From NCBI GenBank assembly GCA_017654935.2, contig CM065713.1:18290835-18354834 (forward strand): DNA of 64,000 nt, read 5' to 3'. A program made the translations under genes and the position numbers. Shown here one piece after another: positions 1 through 64,000 of this stretch (the stretch's first letter is position 1; each line of letters starts with the position of its first letter). A model generated the notes under the pieces. That model saw only the letters and a list, made by a program, of their open reading frames with translations, did not search any database and was not told where the DNA came from. Origin of the DNA: Phymorhynchus buccinoides. Taxonomy: Eukaryota > Mollusca > Gastropoda > Neogastropoda > Raphitomidae.

Positions 1-2500
1 TTCAATTTCAGTTAGGTAATATGGTAAAATTCGAACAATGATAAACATAAGGAAGTAGGACCGGGGATTGGAAAATTTGGCGGACCGAGATTTTCTACTA
101 TTTGAATGAGTATGTCGCAAGTCTAGCGCAACAATTCAGGTCCATTGACTGTCCACCAGTCTCTCTCTCCGCTCTCTCTATCTCTCTCTCTATCTTTTCT
201 GTGGTGGTAACGTTTCTTTCAAGACTGAAACTATGGTCGTTTTGTGGATCAAAAGTGCATTTTGTTGTTGTTGTAGACAAGTAGATTTTATGATTGTTTT
301 GGGGTTGGAGTTTTTGGTTTTGTCATGTTTGACTTTTTTTGTGTCATGTGTCATGTGTTCTGCTGAGCTTGAAATAAATACCAAATAAACCACTCCATGT
401 GGCCCTTTGGTTAATTGGAGAGAAATAGACCTCTAAGTTCCTTCCCCTCCTCTACAACCCTGCAAAACACCCTTACCCCCCTTTCTACCCTTCCAACAAC
501 ATGTTTTGTTTTGTTTGTCTGTGTACATTGTGTTATTTCACCCGTCAAGATATACACGTGTACTGTAAATTCTAATAATCCCACTCTAAGCTTTAAGTTT
601 GTTGTTGATCTTCTTGTGTTATATATTGTTAAAAAAATTGCTGTTGAATAAATTTGTGTAATAGAAACAAATACAAACAAGGTGAATGAAAAAAGAAAGA
701 AACAATGAAAGAATAAATAAAATAATTAATTAATTAATTATCCATATCATAAGCAATACAAATGAATGATTGAATGAATAAATACATTAACAAATGAATA
801 ACTCATTGAATGAAATAATGAGAGAGAGAAAAAAAAATATCTGTAGTAGAAGAATTTGTTTTAAAAAGAAAGAAAGAACACAAAAGAAAATTAACGAATG
901 CATCATACAGACCCTCTTTAAAGCGGAACGTCGTGACATCTATACACAACTTTGAAAGTGTGGAATATAGGTCTACTATGCAAGCAGCGGAAAGATCGAA
1001 CCAGAGCGTATATATACAGGCTATGATAGAACGATCTAAAGGAGAAAAGAAGAAGAAAAGAAAAGGGGGTGAATTCTGAAGACCGCCTATCAAGCAGAAC
1101 ATCGTGACATTAACATGCACCTTTAGGCACTACTAGAGGACTAGCATAGCATGAAGCTAACATTAGATGAAAGAACGGCGGAAAGGTAAGTAAAAGAAAG
1201 AAAGAAAGACGGTAACATTTTCTTTTTAAAAGAGATACTGAAACAGGTTGTAAAGTATTCGTGATCGGACGGGGGGGAAAAGAACAGAGAGAAGGAGGAA
1301 GAAATTGAGAAAGAAGAATGAATGACATAATGAGAATTAAACCGAATGATAGAGAGACACACGAGAGAGAACGAGACGATTGATCATACAGACCGAGACA
1401 CACCGAAACAACACTCAAAAAACCCGCAGACAGTCAATATTCATTCATGCGTGTGTGTTTTGTATGTTACGAGCTTGGGTTTAGCATAATGTATGTGTTC
1501 CTGTGCAATCAAACGGGATCTTGCAGAAGAAAATCATTGCAAATAATCTCATTTCCACTTATTATTGCCGCCACTGCCAGAAGCTAATTCATCAATGTTA
1601 TAACTTCGTTAAACAGCAATATTTCATTTGCAATATTATAACACAGACTATTAACCTCATAGCAGAGGAGGCACCACTTGACTAATTCTTGAAAACTGGG
1701 CTTGTTTTATCTTTTGTAATGGAGATAACTCGGCGACAGGGACTTTTAGGATAGTTATAGCGTAGGAAAAGCTGCGGCACTTAGACCGGACAAATGCCTC
1801 CGGTCTGGAATCATTGTTTGCTAAATGCCTGTAAAAATGGCCTATTGCCTTGAAAATCAGTTGCAAAATACTCTCATTTTCCACTTTATTATTGGCCAAG
1901 CCAGAGCTAATTCATCATCATCAAATCTGCGTTAAAAAATTAAATCCTGTGTACCTGTTAAAATGTGTTTCTTTCTCTAAGCAAAAGTAATATGTACCGT
2001 CTTTGGTAAGATCATTATCAAGAAGAGATAAACTTCTTGAGGTGCTGGTGTGAGAAAAGTTGTATGGCGTTAGAGAGATAGGGATAGAGATGTAGTGAGA
2101 AAGAGAGAGGGAGGGGGAAGAAGGGAAGACAGAGAGTGTTTTGAAGTCTGTAGGCAAACTAACTTATAGCACACCTATCGTTGGACTTTCTGGGACAGCT
2201 CTTTTTTGTGTCATAGATGTTTTTAAATGTACCTATCACCAGCACGCAGCCCGTATATTATATTTGTGAACAAAATCCCGGTATAATCCTGGTACAGAAA
2301 TACCGGTACCCAGCTCTAGTGCCCCACTCAAATTAGGCCTGCAATTCCTATATTGTAGCTTACTCTTCTGGGTGTGTGTGTGGTGTGTGTTGTCATCTTT
2401 GCAGCATCAAATACGTCAAAACTAAACTTGACGTCATTAGACGCATCTGATCAACGTAACAGACACGTCCGCATATACTTATCGACCATATTTTAACCAG
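1..2500. other. AT-rich non-coding stretch
   Basis: No coding region is supported. ORFs here are short, overlap on both strands and are composed of low-complexity S/F/L/H runs. Visible content: TC-rich patch at 165-195, A-rich DNA with TTAA and GAAT-type short repeats at 660-840, AAAG-rich patch near 1,190-1,210, and a GT-rich patch at about 2,370-2,390. The 1,540-1,920 interval holds two diverged versions of a roughly 60-base phrase (compare 1,530-1,580 with 1,850-1,915: CAAAATA/ATCTCATTTCCACTT, then GCCAGA-GCTAATTCATCA), so an old direct duplication is likely. Confidence 0.5.
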
Positions 2501-2504
2501 AAAG

Positions 2505-2720
2505 GGTTGGTTGTGATGATGGTCGCTATCCGAGGGAGTTTGCGTTTTAAGGGTCGTCATCCGAAGTGTCGTTTAGCCGAGGTCGATCTATCCGAGGTGA
2601 TTTTACATACATAAAGAAGGCTTGTGGACGGACCAAGCCTTAGGGTCGATTAATCGGTGGCGAATTATCCGAGGTCTACTTATGCGGAGTCGACTACACA
2701 GACAATTATCTATATTATTA
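2505..2720 (+). repeat. Dispersed ATCCGAGG-type short direct repeats
   Basis: The phrase (T)ATCCGAGGT/GG occurs four or five times with spacing of roughly 20-45 bases (for example near 2,527, 2,590 and 2,664), with variants such as CATCCGAAGTG and TTAGCCGAGGTCG between. It looks like a degenerate minisatellite or the internal repeats of an unidentified element. No ORF is associated. Confidence 0.4.
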
Positions 2721-3430
2721 ATACTCGTGCCGATAAGGAATTTTTAATCTCTATTTTCCTCCTAAGTCGCGGCGATTTTGCTTCAACGTGAAATATAGGG
2801 GCACGTTTAGGAGTGCTTACAGTTCTTCCAAGTGAAATTCCCAAGTCGTCCGTTTAAAGCCGATTTCACATAAATTTTGCTTAAGAAAGACGTTTCACAG
2901 ATAGCCGTGACAGTGGAATAGCCGTGACGTCATATCCTTTACACGAAACTTAGATTTTTGGTGTGTCTTGAGGGACAGCCGTGATCCCTGTTTGACCTTT
3001 TATGTCGGAGGCCCCACAACAATCACCAGGTAAAACACTCCAACTGCAAAATGTTTAAAAAACAATATGATTAATCCTTAATCAGTCCCTTCGTACATAC
3101 CGGAGGGGGGGCAAACACGATGCTGGCAATAGCCTGAGTAGCAGAATGTGTAAACGGTCATTTTTAGACTGTGCGTGTGATAACAAAAAGCCGAGCCTAG
3201 CTAACTCACTGCACCTAGAAACTTCTATGGTTGCTTTGGTTAGAAGAATGGTGAGGGTGGCTAGGAAGGAGAAGAGGGAGGCGAGTCGGGGCCTTTTTTA
3301 ACAAATAGTTCCTCTAGCGTTCTGGAAGTTTGGTGTTGGTCTAACTAGATTTTTTGTGAAAGGTGCATCGGAGACACGCATCTAGCGCTCATGAATTGAC
3401 AGAAACCGAGCAAGCAATGATTAAGTGGTG
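2720..3430. other. No gene seen
   Basis: Unremarkable mixed-composition DNA. GATAGCCGTGACAGTGG / ATAGCCGTGACGTC / ACAGCCGTGATCCC near 2,897-2,990 is a small cluster of related short words, probably part of an unidentified repeat. Nothing coding can be supported. Confidence 0.4.
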
Positions 3431-3436
3431 TGCTGT

Positions 3437-3530
3437 CTACTACAGTGTGTTGTTTGTGTGGTGTGTGTGTGGCGTGCGCGTGCCGTGTCGTGCGTGTGTG
3501 TGTGTTGTGTGTGTGTGTGTGTGTTTTCAC
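3437..3530. repeat. Imperfect GT microsatellite
   Basis: Alternating TG/GT tract interrupted by GGCGTGCGCGTGCCGTGTCG. ORFs across it on both strands (TH-rich or CV-rich) are artefacts of the dinucleotide repeat. Confidence 0.85.
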
Positions 3531-3679
3531 ACATTTAGCACCTACTTTTCTCAAGTGAACAAAACCTAAAGTCTGTTCTGTGCGAGGCTTGCAATTGCTT
3601 TCATGACGCTGAGTTAGGTGTCCGACTTGCTGCTTTCCCTTTCTTCCTCTTAAAAATTTTTACATCGACTGTCTAAGAA

Positions 3680-3797
3680 GCCTTGATAGCTCAATAGTAA
3701 AGCGGCCGTCGCGCAATCAGTAGGTCCCGTGGCACGCCCTCTACACACTCCGTGGTCGCGAGTTCGAGTCGGCCCTCGCCACATTTTTTTTTTTTTG
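3680..3797 (+). ncRNA. tRNA-derived SINE-like / tRNA pseudogene
   Basis: A Pol III A-box-like segment (TGATAGCTCAATAGTAAAGC, 3,684-3,703) is followed about 58 bases later by a good B box (GAGTTCGAGTC, near 3,760-3,770) and then by a run of about 13 T. That order and the tRNA-like 5' sequence are typical of tRNA-derived SINEs. The A-to-B spacing is larger than in an ordinary tRNA (about 33-35), so a functional tRNA gene is unlikely. The T run could be a Pol III terminator or the 3' tail. No cloverleaf was computed. Confidence 0.55.
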
Positions 3798-4310
3798 TTT
3801 TTTTTTTTTGGGGGTGGGGTGTCAGCATCTTTTTTTTAAGGAGGGGGGAGTGGGGCGGAAGGGAAGGCACCACCACATATTTTTGGTCTCTTTTCTTCAT
3901 TATTTCAATCACCCTTGCTTCTTCTTCTTCTCTTCTTTTTCTTCTTCGATCGCTCAGCCAAACTAGGTTCCTATCAATTATAACGCAGCTGCTTCATGCG
4001 TCCGTGCGAGCCGGTTTTCTGGTTTTTTGTCTTTAATTCACAGTAATAAATGACTCACGTATACAAAGCACAAACGCTCGCACACATATTTATTCATTAT
4101 GCAAGAATTTTATAGAGCGCTTATTCTTTAACTCTAAGCGCTTTACTTTTCACTATTACGCTACATCTATTAAAAACAAACCCTGACATACATGCTCAGA
4201 CCCACCTACCTCCCCCCCAGGCCACCCCCACTTCTCCTTGAGCTGCGGTACAAACCGGTAATACAGAAAAGACCGGTATGAGTTAAAAACGGTACGGTGA
4301 TACCGCTAGT
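3798..4310. other. Homopolymer-rich and CTT-rich DNA, no gene
   Basis: Contains T and G runs (3,798-3,850), a CTTCTT-type patch (3,918-3,947) and a segment at 4,095-4,150 with TTTATAGAGCGCTTATTC then AAGCGCTTTAC, which resembles the GCGC...GCGCTTTAC core of widespread invertebrate interspersed repeats. The family is not identified. Confidence 0.35.
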
Positions 4311-4362
4311 GGTGTGTGTGTGTGTTTGTGTTTGGGTGTGTGTGTGTGTGTGTGTGTGTGTG
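4310..4362. repeat. GT microsatellite
   Basis: Nearly pure (GT)n interrupted once by TTTGTGTTTGG. H/T-rich and C/V-rich ORFs over it are artefacts. Confidence 0.85.
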
Positions 4363-4543
4363 GTGTTTTTAGAGACGAGAGAGAACGACACAGAAGAGAT
4401 ACAGAGATACGGAGAAAGAAGAACTCTGAACACCAAATTTTTTTGAATGATTTAGGGCCCCACAGCCCCATCATGACATGGCAAAGAATAACTTGACAAA
4501 ATAATCAAGTGAATAACAATCAAATGATAATAATAAATACATA

Positions 4544-5616
4544 CTGTGTGTCCAAAACGTTCTCGTGGCCTAACTTATGAATGGGTGTATGTGACATACC
4601 GTTTGTCCCAAAAAAAACGTTCTGAGCTCGGCCTAACATGAATGGTTTATGTTGACACCAACAAACCTTGGAACACATATACCAACTGCCTTTTTGGATT
4701 ATGGTAATAAGTATAACAAGTTTGGAAGGTGACGTCTTTGTCACTTTATAATGTCTAACACCCTCGGCACTGAGGAAATGGGAGACGATTTCAGTATCAT
4801 ACCTTAATTTATAATCTTTCCTGCACAAAAAAAACGGGCTTGAATACATGATACATTTCACGATGACTTGGTCAAACGCGTTATCGTGAGGCATGGCTCT
4901 TGCATACTCTACAGTGAAGAAGTGATCTACTGAGTTAAAGCGGGGAAACGAGAGCTTTAAAAATTAAAAAGATGACCACCAGTATGGAGACCAAACACTA
5001 ACCTCTAACCTCTACCAACCAATGAATTGCTGATGGTTCGAGATGTGTTATGGCAGGCATAGAACAGTAACTTCCTATTGTAAAAGCCAAGCACTCTGGG
5101 ATATTTTACAGAAGTTTTCACACTGTTCTGCCGAAGACCTGGAAATAGAAGCATTTCTGCGAAATGGGTGCCAAAACTTTCCTGAGACAAATACTCGCCG
5201 AATGTCCCAAATATCAATGTCGATTTGTAGCAGATCCATCCAGTTTTTCTTGGCTGATTTGTCACTATGGATGAGACTAGGTTCAACACTCTACAGCCAT
5301 GATAAAGCTATAATCAAAGCATGAAATAGTTTTGATTAACCCCTCTCCAAATGACGTCTCTAGGTTGACCACATCTGCTTGGTACAGTGACAGCTAGAAT
5401 CCCTTTGGTTTGCTGATTGGTTTTGGTGATGGAATTTTTCTTGAAATCACAACATTACTGGGGTGAGTAAGTACAACATTCATGAACGTCATAGCTATGA
5501 TGTCATCTTGGAACTTTCATGTCACATCCACAGTACAGTTGTACATGTGTGCCAAATTTGTTGGTGTCCCTTACCCCTTCGTAGTTAGGGGCCGATAAAC
5601 GGTTTTGGACACACGT
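4544..5616. mobile_element. Non-autonomous TIR DNA transposon (about 1.07 kb)
   Basis: The left end starts CTGTGTGTCCAAAAC and the right end, read in reverse complement, gives CGTGTGTCCAAAAC. Similarity continues inward for about 80 bases on both sides (GGCC, CTAACT, GGACACCAACAAA, TTGG, ACACAT in the same order). A TA dinucleotide flanks each end (4,542-4,543 and 5,617-5,618), as expected for a Tc1/mariner-like target duplication. The left TIR contains an internal duplication of about 62 bases. ORFs inside (94, 93 and 124 codons) overlap on opposite strands and match no family I recognise, so the element looks non-autonomous. Confidence 0.55.
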
Positions 5617-5619
5617 TAA

Positions 5620-6100
5620 ATAAAAAATGCTAGACATTAGAAGCATACACAATTGACATGCATACATATATCAACATACATCCATACATGGGTATACCCA
5701 ACATGCATGCCCACAAATAACACTCTCAGACATGGCGAACGACACATGCACCCACATCCTAACCATGACACATAACACTCACACATACTCCGACTCGCCA
5801 CCACCCACGCACACACACACATATCTATACACAATCACAAAGTCATGTGTGGTGCAGATTCCTTTTGCGCCGATGGGTTTTTTCCTTGTATAGAGTGGTT
5901 TTAAGCATTCTTTCGGTTTTTTGTGCCATTTTTCTTTTTCCCTACTGCATGTGTTTTTTTTTTTTCGCAGGGGGTTTTCTTCTTGTTTGTTAGGTAGGCT
6001 TTTTTCCCCCCCACCCACGCAGCCCCCTATAAAATTTTAAAAAGTATGAATGCAACTATCGTTATGGATACGAACTTCCTTTTTTTTTTTAAAAGTGCCC
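5620..6100. other. CA-rich and T-run DNA, no gene
   Basis: CATACA/ACACAT-rich segment at 5,640-5,830 followed by T-rich homopolymer patches. Short cysteine-rich ORFs here derive from the CA-rich strand and are not credible genes. Confidence 0.45.
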
Positions 6101-6104
6101 ATGC

Positions 6105-6185
6105 TGAGAATCAGGAACCCAAACCATTGGCATAGAGACAGAAGCGCTCTAAACTACGCAATGAAGCTAACTCCAGGCTTTCACT
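6105..6185 (-). ncRNA. Degenerate tRNA-like sequence
   Basis: Read on the minus strand, the segment has a TAGCTTCATTGCGTAGTTTA-GAGCGC block resembling a Pol III A box and, about 30 bases later, GGTTTGGGTTCCTGATTC resembling a degraded B box. Spacing is close to that of a tRNA, but the B box is imperfect. Could be an old SINE head or tRNA pseudogene; chance similarity is not excluded. Confidence 0.3.
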
Positions 6186-6980
6186 TGTGGAATACTTTAC
6201 TTTCTTAACTCATGTTGCCGTGTGGAACACTCTCTAAATCCTTCGTCTTTAAGACTAAACACCACTAATTCTAAATGTCACTCTTTTACGCAGTTGTTTT
6301 TAACAGTATTTAAATTATCAAAAAAATCCACATTAATTTTCTATTTCCCTCTATTTCCTGAGAAAATAAACAACGTTAAAGTTTTGGGGATGTTGAAACA
6401 CAAAACCTAACAACTTCACCAAAACTTGACCTATGGCTCAAAGTAGAGCCAAAACTGATGATGATGGGATATAAACGCATCATCGTAGGAAACCATCATT
6501 AGACATATTGGCCTACTTCGGTTCTGATAATAATGACCACAATCAACAACTAGCATCAAATCATGATAGTAGCAAAATTAATAATATGACATTATAGTGT
6601 TGAAATCAAGATAAACACAGAAAGACCACCGAACCAACCGGCACCGGGGGACCAGTTCCATAACACTCACCTTCTCCCCAACACACTACACTTACACAAA
6701 ATGGAAAACGTAAACACCGTAAGAAAACTAAGGAGGGACTCAACATATAGATGTAAAGGGGAAAACACACGACCAGAAAAGAAGTGGGACAACACAGCAA
6801 AAAATACTTACAACACATACGAGCCCGCGCATAAAATAAATAATAAAAGAATAACATCCCCTGAAACTTAAAACATTGAAAATAAAGGGTCTTCAGAAAA
6901 TATTAAAATGCCCCCCCCCCGGATCCACCGGCCAAAGCACAAACCCGTCACCACAACCCGCCCAACTGAAAATTAATAAC
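6186..6980. other. No gene seen
   Basis: AT-rich DNA without supported coding content. A C run at 6,909-6,918 precedes the polypyrimidine tract. Confidence 0.4.
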
Positions 6981-7740
6981 AATTCCTCTCCTCCCTTCCT
7001 TCTCCGGCTCAGACATTTCTCTCTCCCCCATGACCTCATGTCCGACTTCTCTGACACATTCACCACCCTCGCCCTCCCTTTCCTCCTCTCCCCCTATTCC
7101 CCCCATACTCCACCCCTAACCCCCCCCACTTATGACTCCATATCTTGCTCTCTCCCTGGGTCTTCTCTACTAAAAACTAAACTGAGACCCCCCACCTCGC
7201 CATCTGTAGCCCCCCCAGTGTCTCCCTTCCTCCCCGCATTTGCGCTCCCCCTCGTCTTCCGAGTCCGGTCCTCATCCTTCCCCTCTAGATCATATCTTCT
7301 CTCATTCTCTCTTCGTCTCATCTCTTCACCTTCTTCTATATTCTCCTCTTCTTCTTCCCCTTACGTCTTCCTCCCTTTCTTCCTATTCATTCGCCATTTC
7401 TACGGGATTACAAATTCGCTCTATTCTACATACAATTCTCCCTTCTTCTACATTCTCCCTCTATTCGATTCTTGTACATGTCATTCCTCTTCTATTCCTC
7501 AACCATTCTTCTGATTCTATTCTATTCCCCCTTTCCAACCACATTCTATCATTCCTCTCTCTCCCCTTATTCCTCGATTCTTCTCCTCTTTCTCTCTTCA
7601 TAGTACATTCCTCCACTTACTAATTCTCTAGTAGTCTAACATTCTCCCATTTTTTCATGCATTTTTCCCCCATTTCTTTATTCTCTCCGATCAAATTACA
7701 TTCCCTCTCCTTCTCCTTCCTATTCCTTCCTATTCCATCG
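6980..7740. repeat. Polypyrimidine tract with degenerate ATTCTCC/TTCTTCTATTC repeats
   Basis: The plus strand is overwhelmingly C and T (CTTC, CTCTCC, ATTCTCC words). Between 7,330 and 7,700 a degenerate phrase like ACATTCTCCCTTCTTCTATT recurs every 20-35 bases. Two long overlapping plus-strand ORFs (212 and 127 codons, S/P/L/F-rich) exist only because of the composition; they lack domain content and are not annotated as genes. Confidence 0.7.
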
Positions 7741-10610
7741 ACTACACTATCCAGAAAAATATTAACCAACCTCCTTAGCTCCTAACTAACTACTGCTCTT
7801 CCCCTTAGAACGTGCCCGAACTAGCTATACCTGCCCTGCCCCAGAACATTGTCTCTATTACCTTCTTGCCTTTTAACTTAACTAACACTCTGGTGCCCAA
7901 ACTGCTGTATGCCCTAAACGCACATGGCCCACTACTTACTGCCAACTAAAACTACTCACCTAACGGATTAAAATGCCTAACTTCCGCCCCCTGCCACTTG
8001 CTGCCTAACTCAGACATATCTACTACTCTCTAACTCTACATTTAACTATGCCCCCACCCAACCCCACTACACCTGCCACTAACTGTTAAACTTAACGTGT
8101 ACATTAACTGCCCCCCCTGATAAACTGTAACTTACAACTAACAACTTTGCCCCCCACCCACTGTTGCCACTTGCCTAACTTCCCGCATACTCTGGCCCGA
8201 ACCAATGCCCCCAACTCTTAACACTAATACTAACATTACTCCTCATACCCTACTGACTTAACTGAACTTCAACTTCTCTCACTCTAACTGCCCCCTCTGC
8301 CCTAACTACCTACTCTTCACTAAACTTAACTGCCCGCCCCCCCCCAAACTAAACTTGAACTGTTACCTTGCCCAAACCATTTTCTTAACTCTCTACCTTC
8401 CTACTAACTTTCTTGCCTAACTACTGATACTCTCTTATTAACTGCTTTACACTACTTAATTCAACTGCCCTAACCTACTACCTACTAAACTGCCCCCACT
8501 TCCCCCTAACTAACTTAACTAACTTAACTAACCTTTAACATTTCCAAACTTGAACATATTCCCAACTATTAACGTCAACTTCCAACTGTTAAACTTTACT
8601 ACTGCCCGACGCCCGCAACGTGCCTTAACTAACTCTACTGCCCACTAAAACCAATACTCACCTTACTACGATGAACTAACCCTAACGACTGCCAACTACC
8701 GGTTGTGCCTACAACCGTGCTCACTTAAAAACATCACCTTCTTCTTGCCCACTGCCTAACCTGCCAACTACTGCCCTCCCCCTGTAACTAACTGTAACTT
8801 TCCTAAACTGCCACTTCTGCCCCCCAAACTTTACCCACTGCCCCCTCACCCCCTTCTACTGACCTACTAATATTAAACACTTTAAACACATTAACCTATT
8901 AACTTCCTAAACTTAAACTACTGCCCTATTAAACATCTACCCTACTCTTTTTACTGCCTCTGCTATAAAACTGAACTATGCCCCTTGCCCTCCCCTGTCC
9001 TGCAACTACTGCCCACTGGGGGGCACACTTGCCACCAATAGTCCCTTAAACTGCCCTTTTCCTAACTCAACTGCCTACCTAACTCTTAAACTCTGAACAA
9101 CCGACTCTCTTACCTACTACTGCACCAAACTGACTGCTACTCATTCTTCTGTGCCCCCCACGCCCTTTAACTTGAATCTTTAAAAACTACTAACTAACCT
9201 GCTGCCACACTACTCGGTTACAACTTGTACTTACCTTACTTTAGCTTGCCCTTCTCTGCCCCCTCTCGTAAAACTGCCTCTAACTGTACCTAACTTGCTT
9301 ACCGAAAAAACTTGATTAACTGCCCTGCTACTGCCCCCCTCAACACTAAACTTACCACTCAAACTTGCCCAACTGCCTAACTCTCGTAACCTTAACTGCC
9401 CCCCTTCAACACGGAGTCCCCCCAGAAACTCTGCCTACATGCCAACTGCCGCTCGTAACATACTTGCCTAACTACTTCCGCCCCGTCTGCCCGTCTTAAA
9501 CTTCCTGCGTGCCCCCCGACCCCCCTCTACTGCCGGGGCCTAACTTAAACTTTAACTTAAAACTCTTCAACTACTTAACTGCCCCCTCACCACCCAAAGT
9601 GACTGAACTCATTACTGAACTGCCTAGCTACTGCCCACTGCCCTCTGCCTCCCACCTGGCCCCCCCCCATCAAAACACCAACTAACTACTTTTCTAACTG
9701 GCCCCCCTCTCTTTACAACCCTTAACTGCCACCTTAACTGCCCAACGTGCCCCCTCTCACTCATCCTCTGCCACGTACTAACACTACTTGACTCTTACTA
9801 TTATGTTAACTTGCCCCCACTACACTAACTGCCCCCAGTCAAACACCACTAACTCACAACTACTGCCAACTGAGCCTAACTCTAACATTAAACTGAAAAC
9901 TGAACTACTAATTAACTGCCCCCCCCCTCACGCACATTGAACTGCCATTAACCTTAACTGCGGTTTGCCCCCCTGTGCCCCTCTGCTAACTTAACTCTAA
10001 CTTAACTGCCCCCATCATACTACTAACTAACGCCAACTACTACTGCCCCTACACTGTGCGTGGCTTAATCTGTCTGAACTCTGCCCCACCCATCCACCGA
10101 AACTTAACCTACTTAACGCCCCTAACTGCCCCCCTGAACACTCTGTAACTATTAATTTTAACGTCTATTACTAACTACTGTTCTGCCACTGCCCTGTAAA
10201 CTATTAAACAACTGCCCCCCCTAACTACTGACTGTTAAAACTTAACTGCCCTCATAAAAATATTAAACCCCTCCCTTATGGACTGCCCCCACCTGTACCT
10301 TTAACTGCTCTCGTGCCCCCTCTACACACCCGTTCTCACCAAAAAAAACCCGTACCGTGAAGAACAAAACGCCAAACACTCTCCTGCCCTGCCTCTAACT
10401 CTCTGCCAACTAATTCCCCCCTCTACTGCCCACAACTACTTACACCTTTGCTGCTACTGGTCCAATGCCCTACTACTGGTGCTACTGCGACTAACCTGTA
10501 AACTAACTTTAACTGCAACTACTAACTGAGCCCCAACGTGCCAACTTGGCCCAAACCTAACGTTAAACTAACTGTACAAACTGCCCCTCACCCCACTGAT
10601 TACATTCTCT
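7741..10610. repeat. Very G-poor degenerate satellite (TTAACTGCCCC-type)
   Basis: Nearly 3 kb built from variants of CTAACT, TTAACTGCCCC, AACTACTGCCCAC and CTGCCCCCC. G is almost confined to the TGCC word, giving extreme strand asymmetry. Units vary from about 8 to 16 bases and no long ORF survives. The array starts at the polypyrimidine tract and stops at about 10,610, just outside the left arm of the first giant inverted repeat. The matching position in the other arm is the scaffold gap, which suggests assembly broke at this array. Either an old satellite or a poorly resolved tandem array. Confidence 0.75.
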
Positions 10611-10849
10611 TCCCCTAACCCCTCTCCCCGCGTCCTCTCTTCTCGTCCATATCCTCTCCTCCTCCCCCTCTATCTGTCTCCCCACCACCACACACCTTTC
10701 CCCCTCGATCCTCCATTCCTGTCACCCCTGCGTCACCGATGCCGGCAAATTTGGAGCTTGTCGTCGGAGAATTTGTATCTGTTGGAACTCCGACTCCCCA
10801 CTCCGCATCAGTCCTTTCCACGACCTCCAGATAGCTACCCGACCGTGGG

Positions 10850-11115
10850 CCAACTTGGGCCGACGTCGGCCTGTCGGGAAATGGTCGGCTATGGTTGGCA
10901 GTATGGTGGCTAATGGTCGGATTGCCGACCGTCGGATATACGATCAAATGCCGACGTCGAAAATCCGGGGATTCATGGTCGGATCACCGACGGTCGACAA
11001 TCCGATCATCATAACCAACGTCGAAATACCGGCGGTTCACCGTCGGATTGCCGACATCGGAAATCCGACCATTTGCCGACGTCGAAGTCATGGCGTATTT
11101 CCGACCACTTACCGA
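10850..11115. repeat. Cluster of GCCGACGTCGG-type palindromic words
   Basis: The self-complementary core CGACGTCG and relatives (GGTCGGATTGCCGAC, CCGACCATTTGCCGACGTCG) recur every 20-40 bases. The same family is seen at 21,000-21,200 and in the mirror positions 26,930-27,120 and 36,950-37,240. It is a dispersed repeat with internal symmetrical words; the family is not identified. Confidence 0.6.
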
Positions 11116-11194
11116 CATTTTATGTGTGTGATTTTAGGATTATCTCAGGCATTCACAACAGCAAGACAATGATTCTCAACATACTTTATTGCAG

Positions 11195-11325
11195 ACAGTG
11201 GCGTAGGAACAACCGGGGGTGGGGCAGGGGGGCTGCCCCCCTCTGGCTCAGAGGAGGGGGGGGAGACCCCCTGTCTTCAGGGCCCTCCCCCCCCCCCCCC
11301 CCAAAATTCGAGCAAGCCAGCAAGC

Positions 11326-11356
<31 letters not shown>

Positions 11357-11410
11357 TAATTTAAAACCTAAATAGCTTGAATTATAATGACACAGTTGCA
11401 TTGTTTTCAA
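11195..11410. repeat. GTGGCGTAGGAAC-headed repeat with G and C runs and a GA tail
   Basis: Begins CAGTGGCGTAGGAACAACCG, then GGGGTGGGGCAGGGGGGCTG, a run of about 16 C and a (GA)n tract. The mirror copy is at about 36,700-36,895. GTGGCGTAGGAAC-type openings are common at the edges of interspersed repeats in invertebrates; no transposase is present. Confidence 0.5.
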
Positions 11411-12545
11411 ATTGCTATGAGCCCTCTACTTCCTTCCAGAATGCTGAGGTATTGCAATTTCTTTTAGCTTCTTTGCTGTTGCTTTGTTTCTGTCCTCACT
11501 GTACCCTGAAAACCACTGCAGAAAATCTCCTCAAAAGTTGTAGATAGTCTATCAGTGACATAGAAAAACGGGGAGAGGGGTGGCTGTCCCCCTTCTCCTG
11601 GTACATAGGAGGGGAGTGGGGGGGGCAGACATGCTCCCCCCACAATGAAGCAGAGAGACAGTAAGAGAGAGCGGGGGGATTCAAAGGCTCCATTTGTTCA
11701 TACAATAATTTACACTGATTTTTTTAAATTCTGATATTAAAATTATGGCTGTTCTTAAATGTATAAGTACGAGACCTAACAAATACTGTCCCCTTATCCA
11801 TATCTTCTGCCCCCCCCCTTTCCACGCCCGCCCCCCTCTCTCCCCCCGCCCCCCTCCAACCCATACTGGAGCCAGCATGGTCAACATACGTGACTGTGGT
11901 CCCTAAAAGAGAAAATACGAAATGCCCCCTGTGACTTTTTGTAACTCATAATAGTAATTGTCTCCTTATGTAGATCTAGAAGTCGTGATTAGTCAGACAG
12001 GACATGCACTGATCCACACGTTTTGTCACCATATTTGACAGCAGCATGGCTCCCTTTGATTTCCAGTATCTGATGTGTCCAATGTATCATGAAATATTGT
12101 CTGAGCTAGACCTAACCGATATAATGTTGATTCCAGTAATGATGTGTCGCAATGTATCCATGAAATATTGCCTCCTGGCTAAACCTACAATGGTCGATTG
12201 GAGGTATAATCGAGGTAATCGAAGTAGTACAGTTGCACTTATAATTGTGAGTAGGTTTGTTCGTTTATCCCCTTGCGCTTTTCCTAAAATCCAATCACTT
12301 CCACACCCTTGAAGACAAAGCTTACAGATGCTACGAATGTGATACGACCCTGAAATAAGTTTTTAATATCATTTTAGTTACTAGGACTTGTAACATAACG
12401 GCTAGTCCATAGACCTTGTCGTTTTTTGGCATACTGCCTATCGGGTTAAAATTCCTAGCTCGCTATACTATAAGTATAACAGTATAAGACTGACTATTTG
12501 CGTCATTTTGCGACATTGAGCATGAACGAGAAATTTCACTTTTTT
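11411..12545. other. Non-coding, with one copy of the 74-88-bp unit and a degenerate 70-bp duplication
   Basis: 11,770-11,935 holds a single copy of the unit that is present five times in the other arm (35,840-36,240). 12,062-12,200 contains two diverged tandem copies of about 68-70 bases (TGATGTGTC-CAATGTATC-ATGAAATATTG in both). No gene supported. Confidence 0.45.
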
Positions 12546-12551
12546 CTAGGA

Positions 12552-12574
12552 TTAGGGTTAGGGTTAGGGTTAGG
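12552..12574. repeat. Short interstitial TTAGGG array
   Basis: Just under four tandem TTAGGG units, the animal telomere repeat. Too short to be a telomere and surrounded by ordinary sequence. I do not see it in the mirror arm. Confidence 0.85.
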
Positions 12575-13298
12575 TAAATGGTTAAAGTACAGAACAAGTG
12601 AAATTTGTGGTTGTCGCAAAATACACTCTCATAGTAGCGAGCTATGAATGTTTAAGATCCTATGAATGTTAACCCTACACTGCCTGCCCCCCCCTCCCCT
12701 CCCCAGGCTTCAAAACGTTCCCACGCCACTTATGTCTCACATTAAGTCTCTATTTATCAGCAGGTGCTGGTCATATCACATTACACACAAATAAACTCAC
12801 CAATTAAACAATTACCTGAGTGATGTCCCTTGTCATAGCACACCTAGCTTAGGCCTGACAACAGTGATGCGAGCAGCCCCACAGCTTCGAACATGAATAC
12901 TTGCATTCAAAAACAGAAAAAAAAAAAAAAAATTATGACAGTAGCAAAAAAAAACAAAAACACACAAAAAAAAAAAAAAAAAAAAAAAAAGAAAAACCTG
13001 AAAAAAAAGTAGTAAATCATGGCTTTTTCCTTATAGTATCAGTCAAATCTGTTTTTGCCGCAGTTCATCTCCTTAATGCGATCGAATATGTCATGAGAAT
13101 AAACGCGACCGAAGACACAATTATAGATCTTAATCTGGAACATGACGCGCTGATATATCTAATGTATCCAGGTCAATGTACGTTAGACCGTCGAGTCTGT
13201 ATGTGCTAAAAGTAAAAAAATAAAAATCAGCTCGACCAATTAATTTTTTACTACATGACATAATGATACGAATACGGTGATTAATTCATCGCAAAAAC
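12575..13298. other. No gene seen; A-rich runs
   Basis: Includes long A tracts at 12,918-12,992. The 102-codon ORF crossing them is lysine-rich from poly-A and not credible. Confidence 0.45.
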
Positions 13299-13735
13299 CT
13301 GAGTGTACGATATACCTTGAGTATGTAAAATAAACCTGAGTGTAGCGATATACCTTGAGTATGTCAAAATAAACCCTGAGTGTACGATATACCTTGAGTA
13401 TGTCAAAATAAGTTTCTGAGTGTACGATATACCTTGAATATGCAAAAATAACCCTGAGTGTAGCGATCAGCTCCGAGTATGTCAGGATAAACCCTCAGTG
13501 TACGATATACCTTGACTATGTCAAACGTAAACCCCTCCCCTGTACGATATACTGGCTGAGTATGACAAAATAAACCCTGAGTGTACGATATACTTTGTGT
13601 CTTTGTCAATAACCTGAGTGTACAATATACCTTGAGTATGTTCATTCATAGACCCTGAGTGTACGATATACCTTGAGTATGGTTAAATAAAACAATGAGT
13701 GTACGATATACCTTGTAGTATGTCAAAAACGTAAA
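13299..13735. repeat. About 40-bp tandem repeat, roughly 11 copies
   Basis: Unit approximated by CCTGAGTGTACGATATACC then TTGAGTATGTCAAAATAAA. Copies start near 13,299, 13,335, 13,375, 13,416 and onward with small indels. GTACGATATAC is partly self-complementary. Absent from the mirror arm as far as I can see. Confidence 0.8.
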
Positions 13736-13889
13736 AATAAACTATCCACAAAGATGGGCCTTTTAGCCTTACGGCTATATTACTTTGTCCCTATTTCCTA
13801 ATCCTAAAAAACGCATATAATTCACAAAGTCAAAAGTTTCTGAACGGGCTGCCCTATATGAGCCTAAAGAATTAGGCCTGTTTTGATTT

Positions 13890-14485
13890 GTGGAAGTGCT
13901 TATCCACACGACAGTCGTGCCCATAAGCTTTTCCTTCTGTTTTCCTTATTCCCACGACTGTCGTGCCGATAGTGGAAAGGGGCTGTGGACATTATGGGCA
14001 ATACCGTTGCGCATGGGCAAAAGACTTCTTTCCCATTTTTAGCTTCGTTTTTCACCGGAAATGGAAAGTAGCGTCTCTGTAGCCTGCATTCTTATAGAGC
14101 CGCTGGCGGCTATTTAATGCCACGGCCTTTAAAAAACTCAGCAAAGGACAAAAACGGTCAAGAAAATAGGCCTACCGGAAATGGTCATGATAACGGAAGC
14201 CAAAACATTTTTTTTAAAATGGACAGCTGCAGGTATTAAACATCTTTCGTGGCGATAAGGAGAATACTGGCCCGTTTCGTGGCGATACTGTTTTTTTTGC
14301 AACGGGCCCGTTTCCATTATCCCCACGACTGTGCACTGGCCATAAGGTTTTACATGTACTCCCCACGACTGAGAGAGAGCCATAGAGAGTTTTTCACCCG
14401 TTTTCTTTATCCCCAGAGACTGTCGTGGCCATAAGTTTTTTCACCCGTTTTCATTATCCCGGCACGACTGTCGTGCACACATCTA
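13890..14485. repeat. Degenerate minisatellite with palindromic CACGACTGTCGTG core
   Basis: Five or six variants of TTTTCATTATCCCCACGACTG-TCGTGGCCATAAG are spread over about 600 bases, some close together (14,300-14,480) and some separated by other sequence. Each full copy contains the symmetrical core CACGACTGTCGTG. No ORF of note. Confidence 0.65.
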
Positions 14486-15640
14486 CACCCACGTATATGT
14501 AGTCAAAGCATACACGCGCACGTCTAAAAACAATGCGTCATAATATCACACATTTATGAACATTTAAAAAGAAGACTCAATAAATAACCAATTCATAAAC
14601 AGCAAATAAACACGTTTTCAAGACACACGGTTCGGTTTGGCTACATCGAGACTGTAGGCTACTACAAGATGTAGGCCCTATGCCTCTGTACTAGCCTAGT
14701 ACTGTAGTTCTCGTCCGATTCAATTCAACAGTCACACAGTCAACAGGTATGGCCTTTTGTTCAGTCAGCCATTATATAGTAGGTACTTCTATCTCAGAAA
14801 CACGACCCTTTCTTCAAATCCAGGTACAGAATCACATGAATTGCATAGGCATTTAAGGACCTATCACAGTTTCTCAATATAGAGCCCTTACAAAAATTGC
14901 TTTGGCGGCTGGCCATGTCAATGTCTCCAAAGGATACATCGAAGTGCTCAAGCACCGGAATCACCTTTTGGGGGTGCAACCGGAGATGACATGCAACCCC
15001 TACAAAAATGTTTATTTCAACCAAGCCTCGCCTACCCTAACTAATACCAGCACACACACGGGACAGGAAGCATATATTGAACAAAAAATTCCATTGTTTA
15101 CCTGGACACCAGCAGAAGGAACAAAGTGTGCCGGGATTTCAATGGTAAGCCATGGTAGGCTTATGCTGTGTCACCACCACTGCGTGCGAATCAAAGCAAT
15201 CGTTCTCATTTCAAGTGGCAAGCAGAGCAGACGACACTTTTTGGGGTGTCACAACACATGCCGCCTACTACATCTAGGCACATCGCAAATCGGGGATAAA
15301 TTTTGTTTTACGGGAGAAAATTATAGATCCTCCCGGTCTAAGCCATATGCATGCATTTCTTTTTTGATAAAGTTACATACACCAACTACGTGGGAAAAAG
15401 CAATCATGTTTTATTTTAATAAAGATTATATATTATTAAAGAAAGAGTTTGTTGGGTTTTTTTTGTGCCATGGCTCGACATAGCTTGACCCAAGATTTGA
15501 ACTAGCTTCGCCTAGTTTAAATGATGCACATATTTATTTTAATGTTTATAAAAATTATGATAAAAATTTCTTTTCTACTGAGCATATTTGATTAAAATTT
15601 CAAGGACCACCATTTAAAACAGAATCATTACAATAGTATA
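14486..15640. other. Poorly resolved part of inverted repeat 1, no credible gene
   Basis: A 193-codon plus-strand ORF (14,902-15,483) has no recognisable domain and no counterpart in the mirror arm. About 14,815-14,930 aligns to the reverse complement of about 33,060-33,190 only at low identity (shared ATTTTTGTAAGGG, GCCTATGCAATTCAT, TCTGTACCTG). Confidence 0.45.
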
Positions 15641-15654
15641 TAAAAATCGTTGAA

Positions 15655-15905
15655 GAGTCTTCGGCCAGCCAATCTGGGGCCAGCGGTCTATTTACAGGTG
15701 GCAAAGGGTTATTTTCAGAAAAAAGTTTTCATCGGCTAGCCAATATTAAACCAGCTGTCAACAAGTGCCGTTGTCCAATGATTAACTTTGTAAAACATTC
15801 ATCATAGGCTGTCGCATCGATTTCCCAGGGAACCGATACTGGGTGTCTAAGGGTTAGTTAAAAATACAAGTGACATCGGCTGTCGGACCTTAGTTAAAAT
15901 TTAAG
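15655..15905. repeat. Degenerate version of the 69-bp GGCTAGCC repeat
   Basis: Words such as GGTGGCAAAGGGTTA, CATCGGCTAGCCAA and TTAAACCAGCTGTC appear in the same order as in the cleaner array at 32,090-32,385 (opposite strand), but with many substitutions and indels. Confidence 0.55.
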
Positions 15906-16247
15906 TCAAGTGGGTGGCAACATCCCCAAATGTCTCAAAAAGGGCCGGATTCAGGAACATATGAGGCCGAGTTGACAGCGGTCTGACGACCTTAAAAAAC
16001 CCCATTGGATTATTTATGGCAAAGGCAGAAAGGGAAGATCATCAGGAGGGAGGCACAAAAAAAAAAAAAAGGGAGACCATTTGTGCACAGAAATATAAAA
16101 ACATACACACTTCAATAAATTTCCAAGAATCAGCCCAATAGTGATGTCCAAAATCATTTCATAGAAAAGCCATATCATAATATTACAAATAATGTTATGT
16201 ATTTCTAAATTAAAAACAAAATGGTAAAAATACATGATTGATAGCAT

Positions 16248-19200
16248 TTATATGAAAGAACCGTTAACAGCTGTAATGAAGTGCTTTAGTTTGAGTAATA
16301 TTTTCTTATTTTTTGTAGAGAACAAAGCTTTGAATTTATAAGCATTAGGGCGAGTAAAAAAATACTTAGGGATGTACCTTCTCCTGTCAGTGTCAAAGAA
16401 AGGACAAACAAATAAGTAGTGAAACTCATCTGCCACATCATGTACATTACATTTTTCACAAATTCTTTCATGTCTGGGTGTACCAGTATAACGCAATGTG
16501 TTCACAGGCAAGTTATTATTAGTAGTTCTGAATTTTAACACAGTAATCATATAGCTATATGGCAAGACTAAGTAATATGGGTCAACACAAAAAGAGGTTT
16601 TAAACATTCTGTAGTTTAAATATAATTCGTCATTATCTACATGCATATACCAAGATTGTAAAAAAGTGTCTTTTAAGCATCTTTTCACCTTCTCCTTGAA
16701 TCACAATGGATTTGCATCAAGAAAGGTTTGATTCAACCAAAAGCTACTCAAGCCAGTTTCATTTAGTAGTGTATGAATATATTTGATGTATCTGTTTTCA
16801 TAAACATTTGACTCGCACATTTTCAATAGGCATTTATAAACAATAACTGATAATTTGTCATGTCTGGTGGTCTGTTAAAAGGTTAAACCAAAATGATAGC
16901 ATTCTACATTTAACAGTTACACCAACAAGGAATTTACCCGTTTCCCCAAAAATCACGAGAGAAGGAGTCGACTGACTTACTTTCAGAACCAACTTATAAA
17001 ATCTTAACTGCAGTCTCTGAATAATATCATTCATATCAAAGCCCCAAATTTCACAACCATATGTAAGGATAGGAAGTACAGTTTTATCAAATAGGTCAAT
17101 AGTTAGATCTGCAGGAAGTATCAATAATTTAGCTTTCCTCAACAAAGCAAGCATGGCTCGGGAAGCTCGGTCATAAAGATCACGTTGTGCGACGTTCATT
17201 TTGTTATTATAATTTAATTTTAACACTAAGTACATAAAGTTCTGAACAACCTGTAATTTTTCAGTCGCTATAAGAAAGTCGTGAAAACGTCTAACCTTAC
17301 CCTTATAAAAAATAAGAACTTTACATTTCTGGGCATTTAATTTCAAGTTCCATTTTTGACAATAGCGTTGAATATAGCGTTATCTAAGCCTCTTTGCAAT
17401 CCTACTGGAGTTTTAGAAAATATGACAGTGTCGTCTGCATACAACAAAAATAATATTAACAAAATGTTCGTTCATACCTACACCACCCCTAATATGCTTT
17501 TCTACGCACAAAGAGCTAAAACGACTATTTTAAGACCAGTCATATCTCTAGACATAACATCTTTCATGTCATTCAGGAAAGAGGCACAATAATACGCGCG
17601 ACAGGTTTTCTCACGTGCCTCACTCCATACTTCCGAGCAGAAAAAGTCAGAAAATTCACTGTTAACCGCAACACATGATTTAGCTTGTGAATACATATTT
17701 TGTATTACTTTTAATAACCGACCGCTGATACTATTGTCTATAAGTTTTTGCCACAAAAATGCCCTGTTGACTTTATCGAAAGCTTTTTCATAATCCAGAA
17801 GTGCACCATACAAGCGCTTTTTCTTAAACAACAAAATATTAATCAGCCCGTACAAAGTAAACAAGTGATCCAGTGTTTCTAAACCCAGCTTGTTCCATGC
17901 CAATTAAGTGAAATGTTTCAATGTATACCTTTAAGCGTTTGTTCGGGATACTTGTAAACAGTTTCCCAAAACAAGACAGTATGGTTATACCACGATAGTT
18001 GTTGGGATCTGCAGGGGAACCTTTGTTTTTGAATATTGGCTGTATAACCCCAATTACCCAATCAGTTGGCACTTTACCGGTAATTAATATCAGATTAAAT
18101 AGTTTCACAAAAACACCTAACATTTTCTCTGCTGAAGTTTTAAGGAATTCATTTACTATATTATCAAACCCGCATGCTTTATTGCTCTTTAACTTCTTTA
18201 TGCAAATTAGAACCTCATTTTCAGTAATTAAATTATCTAACAGAGCATTAACATTATCATAATCAACTCCATTGTCAGGGGCATCATCAGCCTCCTCTTC
18301 AACTGTATTCATATTTTTAAACAGCTCAAAAAAGGCCGGACAGCTAGGTTGGCTAGGGTTAGATTTGTTCTTTTCCCCATTAATTATGGCCCAATAATCC
18401 TTGGGTTCTTTAGACTTTGTTTCACGTAATCGTCTTGCCATTTCATGGTTATGTTTTCTCGCCTGTTTCTTTAACTGTCTTTTTATATGACTTGGCAGCA
18501 CGTTCTTTTTCTGCCCTCAAAAACAAACCATTTTTCATTAGTAAACTTCTTCTCCATCGCGAAAAAATTCTACTCTTAATCCTGCATTCCACATTATACC
18601 ATGATTTACCCTTTTTTATCTTTTTAGATGGGCCACGATATTTCTTTCTCTTTTTTTACAATGTGTAGTGTACTTGCACTTTCAATTAGAATATTGTTAA
18701 CTCTACTGACAATCTCATCTACACTGTTTAAAGTAATATTCTCTTAGTTTGAAAGCAGGCCATCGAGCTCGTGCTCTACCAATTTTATTTTTTCAACGTC
18801 TAAATCGTCAACAAAATTTAGTTTTAGATCATTATTCCATTTCACAAAAAACGAATTAGGATCATTGGTACTTGGCTCATGGACTGCTTTCTCTTTCTTA
18901 TCTATGGATTCTGCCACAAAATCTATACTAATTGGACAATGGATATCTGAAAACAATTAATTAAATTCATGCACGCAAAAGTCATCAACACGTTCAAATA
19001 AATCATAAAAATCTACACCATAATCCACAACAGAAGCATTCTTACAAGTCAGTTTACCTTTACCACAATCTCTACCAATTCTGCCGTTAACAATAATAAG
19101 CTGACATGCTCTATAGAAACCTAATAATTCATGCCCCATGCTATTTGTCTGCCTATCTTCAGATGTTCTTTCAAGAAATAAATTATTGACAAACAATTCA

Positions 19201-19930
19201 TTCAGCTGACCAGTTCTAGAATTAAAGTCTCCAAGAAGACAAACACTGCCAATTCCGATTTGCAAAATAGTATCATGTAAATCATTATAAATATTACGGT
19301 TAAAATATGGCAAACCTTCTGGCTCAATGTAGACAGCACAAAACACTACTTTCCTTCCCAAGACAGAGTCATGAAAAGCAAAGAACAACCCACTACGACA
19401 CATCTCAAAATCCACAAAATTATGACTACTTCTTGCTTCATTACTAACGTTATTCTTGAATCATGTTTCCTCAAAAACAGAAATATGCTGAACAAAACAA
19501 TCTCTTATTAGTACTAGGATGCCTCCAGATTCTCTTCTGTATTTATTTCTGTTTTTATAAAATGCCGCGTAACCATCTATTTGTACTGTGTCAACATCTG
19601 CAAGTCTGCTTTCAGAGATGCAGATAACGTCATAGTTATTCAAAAACTCTGACAATTCAGGAAAAGCCTGTTTAGATAGATAACCGCACACATTAAAGTG
19701 CAACACACTTCAGGCATCTAGCTGACCTTTCACTCTCACTGGGGTCATCTTCTTCTCTTTCCTCGTTATGGAAAGTGGGATCGTTTTCTTCCAGCATTCA
19801 CTGTTATTATTGTCAGGGTCGTCATTAGTTCCATCAGCGTCGCAAGTATTGGGGGTGTTGTGGCTATCGGACTGGTTTTGTATTATTCTTTGAGAGTGTC
19901 TTCCTGCTGGTTGTTATTAGTTCAGTAATC
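16248..19930 (-). mobile_element. APE-type LINE, left-arm copy (broken)
   Basis: Minus-strand non-LTR retrotransposon in at least eight frames. From 5' to 3': N/D-rich leader, endonuclease (19,706-18,957; LNVCG-like motif, ICISES, LLGDFNSRTG, SDIHCP), linker, reverse transcriptase (18,501-17,340; NNYRGITILS, LDYEKAFDKVN, and a YADD-encoding segment near 17,430 out of frame with its neighbours), then a C-terminal zinc-knuckle-like domain (16,688-16,248; CEKC...H...C). It mirrors the copy at 28.1-31.8 kb. The canonical DFN of the endonuclease is readable here but frameshifted in the other copy. The LINE clade is not assigned. Not functional as written. Confidence 0.85.
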
Positions 19931-20560
19931 TTTGTTATGATCATCAATCCACCACCATCACCATCACCATCAGTCATACTCATTCATTATCAACATTTAT
20001 GATACCCACTGAAATTATCTATCATCCATCTTTATGACCAACCACCAACATTATAGGTATCATCGTTCATTAACCCACACAGCTAAATTATCATCATCAT
20101 ACTGACACCCCACCACACATTAGTATTCATCGTCATTATCATCGAGGGGGACACACACAAACTCTTATCATCATCACCATTATGACACCCACCCACATTA
20201 TCAACATTCATCCATTATGACCCACTCACCAAAAACATTATTATCATCATCATCATTATGACACCCACCCACATTATCAACATCATCATTATGACTTCCA
20301 CCCACATTAGCATCGTCATCATTGTAACACCTCCCCCCCCCCCACCCCACATTAACAGACATAAAAAGTATGACACCCACCCCAAATTAACCATCATAAT
20401 CATTGTGACATCCAACCAACATTATCAACATTCATCATTATGACAACTCACCCACATTATCAATATCATCATTATGACTTCCACCCACATAATCATCGTC
20501 ATTATTAAACCACCCGGAACAACTTTCTTCATCAGCATGACACCCAAAAGGCGAATTATC
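19931..20560. repeat. ATC/GAT-rich minisatellite, left arm
   Basis: Unit about 30 bases approximated by CATCATTATGACACCCACC-CACATTATCAA on the plus strand. It directly abuts the 5' side of the LINE and mirrors 27,420-28,135. Includes a C run at 20,332-20,343. Confidence 0.85.
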
Positions 20561-20706
20561 TATTCATCTGGTCATTGTCCATCCAAACAATTATTAATAA
20601 CATCATCTCAATCTGAATTTCATTACGTCCAATCAAAAAAAACATTATCCTATGTCATCCACCATTATTATCGCACCAAAAGTACATTATAATCCGTTCA
20701 GTATTA

Positions 20707-20924
20707 GGGGAAGACGGGGTAAAAAGCGCAGGGGAGGGTAAGAAGCCCACCCCAATTAACTAATGAAATAAAGAAAATTTCAGTCAAAAATTTGCCCATG
20801 AGACGAATGCTAAAAATTAACGCTATTCTCATGGGCAAAATTTGACTGAAATTAATTTTGCTTCATTTCATGAGATAATTGGGGTGAGCTTACCCGCCCA
20901 TGCGCTTTTTACCAAGTCTTCCCC
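20707..20924. mobile_element. Foldback MITE, left arm
   Basis: A 218-base element whose two halves are reverse complements almost throughout. Ends read GGGGAAGACGGGG and CCAAGTCTTCCCC, with TA on each side (20,705-20,706 and 20,925-20,926). No coding capacity. The mirror copy at 27,199-27,415 is more symmetrical. Confidence 0.8.
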
Positions 20925-20999
20925 TACGTAACATTATATCATTCTTCACTTTACAACCACCAACATTATCATCGGCAAAGGCTCGGATTCAGGGTGAAT

Positions 21000-21200
21000 G
21001 AACGTCGGCATGCCACCTGAAACTATATCCCATGGTCGGTCAATGACGTCGGGCCGACGTTGGGCCGACGCGTCGCCTCGGCGTGTCGACAGGATGGGCA
21101 CAAACGACAGGTAGCCGACGTCGTGACAGGATGGACACAAACGACAGGTAGCCGACGTCGGCAACCGATGATTTTCCGACGTCGGCATTTGAGCGGTGTG
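21000..21200. repeat. CGACGTCGG-word cluster, left arm
   Basis: Repeated GCCGACGTCGG and ACAAACGACAGGTAGCCGAC phrases, with the ACAGGATGG(G/A)CACAAACGAC block duplicated. ORFs through it (60-126 codons on both strands) are not credible genes. Confidence 0.55.
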
Positions 21201-22160
21201 CTATCTGTGTCCATCATCATCTCAAACAAGGGAGACTTCGTCCTCTTCAGGACCATAAGGATCTGCGACAAACTGGGACGTAAATCTCATCATCTATCCG
21301 CCTCGACGCTCTTTTGCTGTTTCATGACCAATCTCCTGGAACAAAAACTTCCTCTCTCCGCCGGCCTCCGTCAGCGAGCTGATCCTCTCTGCTCTCAAAT
21401 CAAACCTCAAAAACACGGGCACCGTTTTCCCCGTCATTGAAGCTCTTGCTCTCTTTCCCTCCTCGCTATTGCCTTTAGGACCCATGTTCTCAAAACGTTG
21501 TGTGTGTGTGTGTTCTCTTCTTGCTTCATCTATTGTTTTAAAGAAAGATGAATGAATTAACGCGTGTGTGTGTGCGCTTCGATTTGATTATATTCATCAT
21601 ATATATATATATAATTTTAAAAAAACACAACAAAACAACAAGCCTTTCCGTCATGAAAATAAAGAAATTTTCGGCTTTAATTTACCAGTTAATAAAACTG
21701 AAAGCCTTCCTCAGCCATTGAGTCGACCAGGTTAATAAATCAAAAGAGAATGGTTTTCATATATAGGCTTTTAAATAGCCTTTGGCCTGTGCTATTTCCT
21801 TTTAGTTTATAAGGGAAACGCAATTGAAAACATGGGATGTTTTTTGTTTTTGTTATTATTTTTTATATATTTTTTAAAGAGTACAACATACAGCGAAAAC
21901 AAGCAAACTGATCTGCATACTAATTATTACTGAATTCTTATGTTAGCATGGAAGCAATAATCTTCCCAAAAATTATCTATGATTGAAAATGATGTTTTTA
22001 CGTCCTCTCGGTCTGAATAGGACACTTATGGGACATTTGTAAATACAAAGATTGTGGGAACAATTTACTTTGCTGCAATGCCCGGAGGCAGTGCAAACAC
22101 AAGTAAAGTCCCGAGTTTTTAAAATTAATACAGATAGGTGTAGCGGTAACCACACCGTCG
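21201..22160. other. No gene seen
   Basis: Mixed DNA shared with the mirror arm (26,010-26,930). 21,973-22,155 on the minus strand may be the diverged 3' continuation of the RT fragment next to it (CPIS...RPRGRKNIIF), but this is uncertain. Confidence 0.4.
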
Positions 22161-22161
22161 G

Positions 22162-22290
22162 TTAAACCTCAACGCCACGTATTCATTATCTAATTTGTTT
22201 TTAAAACTATTGAATGTTCCTGCGGTTGCAGTATCATTTGGTAGAGAATTCCAATTGTTAATTTCTATAACCCTGTTTGTGAAAAAATGT
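22162..22290 (-). pseudogene. CR1/L2-like RT C-terminal fragment, left arm
   Basis: One minus-strand frame reads FTNRVIEINNWNSLP, then FNSFKNKLDNEY. This W-N-x-L-P ... S-F-K-N-x-L-D pattern is the usual C-terminal end of reverse transcriptases of CR1/L2/jockey-type LINEs. It is a 5'-truncated relic; the catalytic RT motifs are not visible nearby. The mirror copy is at 25,880-26,000. Confidence 0.6.
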
Positions 22291-23150
22291 GCATAAATAT
22301 TAGTAGATTTATATCAAGATTTAGCGCCCGTATGAATACTGTATGTTGGTGTTGTTGCTGTTGTTTAAATGTGCACATTTCTAAGTTGATGTCATGAATT
22401 TTAATGATAATTATTTGGTTGGTATAATTTCGTTTCACACGTTTGATTAATGTTCTTTCAGTTATGTTGCATTTCTGTCATGTTGTTACACCTAATCTGA
22501 ATTCTCTTTTGGGAGATTACAGGTGGAAACCCTCCCTTATAAGGACCCCCTCCCCTTAAAGACCCCCTGATCCGCTCAATGTTTCTCTCTAAAGAAAACG
22601 CCAAGAAATGGACGGGGTGACAGCAAGTCTTTTTTGCAGGAAGCGCGCTAACGGGGCATTATGCTCAGGTTACCCATGGAAATTGGGCGCTAACAAGGTG
22701 CTCATTCTCACCCCTGGATTTTTCTCCACACAGATTTGCCCTCGGTTTCTATACGAGGTTAATTGAATATCATTTACGTATTAATTGTCCTTCGTATACC
22801 AAAACGAGGCTGTGAATGGGAGATCATTTTGATGAATGGCAGACTCTTATCATTTGAGTTATGAAGACTTGTAAATGCTCGTTTTATCAAGCGAGACCAA
22901 AGCGAGATGGAAGCAACAGTGTCGATTTCAATGAGGACCCAAGGTTGGGTTAAAGGGCGAAGTTGGTAGGCCTAACGAAACATTAAGGATAGCAGGAACG
23001 TCCCCCTCCGACAGTCAAAGTACGGTTGATTAAGGATAGGAGGAGGAGAACGAATTGATGGTGACTCAGGCCGAGTTGCGTTTTCCCTGCGTAGCAGCGA
23101 GTACCAGTAACCGGGAGTTGGCTACCCTTCCGAGCGGACATGAAGCCTTA
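22291..23150. other. Non-coding; contains one end of a CAGTGG-type MITE
   Basis: At about 22,522-22,545 the sequence ACAGGTGGAAACCCTCCCTT followed by ATAAGGACC matches the terminal repeat of the intact MITE at 60,151-60,323; the mirror is 25,618-25,655. I could not find the second terminal repeat. The rest shows no gene. Confidence 0.45.
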
Positions 23151-23467
23151 ATTTATTTTCACTTAAAGGAAGGAGAACAAGGGGAGATCTTATAGAAACT
23201 TATAAAATATTCAACAATCATGTGGATTTGTCCTGGAGTAATTTCTTTTCATCTCCTCAATACAATATGACTAGAAACGCCTGTGGGAAAGTTTTTGTTA
23301 AAAGATATAATACTAACATAAGAAAAAATTGTTTTGGTAACAGAATTACTAACATGTGGAACGAATTGCCTACTGACGTAAAATGTGCACCTCATACTAA
23401 TATGTTTAAAAATCGTCTGGATACATTACCAACATTTTTAGAAGTTTTTAGAAGCTATGACGAATAA
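23150..23467 (+). pseudogene. CR1/L2-like RT C-terminal fragment ending at an ACCT array, left arm
   Basis: Encodes RGDLIETYKIFNNHV, then RNACGKVFVKRYNTNIRKNC and FGNRITNMWNELP, ending with NMFKNRLD. R-G-D-L-I-E-T-Y-K and the W-N-E-L-P block are hallmark C-terminal motifs of CR1/L2/jockey-type LINE reverse transcriptases. Only the last 100 or so residues remain. A (ACCT)n array at 23,577-23,603 follows about 110 bases after the stop and may be the LINE 3' tail repeat. The mirror copy is at 24,749-25,141. Confidence 0.75.
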
Positions 23468-23983
23468 TGATTTATGAGGAAAATTTATGCCGCATCAACC
23501 TTGACCAAAAAGATACATTTACCAGAAAAATCATAAAAGATGGGACTGTTTGGAAAAGCTTTACGGCTTGTTTTGTCCCTACCTACCTACCTACCTACCT
23601 ACCATCTTTATTATCTCATTACAGAGAAATTGCAGCCATTAACCTTTTAATAGCGATTTTTATGTTCGGAATGAGCGGCGTGGGAGCAACGCCACTGTAC
23701 GGCCCAGAAGATGGGACAGCAAAAAAAACCCACAAAAACAAAAAAACAAGCATGTGTGGGTTTTTTTCTTCTTCTTCTTCTTCTGTGGTAGTGACCAACT
23801 TCTTCTTCTTCTTCTTCCATTGATCATCCGCCTTCATCCATTTGAAGACCGGATTCTGATTATATAGAACTGAGAAAGGTTCTGCGCATGTTAAGATATA
23901 GTCAATCAGGGTTAATCAGTGTCAACTTCAGTCTTGCACACGCGCGTACGTGTATGGTTGTGCGTGTGCATAGCCTATGTGTT

Positions 23984-23993
23984 TGTGTGTGTG

Positions 23994-24059
<66 letters not shown>
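23984..24059. repeat. GT microsatellite
   Basis: Long, nearly pure (GT)n. It lies only on the left side of the palindrome centre. Confidence 0.95.
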
Positions 24060-24061
<2 letters not shown>

Positions 24062-24082
24062 TTGTGCGTGTGTGGGGTTTTT

Positions 24083-24123
24083 GTGCGAGATAAATAAATC
24101 AGAGAGAAAGAGAGGAGAGGTGG

Positions 24124-24175
<52 letters not shown>

Positions 24176-24179
24176 GGGC

Positions 24180-24237
<58 letters not shown>

Positions 24238-24280
24238 CCACCTCTCCTCTCTTTCTCTCCTGATTTATTTATACTCGCAC
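24083..24280. repeat. Small inverted repeat with (CT)n and (GA)n arms
   Basis: GTGCGAGATAAATAAATCAG plus a GA-rich segment and (CT)n on the left is matched in reverse complement by (GA)n and a segment ending TGATTTATTTATACTCGCAC on the right. The loop is about 10 bases (AGGGCTGGAG). It could form a hairpin or a purine/pyrimidine triplex. Confidence 0.85.
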
Positions 24281-24748
24281 AGCAGTGGTTGATCACGATA
24301 AACAGAACAGAATGAACAAGACTAACATTCTTTCATCTGCAGCTGCTGACATGAAGTATGACTAGACTACACTACGCGCGTGTGCAAAAATAGATCTAGA
24401 TCCTGATCTACCTTAACTTTGTAACTGTTAGTATGCACCTAAATGGACTGGTCTGCAAACAAGCACATTTGATTACTACGTCGCGAAGGCATCTTACCTG
24501 AACCCACACCATCCCGTGCATCTGACTGGCTTGGCGTTGGCTGGGCCTACTTGATCTGCACAGCACATTCAAGTAGGCTCAAACTGGAATCTGGATCTTT
24601 CATGGTAGGTAGGTAGGTAGGTAGGTAGGTAGGTAGGGACAAAACAAGCCGTAAAGCTTTTCCAAACAGTCCCATCTTTTATGATTTTTCTGGTAAATGT
24701 ATCTTATTTGGTCAAGGTTGATGCGGCATAAATTTTCCTCATAAATCA

Positions 24749-25141
24749 TTATTCGTCATAGCTTCTAAAAACTTCTAAAAATTTTGGTAATGTATCCAGA
24801 CGATTTTTAAACATATTAGTATGAGGTGCACATTTTACGTCAGTAGGCAATTCGTTCCACATGTTAGTAATTCTGTTACCAAAACAATTTTTTCTTATGT
24901 TAGTATTATATCTTTTAACAAAAACTTTCCCACAGGCGTTTCTAGTCATATTGTATTGAGGAGATGAAAAGAAATTACTCCAGGACAAATCCACATGATT
25001 GTTGAATATTTTATAAGTTTCTATAAGATCTCCCCTTGTTCTCCTTCCTTTAAGTGAAAATAAATTAAGGCATTCATGTCCGACTCGGAAGGGTAGCCAT
25101 ACTCGGTACTGGTACTCGCTGCTATCGCAGGGAAAACGCAA
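24749..25141 (-). pseudogene. CR1/L2-like RT C-terminal fragment, right arm
   Basis: Same relic as 23,150-23,467, here open for 130 codons and extending further upstream (RVGHECLNLFSLKGRRTRGD). Upstream of that the sequence does not give RT catalytic motifs, so it is a truncated LINE end, not a gene. A (GGTA)n array at 24,604-24,637 lies downstream on the same strand. Confidence 0.75.
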
Positions 25142-25617
25142 CTCGGCCTAGAATCACCATCACTCGTTCTCCTCCTCCTTCTTAATCAAACGTACTGACG
25201 TCGGAAGGGACGTTACTGCTATCCTTAATGTTCGTTAGGCCTACCAACTTCGCAATTTAACCAACCTTGGTCTCATTGAATCGACATTGTTGCTTCCATC
25301 TCGCTTTGTCTCGGTTGATACGAGGATTTACAAGTCTCATAACTCAAATGATAAAGTCTGCATTCATCAAAATGATCTCCCATGCACAGCCTCGTTTGTA
25401 TACGAGGACAATTAATACGTAAATGATATTAATTAACCTCGTATAGAAACGAGGCAAATCTGTGTGGAAAAAAAAAAGGGGTGAGAATGAGCACCTTTAG
25501 CGCCCAATTCCTGGGTAACCTGAGCATAATGCGTAGCGCGCTTCCTGCAAAAAGACTTCTGTCCGTCATTTCTTGGCGTTTCTAGAGAGAAAATTGAGCG
25601 GATCAGGGGGTCTTTAA

Positions 25618-25655
25618 GGGGAGGGGGTCTTATAAGGGAGGTTCCACTGTATCTC
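25618..25655. repeat. Single CAGTGG-type MITE terminal repeat
   Basis: TTATAAGGGAGGTTCCACTG followed by TA; identical in design to the right end of the element at 60,151-60,323. A partner end was not located. Confidence 0.5.
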
Positions 25656-25879
25656 CAAAAGAGAATTCAGATTAGGTGTAACAACATGACAGAAATGCAA
25701 CATAACTGAAAGAACATTAATCAAACGTGTGAAACGAAATTATACCAACCAAATAATTATCATTAAAATTCATTACATCAACTTAGAAATGTGCACATTT
25801 AAAACACACACACAACAACAACATACAGTATTCATACGGCGCTAAATCTTGATATAAATCTACTAATATTTATGCACAT

Positions 25880-26000
25880 TTTTTCACAAACAGGGTTATT
25901 AACAATTGGAATTCTCTACCAAATGATACTGCAACCGCAGGAACACTCAATAGTTTTAAAAACAAATTAGATAATGAATACGTGGCGTTGAGGTTTAACC
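25880..26000 (+). pseudogene. CR1/L2-like RT C-terminal fragment, right arm
   Basis: Mirror copy of 22,162-22,290; NNWNSLPNDTATAGT and SFKNKLDNEY are readable. One small deletion near 25,897 relative to the left arm breaks the upstream frame. A relic of a second LINE, opposite in orientation to the one ending at 24,749. Confidence 0.6.
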
Positions 26001-26929
26001 GAGGCGTGGTTACCGCTACACCTATCTATATTGTTAAAAATTCGGGACTTTACTGGTGTTGCACTGCCTCCGGGCATTGCAGCCAGTATTGTTCCCACCA
26101 TCTTTGTATTTACAAAATGTCCCATATGTGTCTGTGACCGAGAGGACGTAAAACATCATTTTCATCATAGATAATTTTTGGGAAGATTATTGCTTCCATG
26201 CTAACATAAGAATTCAGTAATAATTAGTATGCAGATCAGTTTGCTTGTTTTCACTGTATGTTGTACTCTTTAAAAAATATATAAAAAAATAATAACAAAA
26301 ACAAAAAACAAAAAGTTTTCAATTGCGTTTCCTTATAAACTAAAAGGAAATAGCAGGCCAAAGGCTATTTAAAAAAAAAGCCTATATAGAAAACCATTCT
26401 CTTTTGATTTATTAACCTGGTCGACTCAATGGCTGAGGAAGGCTTTCAGGGTTTTTAACTGGTAAAATAAAGCCGAAAATTTCTTTATTTTCATAACGGA
26501 AAGGCTTGTTGTTTTGTGTTCTTTTTTTAAATTATAATATGATATGATGATATAAATCAAATCGAAGCGCACACACACGTTAATTCATTCATAACGCATT
26601 TAAATAAAGATGAACAAGAAGATAACACACACACACACACGTTTGAGAAATGGTCCTAAAGGCAATAAAGAGGAGGGAAAGAGAGAAAGAGCTTCAATGA
26701 CGGGGAAACAGGTGCCCGGGTTTTGAGGTTTGATTTGAAAGCAGAGAGGATCAGTCGCTGACGGAGGCCGGCGGAGAGAGGAAGTTTGTTCCAGGAGATT
26801 GGTCATGAAACAGCAAAAGAGCGTCGAGGAGGAGAAGATGAGATTTACGTCCAGTTGGTCGCAGATCCTTATGGTCCTGAGGACGAAGTCTCCCTGTTGA
26901 GATGATGATGGACACAGATAGCACGCCGC

Positions 26930-27120
26930 TCAAATGCCGACGTCGGCAAATCATCGGTTGCCGACGTCGGCTACCTGTCGTTTGTGCCCATCCTGTCACG
27001 ACGTCGGCTACCTGTCGTTTGTGCCCATCCTGTCGACACGCCGAGGCGACGCGTCGGCCCAACGTCGGCCCGACGTCATTGACCGACCATGGGATATAGT
27101 TTCAGGTGGCATGCCGACGT
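26930..27120. repeat. CGACGTCGG-word cluster, right arm
   Basis: Mirror of 21,000-21,200 with very high identity. Several small ORFs through it are shadows of the repeat. Confidence 0.55.
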
Positions 27121-27198
27121 TCATTCACCCTGAATCCGAGCCTTTGCCGATGATAATGTTGGTGGTTGTAAAAGTGACGATGATAATAATGTTACGTA

Positions 27199-27415
27199 GG
27201 GGAAGACGGGGTAAAAAGCGCATGGGCGGGTAAGAAGCCCACCCCAATTATCTCATGAAATGAAAGCAAAATTTCAGTCTCATTTTTGCCCATGAGACGA
27301 GCGTTAATGTCTAGCATTCGTCTCATGGGCAAATTTGACTGAAATTTTCTTTATTTCATGAGATAATTGGGGTGGGCTTCTTACCCGCCCATGCGCTTTT
27401 TACCCCGTCTTCCCC
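27199..27415. mobile_element. Foldback MITE, right arm
   Basis: A 217-base, almost complete hairpin: each half is about 100 bases and the loop is about a dozen bases around 27,309. Ends are GGGGAAGACGGGGTAAAAAG and its reverse complement, flanked by TA (27,197-27,198; 27,416-27,417). No ORF. The TA flanks suggest mobilisation by a Tc1/mariner-like transposase supplied elsewhere. Confidence 0.85.
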
Positions 27416-27419
27416 TAAT

Positions 27420-28135
27420 AATGAGGATGATAATGTTACTTTGTGCGATAATAATGGTGATGATGAGGATAATGTTGATGGACGTAATGAATCAGATGAT
27501 GATGATGTTGTTAATAATGTTGGGATGTGACAATGACGATGATGATAATATCGCTGGGTGTCATGATGATGACGATAAAGTAGTCGTGTGGTTTAATAAT
27601 GACGATGATTATGTGGGTGGAAGTCATAATGATGATAATGATAATGTGGGTGAGTGTCATAATGATGATGTTGATAATGTTGGTGGATGTCATAATGATG
27701 ATGATGTTAATGTGGGTGGGTGCCATAATGATGATGATGTTAATGTGGGGGGGGGGGGGGGGGGGTGGTTACAATGATGAACGATGCTAATGTGGGTGGA
27801 TGTCATAATGATGATGATAATTTGGGTGGGTGTCATAATGGTGATGATGATAATGTTGGTGAGTGTCATAATGATGATGAGGTTAACGTGGGTGGGTGTT
27901 ATAATGATGATGATGATAATGTTGGTGGGTGTCATAATGATAATGACGATGATAATAATGTTGGTGGGTGTCATAATGATGATGATAATGTAGCTGTGTG
28001 GGTTAATGACGATGATACTAATGTTGGTGGGTGTCATAAAGATGATGATGATAATGTTAGTGGGTATCATAATGTTGATAATGATGATGATGATGATGGT
28101 GATGTGGTGATGGTGATGATGATGATAATAACAAA
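27420..28135. repeat. GAT-rich minisatellite, right arm
   Basis: About 20 copies of a roughly 27-33-base unit like CATAATGATGATGATAATG-TGGGTGGGTGT. It stays open in several frames on both strands because the units are mostly multiples of three, giving spurious ORFs up to 137 codons. A G run (27,751-27,765) interrupts it. It abuts the open LINE leader. Confidence 0.9.
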
Positions 28136-29313
28136 GATAATGATAATAACAACCAGCAGGACAATTCTCATAGAATAATACAAAACCAGTCCGATAGCCA
28201 CAACACCCCCAATATTAGCAACGCTGATGGAAATAATGACAAACCTGACAATAATAACAGTGATGCTGAAGAAAACGATCCCACTTTCCATAACGAGGAA
28301 AGAGAAGAAGATGACCCCAGTGAGGGTGAAAGGTCAGCTAGATGCCTGAAGTGTGTTGCACTTAATGTGTGCGGTTTTCTATCTAAACAGGCTTTTCCTG
28401 AATTTTCAGAGTTTTTGAATAACTATGACGTTATCTGCATCTCTGAAAGCAAACTTGCAGATGTTGACACAGTACAAATAGATGGTTACGCGGCATTTTA
28501 TAAAAACAGAAATAGATACAGAAGAAAATCTGGAGGCATCCTAGTACTAATAAGAGATTGTTTTGTTCAGCATATTACTGTTTTTGAGGAAACACGATTC
28601 AAGAATAACGTTAGTAATGAAGCTAGAAGTAGTTATAAGTTTGTGGATTTTGAGATGTGTCGTAGTGCGTTGTTCTTTGCTTTTCATGACTCTGTTTTGG
28701 GAAAGAAAGTCGTGTTTTGTGCTGTCTACATTGAGCCAGAAGGTTCGCCATATTTTAACCGTAATATTTATAATGATTTACAGGATACTATTTTGCAAAT
28801 CGGAATTGGCAGTGTTTGTCTTCTTGAGACTTTAATTCTAGAACTGGTCAGCTGAATGAATTGTTTGTCAATAATTTATTTCTTGAAAGAACATCTGAAG
28901 ATAGGCAGACAAATAGCATGGGGCATGAATTATTAGGTTTCTGTAGAGCATGTCAGCTTATTATTGTTAATGGCTGAATTGGTAGAGATTGTGGTAAAGG
29001 TAAGCTGACTTGTAAGAATGCTTCTGTTGTGGATTACGGTGTAGTTTCTTATGATTTATTTGAACGTGTTGAGGACTTTTGCGTGCATGAATTTAATGAA
29101 CTGTTTTCAAATATCCATTGTCCAATTAGTATAAATTTTGTGGCAGAATCCATAGATAAGAAAGAGAAAGCAGTCCATGAGCCAAGTACCAATGATCCTA
29201 ATTCGTATTTTGTGAAATGGAATAATGATCTAAAACTAAATTTTGTTGACGATTTAGACGTTGAAAAAATAACATTGGTAGAGCACGAGCTCGATGGCCT
29301 GCTTTCAAACTAA
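28103..29313 (+). pseudogene. LINE endonuclease region, right arm (frameshifted)
   Basis: The endonuclease frame is open from 28,103 with an N/D/E-rich leader and no ATG before 28,367, so the true start is lost or lies before the minisatellite. The EEP/APE-type endonuclease follows: LNVCGFLSKQ, ICISESKLADVDTVQ, GGILVLIRDCF, VYIEPEG. A frameshift near 28,830 breaks the motif that reads LLGDFNSRTG in the left arm, and an in-frame stop at about 28,975 follows. 29,029-29,313 continues with VHEFNELFSNIHCPIS, where the left arm has SDIHCP. In intact elements this enzyme nicks target DNA to prime reverse transcription. Inactive as written. Confidence 0.8.
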
Positions 29314-29396
29314 GAGAATATTACTTTAAACAGTGTAGATGAGATTGTCGGTAGAGTTAACAATATTCTAATTGAAAGTGCAAGTACACTACACAT

Positions 29397-31792
29397 GGTA
29401 AAAAAAGAGAAAGAAATATCGTGGCCCATCTAAAAAGATAAAAAAGGATAAATCATGGTATAATGTGGAATGCAGGATTAAGAGTAGAATTTTTTCGCGA
29501 TGTAGGAGAAGCTTACTAATGAAAAATGATTTGTTTTTGAGGGCAGAAAAAGAACGTGCTGCCAAGTCATATAAAAAGACAGTTAAAAAAACAGGCGAGA
29601 AAACATAACCATGAAATGGCAAGACGATTACGTGAAACAAAGTCTAAAGACCCCAAGGATTATTGGGCCATAATAAATGGGAAAAAGAACAAATCTAACC
29701 CTAGCCAACCTAGCTGTCAGGCCTTTTTTGAGCTGTTTAAAAATATGAATACAGTTGAAGAGGAGGCTGATGATGCCCCTGACAATGGAGTTGATTCTGA
29801 TAATGTTAATGCTCTGTTAGATAATTTAATTACTGAAAATGAGGTTCTAATTTGCATAAAGAAGTTAAAGAGCAATAAAGCATGCGGGTTTGATAATATA
29901 GTAAATGAATTCCTTAAAACTTCAGCAGAGAAAATGTTAGGTGTTTTTGTGAAACTATTTAATCTGATATTAATTACCGGTAAAGTGCCAACTGATTGGG
30001 TAATTGGGGTTATACAGCCAATATTCAAAAACAAAGGTTCCCCTGCAGATCCCAACAACTATCGTGGTATAACCATACTGTCCTGTTTTGGGAAACTGTT
30101 TACAAGTATCCTGAACGAACGCCTAAAGGTATACATTGAAACATTTCACTTAATTGGCATGGAACAAGCTGGGTTTAGAAACACTGGATCACTTGTTTAC
30201 TTTGTACGGGCTGATTAATATTTTGTTGTTTAAGAAAAAGCGCTTGTATCGTGCATTTCTGGATTATGAAAAAGCTTTCGATAAAGTTAATAGGGCATTT
30301 TTTGTGGCAAAAACTTATAGACAAAGGTATCAGCGGTCGGTTATTAAAAGTAATACAAAATATGTATTCACAAGCTAAATCATGTGTTGCGGTTAATAGT
30401 GAATTTTCTGACTTTTTCTGCTCGGAAGTTGGAGTGAGGCAAGGAGAAAACCTGTCGCCTGTATTATTTGCCATGTTCCTGAATGACATGAAAGTTTTTA
30501 TGTCTAGAGATATGACTGGTCTTACCATAGTTGCTAGAGAAGCAGATATATTAGGTATGAACGAACATGAAATTAACATTTTGTTAATACTATTTTTATT
30601 GTTGTATGCAGACGACACTGTCATATTTTCTGAAACTCCAGTAGGATTGCAAAGAGGCTTAGATAATATTCAACGCTATTGTCAAAAATGGAATTTGAAA
30701 TTAAATGCCAAGAAATGTAAAGTTCTTATTTTTTCTAAGGGTAAGGTTAGACGTTTTCCCGACTTTCTTATAGCGACTGAAAAATTAGAGGTTGTTCAGA
30801 ACTTTATGTACTTAGGGTTAAAGTTAAATTATAATAACAAAATGAATGTCGCACAACGTGATCTTTATGACCGAGCTTCCCGAGCCATGTTTGCTTTGTT
30901 GAGGAAAGCTAAATTATTGATACTTCCTGCAGATCTAACTATTGACCTATTTGATAAAACTGTACTTCCTATCCTTACATATGGTTGTGAAATTTGGGGC
31001 TTTGATATGAATGATATTATTCAGAGACTGCAGTTAAGATTTTACAAGTTGGTTCTGAAAATAAGACAGTCGACTCCTTCTCTCATGATTTTTGGGGAAA
31101 CGGGTAAATTCCCTGTTGGTGTAACTGTTAAATGTAGAATGTTATCATTTTGGTTTAACCTTGTAACAAACCACCAGACAGAAAAATTATCAGTTCTTGT
31201 TTATAAATGCCTATTGAAAATGTGCGAGTCAAATGTTTATGAAAACAGATACATCAAATATATTCATACACTACTAAATGAAACTGGCTTGAGTAGTTTT
31301 TGGTTGAATCAAACCTTTCTTGATGCAAATCCATTGTGGTTCAAGGAGAAGGTGAAAAGATGCTTAAAAGACACCTTTTTACAATCTTGGTATATGCATG
31401 TAGATAATGACGAATTATATTTAAACTACAGAATGTTTAAAACGTCTTTTTGTGTTGACCCATATTACTTAGTCTTGCCATATAGCTATATGATTACTGT
31501 GTTAAAATTCAGAACTACTAATAATAACTTGCCTGTGAACACATTGCGTTATACTGGTACACCCAGACATGAAATAATTTGTGAAAAATGTAATGTACAT
31601 GATGTGGCAGATGAGTTTCACTACTTATTTGTTTGTCCTTTCTTTGACACTGACAGGAGAAGGTACTTCCCTAAGTATTTTTGTACTCGCCCTAATGCTT
31701 ATAAATTCAAAGCTTTGTTCTCTACAAAAAATAAGAAAATATTACTCAAACTAAAGCACTTCATTACAGTTGTTAACGGTTCTTTCAGATAA
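29397..31792 (+). pseudogene. LINE reverse transcriptase and C-terminal domain, right arm
   Basis: 29,397-29,590 gives a linker (SWYNVECRIKSRIF). 29,556-30,218 carries the RT N-terminal part (IKKLKSNKACGFDNIVNEFL, PIFKNKGSPADPNNYRGITI). After frameshifts near 30,200 and 30,290, a 513-codon frame (30,251-31,792) holds GVRQGENLSPVLFAMFLNDM, the catalytic YADD (residues 119-122), a long thumb/connection region and a C-terminal CX2C-X9-H-X4-C motif (C444, C447, H457, C462). The enzyme would copy the LINE RNA at the nicked target. Frameshifts make it non-functional as written, although the catalytic block is intact. Confidence 0.85.
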
Positions 31793-32089
31793 ATGCTATT
31801 AATCATGTCTTTTTCCCATTTTGTTTTTAATTTAGTAATACATTACATTATTTGTAATATTATGATATGGGTTTTCTTTGAAATGATTTTGGACATCACT
31901 CTTGGGTTGATTCTTGGAAATTTATTTATGTGTGTATGTTTTTATATTTCTGTGCCCAAATGGGGTATGAAATAAATTTCTTGCCTTGCCTTGCCTTTCT
32001 TGCCTTGCCTTGCCTTGCTACCCATAATCCGATGGGGTGGCTTAAGGTCGGCAGGCCGCTGTCGTGTCGACCACGGATGTCCCTGAATC

Positions 32090-32385
32090 CGGCCACTTGC
32101 CACCCATTTGCCGAAGTTGCCACCCACTTGCCATGGGGTGGTCTAAGGTTGGCTAGCCGATGTCAATTCACTCTGAACTAACCCTTTGCCACCCATTAGC
32201 CGACAGCTGGTTTAAGGTTGGCTAGCCGATGTCAATTCATTCTGAACTTAACCCTTTGCCACCCATTAGCCGACAGCTGGTTTAAGATTGGCTAGCCGAT
32301 GTCAATTCATTCTGAACTTAACCCTTTGCCACCCATTAGCCGACAGCTGGTTTAAGGTTGGCTGGCCGACGTCTCTTCGACCATA
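32090..32385. repeat. 69-70-bp tandem repeat
   Basis: Three full copies and partial copies of a unit containing GGTTGGCTAGCCGATGTCAA, TTCATTCTGAAC and CCACCCATTAGCCGACAGCT. The word GTCAATTCA starts at 32,162, 32,231 and 32,301. It follows the LINE tail array and a CTTGC-rich segment. Confidence 0.85.
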
Positions 32386-32429
32386 TTTAATACTATGGTA
32401 ATGGTATGGATGTTAATGGGGTTTTTTGG

Positions 32430-32505
32430 CGTGTGTGTTGTGTGTGTGTGGTGTGTGGTGTGTGTGTGTGCGTGTGCGTGCGCGCGCGCATTTGTGTGTG
32501 CACCC
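32430..32505. repeat. Imperfect GT/GC dinucleotide tract
   Basis: TGTGTG with embedded CGCGCGCG. Simple repeat only. Confidence 0.8.
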
Positions 32506-32532
32506 ATGGATGCAAGCGCACCTGGTGAGTCT

Positions 32533-32820
32533 CAATGATTTGCTATGTGAATCACTGCACAGGCGGCATGCATGTATATAGCTTCATCATGTAAAATCTA
32601 TAGTAATTTACGGCATGATTGCTTTGTTCAATGATTTGCTATGTGAATCACTGCACAGGCGGCATGCATGTATATAGCTTCATCATGTAAAATCTATAAT
32701 AATTTACGGCATGATTGATTTGTTCAATGATTTGCTATGTGAATCACTGCACAGGCGGCATGCATGTATATAGCTTCATCATGTAAAATCTATAGCAATT
32801 TACGGCATGATTGCTTTGCT
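32533..32820. repeat. 96-bp tandem triplication
   Basis: Three nearly identical 96-base copies starting at 32,533, 32,629 and 32,725 (CAATGATTTGCTATGTGAAT ... TTACGGCATGATTG). Each contains GGCGGCATGCATGTATATAG. The high identity implies recent tandem duplication. Confidence 0.9.
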
Positions 32821-33549
32821 TAACCCCCCTTCACTGCCAGATTAAATAATGACATTTTATTATTGAAATAGAAGGTCACACTCAGTCTGACAAACACTGG
32901 AAATAATTAATCCATATATGCCCACTGTCCCATTTTTGGGCTGAGGTTTTAAGGGTATCAAATATACTTCTACAGAAACATTTTTGTATCAGGCATGTCA
33001 AATGCAGTTGCATCTATCAAACTATTGTGATCTTGATTTTTTTTTGTATCCAATGCATACATTTCCATGGTTAGCCGCCATTTTAATTTTTGTAAGGGAT
33101 GGTACACAGAAAAATGATTGGCCTACAATGCCTATGCAATTCATATTTTTATACTGTACCTGACAAAGAAGAAAATATGGAGATGATTATATATAAAAAT
33201 AGGTTTTAGTGGTTGCTCAACAAAAAATCATACAAGTTGCATGTGTAGCTCTGCAAAGTATCGTCCCCAAAACTTGGACAGTGTGCACAGAGGGGTAGGG
33301 TTTCTAAAATGAAAATGTAAGGCTTGCTCAGAACCATGGTGTGTGTGTTTTGAATCAGTGTTTGTCAATGGTGTTTATGAATTGCTTTTCTTTTTTTAAA
33401 TGTCTCATGCCATGCGTGCAGATTATGAGGGTGTGCCGTTTGAGCGTGCGCGTGTATGGGTGTGGGTAAAGCACTAGCCGCAGTGGGTGCTCAGATGTGT
33501 GCATTACATGCGGTTAGCCGGCCGGTGTGTGCGGTGGTGTCACTGGCAT
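32821..33549. other. No gene seen
   Basis: AT-rich DNA that aligns only weakly to the opposite arm around 14,800-14,930. No supported ORF. Confidence 0.4.
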
Positions 33550-33612
33550 GACTCTCTCTCTCTCTCTCTCTCTCTCAGTCTCTCTCTCTCTCCCTCTCTC
33601 TCCTCTCTCTCT
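33550..33612. repeat. TC microsatellite
   Basis: (TC)n with a few interruptions. S/L-rich or R/E-rich ORFs across it are artefacts. Confidence 0.9.
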
Positions 33613-34049
33613 GTTGGAGTACAGGTAGAACACAAAATCACACGTGCAGAATGGTGTGACTATTACTAGTAACGCTACTATGTTGTGCAGTAACACGCAT
33701 TCTATGGCCTCGGACAGGTTGTACACATGCCACAAGGATCTCTCCTGAGATCTTCCAAAGTCATCACACTTCGCGGGAAGACTTGTCCGTCTTACAGATT
33801 TTTGGTTCTAGAATGTCACAACCATTGACCGTATCTTGTATCTTGTATCTTGACCGTTTTGGCAGATTGATTTTTGAGAGGCTTATGGCATTGTTTATTT
33901 GTTGATTTTTTATTTAATAATTTATTTAGTAATGCTATTCTTTAGTTGCATTTTATTGAGTGCTACTGACCATGGGTTAAATGGCTTTTAACTCATCACA
34001 GCTCCCTATATCAGTCAGGCGCTATCGAACGTTTTCAAGGCAGGGCGGC

Positions 34050-34215
34050 AGGCTTGCCAAACAAAACCTTGGGGGGGCGGGGGGTCCAGGATTGCCCAAA
34101 CAAAAAACTGGGGGTGGAGGGGGTGCAGGATTGCCAACAAACCGGGGGGGGGGGGGGGCAGGATTGCCACAACAAACTGGGGGGGGGGCTGTGGGCTAGA
34201 CAATTGACCAACAAA
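34050..34215. repeat. G-run minisatellite, about four copies
   Basis: Unit of roughly 40-45 bases: CAGGATTGCC(A)ACAAAC followed by a run of 7-17 G. Several G runs close together could form G-quadruplexes. Not seen in the mirror arm. Confidence 0.75.
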
Positions 34216-35840
34216 ACCGGGGGAGACGCCGCCTCAAGGTGGCATGGATAGGTTATAGTTACACGTGTTTGATAATATGTGCTACATAAGCACTTTTATA
34301 ATTGTTATTTTTAAACATAATCAAAAAGAAGCAATAAAAGATGCATGAATGAAAGAAAACATGTTGAACATGTGAAAGGAGACTACCATATCAAAACGAC
34401 CCCATAAAAATACAACCATATTTTTTGGGGGCGGATCAGCCAGTCATGGAAGAGGGGATGAGGGTAGCTCCAAGTGTTCAGTTGGGGTGGGGGGAGGGAT
34501 CTGCCTCCCAGAAGCTTATGATAATTTGAATGTTAAATATATGATGCATATCCAAGGCTTTATTCATAAGCACAACTTAAGCTAAACCTATGGCGCAGGA
34601 CACGACACTAGTTCTCCCTCTCTTTTATTCATATACACGGTTCTGATTTTCTCTCTCTTTTTCTTTTTACATCAATTTTTATTCGCTCGAGTTTAGCACC
34701 AGTGGAACCCCTGTAGCCCCTGTCTCAAACTCCATATGTGATGTTAGTGTTACCCATTGTCCAAAAATGACACGTACACATATATCCACACAACATAGAG
34801 ACAGCTGCCCTATACACCAAAGAACAAAGGAAAGGAAAGGAAACATTTGAACCATCTAAACGTCATATCAGATTGTATCAAGTTTTTGTTTTGGGGATGG
34901 TTGAGCTTAAGAAAAGCCCAAACCATAAAAGAATAAACTTACTAAAATCACTCGTATCTATAAGCAAGAAGTGTACTTACTACTTATATGGCAGGTATTT
35001 CATGCTAAATTGAACACATCATTGTTGGAAATCAAACCAGGCCATGTTATTGTCAAATGTTGTGATACAAAATCAGTTATGATTGATGACACTTGTTCAA
35101 AACAAATAAGTCCCTTATCAATAGTCATCCACCTAATAAACACAAAGCATATACCACATATAATTATCATCCAACTTATATATATAAACTTACAAATAAC
35201 GTGAGTGTAAGTCAGTCTTGTCTGACTAGCCATGACTTCCAGATACATAAGGACTGGCAAATTACTACTTCCCTGGAGGACTGAGCATCCCTAGTCGTTA
35301 AATGTAAAGTCAAAGAATTTCTTGCCCACAAGTATCCCCACTACTCCAGGACAACAGAGATTGATTAGAAATGTCTCGGTATTGGCGGATAGCGTCCCCT
35401 ACAAAGGTCCAAATAATCCTGTGCTGCGCCTTTCGTGTACTAGTAAGAGCAAACGTGCAAATGCATTCGAGTTTCTCTGGGACTTCCAATATAATTCACA
35501 AAAAGATTAACAATTTACCATGATTTACCATCTCAAGATTCAAAATGTAACATAGAACATGGATCAAAGGTAAAACCTACCTTTGAGAACAACGAATAAA
35601 CCAGTGAAACAGGGCTGAACCATGCAGGCCCTCAGCTCTAATGAGTGCTTTCAATTTCAATCACATTAACTCACATTATCATTAGTAACTTAATAAGAAG
35701 TTTGTATTTTGTGTGTATCATCTGTACGTTTTTTCTTCAAGGTCTTTGTGGAAGTGGTGGGATGGTGTAGAACGTAAGGGGAGGGCGCGACAGATCCAGA
35801 ATTGGGAGTGCAACTGATCACCCCCTTTGGTTTGTTTTTA
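34216..35840. other. No gene seen; not alignable to the mirror arm
   Basis: AT-rich DNA with only short overlapping ORFs. I could not align it by eye to the corresponding part of the left arm (about 12,000-14,500), so one arm seems to carry an insertion or replacement here. Confidence 0.4.
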
Positions 35841-36240
35841 ATTGTACAAAAGTCACAGGGGGCATGTGGGGAAAGGGGGGAGGCAGAAGATATGGATAAG
35901 GGGACAGTATTTGTTAATGACAAAAGTCACAGGGTGCATGTGGGGAAACGGGGGAGAGGGGCAGAAGATATGGATAATTGGGGGAGACAGTCCTTTGTTA
36001 ATAATGACAAAAGTCACAGGGTGCATGTGGGGAAGAAAGGGGGAGAGGAAGGACAGAAGATATGGATAAGGGGACAGTATTTGTTAATGACAAAAGTCAC
36101 AGGGTGCATGTGGGGAAAGGGGGTGGGAGGCAGAAGCATATGGGGGAAGGGGACAGTATTTGTTAATGAAAAAGTCACAGGGTGCAGTGTGGCGAAAGGG
36201 GGGAGGCAGAAGATATGGATAAGGGGACAGTTATTTGTTA
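35840..36240. repeat. 74-88-bp tandem repeat, five copies
   Basis: Unit contains AAAGTCACAGGGTGCATGTG, then a G-rich part, AGAAGATATGGATAAGGGGA and CAGTATTTGTTAATGA. GTCACAGGG starts at about 35,851, 35,925, 36,013, 36,096 and 36,173. The left arm has one copy only (11,770-11,935). The 164-codon ORF across it is a by-product. Confidence 0.85.
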
Positions 36241-36949
36241 GGTCTCGTGTACTTATTACATTTAAGAACAGCCATAATTTTAATATCAGAATTTAAAAAA
36301 AATCAGTGTAATTTATTGTAAATGGCACAAAGCCTGAGAGCCTTTGAATCCCCCCGCTCTCTCGTTACTGGTACTCTCCCAGATTTCATTGTGGGTGGGG
36401 GAGCATATGTACTGCCCCCCCCCACACTCCCCTCCATAATGCGGGTACCAGGAGAAGGGGGGACAGCCCACCCCTTTCTCCCCGCCTGTTTTCTTTCTAT
36501 GTCACTGATAGACTATCTTAACAACTTTTGAAGGAGATTTTCTGCAATGGTTTTCCAGGGTGTTGTCGAGGTACAGCAAACCAAACAAAGCAACAGCAAA
36601 GAAGCTAAAAGAAATTGCAATACCTCAGCATTCTGGAAGGAAGTAGAGGGCTCATAGCAATTTGAAAACAATGCAACTGTGTCATTATAATTCAAGCTAT
36701 TTAGGTTTTAAAATTATCTCCTTTCTCTCTCTCTCTCTCTTCTCTTTTGCTTGCTGGCTTGCTCGAATGTTGGGGGGGGGGGGGGGGAGGGCAGAAGACA
36801 TGGTCTCCCCCCCCTCCTCTGAGCCAGAGGGGGCAGCCCCCCTGCCCCACCCCCGGTTGTTCCTACGCCACTGTCTGCAATAAAGTATGTTGAGAATCAT
36901 TGTCTTGCTGTTGTGAATGCCTGAGATAATCCTAAAATCATTCACACAT

Positions 36950-37240
36950 AAAAATGTCGGTTAAGGGTCGGAAATACGCCATGGACTCGACGTCGGCAAA
37001 ATGCGTCGGATTTCGATCGGCAATCCGACGGGAAACCGCCGGTATTCGGACGTTGGTTAGATGTCGGATTGTCGACCCGTTTTTTTTTTTCGGTGATCGA
37101 CATGAATCCACGGATTTTCGACGTCGGCATTTGAGCGATATCCGACGCGTCGGCAATCCGACCATTAGCCACATTACTGCAAACCATAGCCGAAAATTCC
37201 CGACAGGCGACGTCGGCCCAACGTTTGGCCCACGGTCGGT
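36950..37240. repeat. CGACGTCGG-word cluster, right arm end
   Basis: Mirror of 10,850-11,115, with several single-base differences and small indels. It ends about 190 bases before the gap. Confidence 0.55.
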
Positions 37241-37433
37241 GTTGCTATCTGGGGAGGTCGTGGAACATGATGAATGCTGGAGTGGGGAGTCCGGAAGTCC
37301 AAAAGATCAAATTCTCGACGGACACTCCATTGCCGGCATGGTGACGCCAGGGACAGGAATGAGGGATCGAGGGGGAAAGGTGTTGGTGGTGGGGGAGACA
37401 GATAGAGGGGGAGGAGGGAGGGGATATGGACGA

Positions 37434-37933
37434 NNNNNNNNNNNNNNNNNNNNNNNNNNNNNNNNNNNNNNNNNNNNNNNNNNNNNNNNNNNNNNNNNNN
37501 NNNNNNNNNNNNNNNNNNNNNNNNNNNNNNNNNNNNNNNNNNNNNNNNNNNNNNNNNNNNNNNNNNNNNNNNNNNNNNNNNNNNNNNNNNNNNNNNNNNN
37601 NNNNNNNNNNNNNNNNNNNNNNNNNNNNNNNNNNNNNNNNNNNNNNNNNNNNNNNNNNNNNNNNNNNNNNNNNNNNNNNNNNNNNNNNNNNNNNNNNNNN
37701 NNNNNNNNNNNNNNNNNNNNNNNNNNNNNNNNNNNNNNNNNNNNNNNNNNNNNNNNNNNNNNNNNNNNNNNNNNNNNNNNNNNNNNNNNNNNNNNNNNNN
37801 NNNNNNNNNNNNNNNNNNNNNNNNNNNNNNNNNNNNNNNNNNNNNNNNNNNNNNNNNNNNNNNNNNNNNNNNNNNNNNNNNNNNNNNNNNNNNNNNNNNN
37901 NNNNNNNNNNNNNNNNNNNNNNNNNNNNNNNNN
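37434..37933. other. Scaffold gap of exactly 500 N
   Basis: All N. The round length suggests a scaffolder's conventional spacer, not a measured distance. Giant inverted repeat 1 ends immediately before it and giant inverted repeat 2 begins immediately after it. Confidence 0.99.
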
Positions 37934-38169
37934 CATAAACCATTTGACGTGCACGTGTCCATGTCACTGCCCATAATTACGTTTGCTGTTTGTTCTGGCC
38001 TTCATTGTCAAGTGCTTTCAATATGGCCACCTAACAGGGAGCACTCTCAGTGTGTTTTGGGCTGATTTAATAAAGTAACATTATTTGTCTCAAATGAACC
38101 TTCCATAATTATTACTGACTAAAGTCCCCTGAAGTCGGAGTATGGCCGCCCATGTGCGGGGCCTTTTAA

Positions 38170-38415
38170 CCCTTGTCTCGCCGCCAGCCATGTTTCAGCC
38201 AAAAACCACCATTAAACTGACTGGTGGAGAGAAAACAGAGTTCTCAAATATTGGCAATTCCTCGGTGACATACATACATCAGGCCTATCCTTACTTCCAC
38301 AAAATGGAAATGGGGTCTTTGGACAACAGGTCCTGGATTGGATGCCTTTTAGTGACTCGGGGTGTGTAAAGCACCGGGGTTGGCTAAAAGTACGACCATT
38401 GGCGGTTGAGAAGGG
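38170..38415. mobile_element. piggyBac-type MITE, left arm
   Basis: Begins CCCTTGTCTCGCCGCCAGCC after TTAA (38,166-38,169) and ends GGCGGTTGAGAAGGG before TTAT (degraded TTAA). It is the mirror of the better-preserved copy at 55,720-55,961. No transposase. Confidence 0.6.
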
Positions 38416-39540
38416 TTATAAAGCAGCCATACACGTAACCTTCCCACCCACAGCCATGCGGAATGTTCACAATGCACTGTGTGAGCCCCCAGAGTGCTTC
38501 AGCTGGGGAACGAAAACAACAAAACATTTACTAAAGAGCAAGCTATTTTAAAATAATTTTTAAAGTTACAAACCCAAATTATTATTCTCAAGCGCATAGA
38601 GCTTAAAGGTATGCACTATATAGCGTCGCTGTCCGACGCTAACCGTGTATTTACACATCAGTGATTTTACAGGAGCATCAAAAAACATGTTGTTGTCTGC
38701 TACAATGTCATTCCCCATTTGATATACGCTTGACCCTTTTTCTTTACCGATGAGTAAACATGTGACATAAAAGTTGCATTAACACCAAAAATGTTCGTGA
38801 TAATTCAGTTACACGGTTAGTCACAAAGTTAGAGCATTGTTTCTCGCAATGGGAGATACGACAGCTGCCGGCAATTACACGATTAGCGTGACCAGTTACA
38901 CGTTTAACGCGTCAAAACCATCAACAGCCCGCCACATAAACGATTATTTCCGTGGTATCATGTGAAAAATTTGAGCATTTTCATTGGTCGCAGACACAAG
39001 ATATTTATAGACGACCTGCGTGAGGTCACTGGAAGGAGGTCAGTAAAAAATCTATTTTGTCAAATTTTGTAGATACACGGTTGGCGTCGGACACAGACCT
39101 GTTTACCCTCAAATTGGGTTTCAGGTATTCAAAATCCAAAATAAGCGTATTTTTCACAAAACAGGAGTACTCCAACAGGAAAGTTTCCACAACGGAGCGT
39201 AAACATGCATACAGTTTTATAACTTGTTGAACTACTGTGTCAAAAGAATCGTCCATTTAAATTTACAAGAACAAGACACACACACACAGAGCGAGCACAC
39301 CCGTTTCCTGAATCAGGCAACATACAGCTCTAAATGATATAGTTTCTAAATGATATATTTTCTTCACCATTTCACCATATTTGTTCCCCCATATACCATA
39401 TTTATCATATTTTTGTCAAATATGTGTACAAAAATATGGTGAAATCTTATGGTTAAACAGGTCTGGATTTAGCGGACAGCGACGATAAATCTTCTTAATA
39501 AATACATTTTCAAAGAAACAAACTGTATGTACACATACAC
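38416..39540. other. Non-coding; small doubtful ORF
   Basis: A minus-strand ORF (39,256-39,026, beginning MDDSFDT) is mirrored at 54,872-55,189, but the two copies have different frames after about 60 codons, so coding is doubtful. The word GTCCGACGC-AACCGTGTA recurs in inverted orientation near 38,630 and 39,090, pointing to a nested repeat. Confidence 0.4.
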
Positions 39541-39549
39541 GCAATAGCT

Positions 39550-39760
39550 TACATACACACACACACAAATGTGCACACACACACAAACGTGCACACACAC
39601 ACAAACATGCACACACACGCATATATTCACGTGTGCGCGCACGTGTGTGTGTGCTCGTGATGGTGGGTGTGTGTGTTCATGCGTTTGGGTGGGCGGGCGT
39701 GCCTGTGTGTGTTCGCGCGTCTGTCTGTGTGTGCAATTGCGTGTGCATGTGTTTTTCCTG
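39550..39760. repeat. CA/GT-rich tract, left arm
   Basis: CA-rich plus-strand repeats (CACACACACAAACGTG twice) switch to GT-rich with the near-palindrome CACGTGTGCGCGCACGTGTG at the turn. Mirror at 54,380-54,600. ORFs are artefacts. Confidence 0.8.
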
Positions 39761-40153
39761 ACAGTGTGTTGTGGGTGTGGGTTGCAGAGCTACTTCGCGT
39801 CAGCTCTTTGGTTGTTCGTTTTCTTGTTTAATATTTATTGCTTAATGTTTTCTTTTATGCCCTTGATGAGAAAGGTGCTATAAAAAATATGCATTATATT
39901 ATTGGTAGATTTTATTAATCTTAATATCTACTATAATTAAATACATACCAACACGCAAAAAACAATAGCATAAAATACCAATTGGCTGGATAAACCTTAA
40001 GCGTGAACGCTTAGTTACCAAATAATAAAGAGTAAGTCACTCTAGTGACCGTGCCCCGTTCCCCACTTCCTGAGTCACGTACACCACTTCCGGTCCCAAC
40101 TCAATTCATATTCTACCCTAGCATCAGGAGGGAGGCTGGGAGGGAACCTTTTT

Positions 40154-40254
40154 TTGTTTTGAGTGTTGGTAAGTATTTAGTTAGAAAAGATAGTAAGATT
40201 AATAAAAAATCTACCAATCTAATATAATCATACTGTACCAAAACTCAAAACAAT
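40154..40254 (-). repeat. DIRS internal complementary region, left copy
   Basis: TTGTTTTGAGTGTTGGTAAG ... AATCTACCAAT joined to CTAATATAATCATACTGTAC ... CTCAAAACAA. The halves match the outer edges of the two terminal repeats, as described for DIRS1-group elements, where this region is thought to template completion of the ends during circle formation. Confidence 0.85.
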
Positions 40255-40450
40255 TGCAGACTACCAAAGAGGAGGAGGGTGATGCGATCAAGCGAACAAG
40301 GGCTGAATGAAAACCAACACACAGTATATATATTCAAATTCCCTAAACATCACATCTAAAACCCCATAGTACTCCAAATCTCTTTTACCCCATAGGTCAT
40401 ACATGACTTACCCCAGAAGGGAACGGTTGAGAAACAAGACTCTCGAGAGT

Positions 40451-41630
40451 TTAACAGGAGATGGGAGTACGAGCCACGACAGTACGTCTGATGGCATACG
40501 AGTCGTCCGACCTCTTGATGGATACGTCCCTCAGGTAGAAACTAAGGAACGTATTGACGGAACGCCATGTGGCCGCCTCCATGACCTTGGCGAGGGGGAC
40601 TCCTCGGGAGAGCGCCAGGGAAGCACTGATTGCCCTAACTTCATGCGCTCTGATGGGGTTGCCCGGCAAAGAAGAACTAGAACTGGCATAAGACAGCTTA
40701 ACAGTTTCTACCAACCACCTAGAGATAGTAGACTTAGCTATGTCCTTGTCATACCTCTTGTTCAGAGAAATGAACAGACGTCTCTTAGAACCCCTGAAGG
40801 AACTAGTGCGGGACAGATAGTGTCTCAGGCAACGAACCGGACAAATATGGATCTCCGAGTCATCACTGCAAAGGATAGGATCTAAACTAGAGATCGTGAC
40901 AGTTGCAGAATCTACATCGCCCGGTTGGGTCTTAGCCCTACTCAGGGAGAAGGGAGAGAGTAACTGACATACCAGCGGGGTCGAACTCAACATCCCGAGG
41001 GAGACCACTAAGAGAATGGATACCACTGACCCTACGAGTAGAAGCAAGAGCGATCAGGAAAAGGGTCTTGTAGGACAACAACTTAAGAGAAAGACTGCCC
41101 AAGGGCTCACATTTATCTCTTAGAAAGTTCAAGACTAGGAACACGTCCCACTGAGGAAAACGAACGCAACGAGAAGGAGTCCTAAGCCTGACTGCATCGA
41201 TGAAGTGAGAAACATAAGGGGAAGCTAAAGCCGACACAGAGCGAGAACCAAGGGTCATCGAGATCGTGTTAGAAACCGAAGACTTGTAACCCGAAAGAGT
41301 CTTAGCAGAGAGACCTTTTTCCGAATACAGGTGAGACAAAAAATGAACAAACTCAACTGCCGACGGGCGCAGAGGATCGATCTTATGACTTTTACAGTAC
41401 AAAAACCACGAATGCCAGCGAAGGTTGTACAGGGTGTTCGTACTCTGTCTTCTGGAAGATAGCAGGAGATCAACTGACCTCCTGGCGAAGCCTTGACGCA
41501 AAAGGCCTAATCTTATAGTCTCCAGGCGGTCAATTTGAGCACGTCTGGGTTTGTGTGTCCGACTCCTGTCCGAGGCTGCACCAGAGTTTTTGGGGTCAGA
41601 TGGAGATGCAGAGGAGGAGCCTTTGCCAGG
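40451..41630 (-). pseudogene. DIRS tyrosine recombinase, left copy
   Basis: Two overlapping minus-strand frames. The upstream frame holds LRQGFARRSVDLLLSSRRQS, LHSLYSEKGLSAKTLSGYKS-like core-binding sequence and the first catalytic arginine in ALASTRRVSGIHSL, then stops at SLLPE. The next frame resumes with SRAKTQPGDVDS and carries RAHEVRAIS (HxxR), the W of TWRSVNT and the presumed nucleophile Y in LSFYLRDV. The same break exists in the right copy. The enzyme would integrate a circular DNA intermediate. Broken by the frameshift as written. Confidence 0.85.
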
Positions 41631-43125
41631 GCCAGAACCTCCGGAAACCAAGGACTGGTGGGCCAGAAGGGGGTGATCAGGATCAGCTGCGGGGAGTCCC
41701 TTGCCGCTTTCTCCAACACCTTCAGGATCAGGGGTGTCGGAGGAAAAGCGTACGCGTCGAGGCTGGTCCAGCTGAACGTGAACGCGTTGCGTGCGTACGC
41801 CTGAGGGTCCTTGACCGGCGAGATGTACATGGGCAAGCGAGAGTTGTGACGAGTCGCAAACAGATCCAGCCAGGGCTTTCCCCAGAGATCCCACACTGGA
41901 CGAAGGGCCTGATGAGCGATGGTCCACTGACCGTTGGAAGGATCTGGGAAGATCTGCTGAACTGATCCGCGATGACGTTCAGCTTGCCGGGTACAAACTC
42001 TACTGACAGGGAGATATCCTGGCTGTGAGCCCACAACAGAATATTCTCGGCGGCCAGAGAGAGAGACGTCGACTTCGTCCCACCCTGACGACGCAGGTAG
42101 GAGAGGCAGGCTGTGTTGTCGCTTGCGACGGTTGCCCACTGGCGACGAAGGAGAGGTGCGAAGTGGAGGAGGGCGAGACGAACAGCCTCCATTTCTAGGA
42201 GGTTGATGTGCAGGAGGGCGTGCTCCAAAGACCAGAGACCCGAGATCTCGCTGTGGTCGATGTGGGCCCCCCATCCCGTCCTTGAGGCGTCCGTGAAGAG
42301 GAAGAACTGTGTCCTTAGCACACGAATTAGAACTGAACTGTTTAACCAGGTCTGATCTTATCACTGACGCACTGAATGACGCAGCCAAGGTCCGACTGGG
42401 AACCACACTCTCCAGCAACGAAAGATCTAAGTGTGTGCTTCGCCTATCAGTTGACTGGAACCGAGGACGAGCCAATCGTCCAGGTACATGCGAAGACGCA
42501 CCCCTCTTGCCCTTGCCAGGGCAGCGAATTGCCGAGTCACTTTTGTGAAGATCCAAGGGGCGGGGGACAAACCGAAGGGCAGGGCCCTGAACTGGAAAAC
42601 ATCTGCGTTCCACACGAAGCGAAGGAATTTCCGTCTCGACGGGTGGATGAGGATATGAAAATATGCATCCCTCAGGTCTATTGAGGTGGCCCAGTCCCCG
42701 GGCTGAATGAAAGACCGAATGGAAGCCGCCGTCTCCATCTTGAAACGGACGGGGCGAAGAAACTTGTTGAGGGGAGAGAGATCCAGGACCGGTCTGAACC
42801 CTCCCGTCTTCTTGGGGACCGTGAAGAGACGGGAGTAGAATCCTGGACCTGGGTGCGGGATCAGATCGACCGCACCCTTGAGACGCAGAGACTCGACCTC
42901 TGCTTGGAGGATTAAAAGTCTCTCCGGGTCCGACGGTGGAGGAAAAGAAATGGGAGAACGCGAGAGGGGAGGCTCTTGGAGGAACATGAACCGAAACCCT
43001 GCCCGCACCACCCGAAGAACCCAACCGTCGCCTACTAGGGTGTTCCAAGCAGGTAGCGCTGCGCTCAGAGCGCCTACGCAGGAAGCAGGGGCGGTTGGAG
43101 GACTTTGGGAGGATGCGGGCTCTAC
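41513..43125 (-). pseudogene. DIRS RT/RNase H/methyltransferase-like region, left copy (deleted)
   Basis: RT frame (43,011-42,427) has FTVPKKTGGFRPVLDLSPLN, SIDLRDAYFHI and YLDDWLVLGSS. Directly after SSQLIGEAHT the sequence jumps to the segment before RNase H; the right copy has about 285 more bases here (51,445-51,730). RNase H (42,321-41,930) keeps FTDASRTGWGA, LEMEAVRLA, SDNTACLSYL and KLNVIADQ. A frameshift separates it from the C-terminal DLFATRHNSRLP ... AYAFPPTPLI region. Non-functional. Confidence 0.85.
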
Positions 43126-45370
43126 CGAAAAGGCTGCCTCGACTGCAGCCTGGGAGGCCCAGAAGACCTCCCTCCGCGAGAAGAGGAGAGTTTACCTCTG
43201 GAGGACTGAGTAACGCGAGGTTGAGAGAAGGGGGGCTTAAAAGCCCCGCGAAACGAAGAAGGACGTCTGTGGGAGGACCTAAAAACCTGGTAGGGGCGTG
43301 AAGGTCTGAACGGTCCGCGACTCTGCTGGGTGCCCTGTGTGTCCATGCGGAAACGCTTGGTAACAGCGTCGATCAGAGCAACCTGGGAGACCTCCGCCTT
43401 GCGCTTTGACGCTGAGTCCAAGGATTTCTCGAGCAGGCTACTGCCAAACACACCCTTATGGGGAAGGGGAAGGGAACGCAGTTTCTCCTTCTCCTCCCTG
43501 GAGAACCTTGAAGACGAAGAGAGGATCTGGTCGCGGCGAAGAGCAGAGACCTGAACCTTGAGGGCAGCGACGACGTTAGCCTGACTGGTGAGGGTGTCGT
43601 CGAGGAGGGAGATGAGTGATCCTACCGCAGCGCCGTCTATCTCCTCATAGAGTTGAAACTCGTCCGGCTTGAGGGACGGAGAACGCCCGATGAGACGAGA
43701 CAGTGACGAGTGTAGGGAGGCAACCACACCGCACGACCTGAGAGTGTCGGACAGAGATACTTCCAGAGTTTTCGCTGCCGGTGGCGTGAAAAGGAGAGAT
43801 CCCAGGTTCTGAGTCGAAAGGGAGAGCTTTGCCATCTCCGATTTGGAGAGGAGCGAGTAGTCTCCGAAGGGGAGCATAGCCGCGCCCAAGGTGAAGGGGG
43901 GCTGAAAACGAGGAATCCTGAAGGAGCCCACGGGAGTAGAGACATCCTGCTCCTCGTCTGGCTCTGAGTCCGAGCGTTGCTCCGCAGGGAACTTGCCCGT
44001 TAGAAGCGAGACCTCTGCCTTATCCAGGGCAAGCAGCGTGGACTGAGGGCACTTGAACCTGAGGGACTCTTTCTGAGGCTTGAAGGAGTCGACAACCCTT
44101 GAAGAAGAGGACCGTGGGTGAGACGAAGGCCTAGAGACGACGTCGACGCACACCGGCTGGATGAGCTTCAGCAGGTCCAACTTAGACAGATGAGGAGGGC
44201 GTAGAGGAGAGGAGTGACCCGCCCTGCGCTCACGGGCAGAGACAGGAGAACCTTCTCTGGAGGACTCCGTAGACTGAGACTGGAAAGACTGTGCACGAGT
44301 GGCGTCCTCCCGCGGGGGTGACCCGGCAACGGGGTAGGCCAATCGGGAGTGCTCCTCATCCGAAGAGGGAGCCTCGAGGGAGACCCTCTGCACGTACCGG
44401 CCTGGAACCGGGGAGAAAGCCCTCACACGGGGAAGCGGGGCCGGGGATCGGCGGCCGCGGGAACCGGGGGATCGAGACGAGTCGACCCGCGCACGTCTGC
44501 CACGGAAACGTGGAGAACGTGACGGGGAGCGTTCCCTCTGGCGGGAGGGACGGGATCGCGCAGACCCAGAACCCTGACCGGGCACTGTTGACCAGCCGTG
44601 CCGTGGACGGCTGGTCGTAGAGGCAGACAGTGCAGCCCGTCGCTGGTAATCCGGAAGGAGAATATCCACGGATGAATATCTCCCCCGGCGGTCATAGAGA
44701 GGGTCGGGTGTAGAGCCATCCCGTCGACCGACCCTCTCTATAGGCCTTGAGCTCGCTGGGCTAACATGGCGTGGTCTGACAACCCGGTCCGGGTGTCGAC
44801 CTGTAGAGCCAAAGCCAGCCGACAACCCGCCGTGGGGGTTGTCGCTCTTGCCTAGGCTATGACACCTCTCCGAACTATGCGAGAGAGGATGCTTCGCCCT
44901 TGTGACGACAGAGCAGACCGACCGTCTGCCTTGCACCATCAGGTCCGTGGTGCCTTCGACCTCCTGGCCGGTCTACGAACTCCTGTCGCGCCGTCGAAAA
45001 GCTCCGATAGGGACAGGCCGTAGGGAGGGGACCGGGCATATCACGTCCAAAATCCAGAAAAGCCTCCAGGTGTCTGGGACAGCGCCTAGCGAGGGGACAC
45101 GGTGCCGAATGAACGCGTCAAACTCAGGTGTTGAATAGGATGGAATGTATAGATGTATGCTTAGGGAATACTCACAACTACACACACACCTGTTTAGGTG
45201 ACAGAGCTATAGCCGAAACCCTGAAACCGGTGGCCGAAACGTCCGACGGAGATTCGTGTGAGAAATTAGAGTCCCCCCTTTTAGATTTCATGCCTACGCG
45301 CCCACACTTTCTGAGACTCGCAGACGCTGATCTGGGCGAAACACGGCGCCCGACACTATCGCGAGGAAGA
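43122..45370 (-). pseudogene. DIRS Gag-like ORF, left copy
   Basis: A 605-codon minus-strand frame (44,939-43,122) rich in S, R and P; SR-type stretches (RSPSRSPRFRGRRARVDSSR) are followed by a more ordered part (PFTLGAAMLPFGDYSLLSKS, then EIDGAAVGSLISLLDDTLTS) and a basic tail. An upstream portion continues to about 45,370 in other frames (PEFDAFIRH near 45,110). DIRS Gag proteins are presumed to bind RNA and form particles. The N-terminal part is frameshifted, and sequence beyond 45,380 is too degraded to follow. Confidence 0.8.
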
Positions 45371-45379
45371 TGAACAAGC

Positions 45380-46005
45380 TTGTGCCTTTCGTTAGTCTGA
45401 CACTCCCTCTAGTGACGGACTCTGGGGCGCTCCCCAACTACCTTCCCTTCCTATGCCTAGACCACTGTTCACCAGCAACCCACTTCCGCCATCACCCCTT
45501 ACCATCTCGCCAAGTACCTGCGCTCCTCCCGCCAACCCAGACCCGAGTATCGGCTGCGTCCCCCCCGCCTCCCGTCTACTTACCCTGCGCCCCTCTCCAA
45601 TGGCCCACTCACGGCCCCCTCTTTCCCCTCAAAACATTCCTCTCCCTTCCCACCCTCCCACCATCGCCGTTACGCGCACCGACTTGTGAAAACATGTCCC
45701 AGATATGTGTGTGTGGAAATCCCCCCCGTCCCCACCCACCCAGCCCTCTGCATGCATTCGTACAGGGAGTCGGTTAAACCATTCAAAGCTTTTTGAAGCA
45801 TGGTAAATAGAGAAGAGTTGAAAGGACTGCTAGATTGTCCGTGACCACGTGTTTGGAAAAGGGGCATAACCCTCTCCTGCTCGTCAGTGCCACGGTCACA
45901 CCCCTCGATATCCAATACACTGTATTGGTAACTCCGCGTTTACGCTAGTTTTCCAGCCAATGATGTATGGATATGTTGATTGTGTTGGAAGTATGTATTA
46001 TATAG
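45380..46005. other. Degraded island within the left arm
   Basis: Should mirror 47,817-48,440 but matches only in scattered words (for example TTTACCATGCTTCAAAA, TTATGCCCCTTTCC and TGGCTGGAAAA on the minus strand). A C-rich segment (45,420-45,680) has no counterpart. Flanking sequence on both sides matches the other arm at high identity. Confidence 0.6.
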
Positions 46006-46483
46006 AGTATCAATAACCCACCTTGTCATTTGTCAGAGGCTCGATGAGAAAGCCATATTTGCTATTTGAAGTCTATCTACCACACAACTGCGACCTGTTT
46101 CACACCACCCACACCACTTTACCAAACGTCGTGGCTCGACGCACCGGTGTCCTACCCCTTTCCATGTCTACGCGACATAAATCCAGATGTTGCGCTCTGG
46201 CATGCTGGCCTAGACCCTCCTCACCAACTGTTAAATGAATCAACCTAGGATGAACAACAATTCAATGTATACTGAAGCACATATTGATATTTCTGGGTTA
46301 TGAAGAACATTCAATGCATTAAAGGTTACAACAGTTGTTTTTTGTTTTGTTTATTGCCCAAGATGCCTCGGTGAAGTTTACAAAACAACAGTTTCCTTGG
46401 CAAACTCCTTTTTTCTTTTCCTTTTTTTAATTTTTAGAAACATCATATTTGGAGGGGAAAACCCCCACATTAACAGAACATTT

Positions 46484-46779
46484 CTAGTGCCTGCTTTCTG
46501 TCCGTTTCCCAAAAATGAGAAAGTTGTTGTTTGCCTTTAACACTTTTTTTCCTTCCACATTCAACAGGTCATAGATCAAAACCTCAGACTGAGAGATGCT
46601 GAAAAACTGGACATCGGATATCGGGATATCTGCCTTCCCCCAGACTTTTGATTTTGAGGTCTGTCCCTCCAATAATTTGCCCTTGACATTAACATTCAAC
46701 ACCTTATCGCATATCCTAACTTTTATTTTAGGCCTACATATACGAACGAGAACATTGGCCAGATGTTTAGACATTGATA
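46484..46779 (-). CDS. Candidate terminal exon of an unknown gene, left arm
   Basis: On the minus strand a good 3' splice site (pyrimidine-rich, TTTTTGTTTGCAG) precedes an open frame encoding HLANVLVRICRPKIKVRICD ... VWGKADIPISDVQFF ... VLIYDLLNVEGKK, ending in TAG. AATAAA follows on the same strand near 46,349. I do not recognise the protein. The mirror copy is at 47,042-47,338. It could instead be part of an unidentified transposable element. One base less than the mirror copy near its start shifts the phase at the splice junction. Confidence 0.35.
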
Positions 46780-46871
46780 CTGCAAACAAAAACGATGAAA
46801 CTGCATGTGTGTCTGTGTATTCAATCACTAATACATTCTACAAGTTATTGTCCCATAAATCACATCTCGAC

Positions 46872-46951
46872 AACGCGCGTTATGACATCATCAAGGCATC
46901 CCGGACAACCAAACTAGGTCATGGGGGATGGGTGACAGGGGGAGTGAGAGT
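46872..46951. other. Spacer of giant inverted repeat 2
   Basis: About 80 bases between the two arms, without self-symmetry apart from GCGCGT-type words. No gene. Confidence 0.8.
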
Positions 46952-47041
46952 GGAGATGTGAGTTATAGGACAATAACTTTGTAGATGTATTAGTGATTGA
47001 ATACACAGACACACATGCAGTTTCATCGTTTTTGTTTGCAG

Positions 47042-47338
47042 TATCAATGTCTTTGGTATCTGGCCAATGTTCTCGTTCGTATATGTAGGCCTAAAATAAA
47101 AGTTAGGATATGCGATAAGGTGTTGAATGTTAATGTCAAGGGCAAATTATTGGAGGGACAGACCTCAAAATCAAAAGTCTGGGGGAAGGCAGATATCCCG
47201 ATATCCGATGTCCAGTTTTTCAGCATCTCTCAGTCTGAGGTTTTGATCTATGACCTGTTGAATGTGGAAGGAAAAAAAGTGTTAAAGGCAAACAACAACA
47301 AAATCATTTTTGGGAAACGGACAGAAAGCAGGCACTAG
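47042..47338 (+). CDS. Candidate terminal exon of an unknown gene, right arm
   Basis: TTTTTGTTTGCAG ends at 47,041 (3' splice site), followed by about 98 open codons encoding ANVLVRICRPKIKVRICDKV, LEGQTSKSKVWGKADIPISD, VQFFSISQSEVLIYDLLNVE and GKRTESRH, then TAG. AATAAA lies near 47,467, about 130 bases after the stop. These three signals together suggest a last exon. The protein is not recognised; no signal peptide, membrane segment or known motif is visible. An element-derived sequence is equally possible. Confidence 0.38.
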   Translation, partial: YQCLWYLANVLVRICRPKIKVRICDKVLNVNVKGKLLEGQTSKSKVWGKADIPISDVQFFSISQSEVLIYDLLNVEGKKVLKANNNKIIFGKRTESRH

Positions 47339-47816
47339 AAATGTTCTGTTAATGTGGGGGTTTTCCCCTCCAAATATGATGTTTCTAAAAATTAAAAAAA
47401 GGAAAAGAAAAAAGGAGTTTGCCAAGGAAACTGTTGTTTTGTAAAGCTCACCGAGGCATCTTGGGCAATAAACAAAACAAAAAACAACTGTTGTAACCTT
47501 TAATGCATTGAATGTTCTTCATAACCCAGAAATAGCAATATGTGGATTGCAATTTTTGAGTCATCCTATTATGATCATTTAACAGGTTGTTGGTAGTGAG
47601 GAAACAGCCAGAGCTCACGATGTTGATGTCGCGTAGACATGGAAAAGGAGGGAGGAACGACTCTGAATGCTTCAACACCACTGTTGGGTAAAGTGTGTGT
47701 GTGTGTGAAAATCAAGGTCAGCATTTTATTTCAAGATGGAACATTCAATAAGCAAAGAATATGGCTTTCTCATCGAGCCATCTGAAACAAAAATTCAAAA
47801 ATGATGTAAATTATAT

Positions 47817-48013
47817 AATCTAATATAATCATACTGTACCAACACTCAAAACAATAGCATAACATACCAATTGGCTGGAAAAAACCTAAAGCGTAAACGC
47901 TTAGTTACCAAATAACAAAGAGTAAGTCACTCTAGTGACCGTGGGGTTATGCCCCTTTCCCCACTTCCGGTCACGTACATCACTTCCGTTCCCAACTCAT
48001 TCTCTATTTACCA
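47817..48013 (+). repeat. DIRS left inverted terminal repeat
   Basis: From CCAACACTCAAAACAATAGC inward it matches the reverse complement of 54,014-54,223 almost base for base (ATTGGCTGGAAAAA, AAGCGTAAACGCTTAGTTAC, GAGTAAGTCACTCTAG). The outermost 30 or so bases differ between the two ends, as is usual for DIRS1-group terminal repeats. AAGCGTAAACGCTT is itself palindromic. Confidence 0.88.
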
Positions 48014-48385
48014 TGCTTCAAAGGCTGTTGATGTTTAAACCTACTCCCTTTACGAATTCATTTCAAGCGTTCTTGGTGGGTTTGTTCTGGTTTGATAGTT
48101 ACCCTTGTTGCTAGTCTGTTCTTGGCAACAAGTCTTTGCTTTCTTAAGCTTCTATTTTGTGTATTTTAGGAGTTAGAAATTTAATTTTTTGAGGTTGACC
48201 TAGCCGGTGTTCTTCTGGTTAGGTCGCCATTTTTTGGTTTCTTCTTGGTACTGCGGTTTCTTCAGTTTTAATCCGCAGTCCTTCTACTCTTGTTCTTGGC
48301 TTTGCTTAGTAGCTCAGGTACTTTGCTAGCTTTGTAGTGTTTGTTTATTTCGAAAGTTTTTTCGTTTGGATTTTTTCTAGTCGTC

Positions 48386-50748
48386 ATGGAAGATAGTTTG
48401 GGGGACCCTCCCTCAGAGGTCCCAAGAGTTCTTTCTTCGAAAAGTTCGAAGCTTTCTCATCTTCCTCGCGATAGTGTCGGGCGCCTTGTTTCGCCCAGAT
48501 CAGCGTCTTCTAGGTCTTCCAAGAAATCTTCTCGGAAGTCATCGAAATCGGACTCTAAAATTTCTCACACGAAATCTCCGTCGGCCGTTTCGGCCAAGCC
48601 GGTTCAGGGTTCGGTTGCCTCTTCACCTAAGACAGAGGCCACGGCCTCTGTGAGTGTTCAGTCTAAGTCTGATCAAATTCCATCCTTTCAAACACCTGAA
48701 AATTTTGACGCGTTCATTCGGCACCTGCAGAATAGCCAGCTATTTCATCTGTCACCTCCCCGGCTGGGGAGGGTTCTGGTTTTTGTCAGTCTGTACAGGT
48801 CTCCAGGTCCCCTCCTACGCTGTCCCTCCAGGAAGCTTTTCGGACTTCTACAGACGAGGACGTTCGTAGACGGCCTGTCTATCGTGCCGACCAGGAGGTC
48901 GATACCGGCCAGGAGGTCGAAGGCACCACGGACGGTGGTGCAAGCAGACGGTCGGTCTGCTCGGTCACAAGGGCGAAGCATCCTCTCTCGCATAGTTCGG
49001 AGAGGTGTCATAGCCTAGGCAAGAGCGACAACCCCCACGGCGGGTTGTCGGATGGCTTTGGCTCTACAGGTCGACACCCGGACCGGGTTGTCAGACCACG
49101 CCATGTTAGCCCAGCTAGCTCAAGGCCTATAGAGAGGGTCGGTCGACGGGATGGCTCTACACCCGACCCTCTCTATGACCGCCGGGGGAGATATTCATCC
49201 GTGGATATTCTCCTTCCGGATTACCAGCGACGGGCTGCACTGTCTGCCTCTACGACCAGCCGTCCACGGCACGGCTGGTCAACAGTGCCCGGTGAGGGTT
49301 CTGGGTCTGCGCGATCCCGTCCCTCCCGCCGGAGGGAACGCTCCCCGTCACGTTCTCCACGTTTCCGTGGCAGGCGTGCGCGGGTCGACTCATCTCGTTC
49401 CCCCGGTTCCCGCGGCCGCCGATCCCCGGCCCCGCTTCCCCGTGTGAGGGCTTTCTCCCCGGTTCCAGGCCGGTACGTGCAGAGGGTCTCCCTCGAGGCT
49501 CCCTCTTCGGATGAGGAGCACTCCCGATTGGCCTACCCCGTTGCCGGGTCACCCCCGCGGGAGGACGCCACTCGCGCACAGTCTTTCCAGTCTCAGTCTA
49601 CGGAGTCCTCCAGAGAAGGTTCTCCTGCCTCTGCCCGTGAGCGCAGGGCGGGTCACCCCTCTCCTCTACGCCCTTCTCAACTGTCTAAGTCGGACCTGCT
49701 GAAGCTCATCCAGCCGGTGTGCGTCGACGTCGTCTCTAGGCCTTCGTCTCACCCACGGTCCTCTTCTTCAAGAGTTGTCGACTCCTTCAAGCCTCAGAAA
49801 GAGTCCCTCAGGTTCAAGTGCCCTCAGTCCACGCTGCTTGCCCTGGATAAGGCAGAGGTCTCGCTTCAAACGGGCAAGTTTCCTGCGGAGCAACGCTCGG
49901 ACTCAGAGCCAGACGAGGAGCAGGATGTCTCTACTCCCGTGGGCTCCTTCAGGATCCCTCGTTTTCAGCCCCCCTTCACCTTGGGCGCTGCTATGCTCCC
50001 CTTCGGAGACTACTCGCTCCTCTCCAAAACGGAGATGGCAAAGCTCTCCCTTTCGACTCAGAACCTGGGATCTCTCCTTTTCACGCCACCGGCAGCGAAA
50101 ACTCTGGAAGTATCTCTGTCCGACACTCTCAGGTCGTGCGGTGTGGTTGCCTCCCTTCACTCGTCACTGTTTCGTCTCATCGGGCGTTCTCCGTCCCTCA
50201 AGCCGGACGAGTTTCAACTCTATGAGGAGATAGACGGCGCTGCGGTAGGATCGCTCATCTCCCTCCTCGACGACACCCTCACCAGTCAGGCTAACATCGT
50301 CGCTGCCCTTAAGGTTCAGGTCTCTGCTCTTCGCCGCGACCAGATCCTCTCTTCGTCTTCAAGGTTCTCCAGGGAAGAGAAGGAGAAACTACGTTCCCTT
50401 CCCCTTCCCCATAAGGGTGTGTTTGGCAGTAGCCTGCTCGAGAAGTCCTTGGACTCAGCGTCAAAGCGCAAGGCGGAGGTCTCCCAGGTTGCTCTGATCG
50501 ACGCTGTTACCAAGCGTTTCCGCATGGACACACAGGGCACCCAGCAGAGTCGCGGAACGTTCAGACCTTCACGCCCCTACCAGGTTTTTAGGTCCTCCCA
50601 CAGACGTCCTTCTTCGTTTTGCGGGGCTTTTAAGCCCCCCTTCTCTCAACCTCGCGTTACTCAGTCCTCCAGAGGTAAACTCTCCTCTTCTCGCGGAGGG
50701 AGGTCTTCTGGGCCTCCCAGGCTGCAGTCGAGGCAGCCTTTTCGGTAG
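48386..50748 (+). pseudogene. DIRS Gag-like ORF, right copy (one frameshift)
   Basis: Starts at ATG 48,386 (MEDSLGDPPSEVPRVL). The first about 120 residues are S/K-rich (SSRSSKKSSRKSSKSDSK) and reach PENFDAFIRHLQNSQ. Near 48,745 the frame shifts, and the remainder continues in the next frame (SLQEAFRTSTDEDVRRRP onward) as a long open stretch to the stop at 50,748. Middle section: SR/RS-rich basic region; later PFTLGAAMLPFGDYSLLSKT and a leucine-rich segment; C-terminus basic and G/S/R-rich. No CCHC zinc knuckle is visible. Presumed particle/RNA-binding protein by position. The frame used by RT is open across the gag stop in the -1 register, so a -1 frameshift or re-initiation could link them. 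Confidence 0.82.
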
Positions 50749-52638
50749 AGCCCGCACCCTCCCAAAGTCCTCCAACCGCCCCTGCTTCCTGCGTAGGCGC
50801 TCTGAGCGCAGCGCTACCTGCTTGGAACACCCTAGTAGGCGACGGTTGGGTTCTTCGGGTGGTGCGGGCAGGGTTTCGGTTCATGTTCCTCCAAGAGCCA
50901 CCCCTCTCGCGTTCTCCCATTTCTTTTCCTCCACCGTCGGACCCGGAGAGACTTTTAATCCTCCAAGCAGAGGTCGAGTCTCTGCGTCTCAAGGGTGCGG
51001 TCGATCTGATCCCGCACCCAGGTCCAGGATTCTACTCCCGTCTCTTCACGGTCCCCAAGAAGACGGGAGGGTTCAGACCGGTCCTGGATCTCTCTCCCCT
51101 CAACAAGTTTCTCCGCCCCGTCCGTTTCAAGATGGAGACGGCGGCTTCCATTCGGTCTTTCATTCAGCCCGGGGACTGGGCCACCTCAATAGATCTGAGA
51201 GATGCATATTTTCACATCCTCATCCACCCGTCGAGACGGAAATTCCTTCGCTTCGTGTGGAACGCAGATGTTTTCCAGTTCAGGGCCCTGCCCTTCGGTT
51301 TGTCCCCCGCCCCTTGGATCTTCACAAAAGTGACTCGGCAATTCGCTGCCCTGGCAAGGGCAAGAGGGGTGCGTCTTCGTGTGTACCTGGACGATTGGCT
51401 CGTCCTCGGTTCCAGTCAACTGATAGGCGAAGCACACACTTCTCAGATCGTGTCCTTGGCAAAGACTCTAGGTTTCCAGCTCAACCTCAAGAAGTCGGAC
51501 CTCACACCCAAACAGAATTTCTGCTACCTCGGGATGCGTGTGGACACTGTGAAGTTTTCGGTTTCCCCTTCTCTAGAGAGAATTCAGACTCTGTCAGAAA
51601 CCTTGGACTTGGTGATCGTCTCGCCAGTGATTACGCTTAGGGTTGATGGAGTCGATGGCGGAGCTGCTCCCCCTGGGCAGACTCCACAAGCGTGCCTTAC
51701 AGAGACAAGTGACGGCCCTCTTTCCAGATCTGTCGCTGCTGGAGAGTGTTGTCCCAGTCGGCCCTTGGTTTCGTCAGTCAGTGCGTCAGTGGCTCGATCT
51801 GTCTTGGCTGAACAGTTCGGTCCCAATTCGTGTGCTGAGAACACAGTTCTTCCTCTTCACGGACGCCTCGAGAACAGGCTGGGGGGCCCACATCGACCAC
51901 AGCGAGATCTCGGGACTCTGGTCTTCGGAGCACGCCCTCCTGCACATCAACCTCCTAGAAATGGAGGCTGTTCGTCTCGCCCTCCTCCACTTCGCACCTC
52001 TCCTTCGTCGCCAGTGGGCAACCGTCGCAAGCGACAACACAGCCTGCCTCTCCTACCTGCGTCGTCAAGGTGGGACGAGATCGACGTCGCTCTCTCTCGC
52101 CGCCGAGGACATTCTGTTGTGGGCTCACAGCCAGGATATCTCCCTGTCAGTAGAGTTTGTGCCCGGCAAGCTGAACGTCATCGCGGATCAGTTGAGCAGA
52201 TCTTCCCAGATCCTTCCAACGGAGTGGACCATCGCTCATCAGGCCCTTCGTCCAGTGTGGGATCTCTGGGGAAAGCCCTGGCTGGATCTGTTTGCGACTC
52301 GTCACAACTCTCGCTTGCCCATGTACATCTCGCCGGTCAAGGACCCTCAGGCGTACGCACGCAACGCGTTCACGTTCCGCTGGACCAACCTCGACGCGTA
52401 CGCTTTTCCTCCGACACCCCTGATCCCGAAGGTGTTGGAGAAAGCGGCAAGGGACTCCCCGCAGCTGATCCTGATCACCCCCTTCTGGCCCACCAGTCCT
52501 TGGTTTCCGGAGGTTCTGGCCCTGGCAAAGGCTCCTCCTCTGCATCTCCATCTGACCCCAAAAACTCTGGTGCAGCCTCGGACAGGAGTCGGACACACAA
52601 ACCCAGACGTGCTCAAATTGACCGCCTGGAGACTATAA
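50748..52638 (+). pseudogene. DIRS RT / RNase H / Dam-like methyltransferase region, right copy
   Basis: RT: ALPAWNTLVGDGWVLRVVRA, FTVPKKTGGFRPVLDLSPLN, SIDLRDAYFHILIHPSRRKF, FRALPFGLSPAPWIFTKV and catalytic YLDD (residues 176-179 of the frame from 50,859), then FCYLGMRVD. Near 51,635 the frame changes; 51,643-52,638 carries RNase H (FTDASRTGWGA, LEMEAVRLALL, SDNTACLSYLRRQ, VPGKLNVIADQLSR) and then WLDLFATRHNSRLPMYISPV, AYAFPPTPLI and TPFWPTSPWFP, the segment that in DIRS elements corresponds to a Dam-like adenine methyltransferase (assignment by position and motif pattern, not by search). These enzymes would make the DNA copy of the element RNA. The frame break is probably a mutation. Confidence 0.85.
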
Positions 52639-53700
52639 GATTAGGCCTTTTGCGTCAAGGCTTCGCCAGGAGGTCAGTTGATCTCCTGCTAGCTTCCAGA
52701 AGACAGAGTACGAACACCCTGTACAACCTTCGCTGGCGTTCGTGGTTTTTGTACTGTAGAGCTCATAAGATCGATGCGCTGCGCCCGTCCGCAGTGGAGT
52801 TTGTTCATTTTTTGTCACACCTGTATTCGGAAAAAGGTCTCTCGGCTAAGACTCTTTCAGGTTACAAGTCTTCGGTTGCTAACACGATCTCGATGACCCT
52901 TGGTTCGCCCTCTGTGTCGGCTCTAGCTTCCCCTTACGTTTCTCACTTCATCGATGCAGTCAGGCTTAGGACTCCTTCTCGTTGCGTTCGTTTTCCTCAG
53001 TGGGACGTGTTCCTAGTCTTGAACTTTCTAAGAGATAAATGTGAGCCCTTGGGCAGTCTTTCTCTTAAGTTGTTGTCCTACAAGACCCTTTTCCTGATCG
53101 CTCTTGCTTCTACTCGTAGGGTCAGTGGTATCCATTCTCTTAGTGGTCTCCCTCGGGATGTTGAGTTCGACCCCGCTGGTATGTCAGTTACTCTCTCCCT
53201 TCTCCCTGAGTAGGGCTAAGACCCAACCGGGCGATGTAGATTCTGCAACTGTCACGATCTCTGGTTTAGATCCTATCCTTTGCAGTGATGACTCGGAGAT
53301 CCATATTTGTCCGGTTCGTTGCCTGAGACACTATCTGTCCCGCACTAGTTCCTTCAGGGGTTCTAAGAGACGTCTGTTCATTTCTCTGAACAAGAAGTAT
53401 GACAAGGACATAGCTAAGTCTACTATCTCTAGGTGGTTGGTAGAAACTGTTAAGCTGTCTTATGCCAGTTCTGGTTCTTCTTTGCCGGGCAACCCCATCA
53501 GAGCGCATGAAGTTAGGGCAATCAGTGCTTCCCTGGCGCTCTCCCGAGGAGTCCCCCTCGCCAAGGTCATGGAGGCGGCCACCTGGCGTTCCGTCAATAC
53601 GTTTCTGAGTTTCTACCTGAGGGACGTATCCATCAAGAGGTCGGACGACTCGTATGCCATCAGACGTACTGTCGTGGCTCGTACTCCCATCTCCTGTTAA
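52560..53700 (+). pseudogene. DIRS tyrosine recombinase, right copy
   Basis: The YR frame overlaps the end of the preceding ORF (THKPRRAQIDRLETIRLGLL). N-terminal core-binding part: ASRRQSTNTLYNLRWRSWFL, FLSHLYSEKGLSAKTLSGYK. Catalytic part: first arginine in FLIALASTRRVSGIHSL, stop after SLLPE at 53,213; the next frame (53,104-53,700) resumes SRAKTQPGDVDS and carries H135-E-V-R138 (HxxR), W161 and Y171. The R-HxxR-W-Y set is that of the lambda-integrase superfamily. It would recombine the circular element DNA into the genome without a target duplication. The same break is present in the left-arm copy, so it predates arm separation. Confidence 0.87.
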
Positions 53701-53879
53701 CTCTCGTGAGTATTCCCTTCTGGGGTAAGTCATGTATGACCTATGGGGGAAAAGAGATTGGAGTATTACGGGTTTTAAGATGTGATTCTTAGGGAATTTG
53801 AATGTATATTCTGTGTTTAGTTTTCATTCAGCCCTTGTTCGCTTGATTGCATCACCCTCCTCCTCTTTGGTAGTCTGCT

Positions 53880-53979
53880 ATTGTTTTGAGTGTTGGTACA
53901 GTATGATTATATTAGATTGGTAGATTTTTTATTAATCTTACTATCTATATAATTAAATACTTACCAACACTCAAAACAA
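53880..53979 (+). repeat. DIRS internal complementary region, right copy
   Basis: 53,880-53,918 is the reverse complement of the left outer end (from CTAATATAATCATACTGTAC to CAAAACAAT); 53,919-53,979 is the reverse complement of the right outer end (GGTAGATTTTTTATTAATC to CTCAAAACAA). The two halves meet at ATT. In DIRS1-group elements this region is proposed to template precise joining of the ends into a circle. Confidence 0.9.
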
Positions 53980-54013
53980 CCAAAGGTTCCCACCCAACCT
54001 CCCTCCTGATGCT

Positions 54014-54223
54014 AGGGTAAATAGGAATGAGTTGGGAACGGAAGTGATGTACGTGACCGGAAGTGGGGAAAGGGGCATAACTAGAGTGACTTACTCTTTG
54101 TTATTTGGTAACTAAGCGTTTACGCTTTAGGTTTTTCCAGCCAATTGGTATGTTATGCTATTGTTTTGAGTGTTGGTAAGTATTTAATTATATAGATAGT
54201 AAGATTAATAAAAATCTACCAAT
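54014..54223 (+). repeat. DIRS right inverted terminal repeat
   Basis: Reverse complement of 47,817-48,013 apart from the outermost bases. The element ends at AATCTACCAAT. It continues directly into AATAATAATGCATATTTTTA, which is also what lies outside the left-arm copy. Confidence 0.88.
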
Positions 54224-55715
54224 AATAATAATGCATATTTTTATAGCACCTATTCTCAGTAAGGGCATAAAAAGAAAACATTAAGCAATAAATATTAAAC
54301 AAGAAAACAAAGAACCAAAGAGCTGACGCGAAGTAGCCTTGCACACCCACACCCACAACACACTGTCAGGAAAAACACATGCACACGCAATTGCACACAC
54401 AGACAGACGCGCGAACACACACAGGCACGCCCGCCCACCCAAACGCATGAACACACACACACACCCGCACGAGCACACACACACGTGCGCGCGCACACGT
54501 GAATATATGCGTGTGTGTGCATGTTTGTGTGTGTGTGCACGTTTGTGTGTGTGTGCACGTTTTTGTGTGTGTGTGTGTGTGTATGTAAGCTATTGCGTGT
54601 ATGTGTACATACAGTTTGTTTCTTTGAAAATGTATTTATTAAGAAGATTTATCGTCGCTGTCCGCAGACCTGTTTACCCATAAGATTTCACCATATTTTG
54701 TACACATATTTGACCAAAATATGATAAATATGGTGCATGGGACAAAAATATGGTGAAATGGTGAACAAAATATATCATTTAGAAACTATATCATTTAGAG
54801 CTGTATGTTGCCTGATTCAGGAAACGGGTGTGCTCTGTGTGTGTGTTTGTGTCTTGTTCTTGTAAATTTAAATGGATGATTCTTTTGACACAGTATTTCA
54901 ACAAGTTATAAAAATGTATGCATGTTTACGCTCCGTTGTGGAAACTTTCCTGTTGGAGTACTCCTCCTATTTTGTGAAAAATACACTTATTTTGGATTTT
55001 GAATACCTGAAACCCAATTTGAGGGTAAACAGGTCTGTGTCCGACGCCAACCGTGTATCTACAAAATTTGACAAAAATAGATTTTTTACTGAAACTCCTT
55101 CCAGTGACCTCACGCAGGTCTTCTATAAATATCTTGTGTCTGCGACCAATGAAAATGCTCAAATTTGTCACATGATACCACGGAAATAATCGTGTATGTG
55201 GCGGGTTGTTGCTGGTTTTGACGCGATAAGCGTGTAACTGGTCACGCTAATCGTGTAACTGCCGGCAGCTGTCGTATCTCCCATTGTGAGAACAATGCAC
55301 TAACTTTGTGACTAACCGTGTAACTGAATTATCACGAACATTTTGGGTGTTAATGCAACTTTTATTGTGTCACATGTTTACTCATCGGTAAAGAAGAAGG
55401 GTCAAGCGTATATCAAATGGGGATTGACTTTGTAGCAGGCGACAATATGTTTTTTGATGCTCCTGTAAAATCACTGATTGTGTAAATACACGGTTAGCGT
55501 CGGACAGCGACGCTATATAGTGCATACCTTTAAGCTCTATGCGCTTGAGAATAATAATTTGGGTTTGTAACTTTAAAAATTATTTTAAAATAGCTTGCTC
55601 TTTAGTAAATGTTTTGTTGTTTTCGTTCCCCAGCTGAAGCACTCTGGGGGCTCACACAGTGCATTGTGAACATTCCGCATGGCCTTGGGTGGGAAGGTTA
55701 CGTGTATGGCTGCTT
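54224..55715. other. Non-coding; CA/GT tract and a doubtful 105-codon ORF
   Basis: GT/CA-rich DNA at 54,380-54,600. The plus ORF 54,872-55,189 (MDDSFDTVFQQVIK ... QICHMIPRK) has no recognisable domain; its mirror is frame-disrupted, so I do not call it a gene. 54,225-54,270 resembles the TTTATAGC-C-CCTATTCTC type repeat common in invertebrates. Confidence 0.4.
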
Positions 55716-55719
55716 TTAA

Positions 55720-55961
55720 CCCTTTCACCGCCAATGTCGTATTTTAGCACCACGGTGGCTTTTTAACACCCATGTCACTAAAAGGCATCCAATCCAGACC
55801 TGTTGTCCAAAGACCCCATTTTCTTCATTTTGGGAGGTAAGGATAGGCCTGATGTTATGTATGTCACCGAGGAATTCGCAATATTGTAGAACTATGTTTT
55901 CTCTCCACCCAGTTCAGTTTAATGGTGGTTTTTGGCTGAAACATGGCTGGCGGCGAAAGGG
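55720..55961. mobile_element. piggyBac-type MITE, right arm
   Basis: A 242-base segment beginning CCCTTTCACCGCCA and ending TGGCGGCGAAAGGG, flanked on both sides by TTAA (55,716-55,719 and 55,962-55,965). CCCTTT-type ends plus TTAA duplication are the signature of piggyBac-superfamily non-autonomous elements. The inverted repeat is about 14 bases with one mismatch. No ORF. Confidence 0.75.
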
Positions 55962-56403
55962 TTAAAGGCCCCCGCCACATGGGCGGCCATACTCCGACTT
56001 CAGGGGACTTTAGTCAGTAATAATTATGGAATGGTCATTTGAGACAAATAATGTTACTTTATTAAATCAGCCCAAAACACACTGAGAGTTGCTCCCCTTG
56101 TTTAGGTGGCCATATTGAAAGCACATTGACAAATGAAAGTAGAAACAAACAGCAATGTCATTATTGGGCAGTGACATACAGACAAGCTCAATCAAATGGT
56201 TTACTGAAAATATTTGGACATTCCTCTACCCAACGCATATCATTATTACCAACAGTTTCAGGGTAGATGAAAGTACTGACATGATGCAAGGCGCTGGGTG
56301 AGCCGAAATTAGAGACAAAGTGACCGTGGGTGACTTGGTCAGTTGATTTGTTGTGGACTAATTCAGAGTTGTAGTCACTTTAAATTTGTATTGATGCAAA
56401 TGA

Positions 56404-56427
56404 TGGGGGGGGGGGGGGGGGGGGGGC
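56404..56427. repeat. G homopolymer, about 22 bases
   Basis: Uninterrupted G run followed by CGCGCAGG. Length is likely unreliable. Confidence 0.9.
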
Positions 56428-56930
56428 GCGCAGGCTAGCCCACATATAATGTTACTATTTGTATGAATAATTTAATGATGAAATTTCTTTGCGATGTGTC
56501 TTTTATTCTTTTTTACTACTCTATTGCCTCTTGTTTATTTATTTATTGAAGCCTTCCCCTTGTGTATTTATGTATTGATTGATTGATTTATGCCTTGTGT
56601 CGATGATGATTTGATACATTTGTGGTGATGGGTGGAGGTGGATGGTATAGAATTAGGTGAGGGTGTAAGTGTTGGAGGGAGGGTGTAACAGTTGGGGTAT
56701 TTATATGCATGTACAGTCCATCAGTATGCAAGTGGTGTTCACAACCTATGTGGAAGCGTGTGTGTGTGTGCATATGGGTGCAGTTGTATGTGCATTTGAC
56801 AGGGTGTATGTAGTGTATATGAGAAAGAAAGTGAGTGAGAGGAAGAGAGAGACAGAGAGATTCGGATTCAGAGTCGGATATTTTATTCATAAAGGCCATA
56901 GCCCCTTAGAAGGGGGGTAAGCAAACAGCA
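56428..56930. other. No gene seen
   Basis: AT-rich with ATTTATTTATTGA-type short repeats, then GT-rich DNA. Short ORFs only. Confidence 0.4.
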
Positions 56931-56934
56931 CAAC

Positions 56935-57470
56935 AAAAGCAATTAAAGCTAGATAACTCTACATACACACAGCATTTCGCCTCTTAAATGCTTTATACAG
57001 ATACAGACAAAACGACTTGACAGTATTTTCATTTTTTGAAGACAACAGGAGAACTAATCTAAAAAGGCATGGATCACGAAAGTATTTACGTGATATAAAT
57101 TCTTCTCTAAGGTCTCTTAGTTCTGGACATGATAACACAAAATGAACTTCATCTTCAACAGACATAAAGGACATGTCAAACTATTAGCGCGAGTCTGTCT
57201 GTAGCGATAATAATGTACATATATATCAGAAATGCCAAATCTAAACTTTGTTATTATGCGCTTAATGTGCTTGTCAATATGGTTACTAATATAAGGAGGC
57301 ATAATACGTAACTCAAAAAACATTCTGTAACAATTGAACCTGTCGCTAGTTTGAATTTGAAATTTGCAGACAACAAAAAAATGTTGATTGTGCACTGCTG
57401 TTGTTGTGCACTGTGTGGGTGATGGTCATACAGGCAGACCTGGGTCATCCTTTTTTTTTAGGATGAACCT
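56935..57470 (-). pseudogene. LINE C-terminal fragment (zinc-knuckle-like end)
   Basis: Two overlapping minus-strand frames: the upstream one gives FNCYRMFFELRIMPPYISNH and ends TCPLC; the downstream one gives EDEVHFVLSCPELRDLREEF and YLYKAFKRR. Together they show the CPLC ... H ... C pattern of the same C-terminal domain as in the LINE at 28-32 kb, but with different sequence, so a related family. A one-base shift near 57,170 separates the frames. Only about 140 residues remain; the RT core is absent. Confidence 0.7.
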
Positions 57471-57646
57471 GGGTCTGTCTCATTGTGGCTGTTGCTTATG
57501 CTTTGCTAGGCGAATTGGTGCCAAAAACAACTTTTGTGAAGGGAGTTAATTACAGAGGGAGAGTTACCTTTCCTTACTTCACTAATGCACTGCAGTTTGA
57601 TTTGACTGATTATTCTATTGCATTTTCTTTCAACTTTTCCTTGTAG

Positions 57647-57984
57647 CATTCTAGGCGGTCAAGGGTTCGAACGCGGAATAGACATCACAGAGGTGAACAT
57701 CTTCCTGGCACACAGAGAGGATTTAGCCCACACACTTGCGCCAGGCACCCAACCAGAAAACGCAATTCCCCATCTACCATGATGGGCCAGGCACCCCCGC
57801 TAAGAGACACTCTACCATTAAAGACCTTGACTCGCCCAGTGTGGCATATGAGAGAACGTATAGGAAACTTTGCGTGGAGCACTTCCATCGCAGGGAGACG
57901 AAACATGTGTACAAGCAGCTGCATCATGTCGTCTACGATGTGCGTTTTCGGTTTCCTCTCATGGCGCTGGAGTTTGCATGGCAG
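57647..57984 (+). CDS. Candidate internal exon, unknown gene
   Basis: A strong 3' splice site (TTTCAACTTTTCCTTGTAG ending 57,646) and a consensus 5' splice site (CAG then GTGAGT at 57,985) bound 338 bases. One frame is open throughout and meets a stop only after the donor; it encodes an arginine-rich, low-similarity protein (TQRGFSPHTCARHPTRKRNS). Another frame starts plausibly (GGQGFERGIDITEVNIFLAH) and stops midway, and a third is plausible later (AYERTYRKLCVEHFHRRETK), so the segment may be a frameshifted old exon. No partner exon was found. Function unknown. Confidence 0.3.
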
Positions 57985-58200
57985 GTGAGTATCGGGAATT
58001 ATGTGTGCCTTCTTGCTAAATGTGATTGTTGGCGTCTTAGGGCCTATAATACTGTTCATTTTCTGTAATCTAAACTGGTGCCCCATAAGCCTTTGTTCGG
58101 GTTTCATGGCAATAAAACAATGTTCAATGTTCACACACACACATGCGCGTTTACTTAACGTTGTGGAGTACAGCTGATTTGTGTGTGTGTGTTTACCGTA

Positions 58201-58468
58201 GGTTATGCAGTAACACACTGTACCCAACACCGATGTCGTGGAGTAACATTTTTTTTATGGAGTAACTTTTTCCATTACTACACAAAGCTCACATGCGAGC
58301 AACCTCACAGTGGTCTTCTGAGGTATGTTAGATATTTATTTCAGGGCAACGAGGACAGACTCTGGACGCTGTTTATGAGGTTAGCGTTGTGGAGTCATGG
58401 AAAAAGTTACTCCATAAAAACAGTTACTCCACACCGTCGGTGTTGGGTACAGTTTTTACTCCATAACC
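58201..58468. mobile_element. TA-flanked MITE with 83-base inverted repeats
   Basis: 58,201-58,283 (GGTTATGCAGTAACACACTG ... GGAGTAACTTTTTCCAT) is matched in reverse complement by 58,386-58,468 (… CAGTTTTTACTCCATAACC). TA lies on each side (58,199-58,200; 58,469-58,470). GGAGTAAC repeats inside each arm. The unique centre is about 100 bases with no ORF. Confidence 0.75.
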
Positions 58469-58484
58469 TACAGTTGACAGACGC

Positions 58485-59250
<766 letters not shown>

Positions 59251-59302
59251 ACAGCGGTTGTTGTAAGGCGGTTGTTGTAAGGCGGTTGTTGTAAGGCGCT
59301 GT
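59251..59302. repeat. 17-bp tandem triplication
   Basis: GGCGGTTGTTGTAAG-type unit present three times in succession. Confidence 0.85.
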
Positions 59303-59610
59303 GAGCAAAGATAACAAGGCAAACTTGTTTGGTTTCGTAGCCTATCAACGAAGAATGCTGCACAACCATCGAAAAACTCTGGGTCAAGAAATTAAGAAAA
59401 AATGGCTTTCACGACTCTGTGTTGACCAAATCAGAACTGTACCTTGCAAAACGAGCTGGACAGGACGCTAAAACCAATCTTTCAAAAGGCTTGGCTGTGC
59501 TTCAAGGAAGAGGATGATGACATCCACGATTAGAGCCGTGATATGATGGCTGAATCGGCAAAGGTCGCTACGCGAAGGCTACTATTGTAAAGTTAAGACT
59601 TCGCTTAGAG

Positions 59611-59690
<80 letters not shown>
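59611..59690. repeat. TC microsatellite
   Basis: About 80 bases of pure (TC)n followed by a T run. Confidence 0.95.
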
Positions 59691-59696
<6 letters not shown>

Positions 59697-59861
59697 TTAA
59701 CAATTCTTTTCACCCTTCTTCCTCCCAATTTCATCCCTATTTCCTCATTTTAGGTGCCTTTATAGCTACTGTCTCAATTTATAATAATCATTTGTCTCCT
59801 TGACCCAACACACACACATATCCTCTCTCCTCTCCACCCCCTCCCCCTGCATTATACAACT

Positions 59862-59974
<113 letters not shown>

Positions 59975-60150
59975 TTGTTTGCAACAACTGGTTAAATGAA
60001 ATGAAAACAAACTTCTAAAAAATGTGTGTGCATGAACTTTTATTATGCCGCTCAATTTTGTTGGTGAGGGGAACCAAGTGGCTCTTTTTTTTCAGTCAAG
60101 GGAGCCTTTTCTAAAATTCTAGAATCAACCCTGCACCTCTATTCCTCATA

Positions 60151-60323
60151 CAGTGGACCCTCCCTTATAAGACCTATTATAAGACTCCCTCCCACATAAG
60201 ACCTACTTCTCTGAGACATTACCCTTCTTTGTAAGTATTAAAATTACCTCCCTTTTAAGACCCCTCCATTATAAGACCTAATTTTGGATGATTTTTGGTG
60301 GTCTTATAAGGGAGGTTCCACTG
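60151..60323. mobile_element. TA-flanked CAGTGG-type MITE
   Basis: A 173-base element beginning CAGTGGACCCTCCCTTATAA and ending TTATAAGGGAGGTTCCACTG, flanked by TA (60,149-60,150; 60,324-60,325). TIR about 25 bases, with TTATAAGACC words repeated internally. The same terminal sequence occurs as a solitary end at about 22,522 and 25,655. No coding capacity. Confidence 0.82.
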
Positions 60324-60325
60324 TA

Positions 60326-61149
60326 CCTGTTTCCACAATGACAGCAAGACATGTGTTAGATATAAGCCTGTACTGCGACCACCATTTTGACATAGTGTAG
60401 TGAGTGTAAGGGAAGTATCTTCTGCATACCCAACAGATAAAAGGCTAATGACAGCAGATCGAAAAATGCAAACTTTGTGAGACTGTTTTGCGTACGGAAA
60501 GATATCTTTTTCCCAGTCTAAAAAAAAGTGTAGGATCGGCTGCCAAAATTACGGCCAGTCAAGTAACTAGACGAACAACATTTGGGTGGTGATGGGGGCG
60601 CTTAGTATTTTACAAACACCCTTTACTCAAATGGCTTTTTTAATTGGTTAGCATTGGCCTGAAGGTGTTGGGGCCAAAAGGAACATGAGAGCCTGCACAA
60701 TAAGTGATTTTGCGCAGTAATGGAAAATCATGCAGCAGCTTAGTAGTGAATGACTACAACTGTCCAGCTAACAGGCATTTGCACTGTTTCTTAGAGCACA
60801 GCTCAGGGAATTAGCCGGCCTTTCGAGCACTTCCCCAACGCCAGCTGTCCTCAGATTCCTTTTGGCCTTGATGGTGGGGATGCACCCTGGGCAAGGCATT
60901 TATATCATATGAACAATGTTAGCCCAGCCTTCCAGAGGAGCAGCTGCCTTTTCTGTTATCCAAAAGTCATGGTCGGAAACGACAAGACCAGCATCCATGC
61001 ATTCCTCATTTGATGTGGATTTGGGTGTTGCTGGTTTTTTTCCTTTCCGCAGACAATCTCCCTTCCCATCATTGTGCATACAGGAAGTAACCAGTTGTCG
61101 GAACACGTTGGAGCTCAACTGTGGCACAGCTTCAGCTCTCCCAATGTGG
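60326..61149. other. No confident gene
   Basis: A minus-strand ORF (61,166-60,900) reads ECMDAGLVVSDHDFWITEKA, then APLEGWANIV, which looks protein-like, but no family is recognised. On the plus strand TTTTTTTCCTTTCCGCAG at 61,053 resembles a 3' splice site. Neither is sufficient for a gene call. Confidence 0.35.
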
Positions 61150-62790
61150 TCAGTGCTGCTCTGCATGCATCAACATATGTGTGTTGTCTGTGTGCATCAA
61201 CATATGTGTGTTGTCTGTGTGCATCAACATATGTGTGTTGTCTGCATGCATCAACATATGTGTGTTGTCTGTGTGCATCAACATATGTGTGTTGTCTGTG
61301 TGCGTCAAGATAGGCATGTTGTCTGCATGCATCAACATATGTGTGTTGTCTGCATGCATCAACATATGTGTGTTGTCTGTGTGCGTCAAGATAGGCATGT
61401 CTGCATGAGTCAAGATAGGCATGTCTGCATGCATCAACATAGTGTTGTCTGTGTGCATCAACATATGTGTGTTGTCTGTGTGCGTCAAGATAGGCATGTC
61501 TGCATGAGTCAAGATAGGCATGTCTGCATGCATCAACATATGTGTGTTGTCTGTGTGTGTCAAGATAGGCATGTCTGCATGAGTCAAGATAGGCATGTCT
61601 GCATGCATCAACATATGTGTGTTGTCTGTGTGTGTCAAGATAGGCATGTCTGCATGCATCAACATATGTGTGTTGTCTGTGTGTGTCAAGATAGGCATGT
61701 CTGCATGCATCAACATATGTGTGTTGTCTGTGTGCATCAACATATGTGTGTGTCTGTGTGTGTCAAGATAGGCATGTCTGCATGAGTCAAGATAGGCATG
61801 TCTGCATGCATCAACATATGTGTGTTGTCTGTGTGTGTCAAGATAGGCATGTCTGCATGCATCAACATATGTGTGTTGTTTGTGTGCGTCAAGATAGGCA
61901 TGTCTGCATGCATCAACATATGTGTGTTGTCTGTGTGCGTCAAGATAGGCATGTCTGCATGCATCAACATATGTGTGTTGTCTGTGTGTGTCAAGATAGG
62001 CATGTCTGCATGCATCAACATATGTGTGTTGTCTGTGTGTGTCAAGATAGGCATGTCTGCATGCATCAACATATGTGTGTTGTCTGTGTGTGTCAAGATA
62101 GGCATGTCTGCATGCATCAACATATGTGTGTTGTCTGTGTGTGTCAAGATAGGCATGTCTGCATGCATCAACATATGTGTGTTGTTTGTGTGCGTCAAGA
62201 TAGGCATGTCTGCATGCATCAACATATGTGTGTTGTTTGTGTGCGTCAAGATAGGCATGTCTGCATGCATCAACATATGTGTGTTGTCTGTGTGCGTCAA
62301 GATAGGCATGTTGTCTGCATGCATCAACATATGTGTGTTGTCTGTGTGCATCAACATATGTGTGTTGTCTGTGTGTGTCAAGATAGGCATGTCTGCATGC
62401 ATCAACATATGTGTGTTGTCTGTGTGCATCAACATATGTGTGTTGTCTGTGTGTGTCAAGATAGGCATGTCTGCATGCATCAACATATGTGTGTTGTCTG
62501 TGTGTGTCAAGATAGGCATGTCTGCATGCATCAACATATGTGTGTTGTCTGTGTGCGTCAAGATAGGCATGTTGTCTGCATGCATCAACATATGTGTGTT
62601 GTCTGTGTGCGTCAAGATAGGCATGTCTGCATGCATCAACATATGTGTGTTGTCTGTGTGTGTCAAGATAGGCATGTCTGCATGCATCAACATATGTGTG
62701 TTGTCTGTGTGTGTCAAGATAGGCATGTCTGCATGCATCAACATATGTGTGTTGTCTGTGTGCGTCAAGATAGGCGTGTCTGCATGCAAC
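61150..62790. repeat. Coding-phase minisatellite of 27-bp and 24-bp modules
   Basis: Two modules alternate: A = CATCAACATATGTGTGTTGT-CTGTGTG (27 bases) and B = CGTCAAGATAGGCATGTCTG-CATG (24 bases). Most of the array is A-B (51 bases), with A-A and B-B exceptions. Both are multiples of three, so several frames on both strands stay open: plus-strand HQHMCVVCV/RQDRHVCM and INICVLSVC/VKIGMSAC, and minus-strand THRQHTYVDACRHAYLD (part of a 641-codon frame to 63,075). Multiple simultaneous open frames argue that none is a real protein. Confidence 0.93.
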
Positions 62791-63040
62791 AACATATCGC
62801 CGTCCGCATGCAAAAGAGACGTAACTCAAAATTGGTCGTCTTCGATGTGTTGGACTTAGTTGATCTAGACAAGCTGCATCATCTAACAGAGCTGTCAAAC
62901 ACTGATAAAGATAAAACACCGATGGTGACGCTAAAGGAACACAAAATGACGTTATGTGGCCTCTAATGACCCAAATATTGAGTTTTCCATTCCTCATATG
63001 TGAAGTGATGTCATTCGACTTGCGTCTGTATTGCATGCGG
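62791..63040. other. Short unique interval between minisatellite blocks
   Basis: About 250 bases without repeat modules; the minus-strand ORF from the array runs through it (DQLSPTHRRRPILS) but no domain is recognised. Confidence 0.4.
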
Positions 63041-63595
63041 GCGGCGACATGTGTTTTGTCTGCATGCGTCAACATATGTGTGTTGTCTGTGTGCGTCTAG
63101 ATAGGCATGTCTGCATGCATCTTGCCGGTATGCATCAATATATGCGTTTTGTCTGTATGCATCAGTATATGTGTTTTGTCTGTATGCATCAATATATGTG
63201 TTTTGTCTGTATGCGTCAATATATGCGTTTTGTCTGTATGCATCAATATATGCGTTTTGTTTGCGTTAAGATAGGCATATCTGTATGCGTCAATATATGT
63301 GTCGAGCTGGTATGCATCAAGATATGTTTTGTCTGTATGCGTCAAGATATGTGTTTTGTCTGGATGCGTCAAGATATGTTTTGTCTGTATGAGTCAAGAT
63401 ATGTGACATATGCGTCAACATTTGCATGTCTGTATCAGTGTATGCGTCAAATAAGCGTCTTGCGTATATCTGTATGCATCAAAATATTTGTTTCTGTATG
63501 CATCAAGATATGCATGTCTGTATGCGTCAAGATATGTGTTTGTATGCATCAAGATATGCATGTTTGTATGCGTCAAGATGCATATAAATGTAAAT
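63041..63595. repeat. Degenerate continuation of the minisatellite
   Basis: About 20 diverged modules like GTATGCATCAATATATGTGT-TTTGTCT and CGTCAAGATATG. They are related to modules A and B at 61,150-62,790 but far more variable, so this looks like the older edge of the array. Confidence 0.85.
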
Positions 63596-63822
63596 AAATT
63601 TAAAAAACTGAAAAGAGGAATTTATTATTTTTAAATTGAAGAAGTGAAACAGAATTTGAAGAAAGTCAGGGAGAGTATTACTCCACAACATTAAACATTA
63701 CACTTTACACTTTTGAATACAATATTTAAAGGTGCAGTCCGGCGGGTGAGCAATTGTTTTCGTTTTGCACCTCTGCGGTGGAACGGGTTTTGGGGGAAAG
63801 AAAATGGCTTCCTATCATTAGA
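63596..63822. other. No gene seen
   Basis: AT-rich DNA leading into the LINE fragment at the right edge. Confidence 0.4.
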
Positions 63823-64000
63823 ATGGACGCCATTCGCAATATCATTAGCAAAGCAACTATGTTGATTTCTTGTTTAAAAACTTATAAGCATAAACTTAAT
63901 AGGAAGGCTTTAGAAATAATGTACAATTCATTTATATTGCCACACTTTGACTATGCTGCCATAATATGGGATAATTGTACGGATGGACAATCAAACGCTC
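63823..64000 (+). pseudogene. LINE reverse-transcriptase fragment, cut by window end
   Basis: Open to the window edge and encodes NIISKATMLISCLKTYKHKL, then MYNSFILPHFDYAAIIWDNC. The Y-x-S-F-(I/V)-L-P-H-x-D-Y-A-x-x-I-W-(D/G) block is the well-known post-catalytic (thumb/connection) motif of CR1/L2/jockey-type LINE RTs. The catalytic domain should lie upstream but is absent (upstream frame has a stop just before 63,823), so it is 5'-truncated or frameshifted. It probably continues past the window. Confidence 0.7.

Follow-up and report, generated by a model that had tools for sequence, protein, structure and literature searches.

Results

The window, by which we mean the whole stretch of 64,000 nucleotides analysed here, carries two giant inverted repeats, IR1 and IR2, on either side of a scaffold gap, with LINE sequence in the arms of IR1 and a C-rich array to its left (Table 1). 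BLASTN of the window against itself bore out, far above chance, the original prediction of a very large inverted repeat, positions 10643-23603 being mirrored by 37433-24605. The arm length of about 12.9 kb proposed at that time fits the inner match (15626-23603 versus 32403-24612; 8019 columns, 91.7%) and the outer match (10643-11822 versus 37433-36194; 1267 columns, 87.1%), but the part between them, 11.8-15.6 kb against 36.2-32.4 kb, matches poorly. About 4 kb of each arm aligns weakly in this way, and the copy is not uniform along the arm: a permissive global alignment was poor throughout, and a sensitive local search returned a few collinear pieces of 71-80% (e.g., 14509-14628 and 14821-14938), as well as off-diagonal pieces and matches into tandem repeats. 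The right-arm version of these 4 kb holds clean tandem arrays (97% and 95%).

Table 1. Features of the two inverted repeats and their surroundings (window coordinates).
Feature	Position	Strand	Remarks
Left flank, C-rich degenerate array of TAACTGCCCCC-like words	7500..10578	+	
IR1 left arm	10643..23603	+	window self-BLASTN, global alignment
IR1 outer block, left arm	10643..11822	+	87% identical to right arm, 96% to two loci elsewhere on the chromosome
IR1 middle block, left arm	11823..15625	+	scattered weak matches to 36193-32404, nothing more
LINE body, left arm	16294..19878	-	mirror of right-arm LINE, frames more broken; 3.0% substitutions and 14 indel events versus right arm
IR1 inner block, left arm	20971..23140	+	60 indel events with extra bases in left arm, 6 opposite
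3' end of 5'-truncated LINE, (TACC)n tail, left arm	23146..23603	+	at least 39 places outside the window
IR1 axis	24082..24281	.	about 93 bp of stem, with (CT)24 and a (GA)n run at its end, around a loop of about 12 nt
IR1 right arm	24605..37433	-	reaches contig end
3' end of 5'-truncated LINE, right arm	24605..25070	-	truncation point identical to left-arm copy
LINE body, right arm	28367..31792	+	RVT_1 (E 1.2e-16); sub-threshold endonuclease match (E 0.0024)
Scaffold gap, 500 N, separating IR1 and IR2	37434..37933	.	
IR2 left arm, gap side	37936..46871	+	deviant arm across 489 polarisable columns
IR2 loop, 78 bp	46872..46949	+	linear copy runs from loop sequence into unrelated DNA
IR2 right arm	46950..56203	-	entire arm also linear at C34:18507112-18516542 (99%)

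The spacer of IR1 had been described as 1 kb long and largely not self-complementary. This holds outside the stem, where the two halves share little, but the spacer does contain the symmetry axis, a segment self-complementary at 92.6% over 203 columns (BLASTN), with three single-base gaps in its stem and no N gap at the axis. As 23604-24081 and 24282-24604 match weakly, a plain alignment leaves the arms 1 kb apart despite the short loop. These halves nevertheless share one collinear match of 21 columns, 20 of them identical, with a score of 36, which none of 1000 shuffles reached (maximum 32). No linear copy crossing the IR1 axis was found, the spacer occurring at one place only, barring pieces of about 100 bp or less.

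Pfam domains were read in the right-arm LINE, and the left-arm LINE is named as its mirror. The prediction that the LINE copies differ by scattered single-base changes was correct, the block of 3.6 kb differing between the arms mainly by substitutions. Codon-position counts of the arm differences gave no third-position excess in the LINE segments of IR1 (3 of 3 even); the excess was clear in two of six partly overlapping ORF segments of IR2 (7, 6, 16 and 7, 7, 25) and absent in the other four, a pattern that is suggestive of cross-copy polishing and on which we do not rely. Rfam and tRNA scans gave 0 matches.

Outside the LINE the arms of IR1 differ in another manner. The inner block shows dense small indels, 66 events in 2.2 kb, and its 60:6 skew of extra bases towards the left arm argues against neutral divergence, which would not give such a skew; in the outer block the indel bias runs in the opposite direction (30:16). 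Other genomic copies allowed us to judge which arm deviates. Left-arm segment 22555-23000 is 84-90%, mostly 88-89%, identical to 36 places among the matches listed, and measures 446 bp, while most near-full-length matches measure 404-408 bp; right-arm segment 25100-25617, containing its counterpart, matches 36 places among those listed, 35 at 98-99% and one at 95%. Against these copies, the left arm is the deviant one in the inner block, where it carries inserted bases, and the right arm in the outer block, since the left arm is closer to the two other places on the same chromosome than to its partner. Identity between the arms is bimodal, perfect runs of up to 288 bp adjoining very poor stretches: of 273 windows of fifty columns, 66 reach at least 98%, where a uniform rate would give 0.005, and 116 fall below 80%. 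As far as sequence can tell, these differences look like patchy consensus noise rather than the age of a duplication. The idea that multi-copy sequence is always clean had to be dropped, 22555-23000 being multi-copy yet noisy, as had the idea that the gap-side arm is always noisier, which holds for IR2 over 489 columns and fails for the inner block of IR1.

Beyond the gap, IR2 begins to match at 37936, two bases past the start of the contig, and its second segment returns on the opposite strand to the same place within about 200 bp, as in a fold-back. A second copy of the IR2 arm, 170 kb off, passes straight through the axis into unrelated DNA, so that a normal linear version of the locus is present in the assembly. 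At 16 of the 17 arm differences in 489 columns the linear copy sides with the right arm, leaving the gap-side arm as the deviant one, although the linear copy and the right arm may share polishing reads, which would inflate their agreement. Here, too, identity is uneven, with 83 of 190 fifty-column windows at 98% or more (0.7 expected) and 41 below 80%; the outer block has no indel bias (22:24). At the switch point GAG is common to both sides, as seen by eye in the alignment, a weak match of three bases. The arms hold copies of a DIRS-like element that has at least 17 other long places, and their non-DIRS part has one other long match among the matches listed. The contig beyond the gap is matched at 97-99% by C34:18.507-18.521 Mb.

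The right arm of IR1 ends exactly at base 37433, the last before the 500-N gap, and since it stops there, the repeat's outer limit coincides with a contig end and does not imply a natural boundary. No mirror copy of the left-flank C-rich array exists in the window, the right arm stopping where the mirrored array would begin. Neither the right arm of IR1 nor the left arm of IR2 shows an outer flank of its own; such a flank could lie in the gap.

A SMRTbell adapter sequence was matched at the axes of IR1 and IR2 no better than by shuffled sequence, 94, 162, 122, and 92 of 300 shuffles reaching the score in the four axis tests. In the whole spacers 3 and 0 of 300 shuffles reached 38.5, but this score is driven by CT/GA sequence as at the axes, and we do not regard it as evidence of an adapter remnant.

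Discussion

Judged from the sequence, IR2 is a fold-back on a duplicate contig, given the linear copy through its axis and the deviation of its gap-side arm at nearly all informative differences. For IR1, three explanations had originally been offered, namely a real segmental inverted duplication, two haplotypes joined head to head, and a fold-back assembly error, of which the last is best supported. The argument then raised against it, that scattered substitutions favour allelic or paralogous divergence, does not extend to the arm as a whole, because the mostly-substitution block is LINE sequence and the inner block next to it shows insertion-type noise private to the left arm. Bimodal identity, arm-specific noise in two blocks, a very short loop, the coincidence of arm end and contig end, and the linear IR2 locus together indicate that IR1 is probably a fold-back, that is, a palindromic sequence at an assembly contig end, and no real structure of the chromosome. 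This reading is less secure than that of IR2, as no linear copy of the IR1 axis was found.

A single sequenced molecule or read would have travelled along the locus, turned at the CT/GA hairpin near 24180, and returned on the complementary strand, and the assembler would have retained the fold-back as linear sequence as far as 37433, where the contig ends. Both arms of IR1 would then represent one and the same locus, their differences stemming from patchy consensus noise of long reads and, in repeats, perhaps from cross-copy polishing. A hairpin-ended molecule, a template switch, or a missed adapter may have caused the turn. Several observations count against this: the inner noise of IR1 lies in the arm away from the gap, unlike that of IR2; the indel bias is reversed in its outer block and absent from that of IR2; the middle 4 kb, with clean tandem arrays in the right arm, are too different for noise in a single copy to explain them comfortably; a pair of fold-backs at the same gap requires two events; neither axis showed an adapter remnant; and the contig end is also the edge of the C-rich array, at which a real palindrome could break as well.

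Alternatively, a real inverted segmental duplication of young age, perhaps in one haplotype, could have arisen through fold-back priming, either at the CT/GA hairpin or between the inverted LINE 3' ends. The gap would have cost it its right end, and poor polishing, which in two near-identical arms also yields patchy noise, would have blurred its arms. The arms do look like sister copies, because a dispersed repeat and the truncated LINE 3' end are common to both at the same positions and the two other chromosomal copies cease to match at the start of the dispersed repeat. These further copies of the locus (C34:18.640-18.651 and 18.706-18.717 Mb) make duplication common in this region, but among the matches listed they occur in one orientation only, which favours a fold-back, even if more copies could exist. 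Because the right arm lacks its own flank, the loop measures about 12 nt in a palindrome of 26.8 kb, and the adjoining IR2 is a fold-back of a locus linear elsewhere, we consider such a duplication unlikely. The large palindromes found in nature, for instance on the human Y chromosome, combine long and highly identical inverted arms with unique flanks and, in most cases, a real spacer; the repeats described here resemble them in their long, highly identical arms but show neither unique flanks nor a real spacer. That IR1 is a genuine, nearly loop-free palindrome of about 27 kb, formed by recent fold-back replication at the CT/GA hairpin and segregating in the population within a local duplication cluster, seems quite improbable.

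The assembler might also have joined two haplotypes or local paralogs head to head via the inverted LINE 3' ends or the CT/GA hairpin, no fold-back molecule being involved. Haplotype-like duplicate contigs do occur alongside, as the one beyond the gap illustrates, and the middle 4 kb differ between the arms as strongly as a structural allele difference would. However, a repeat-mediated join of haplotypes predicts neither the return of symmetry at the axis stem nor the 21-column spacer match, there is no N gap at the axis, and in IR2 only the left arm deviates, the right arm matching the linear copy almost perfectly, so that we hold this explanation to be very improbable. Two copies of one large mobile element in opposite orientation would account for the LINE and DIRS-like sequences in the arms, but the repeat families among the matches listed cover only sub-blocks of the arms, the inner and outer blocks of IR1 occur together at just two places on the same chromosome outside the window among those matches, and the non-DIRS part of the IR2 arm has one other long match there; we regard this idea as exceedingly improbable.

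Fold-back artefacts are known from long reads, including one whose segments lie about 2 kb apart, and in the accessible text of the source they are reported from Nanopore libraries, with virtually none in three PacBio samples (Heinz, Meyerson and Li 2026, PMC12870357). According to the same text, their second segment aligns back to the locus of the first on the other strand, and their junctions often have little extra sequence or inserts rich in simple repeats, in both of which they resemble the present repeats. Unlike those fold-backs, which are defined there on reads aligned to a reference, the present repeats are known from the assembly alone, and, unlike the Nanopore material, the presumed source genome used PacBio Sequel, which counts against a fold-back. 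Artificial palindromes are also described from whole-genome amplification (Warris et al. 2018, PMC6218980; Lasken and Stockwell 2007, PMC1855051). Amplification chimeras are inverted in the accessible parts of these two papers, many with short complementary bases at the junction, and the 78-nt loop of IR2 and its weak GAG junction match may be comparable; unlike in those cases, the accessible description of this genome makes no mention of amplification.

In long-read assemblies, contigs that end in a palindrome make gene and repeat counts too high and look like inverted duplications. A cheap, read-free screen would combine an arm end at a contig end, bimodal arm identity, and one arm deviating from other copies. 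In about 334 kb nearby and on C33, including about 106 kb of N, IR1 and IR2 were the only inverted repeats above 1 kb among the matches listed (filtered at 400 and 300 columns, E 1e-30), each extending to a contig end. Of the seven contig ends seen there, one of which borders a long run of N, two carry a giant inverted repeat at their terminus, both at the gap between IR1 and IR2. Away from gaps, the same listings contain a small number of inverted pairs, 401-628 columns long.

Layout of the two inverted repeats

The window (C34:18290835-18354834) stems from a 2.12-Gb genome in 3962 contigs, of which C34 (34.0 Mb; C33 has 34.3 Mb) is chromosome-sized. Aligning it to itself revealed two large mirror blocks and bore out the giant inverted repeat of the original prediction (IR1, arms 10643-23603 and 37433-24605), and directly behind it lies a second one, IR2. 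The sole gap of the window, exactly 500 N at 37434-37933, separates the two: IR1 terminates at the last base before it, and the IR2 match begins two bases past the start of the following contig (contig 2). Gaps of 500 N are what 3D-DNA writes. The next one lies at C34:18360074-18360573; contig 2 spans only ~31 kb, and its right end is without a giant inverted repeat. Judging by its numbers, the source assembly is presumably that of PMC10638732, for which PacBio Sequel reads, the assemblers Platanus and DBG2OLC, three rounds of Racon and one of Pilon, and scaffolding by 3D-DNA with 18,751 contigs placed are described.

Mirror blocks from the window self-alignment, and the DIRS-like element
Feature	Position	Mirror position	Identity or domains
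IR1, inner-side block	15626-23603	32403-24612	91.7%
IR1, outer block	10643-11822	37433-36194	87.1%
IR2, block	37936-42428	56203-51726	94.0%
IR2, block	42429-45381	51441-48449	93.0%
IR2, centre	45752-48061	own reverse complement	80.9%
DIRS-like retrotransposon	47818-54223		RT (PF00078); tyrosine recombinase (PF00589), a weak match under the cut-off

IR2 and its linear copy

The right arm of IR2 (46950-56203) is present a second time and complete at C34:18507112-18516542 (99% over 9451 bases). Collinearity with this locus extends into the right flank of contig 2 (98% over 56300-57259 and 97% over 59749-61100, the stretch between these matches being unlisted and about equally long in both copies), which makes contig 2 a haplotig-like duplicate of it. 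In the linear copy, the arm is followed by the 78-bp IR2 loop and then by unrelated DNA; the 2.3 kb examined there contain no mirror arm. The IR2 arms differ at 17 of 489 aligned columns; the linear copy agrees with the right arm at 16 and with the left arm only at the junction base, a vote to be read with the caveat that right arm and linear copy may have common polishing reads. On this vote, the left arm, next to the gap, gives the impression of one locus read a second time with noise, the join being at a GAG match. The anatomy is that of a fold-back chimera, one locus read forwards and then backwards on the complementary strand and kept as linear sequence, and the palindrome at 37936-56203 is best read as a fold-back of the locus present in linear form at C34:18.507 Mb.

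Window 46950-61100 and C34:18507112-18521219 represent one locus assembled twice, ~170 kb apart, at 97-99%, either an unpurged haplotype or a duplicated contig.

Differences between the arms

Time alone does not account for how the arms differ. In fifty-column windows, the identity of both repeats is bimodal with abrupt shifts: 66 of 273 windows in IR1 and 83 of 190 in IR2 reach at least 98% (0.005 and 0.7 expected at a uniform rate), while 116 and 41, respectively, fall below 80% (199 and 19 expected, the former because the mean identity of IR1 is only 75%). Within its 3.6 kb, the IR1 LINE block has 14 indel events and 3.0% substitutions; indels are nearly absent from the DIRS-like coding blocks. 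The inner block of IR1 (20971-23140, 2.2 kb) has 66 indel events, 60 of them with the extra bases on the left-arm side; the bias is opposite in the outer block (30:16 towards the right arm) and absent from the outer block of IR2 (22:24). Left-arm 22555-23000 spans 446 bp, most near-full-length genomic matches 404-408 bp, and its 36 places among the matches listed show 84-90% identity, mostly 88-89%; for right-arm 25100-25617, which contains its counterpart, 35 of 36 listed places reach 98-99% and one 95%. The outer block shows the opposite, its left arm matching two places elsewhere at 96% and the right arm of IR1 at just 87%. Since one arm matches other genomic copies better, the differences in these two blocks are mostly insertion-rich noise private to one arm, as expected for an unpolished long-read consensus. 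Hybrid assemblies of this type combine accurate contigs from short reads with stretches of raw long reads in a mosaic.

Between the middle blocks (11.8-15.6 kb versus 36.2-32.4 kb), similarity is confined to a handful of collinear pieces at 71-80%, some off-diagonal pieces and tandem-repeat matches. The left-arm version looks noisy (14851-15697 has 847 bp against 761 bp in the best listed genomic match, at 83%) and the right-arm version carries clean tandem arrays; either the quality of both versions is poor, or the two arms represent different alleles in this part. To the left, the flank (7.5-10.56 kb; 7500-10578) is a degenerate, strand-skewed, C-rich TAACTGCCCCC-like array, which is not among the Tandem Repeats Finder reports at score 80 and has no mirror copy within the window. 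The right arm of IR1 halts where the mirrored array would begin, and the array may therefore explain the contig end at 37433.

Axis and origin of IR1

The predicted 1-kb spacer proved not to be plain, containing a stem of ~93 bp (24082-24281) with three single-base gaps and a ~12-nt loop flanked by (CT)24 and a (GA)n run. Outside the stem its halves are, as claimed, mostly dissimilar, apart from a collinear match of 21 columns, with 20 identities and one gap, that scores 36 against 32 for the best of 1000 shuffles. What forms the apparent edges at 23603 and 24605 is the 3' end of a young, (TACC)n-tailed LINE fragment of 458 bp, with an identical 5' truncation in both arms; outside the window, at least 39 places carry such 3' ends, at 98-100%.

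Long-read data contain fold-back reads, one example having ~2 kb between both segments; junction inserts in K562 samples are enriched in simple repeats, and fold-backs made up ~0.55-0.6% of reads from Nanopore genomic DNA and virtually none of those in the PacBio samples that were examined (PMC12870357). Amplification yields similar inverted chimeras; one study had >85% of its chimeras inverted and 2-21 complementary bases at >70% of the junctions (PMC1855051; PMC6218980). No sequencing adapter was detected at the IR1 and IR2 axes.

IR1 is probably a fold-back artefact at a contig end, a reading we hold with good confidence. It has in common with IR2 that the arm end is the contig end and that noise is patchy and private to one or the other arm, and its axis, in a simple repeat, has a very short loop. 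Two further copies of IR1 arm blocks, at C34:18639949-18651104 and C34:18706025-18717492, 94-96% identical to the better arm and each in a single orientation among the matches listed, may reflect local duplication or haplotype duplicates. Their matches end at the start of the dispersed repeat beside the axis, and both are therefore uninformative on the sequence beyond; for this reason, and because the genome search found no linear copy of the axis, our confidence is not higher. IR1 is genuine in the assembly and, most likely, not in the chromosome. It is of little interest in itself and provides a useful worked example of unmasking such repeats without reads.

Other elements

The DIRS-like retrotransposon has inverted terminal repeats (47818-48012 and 54197-54016) and 17 other long places among the matches listed, at 97-98%. 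Each IR1 arm carries a self-complementary, MITE-like unit of ~220 bp (20705-20926 and 27197-27417) with a relative at C2:11228564-11228777. A long 51-bp/27-bp tandem array occupies 61160-62797 and 63049-63585, with frames open on both strands.
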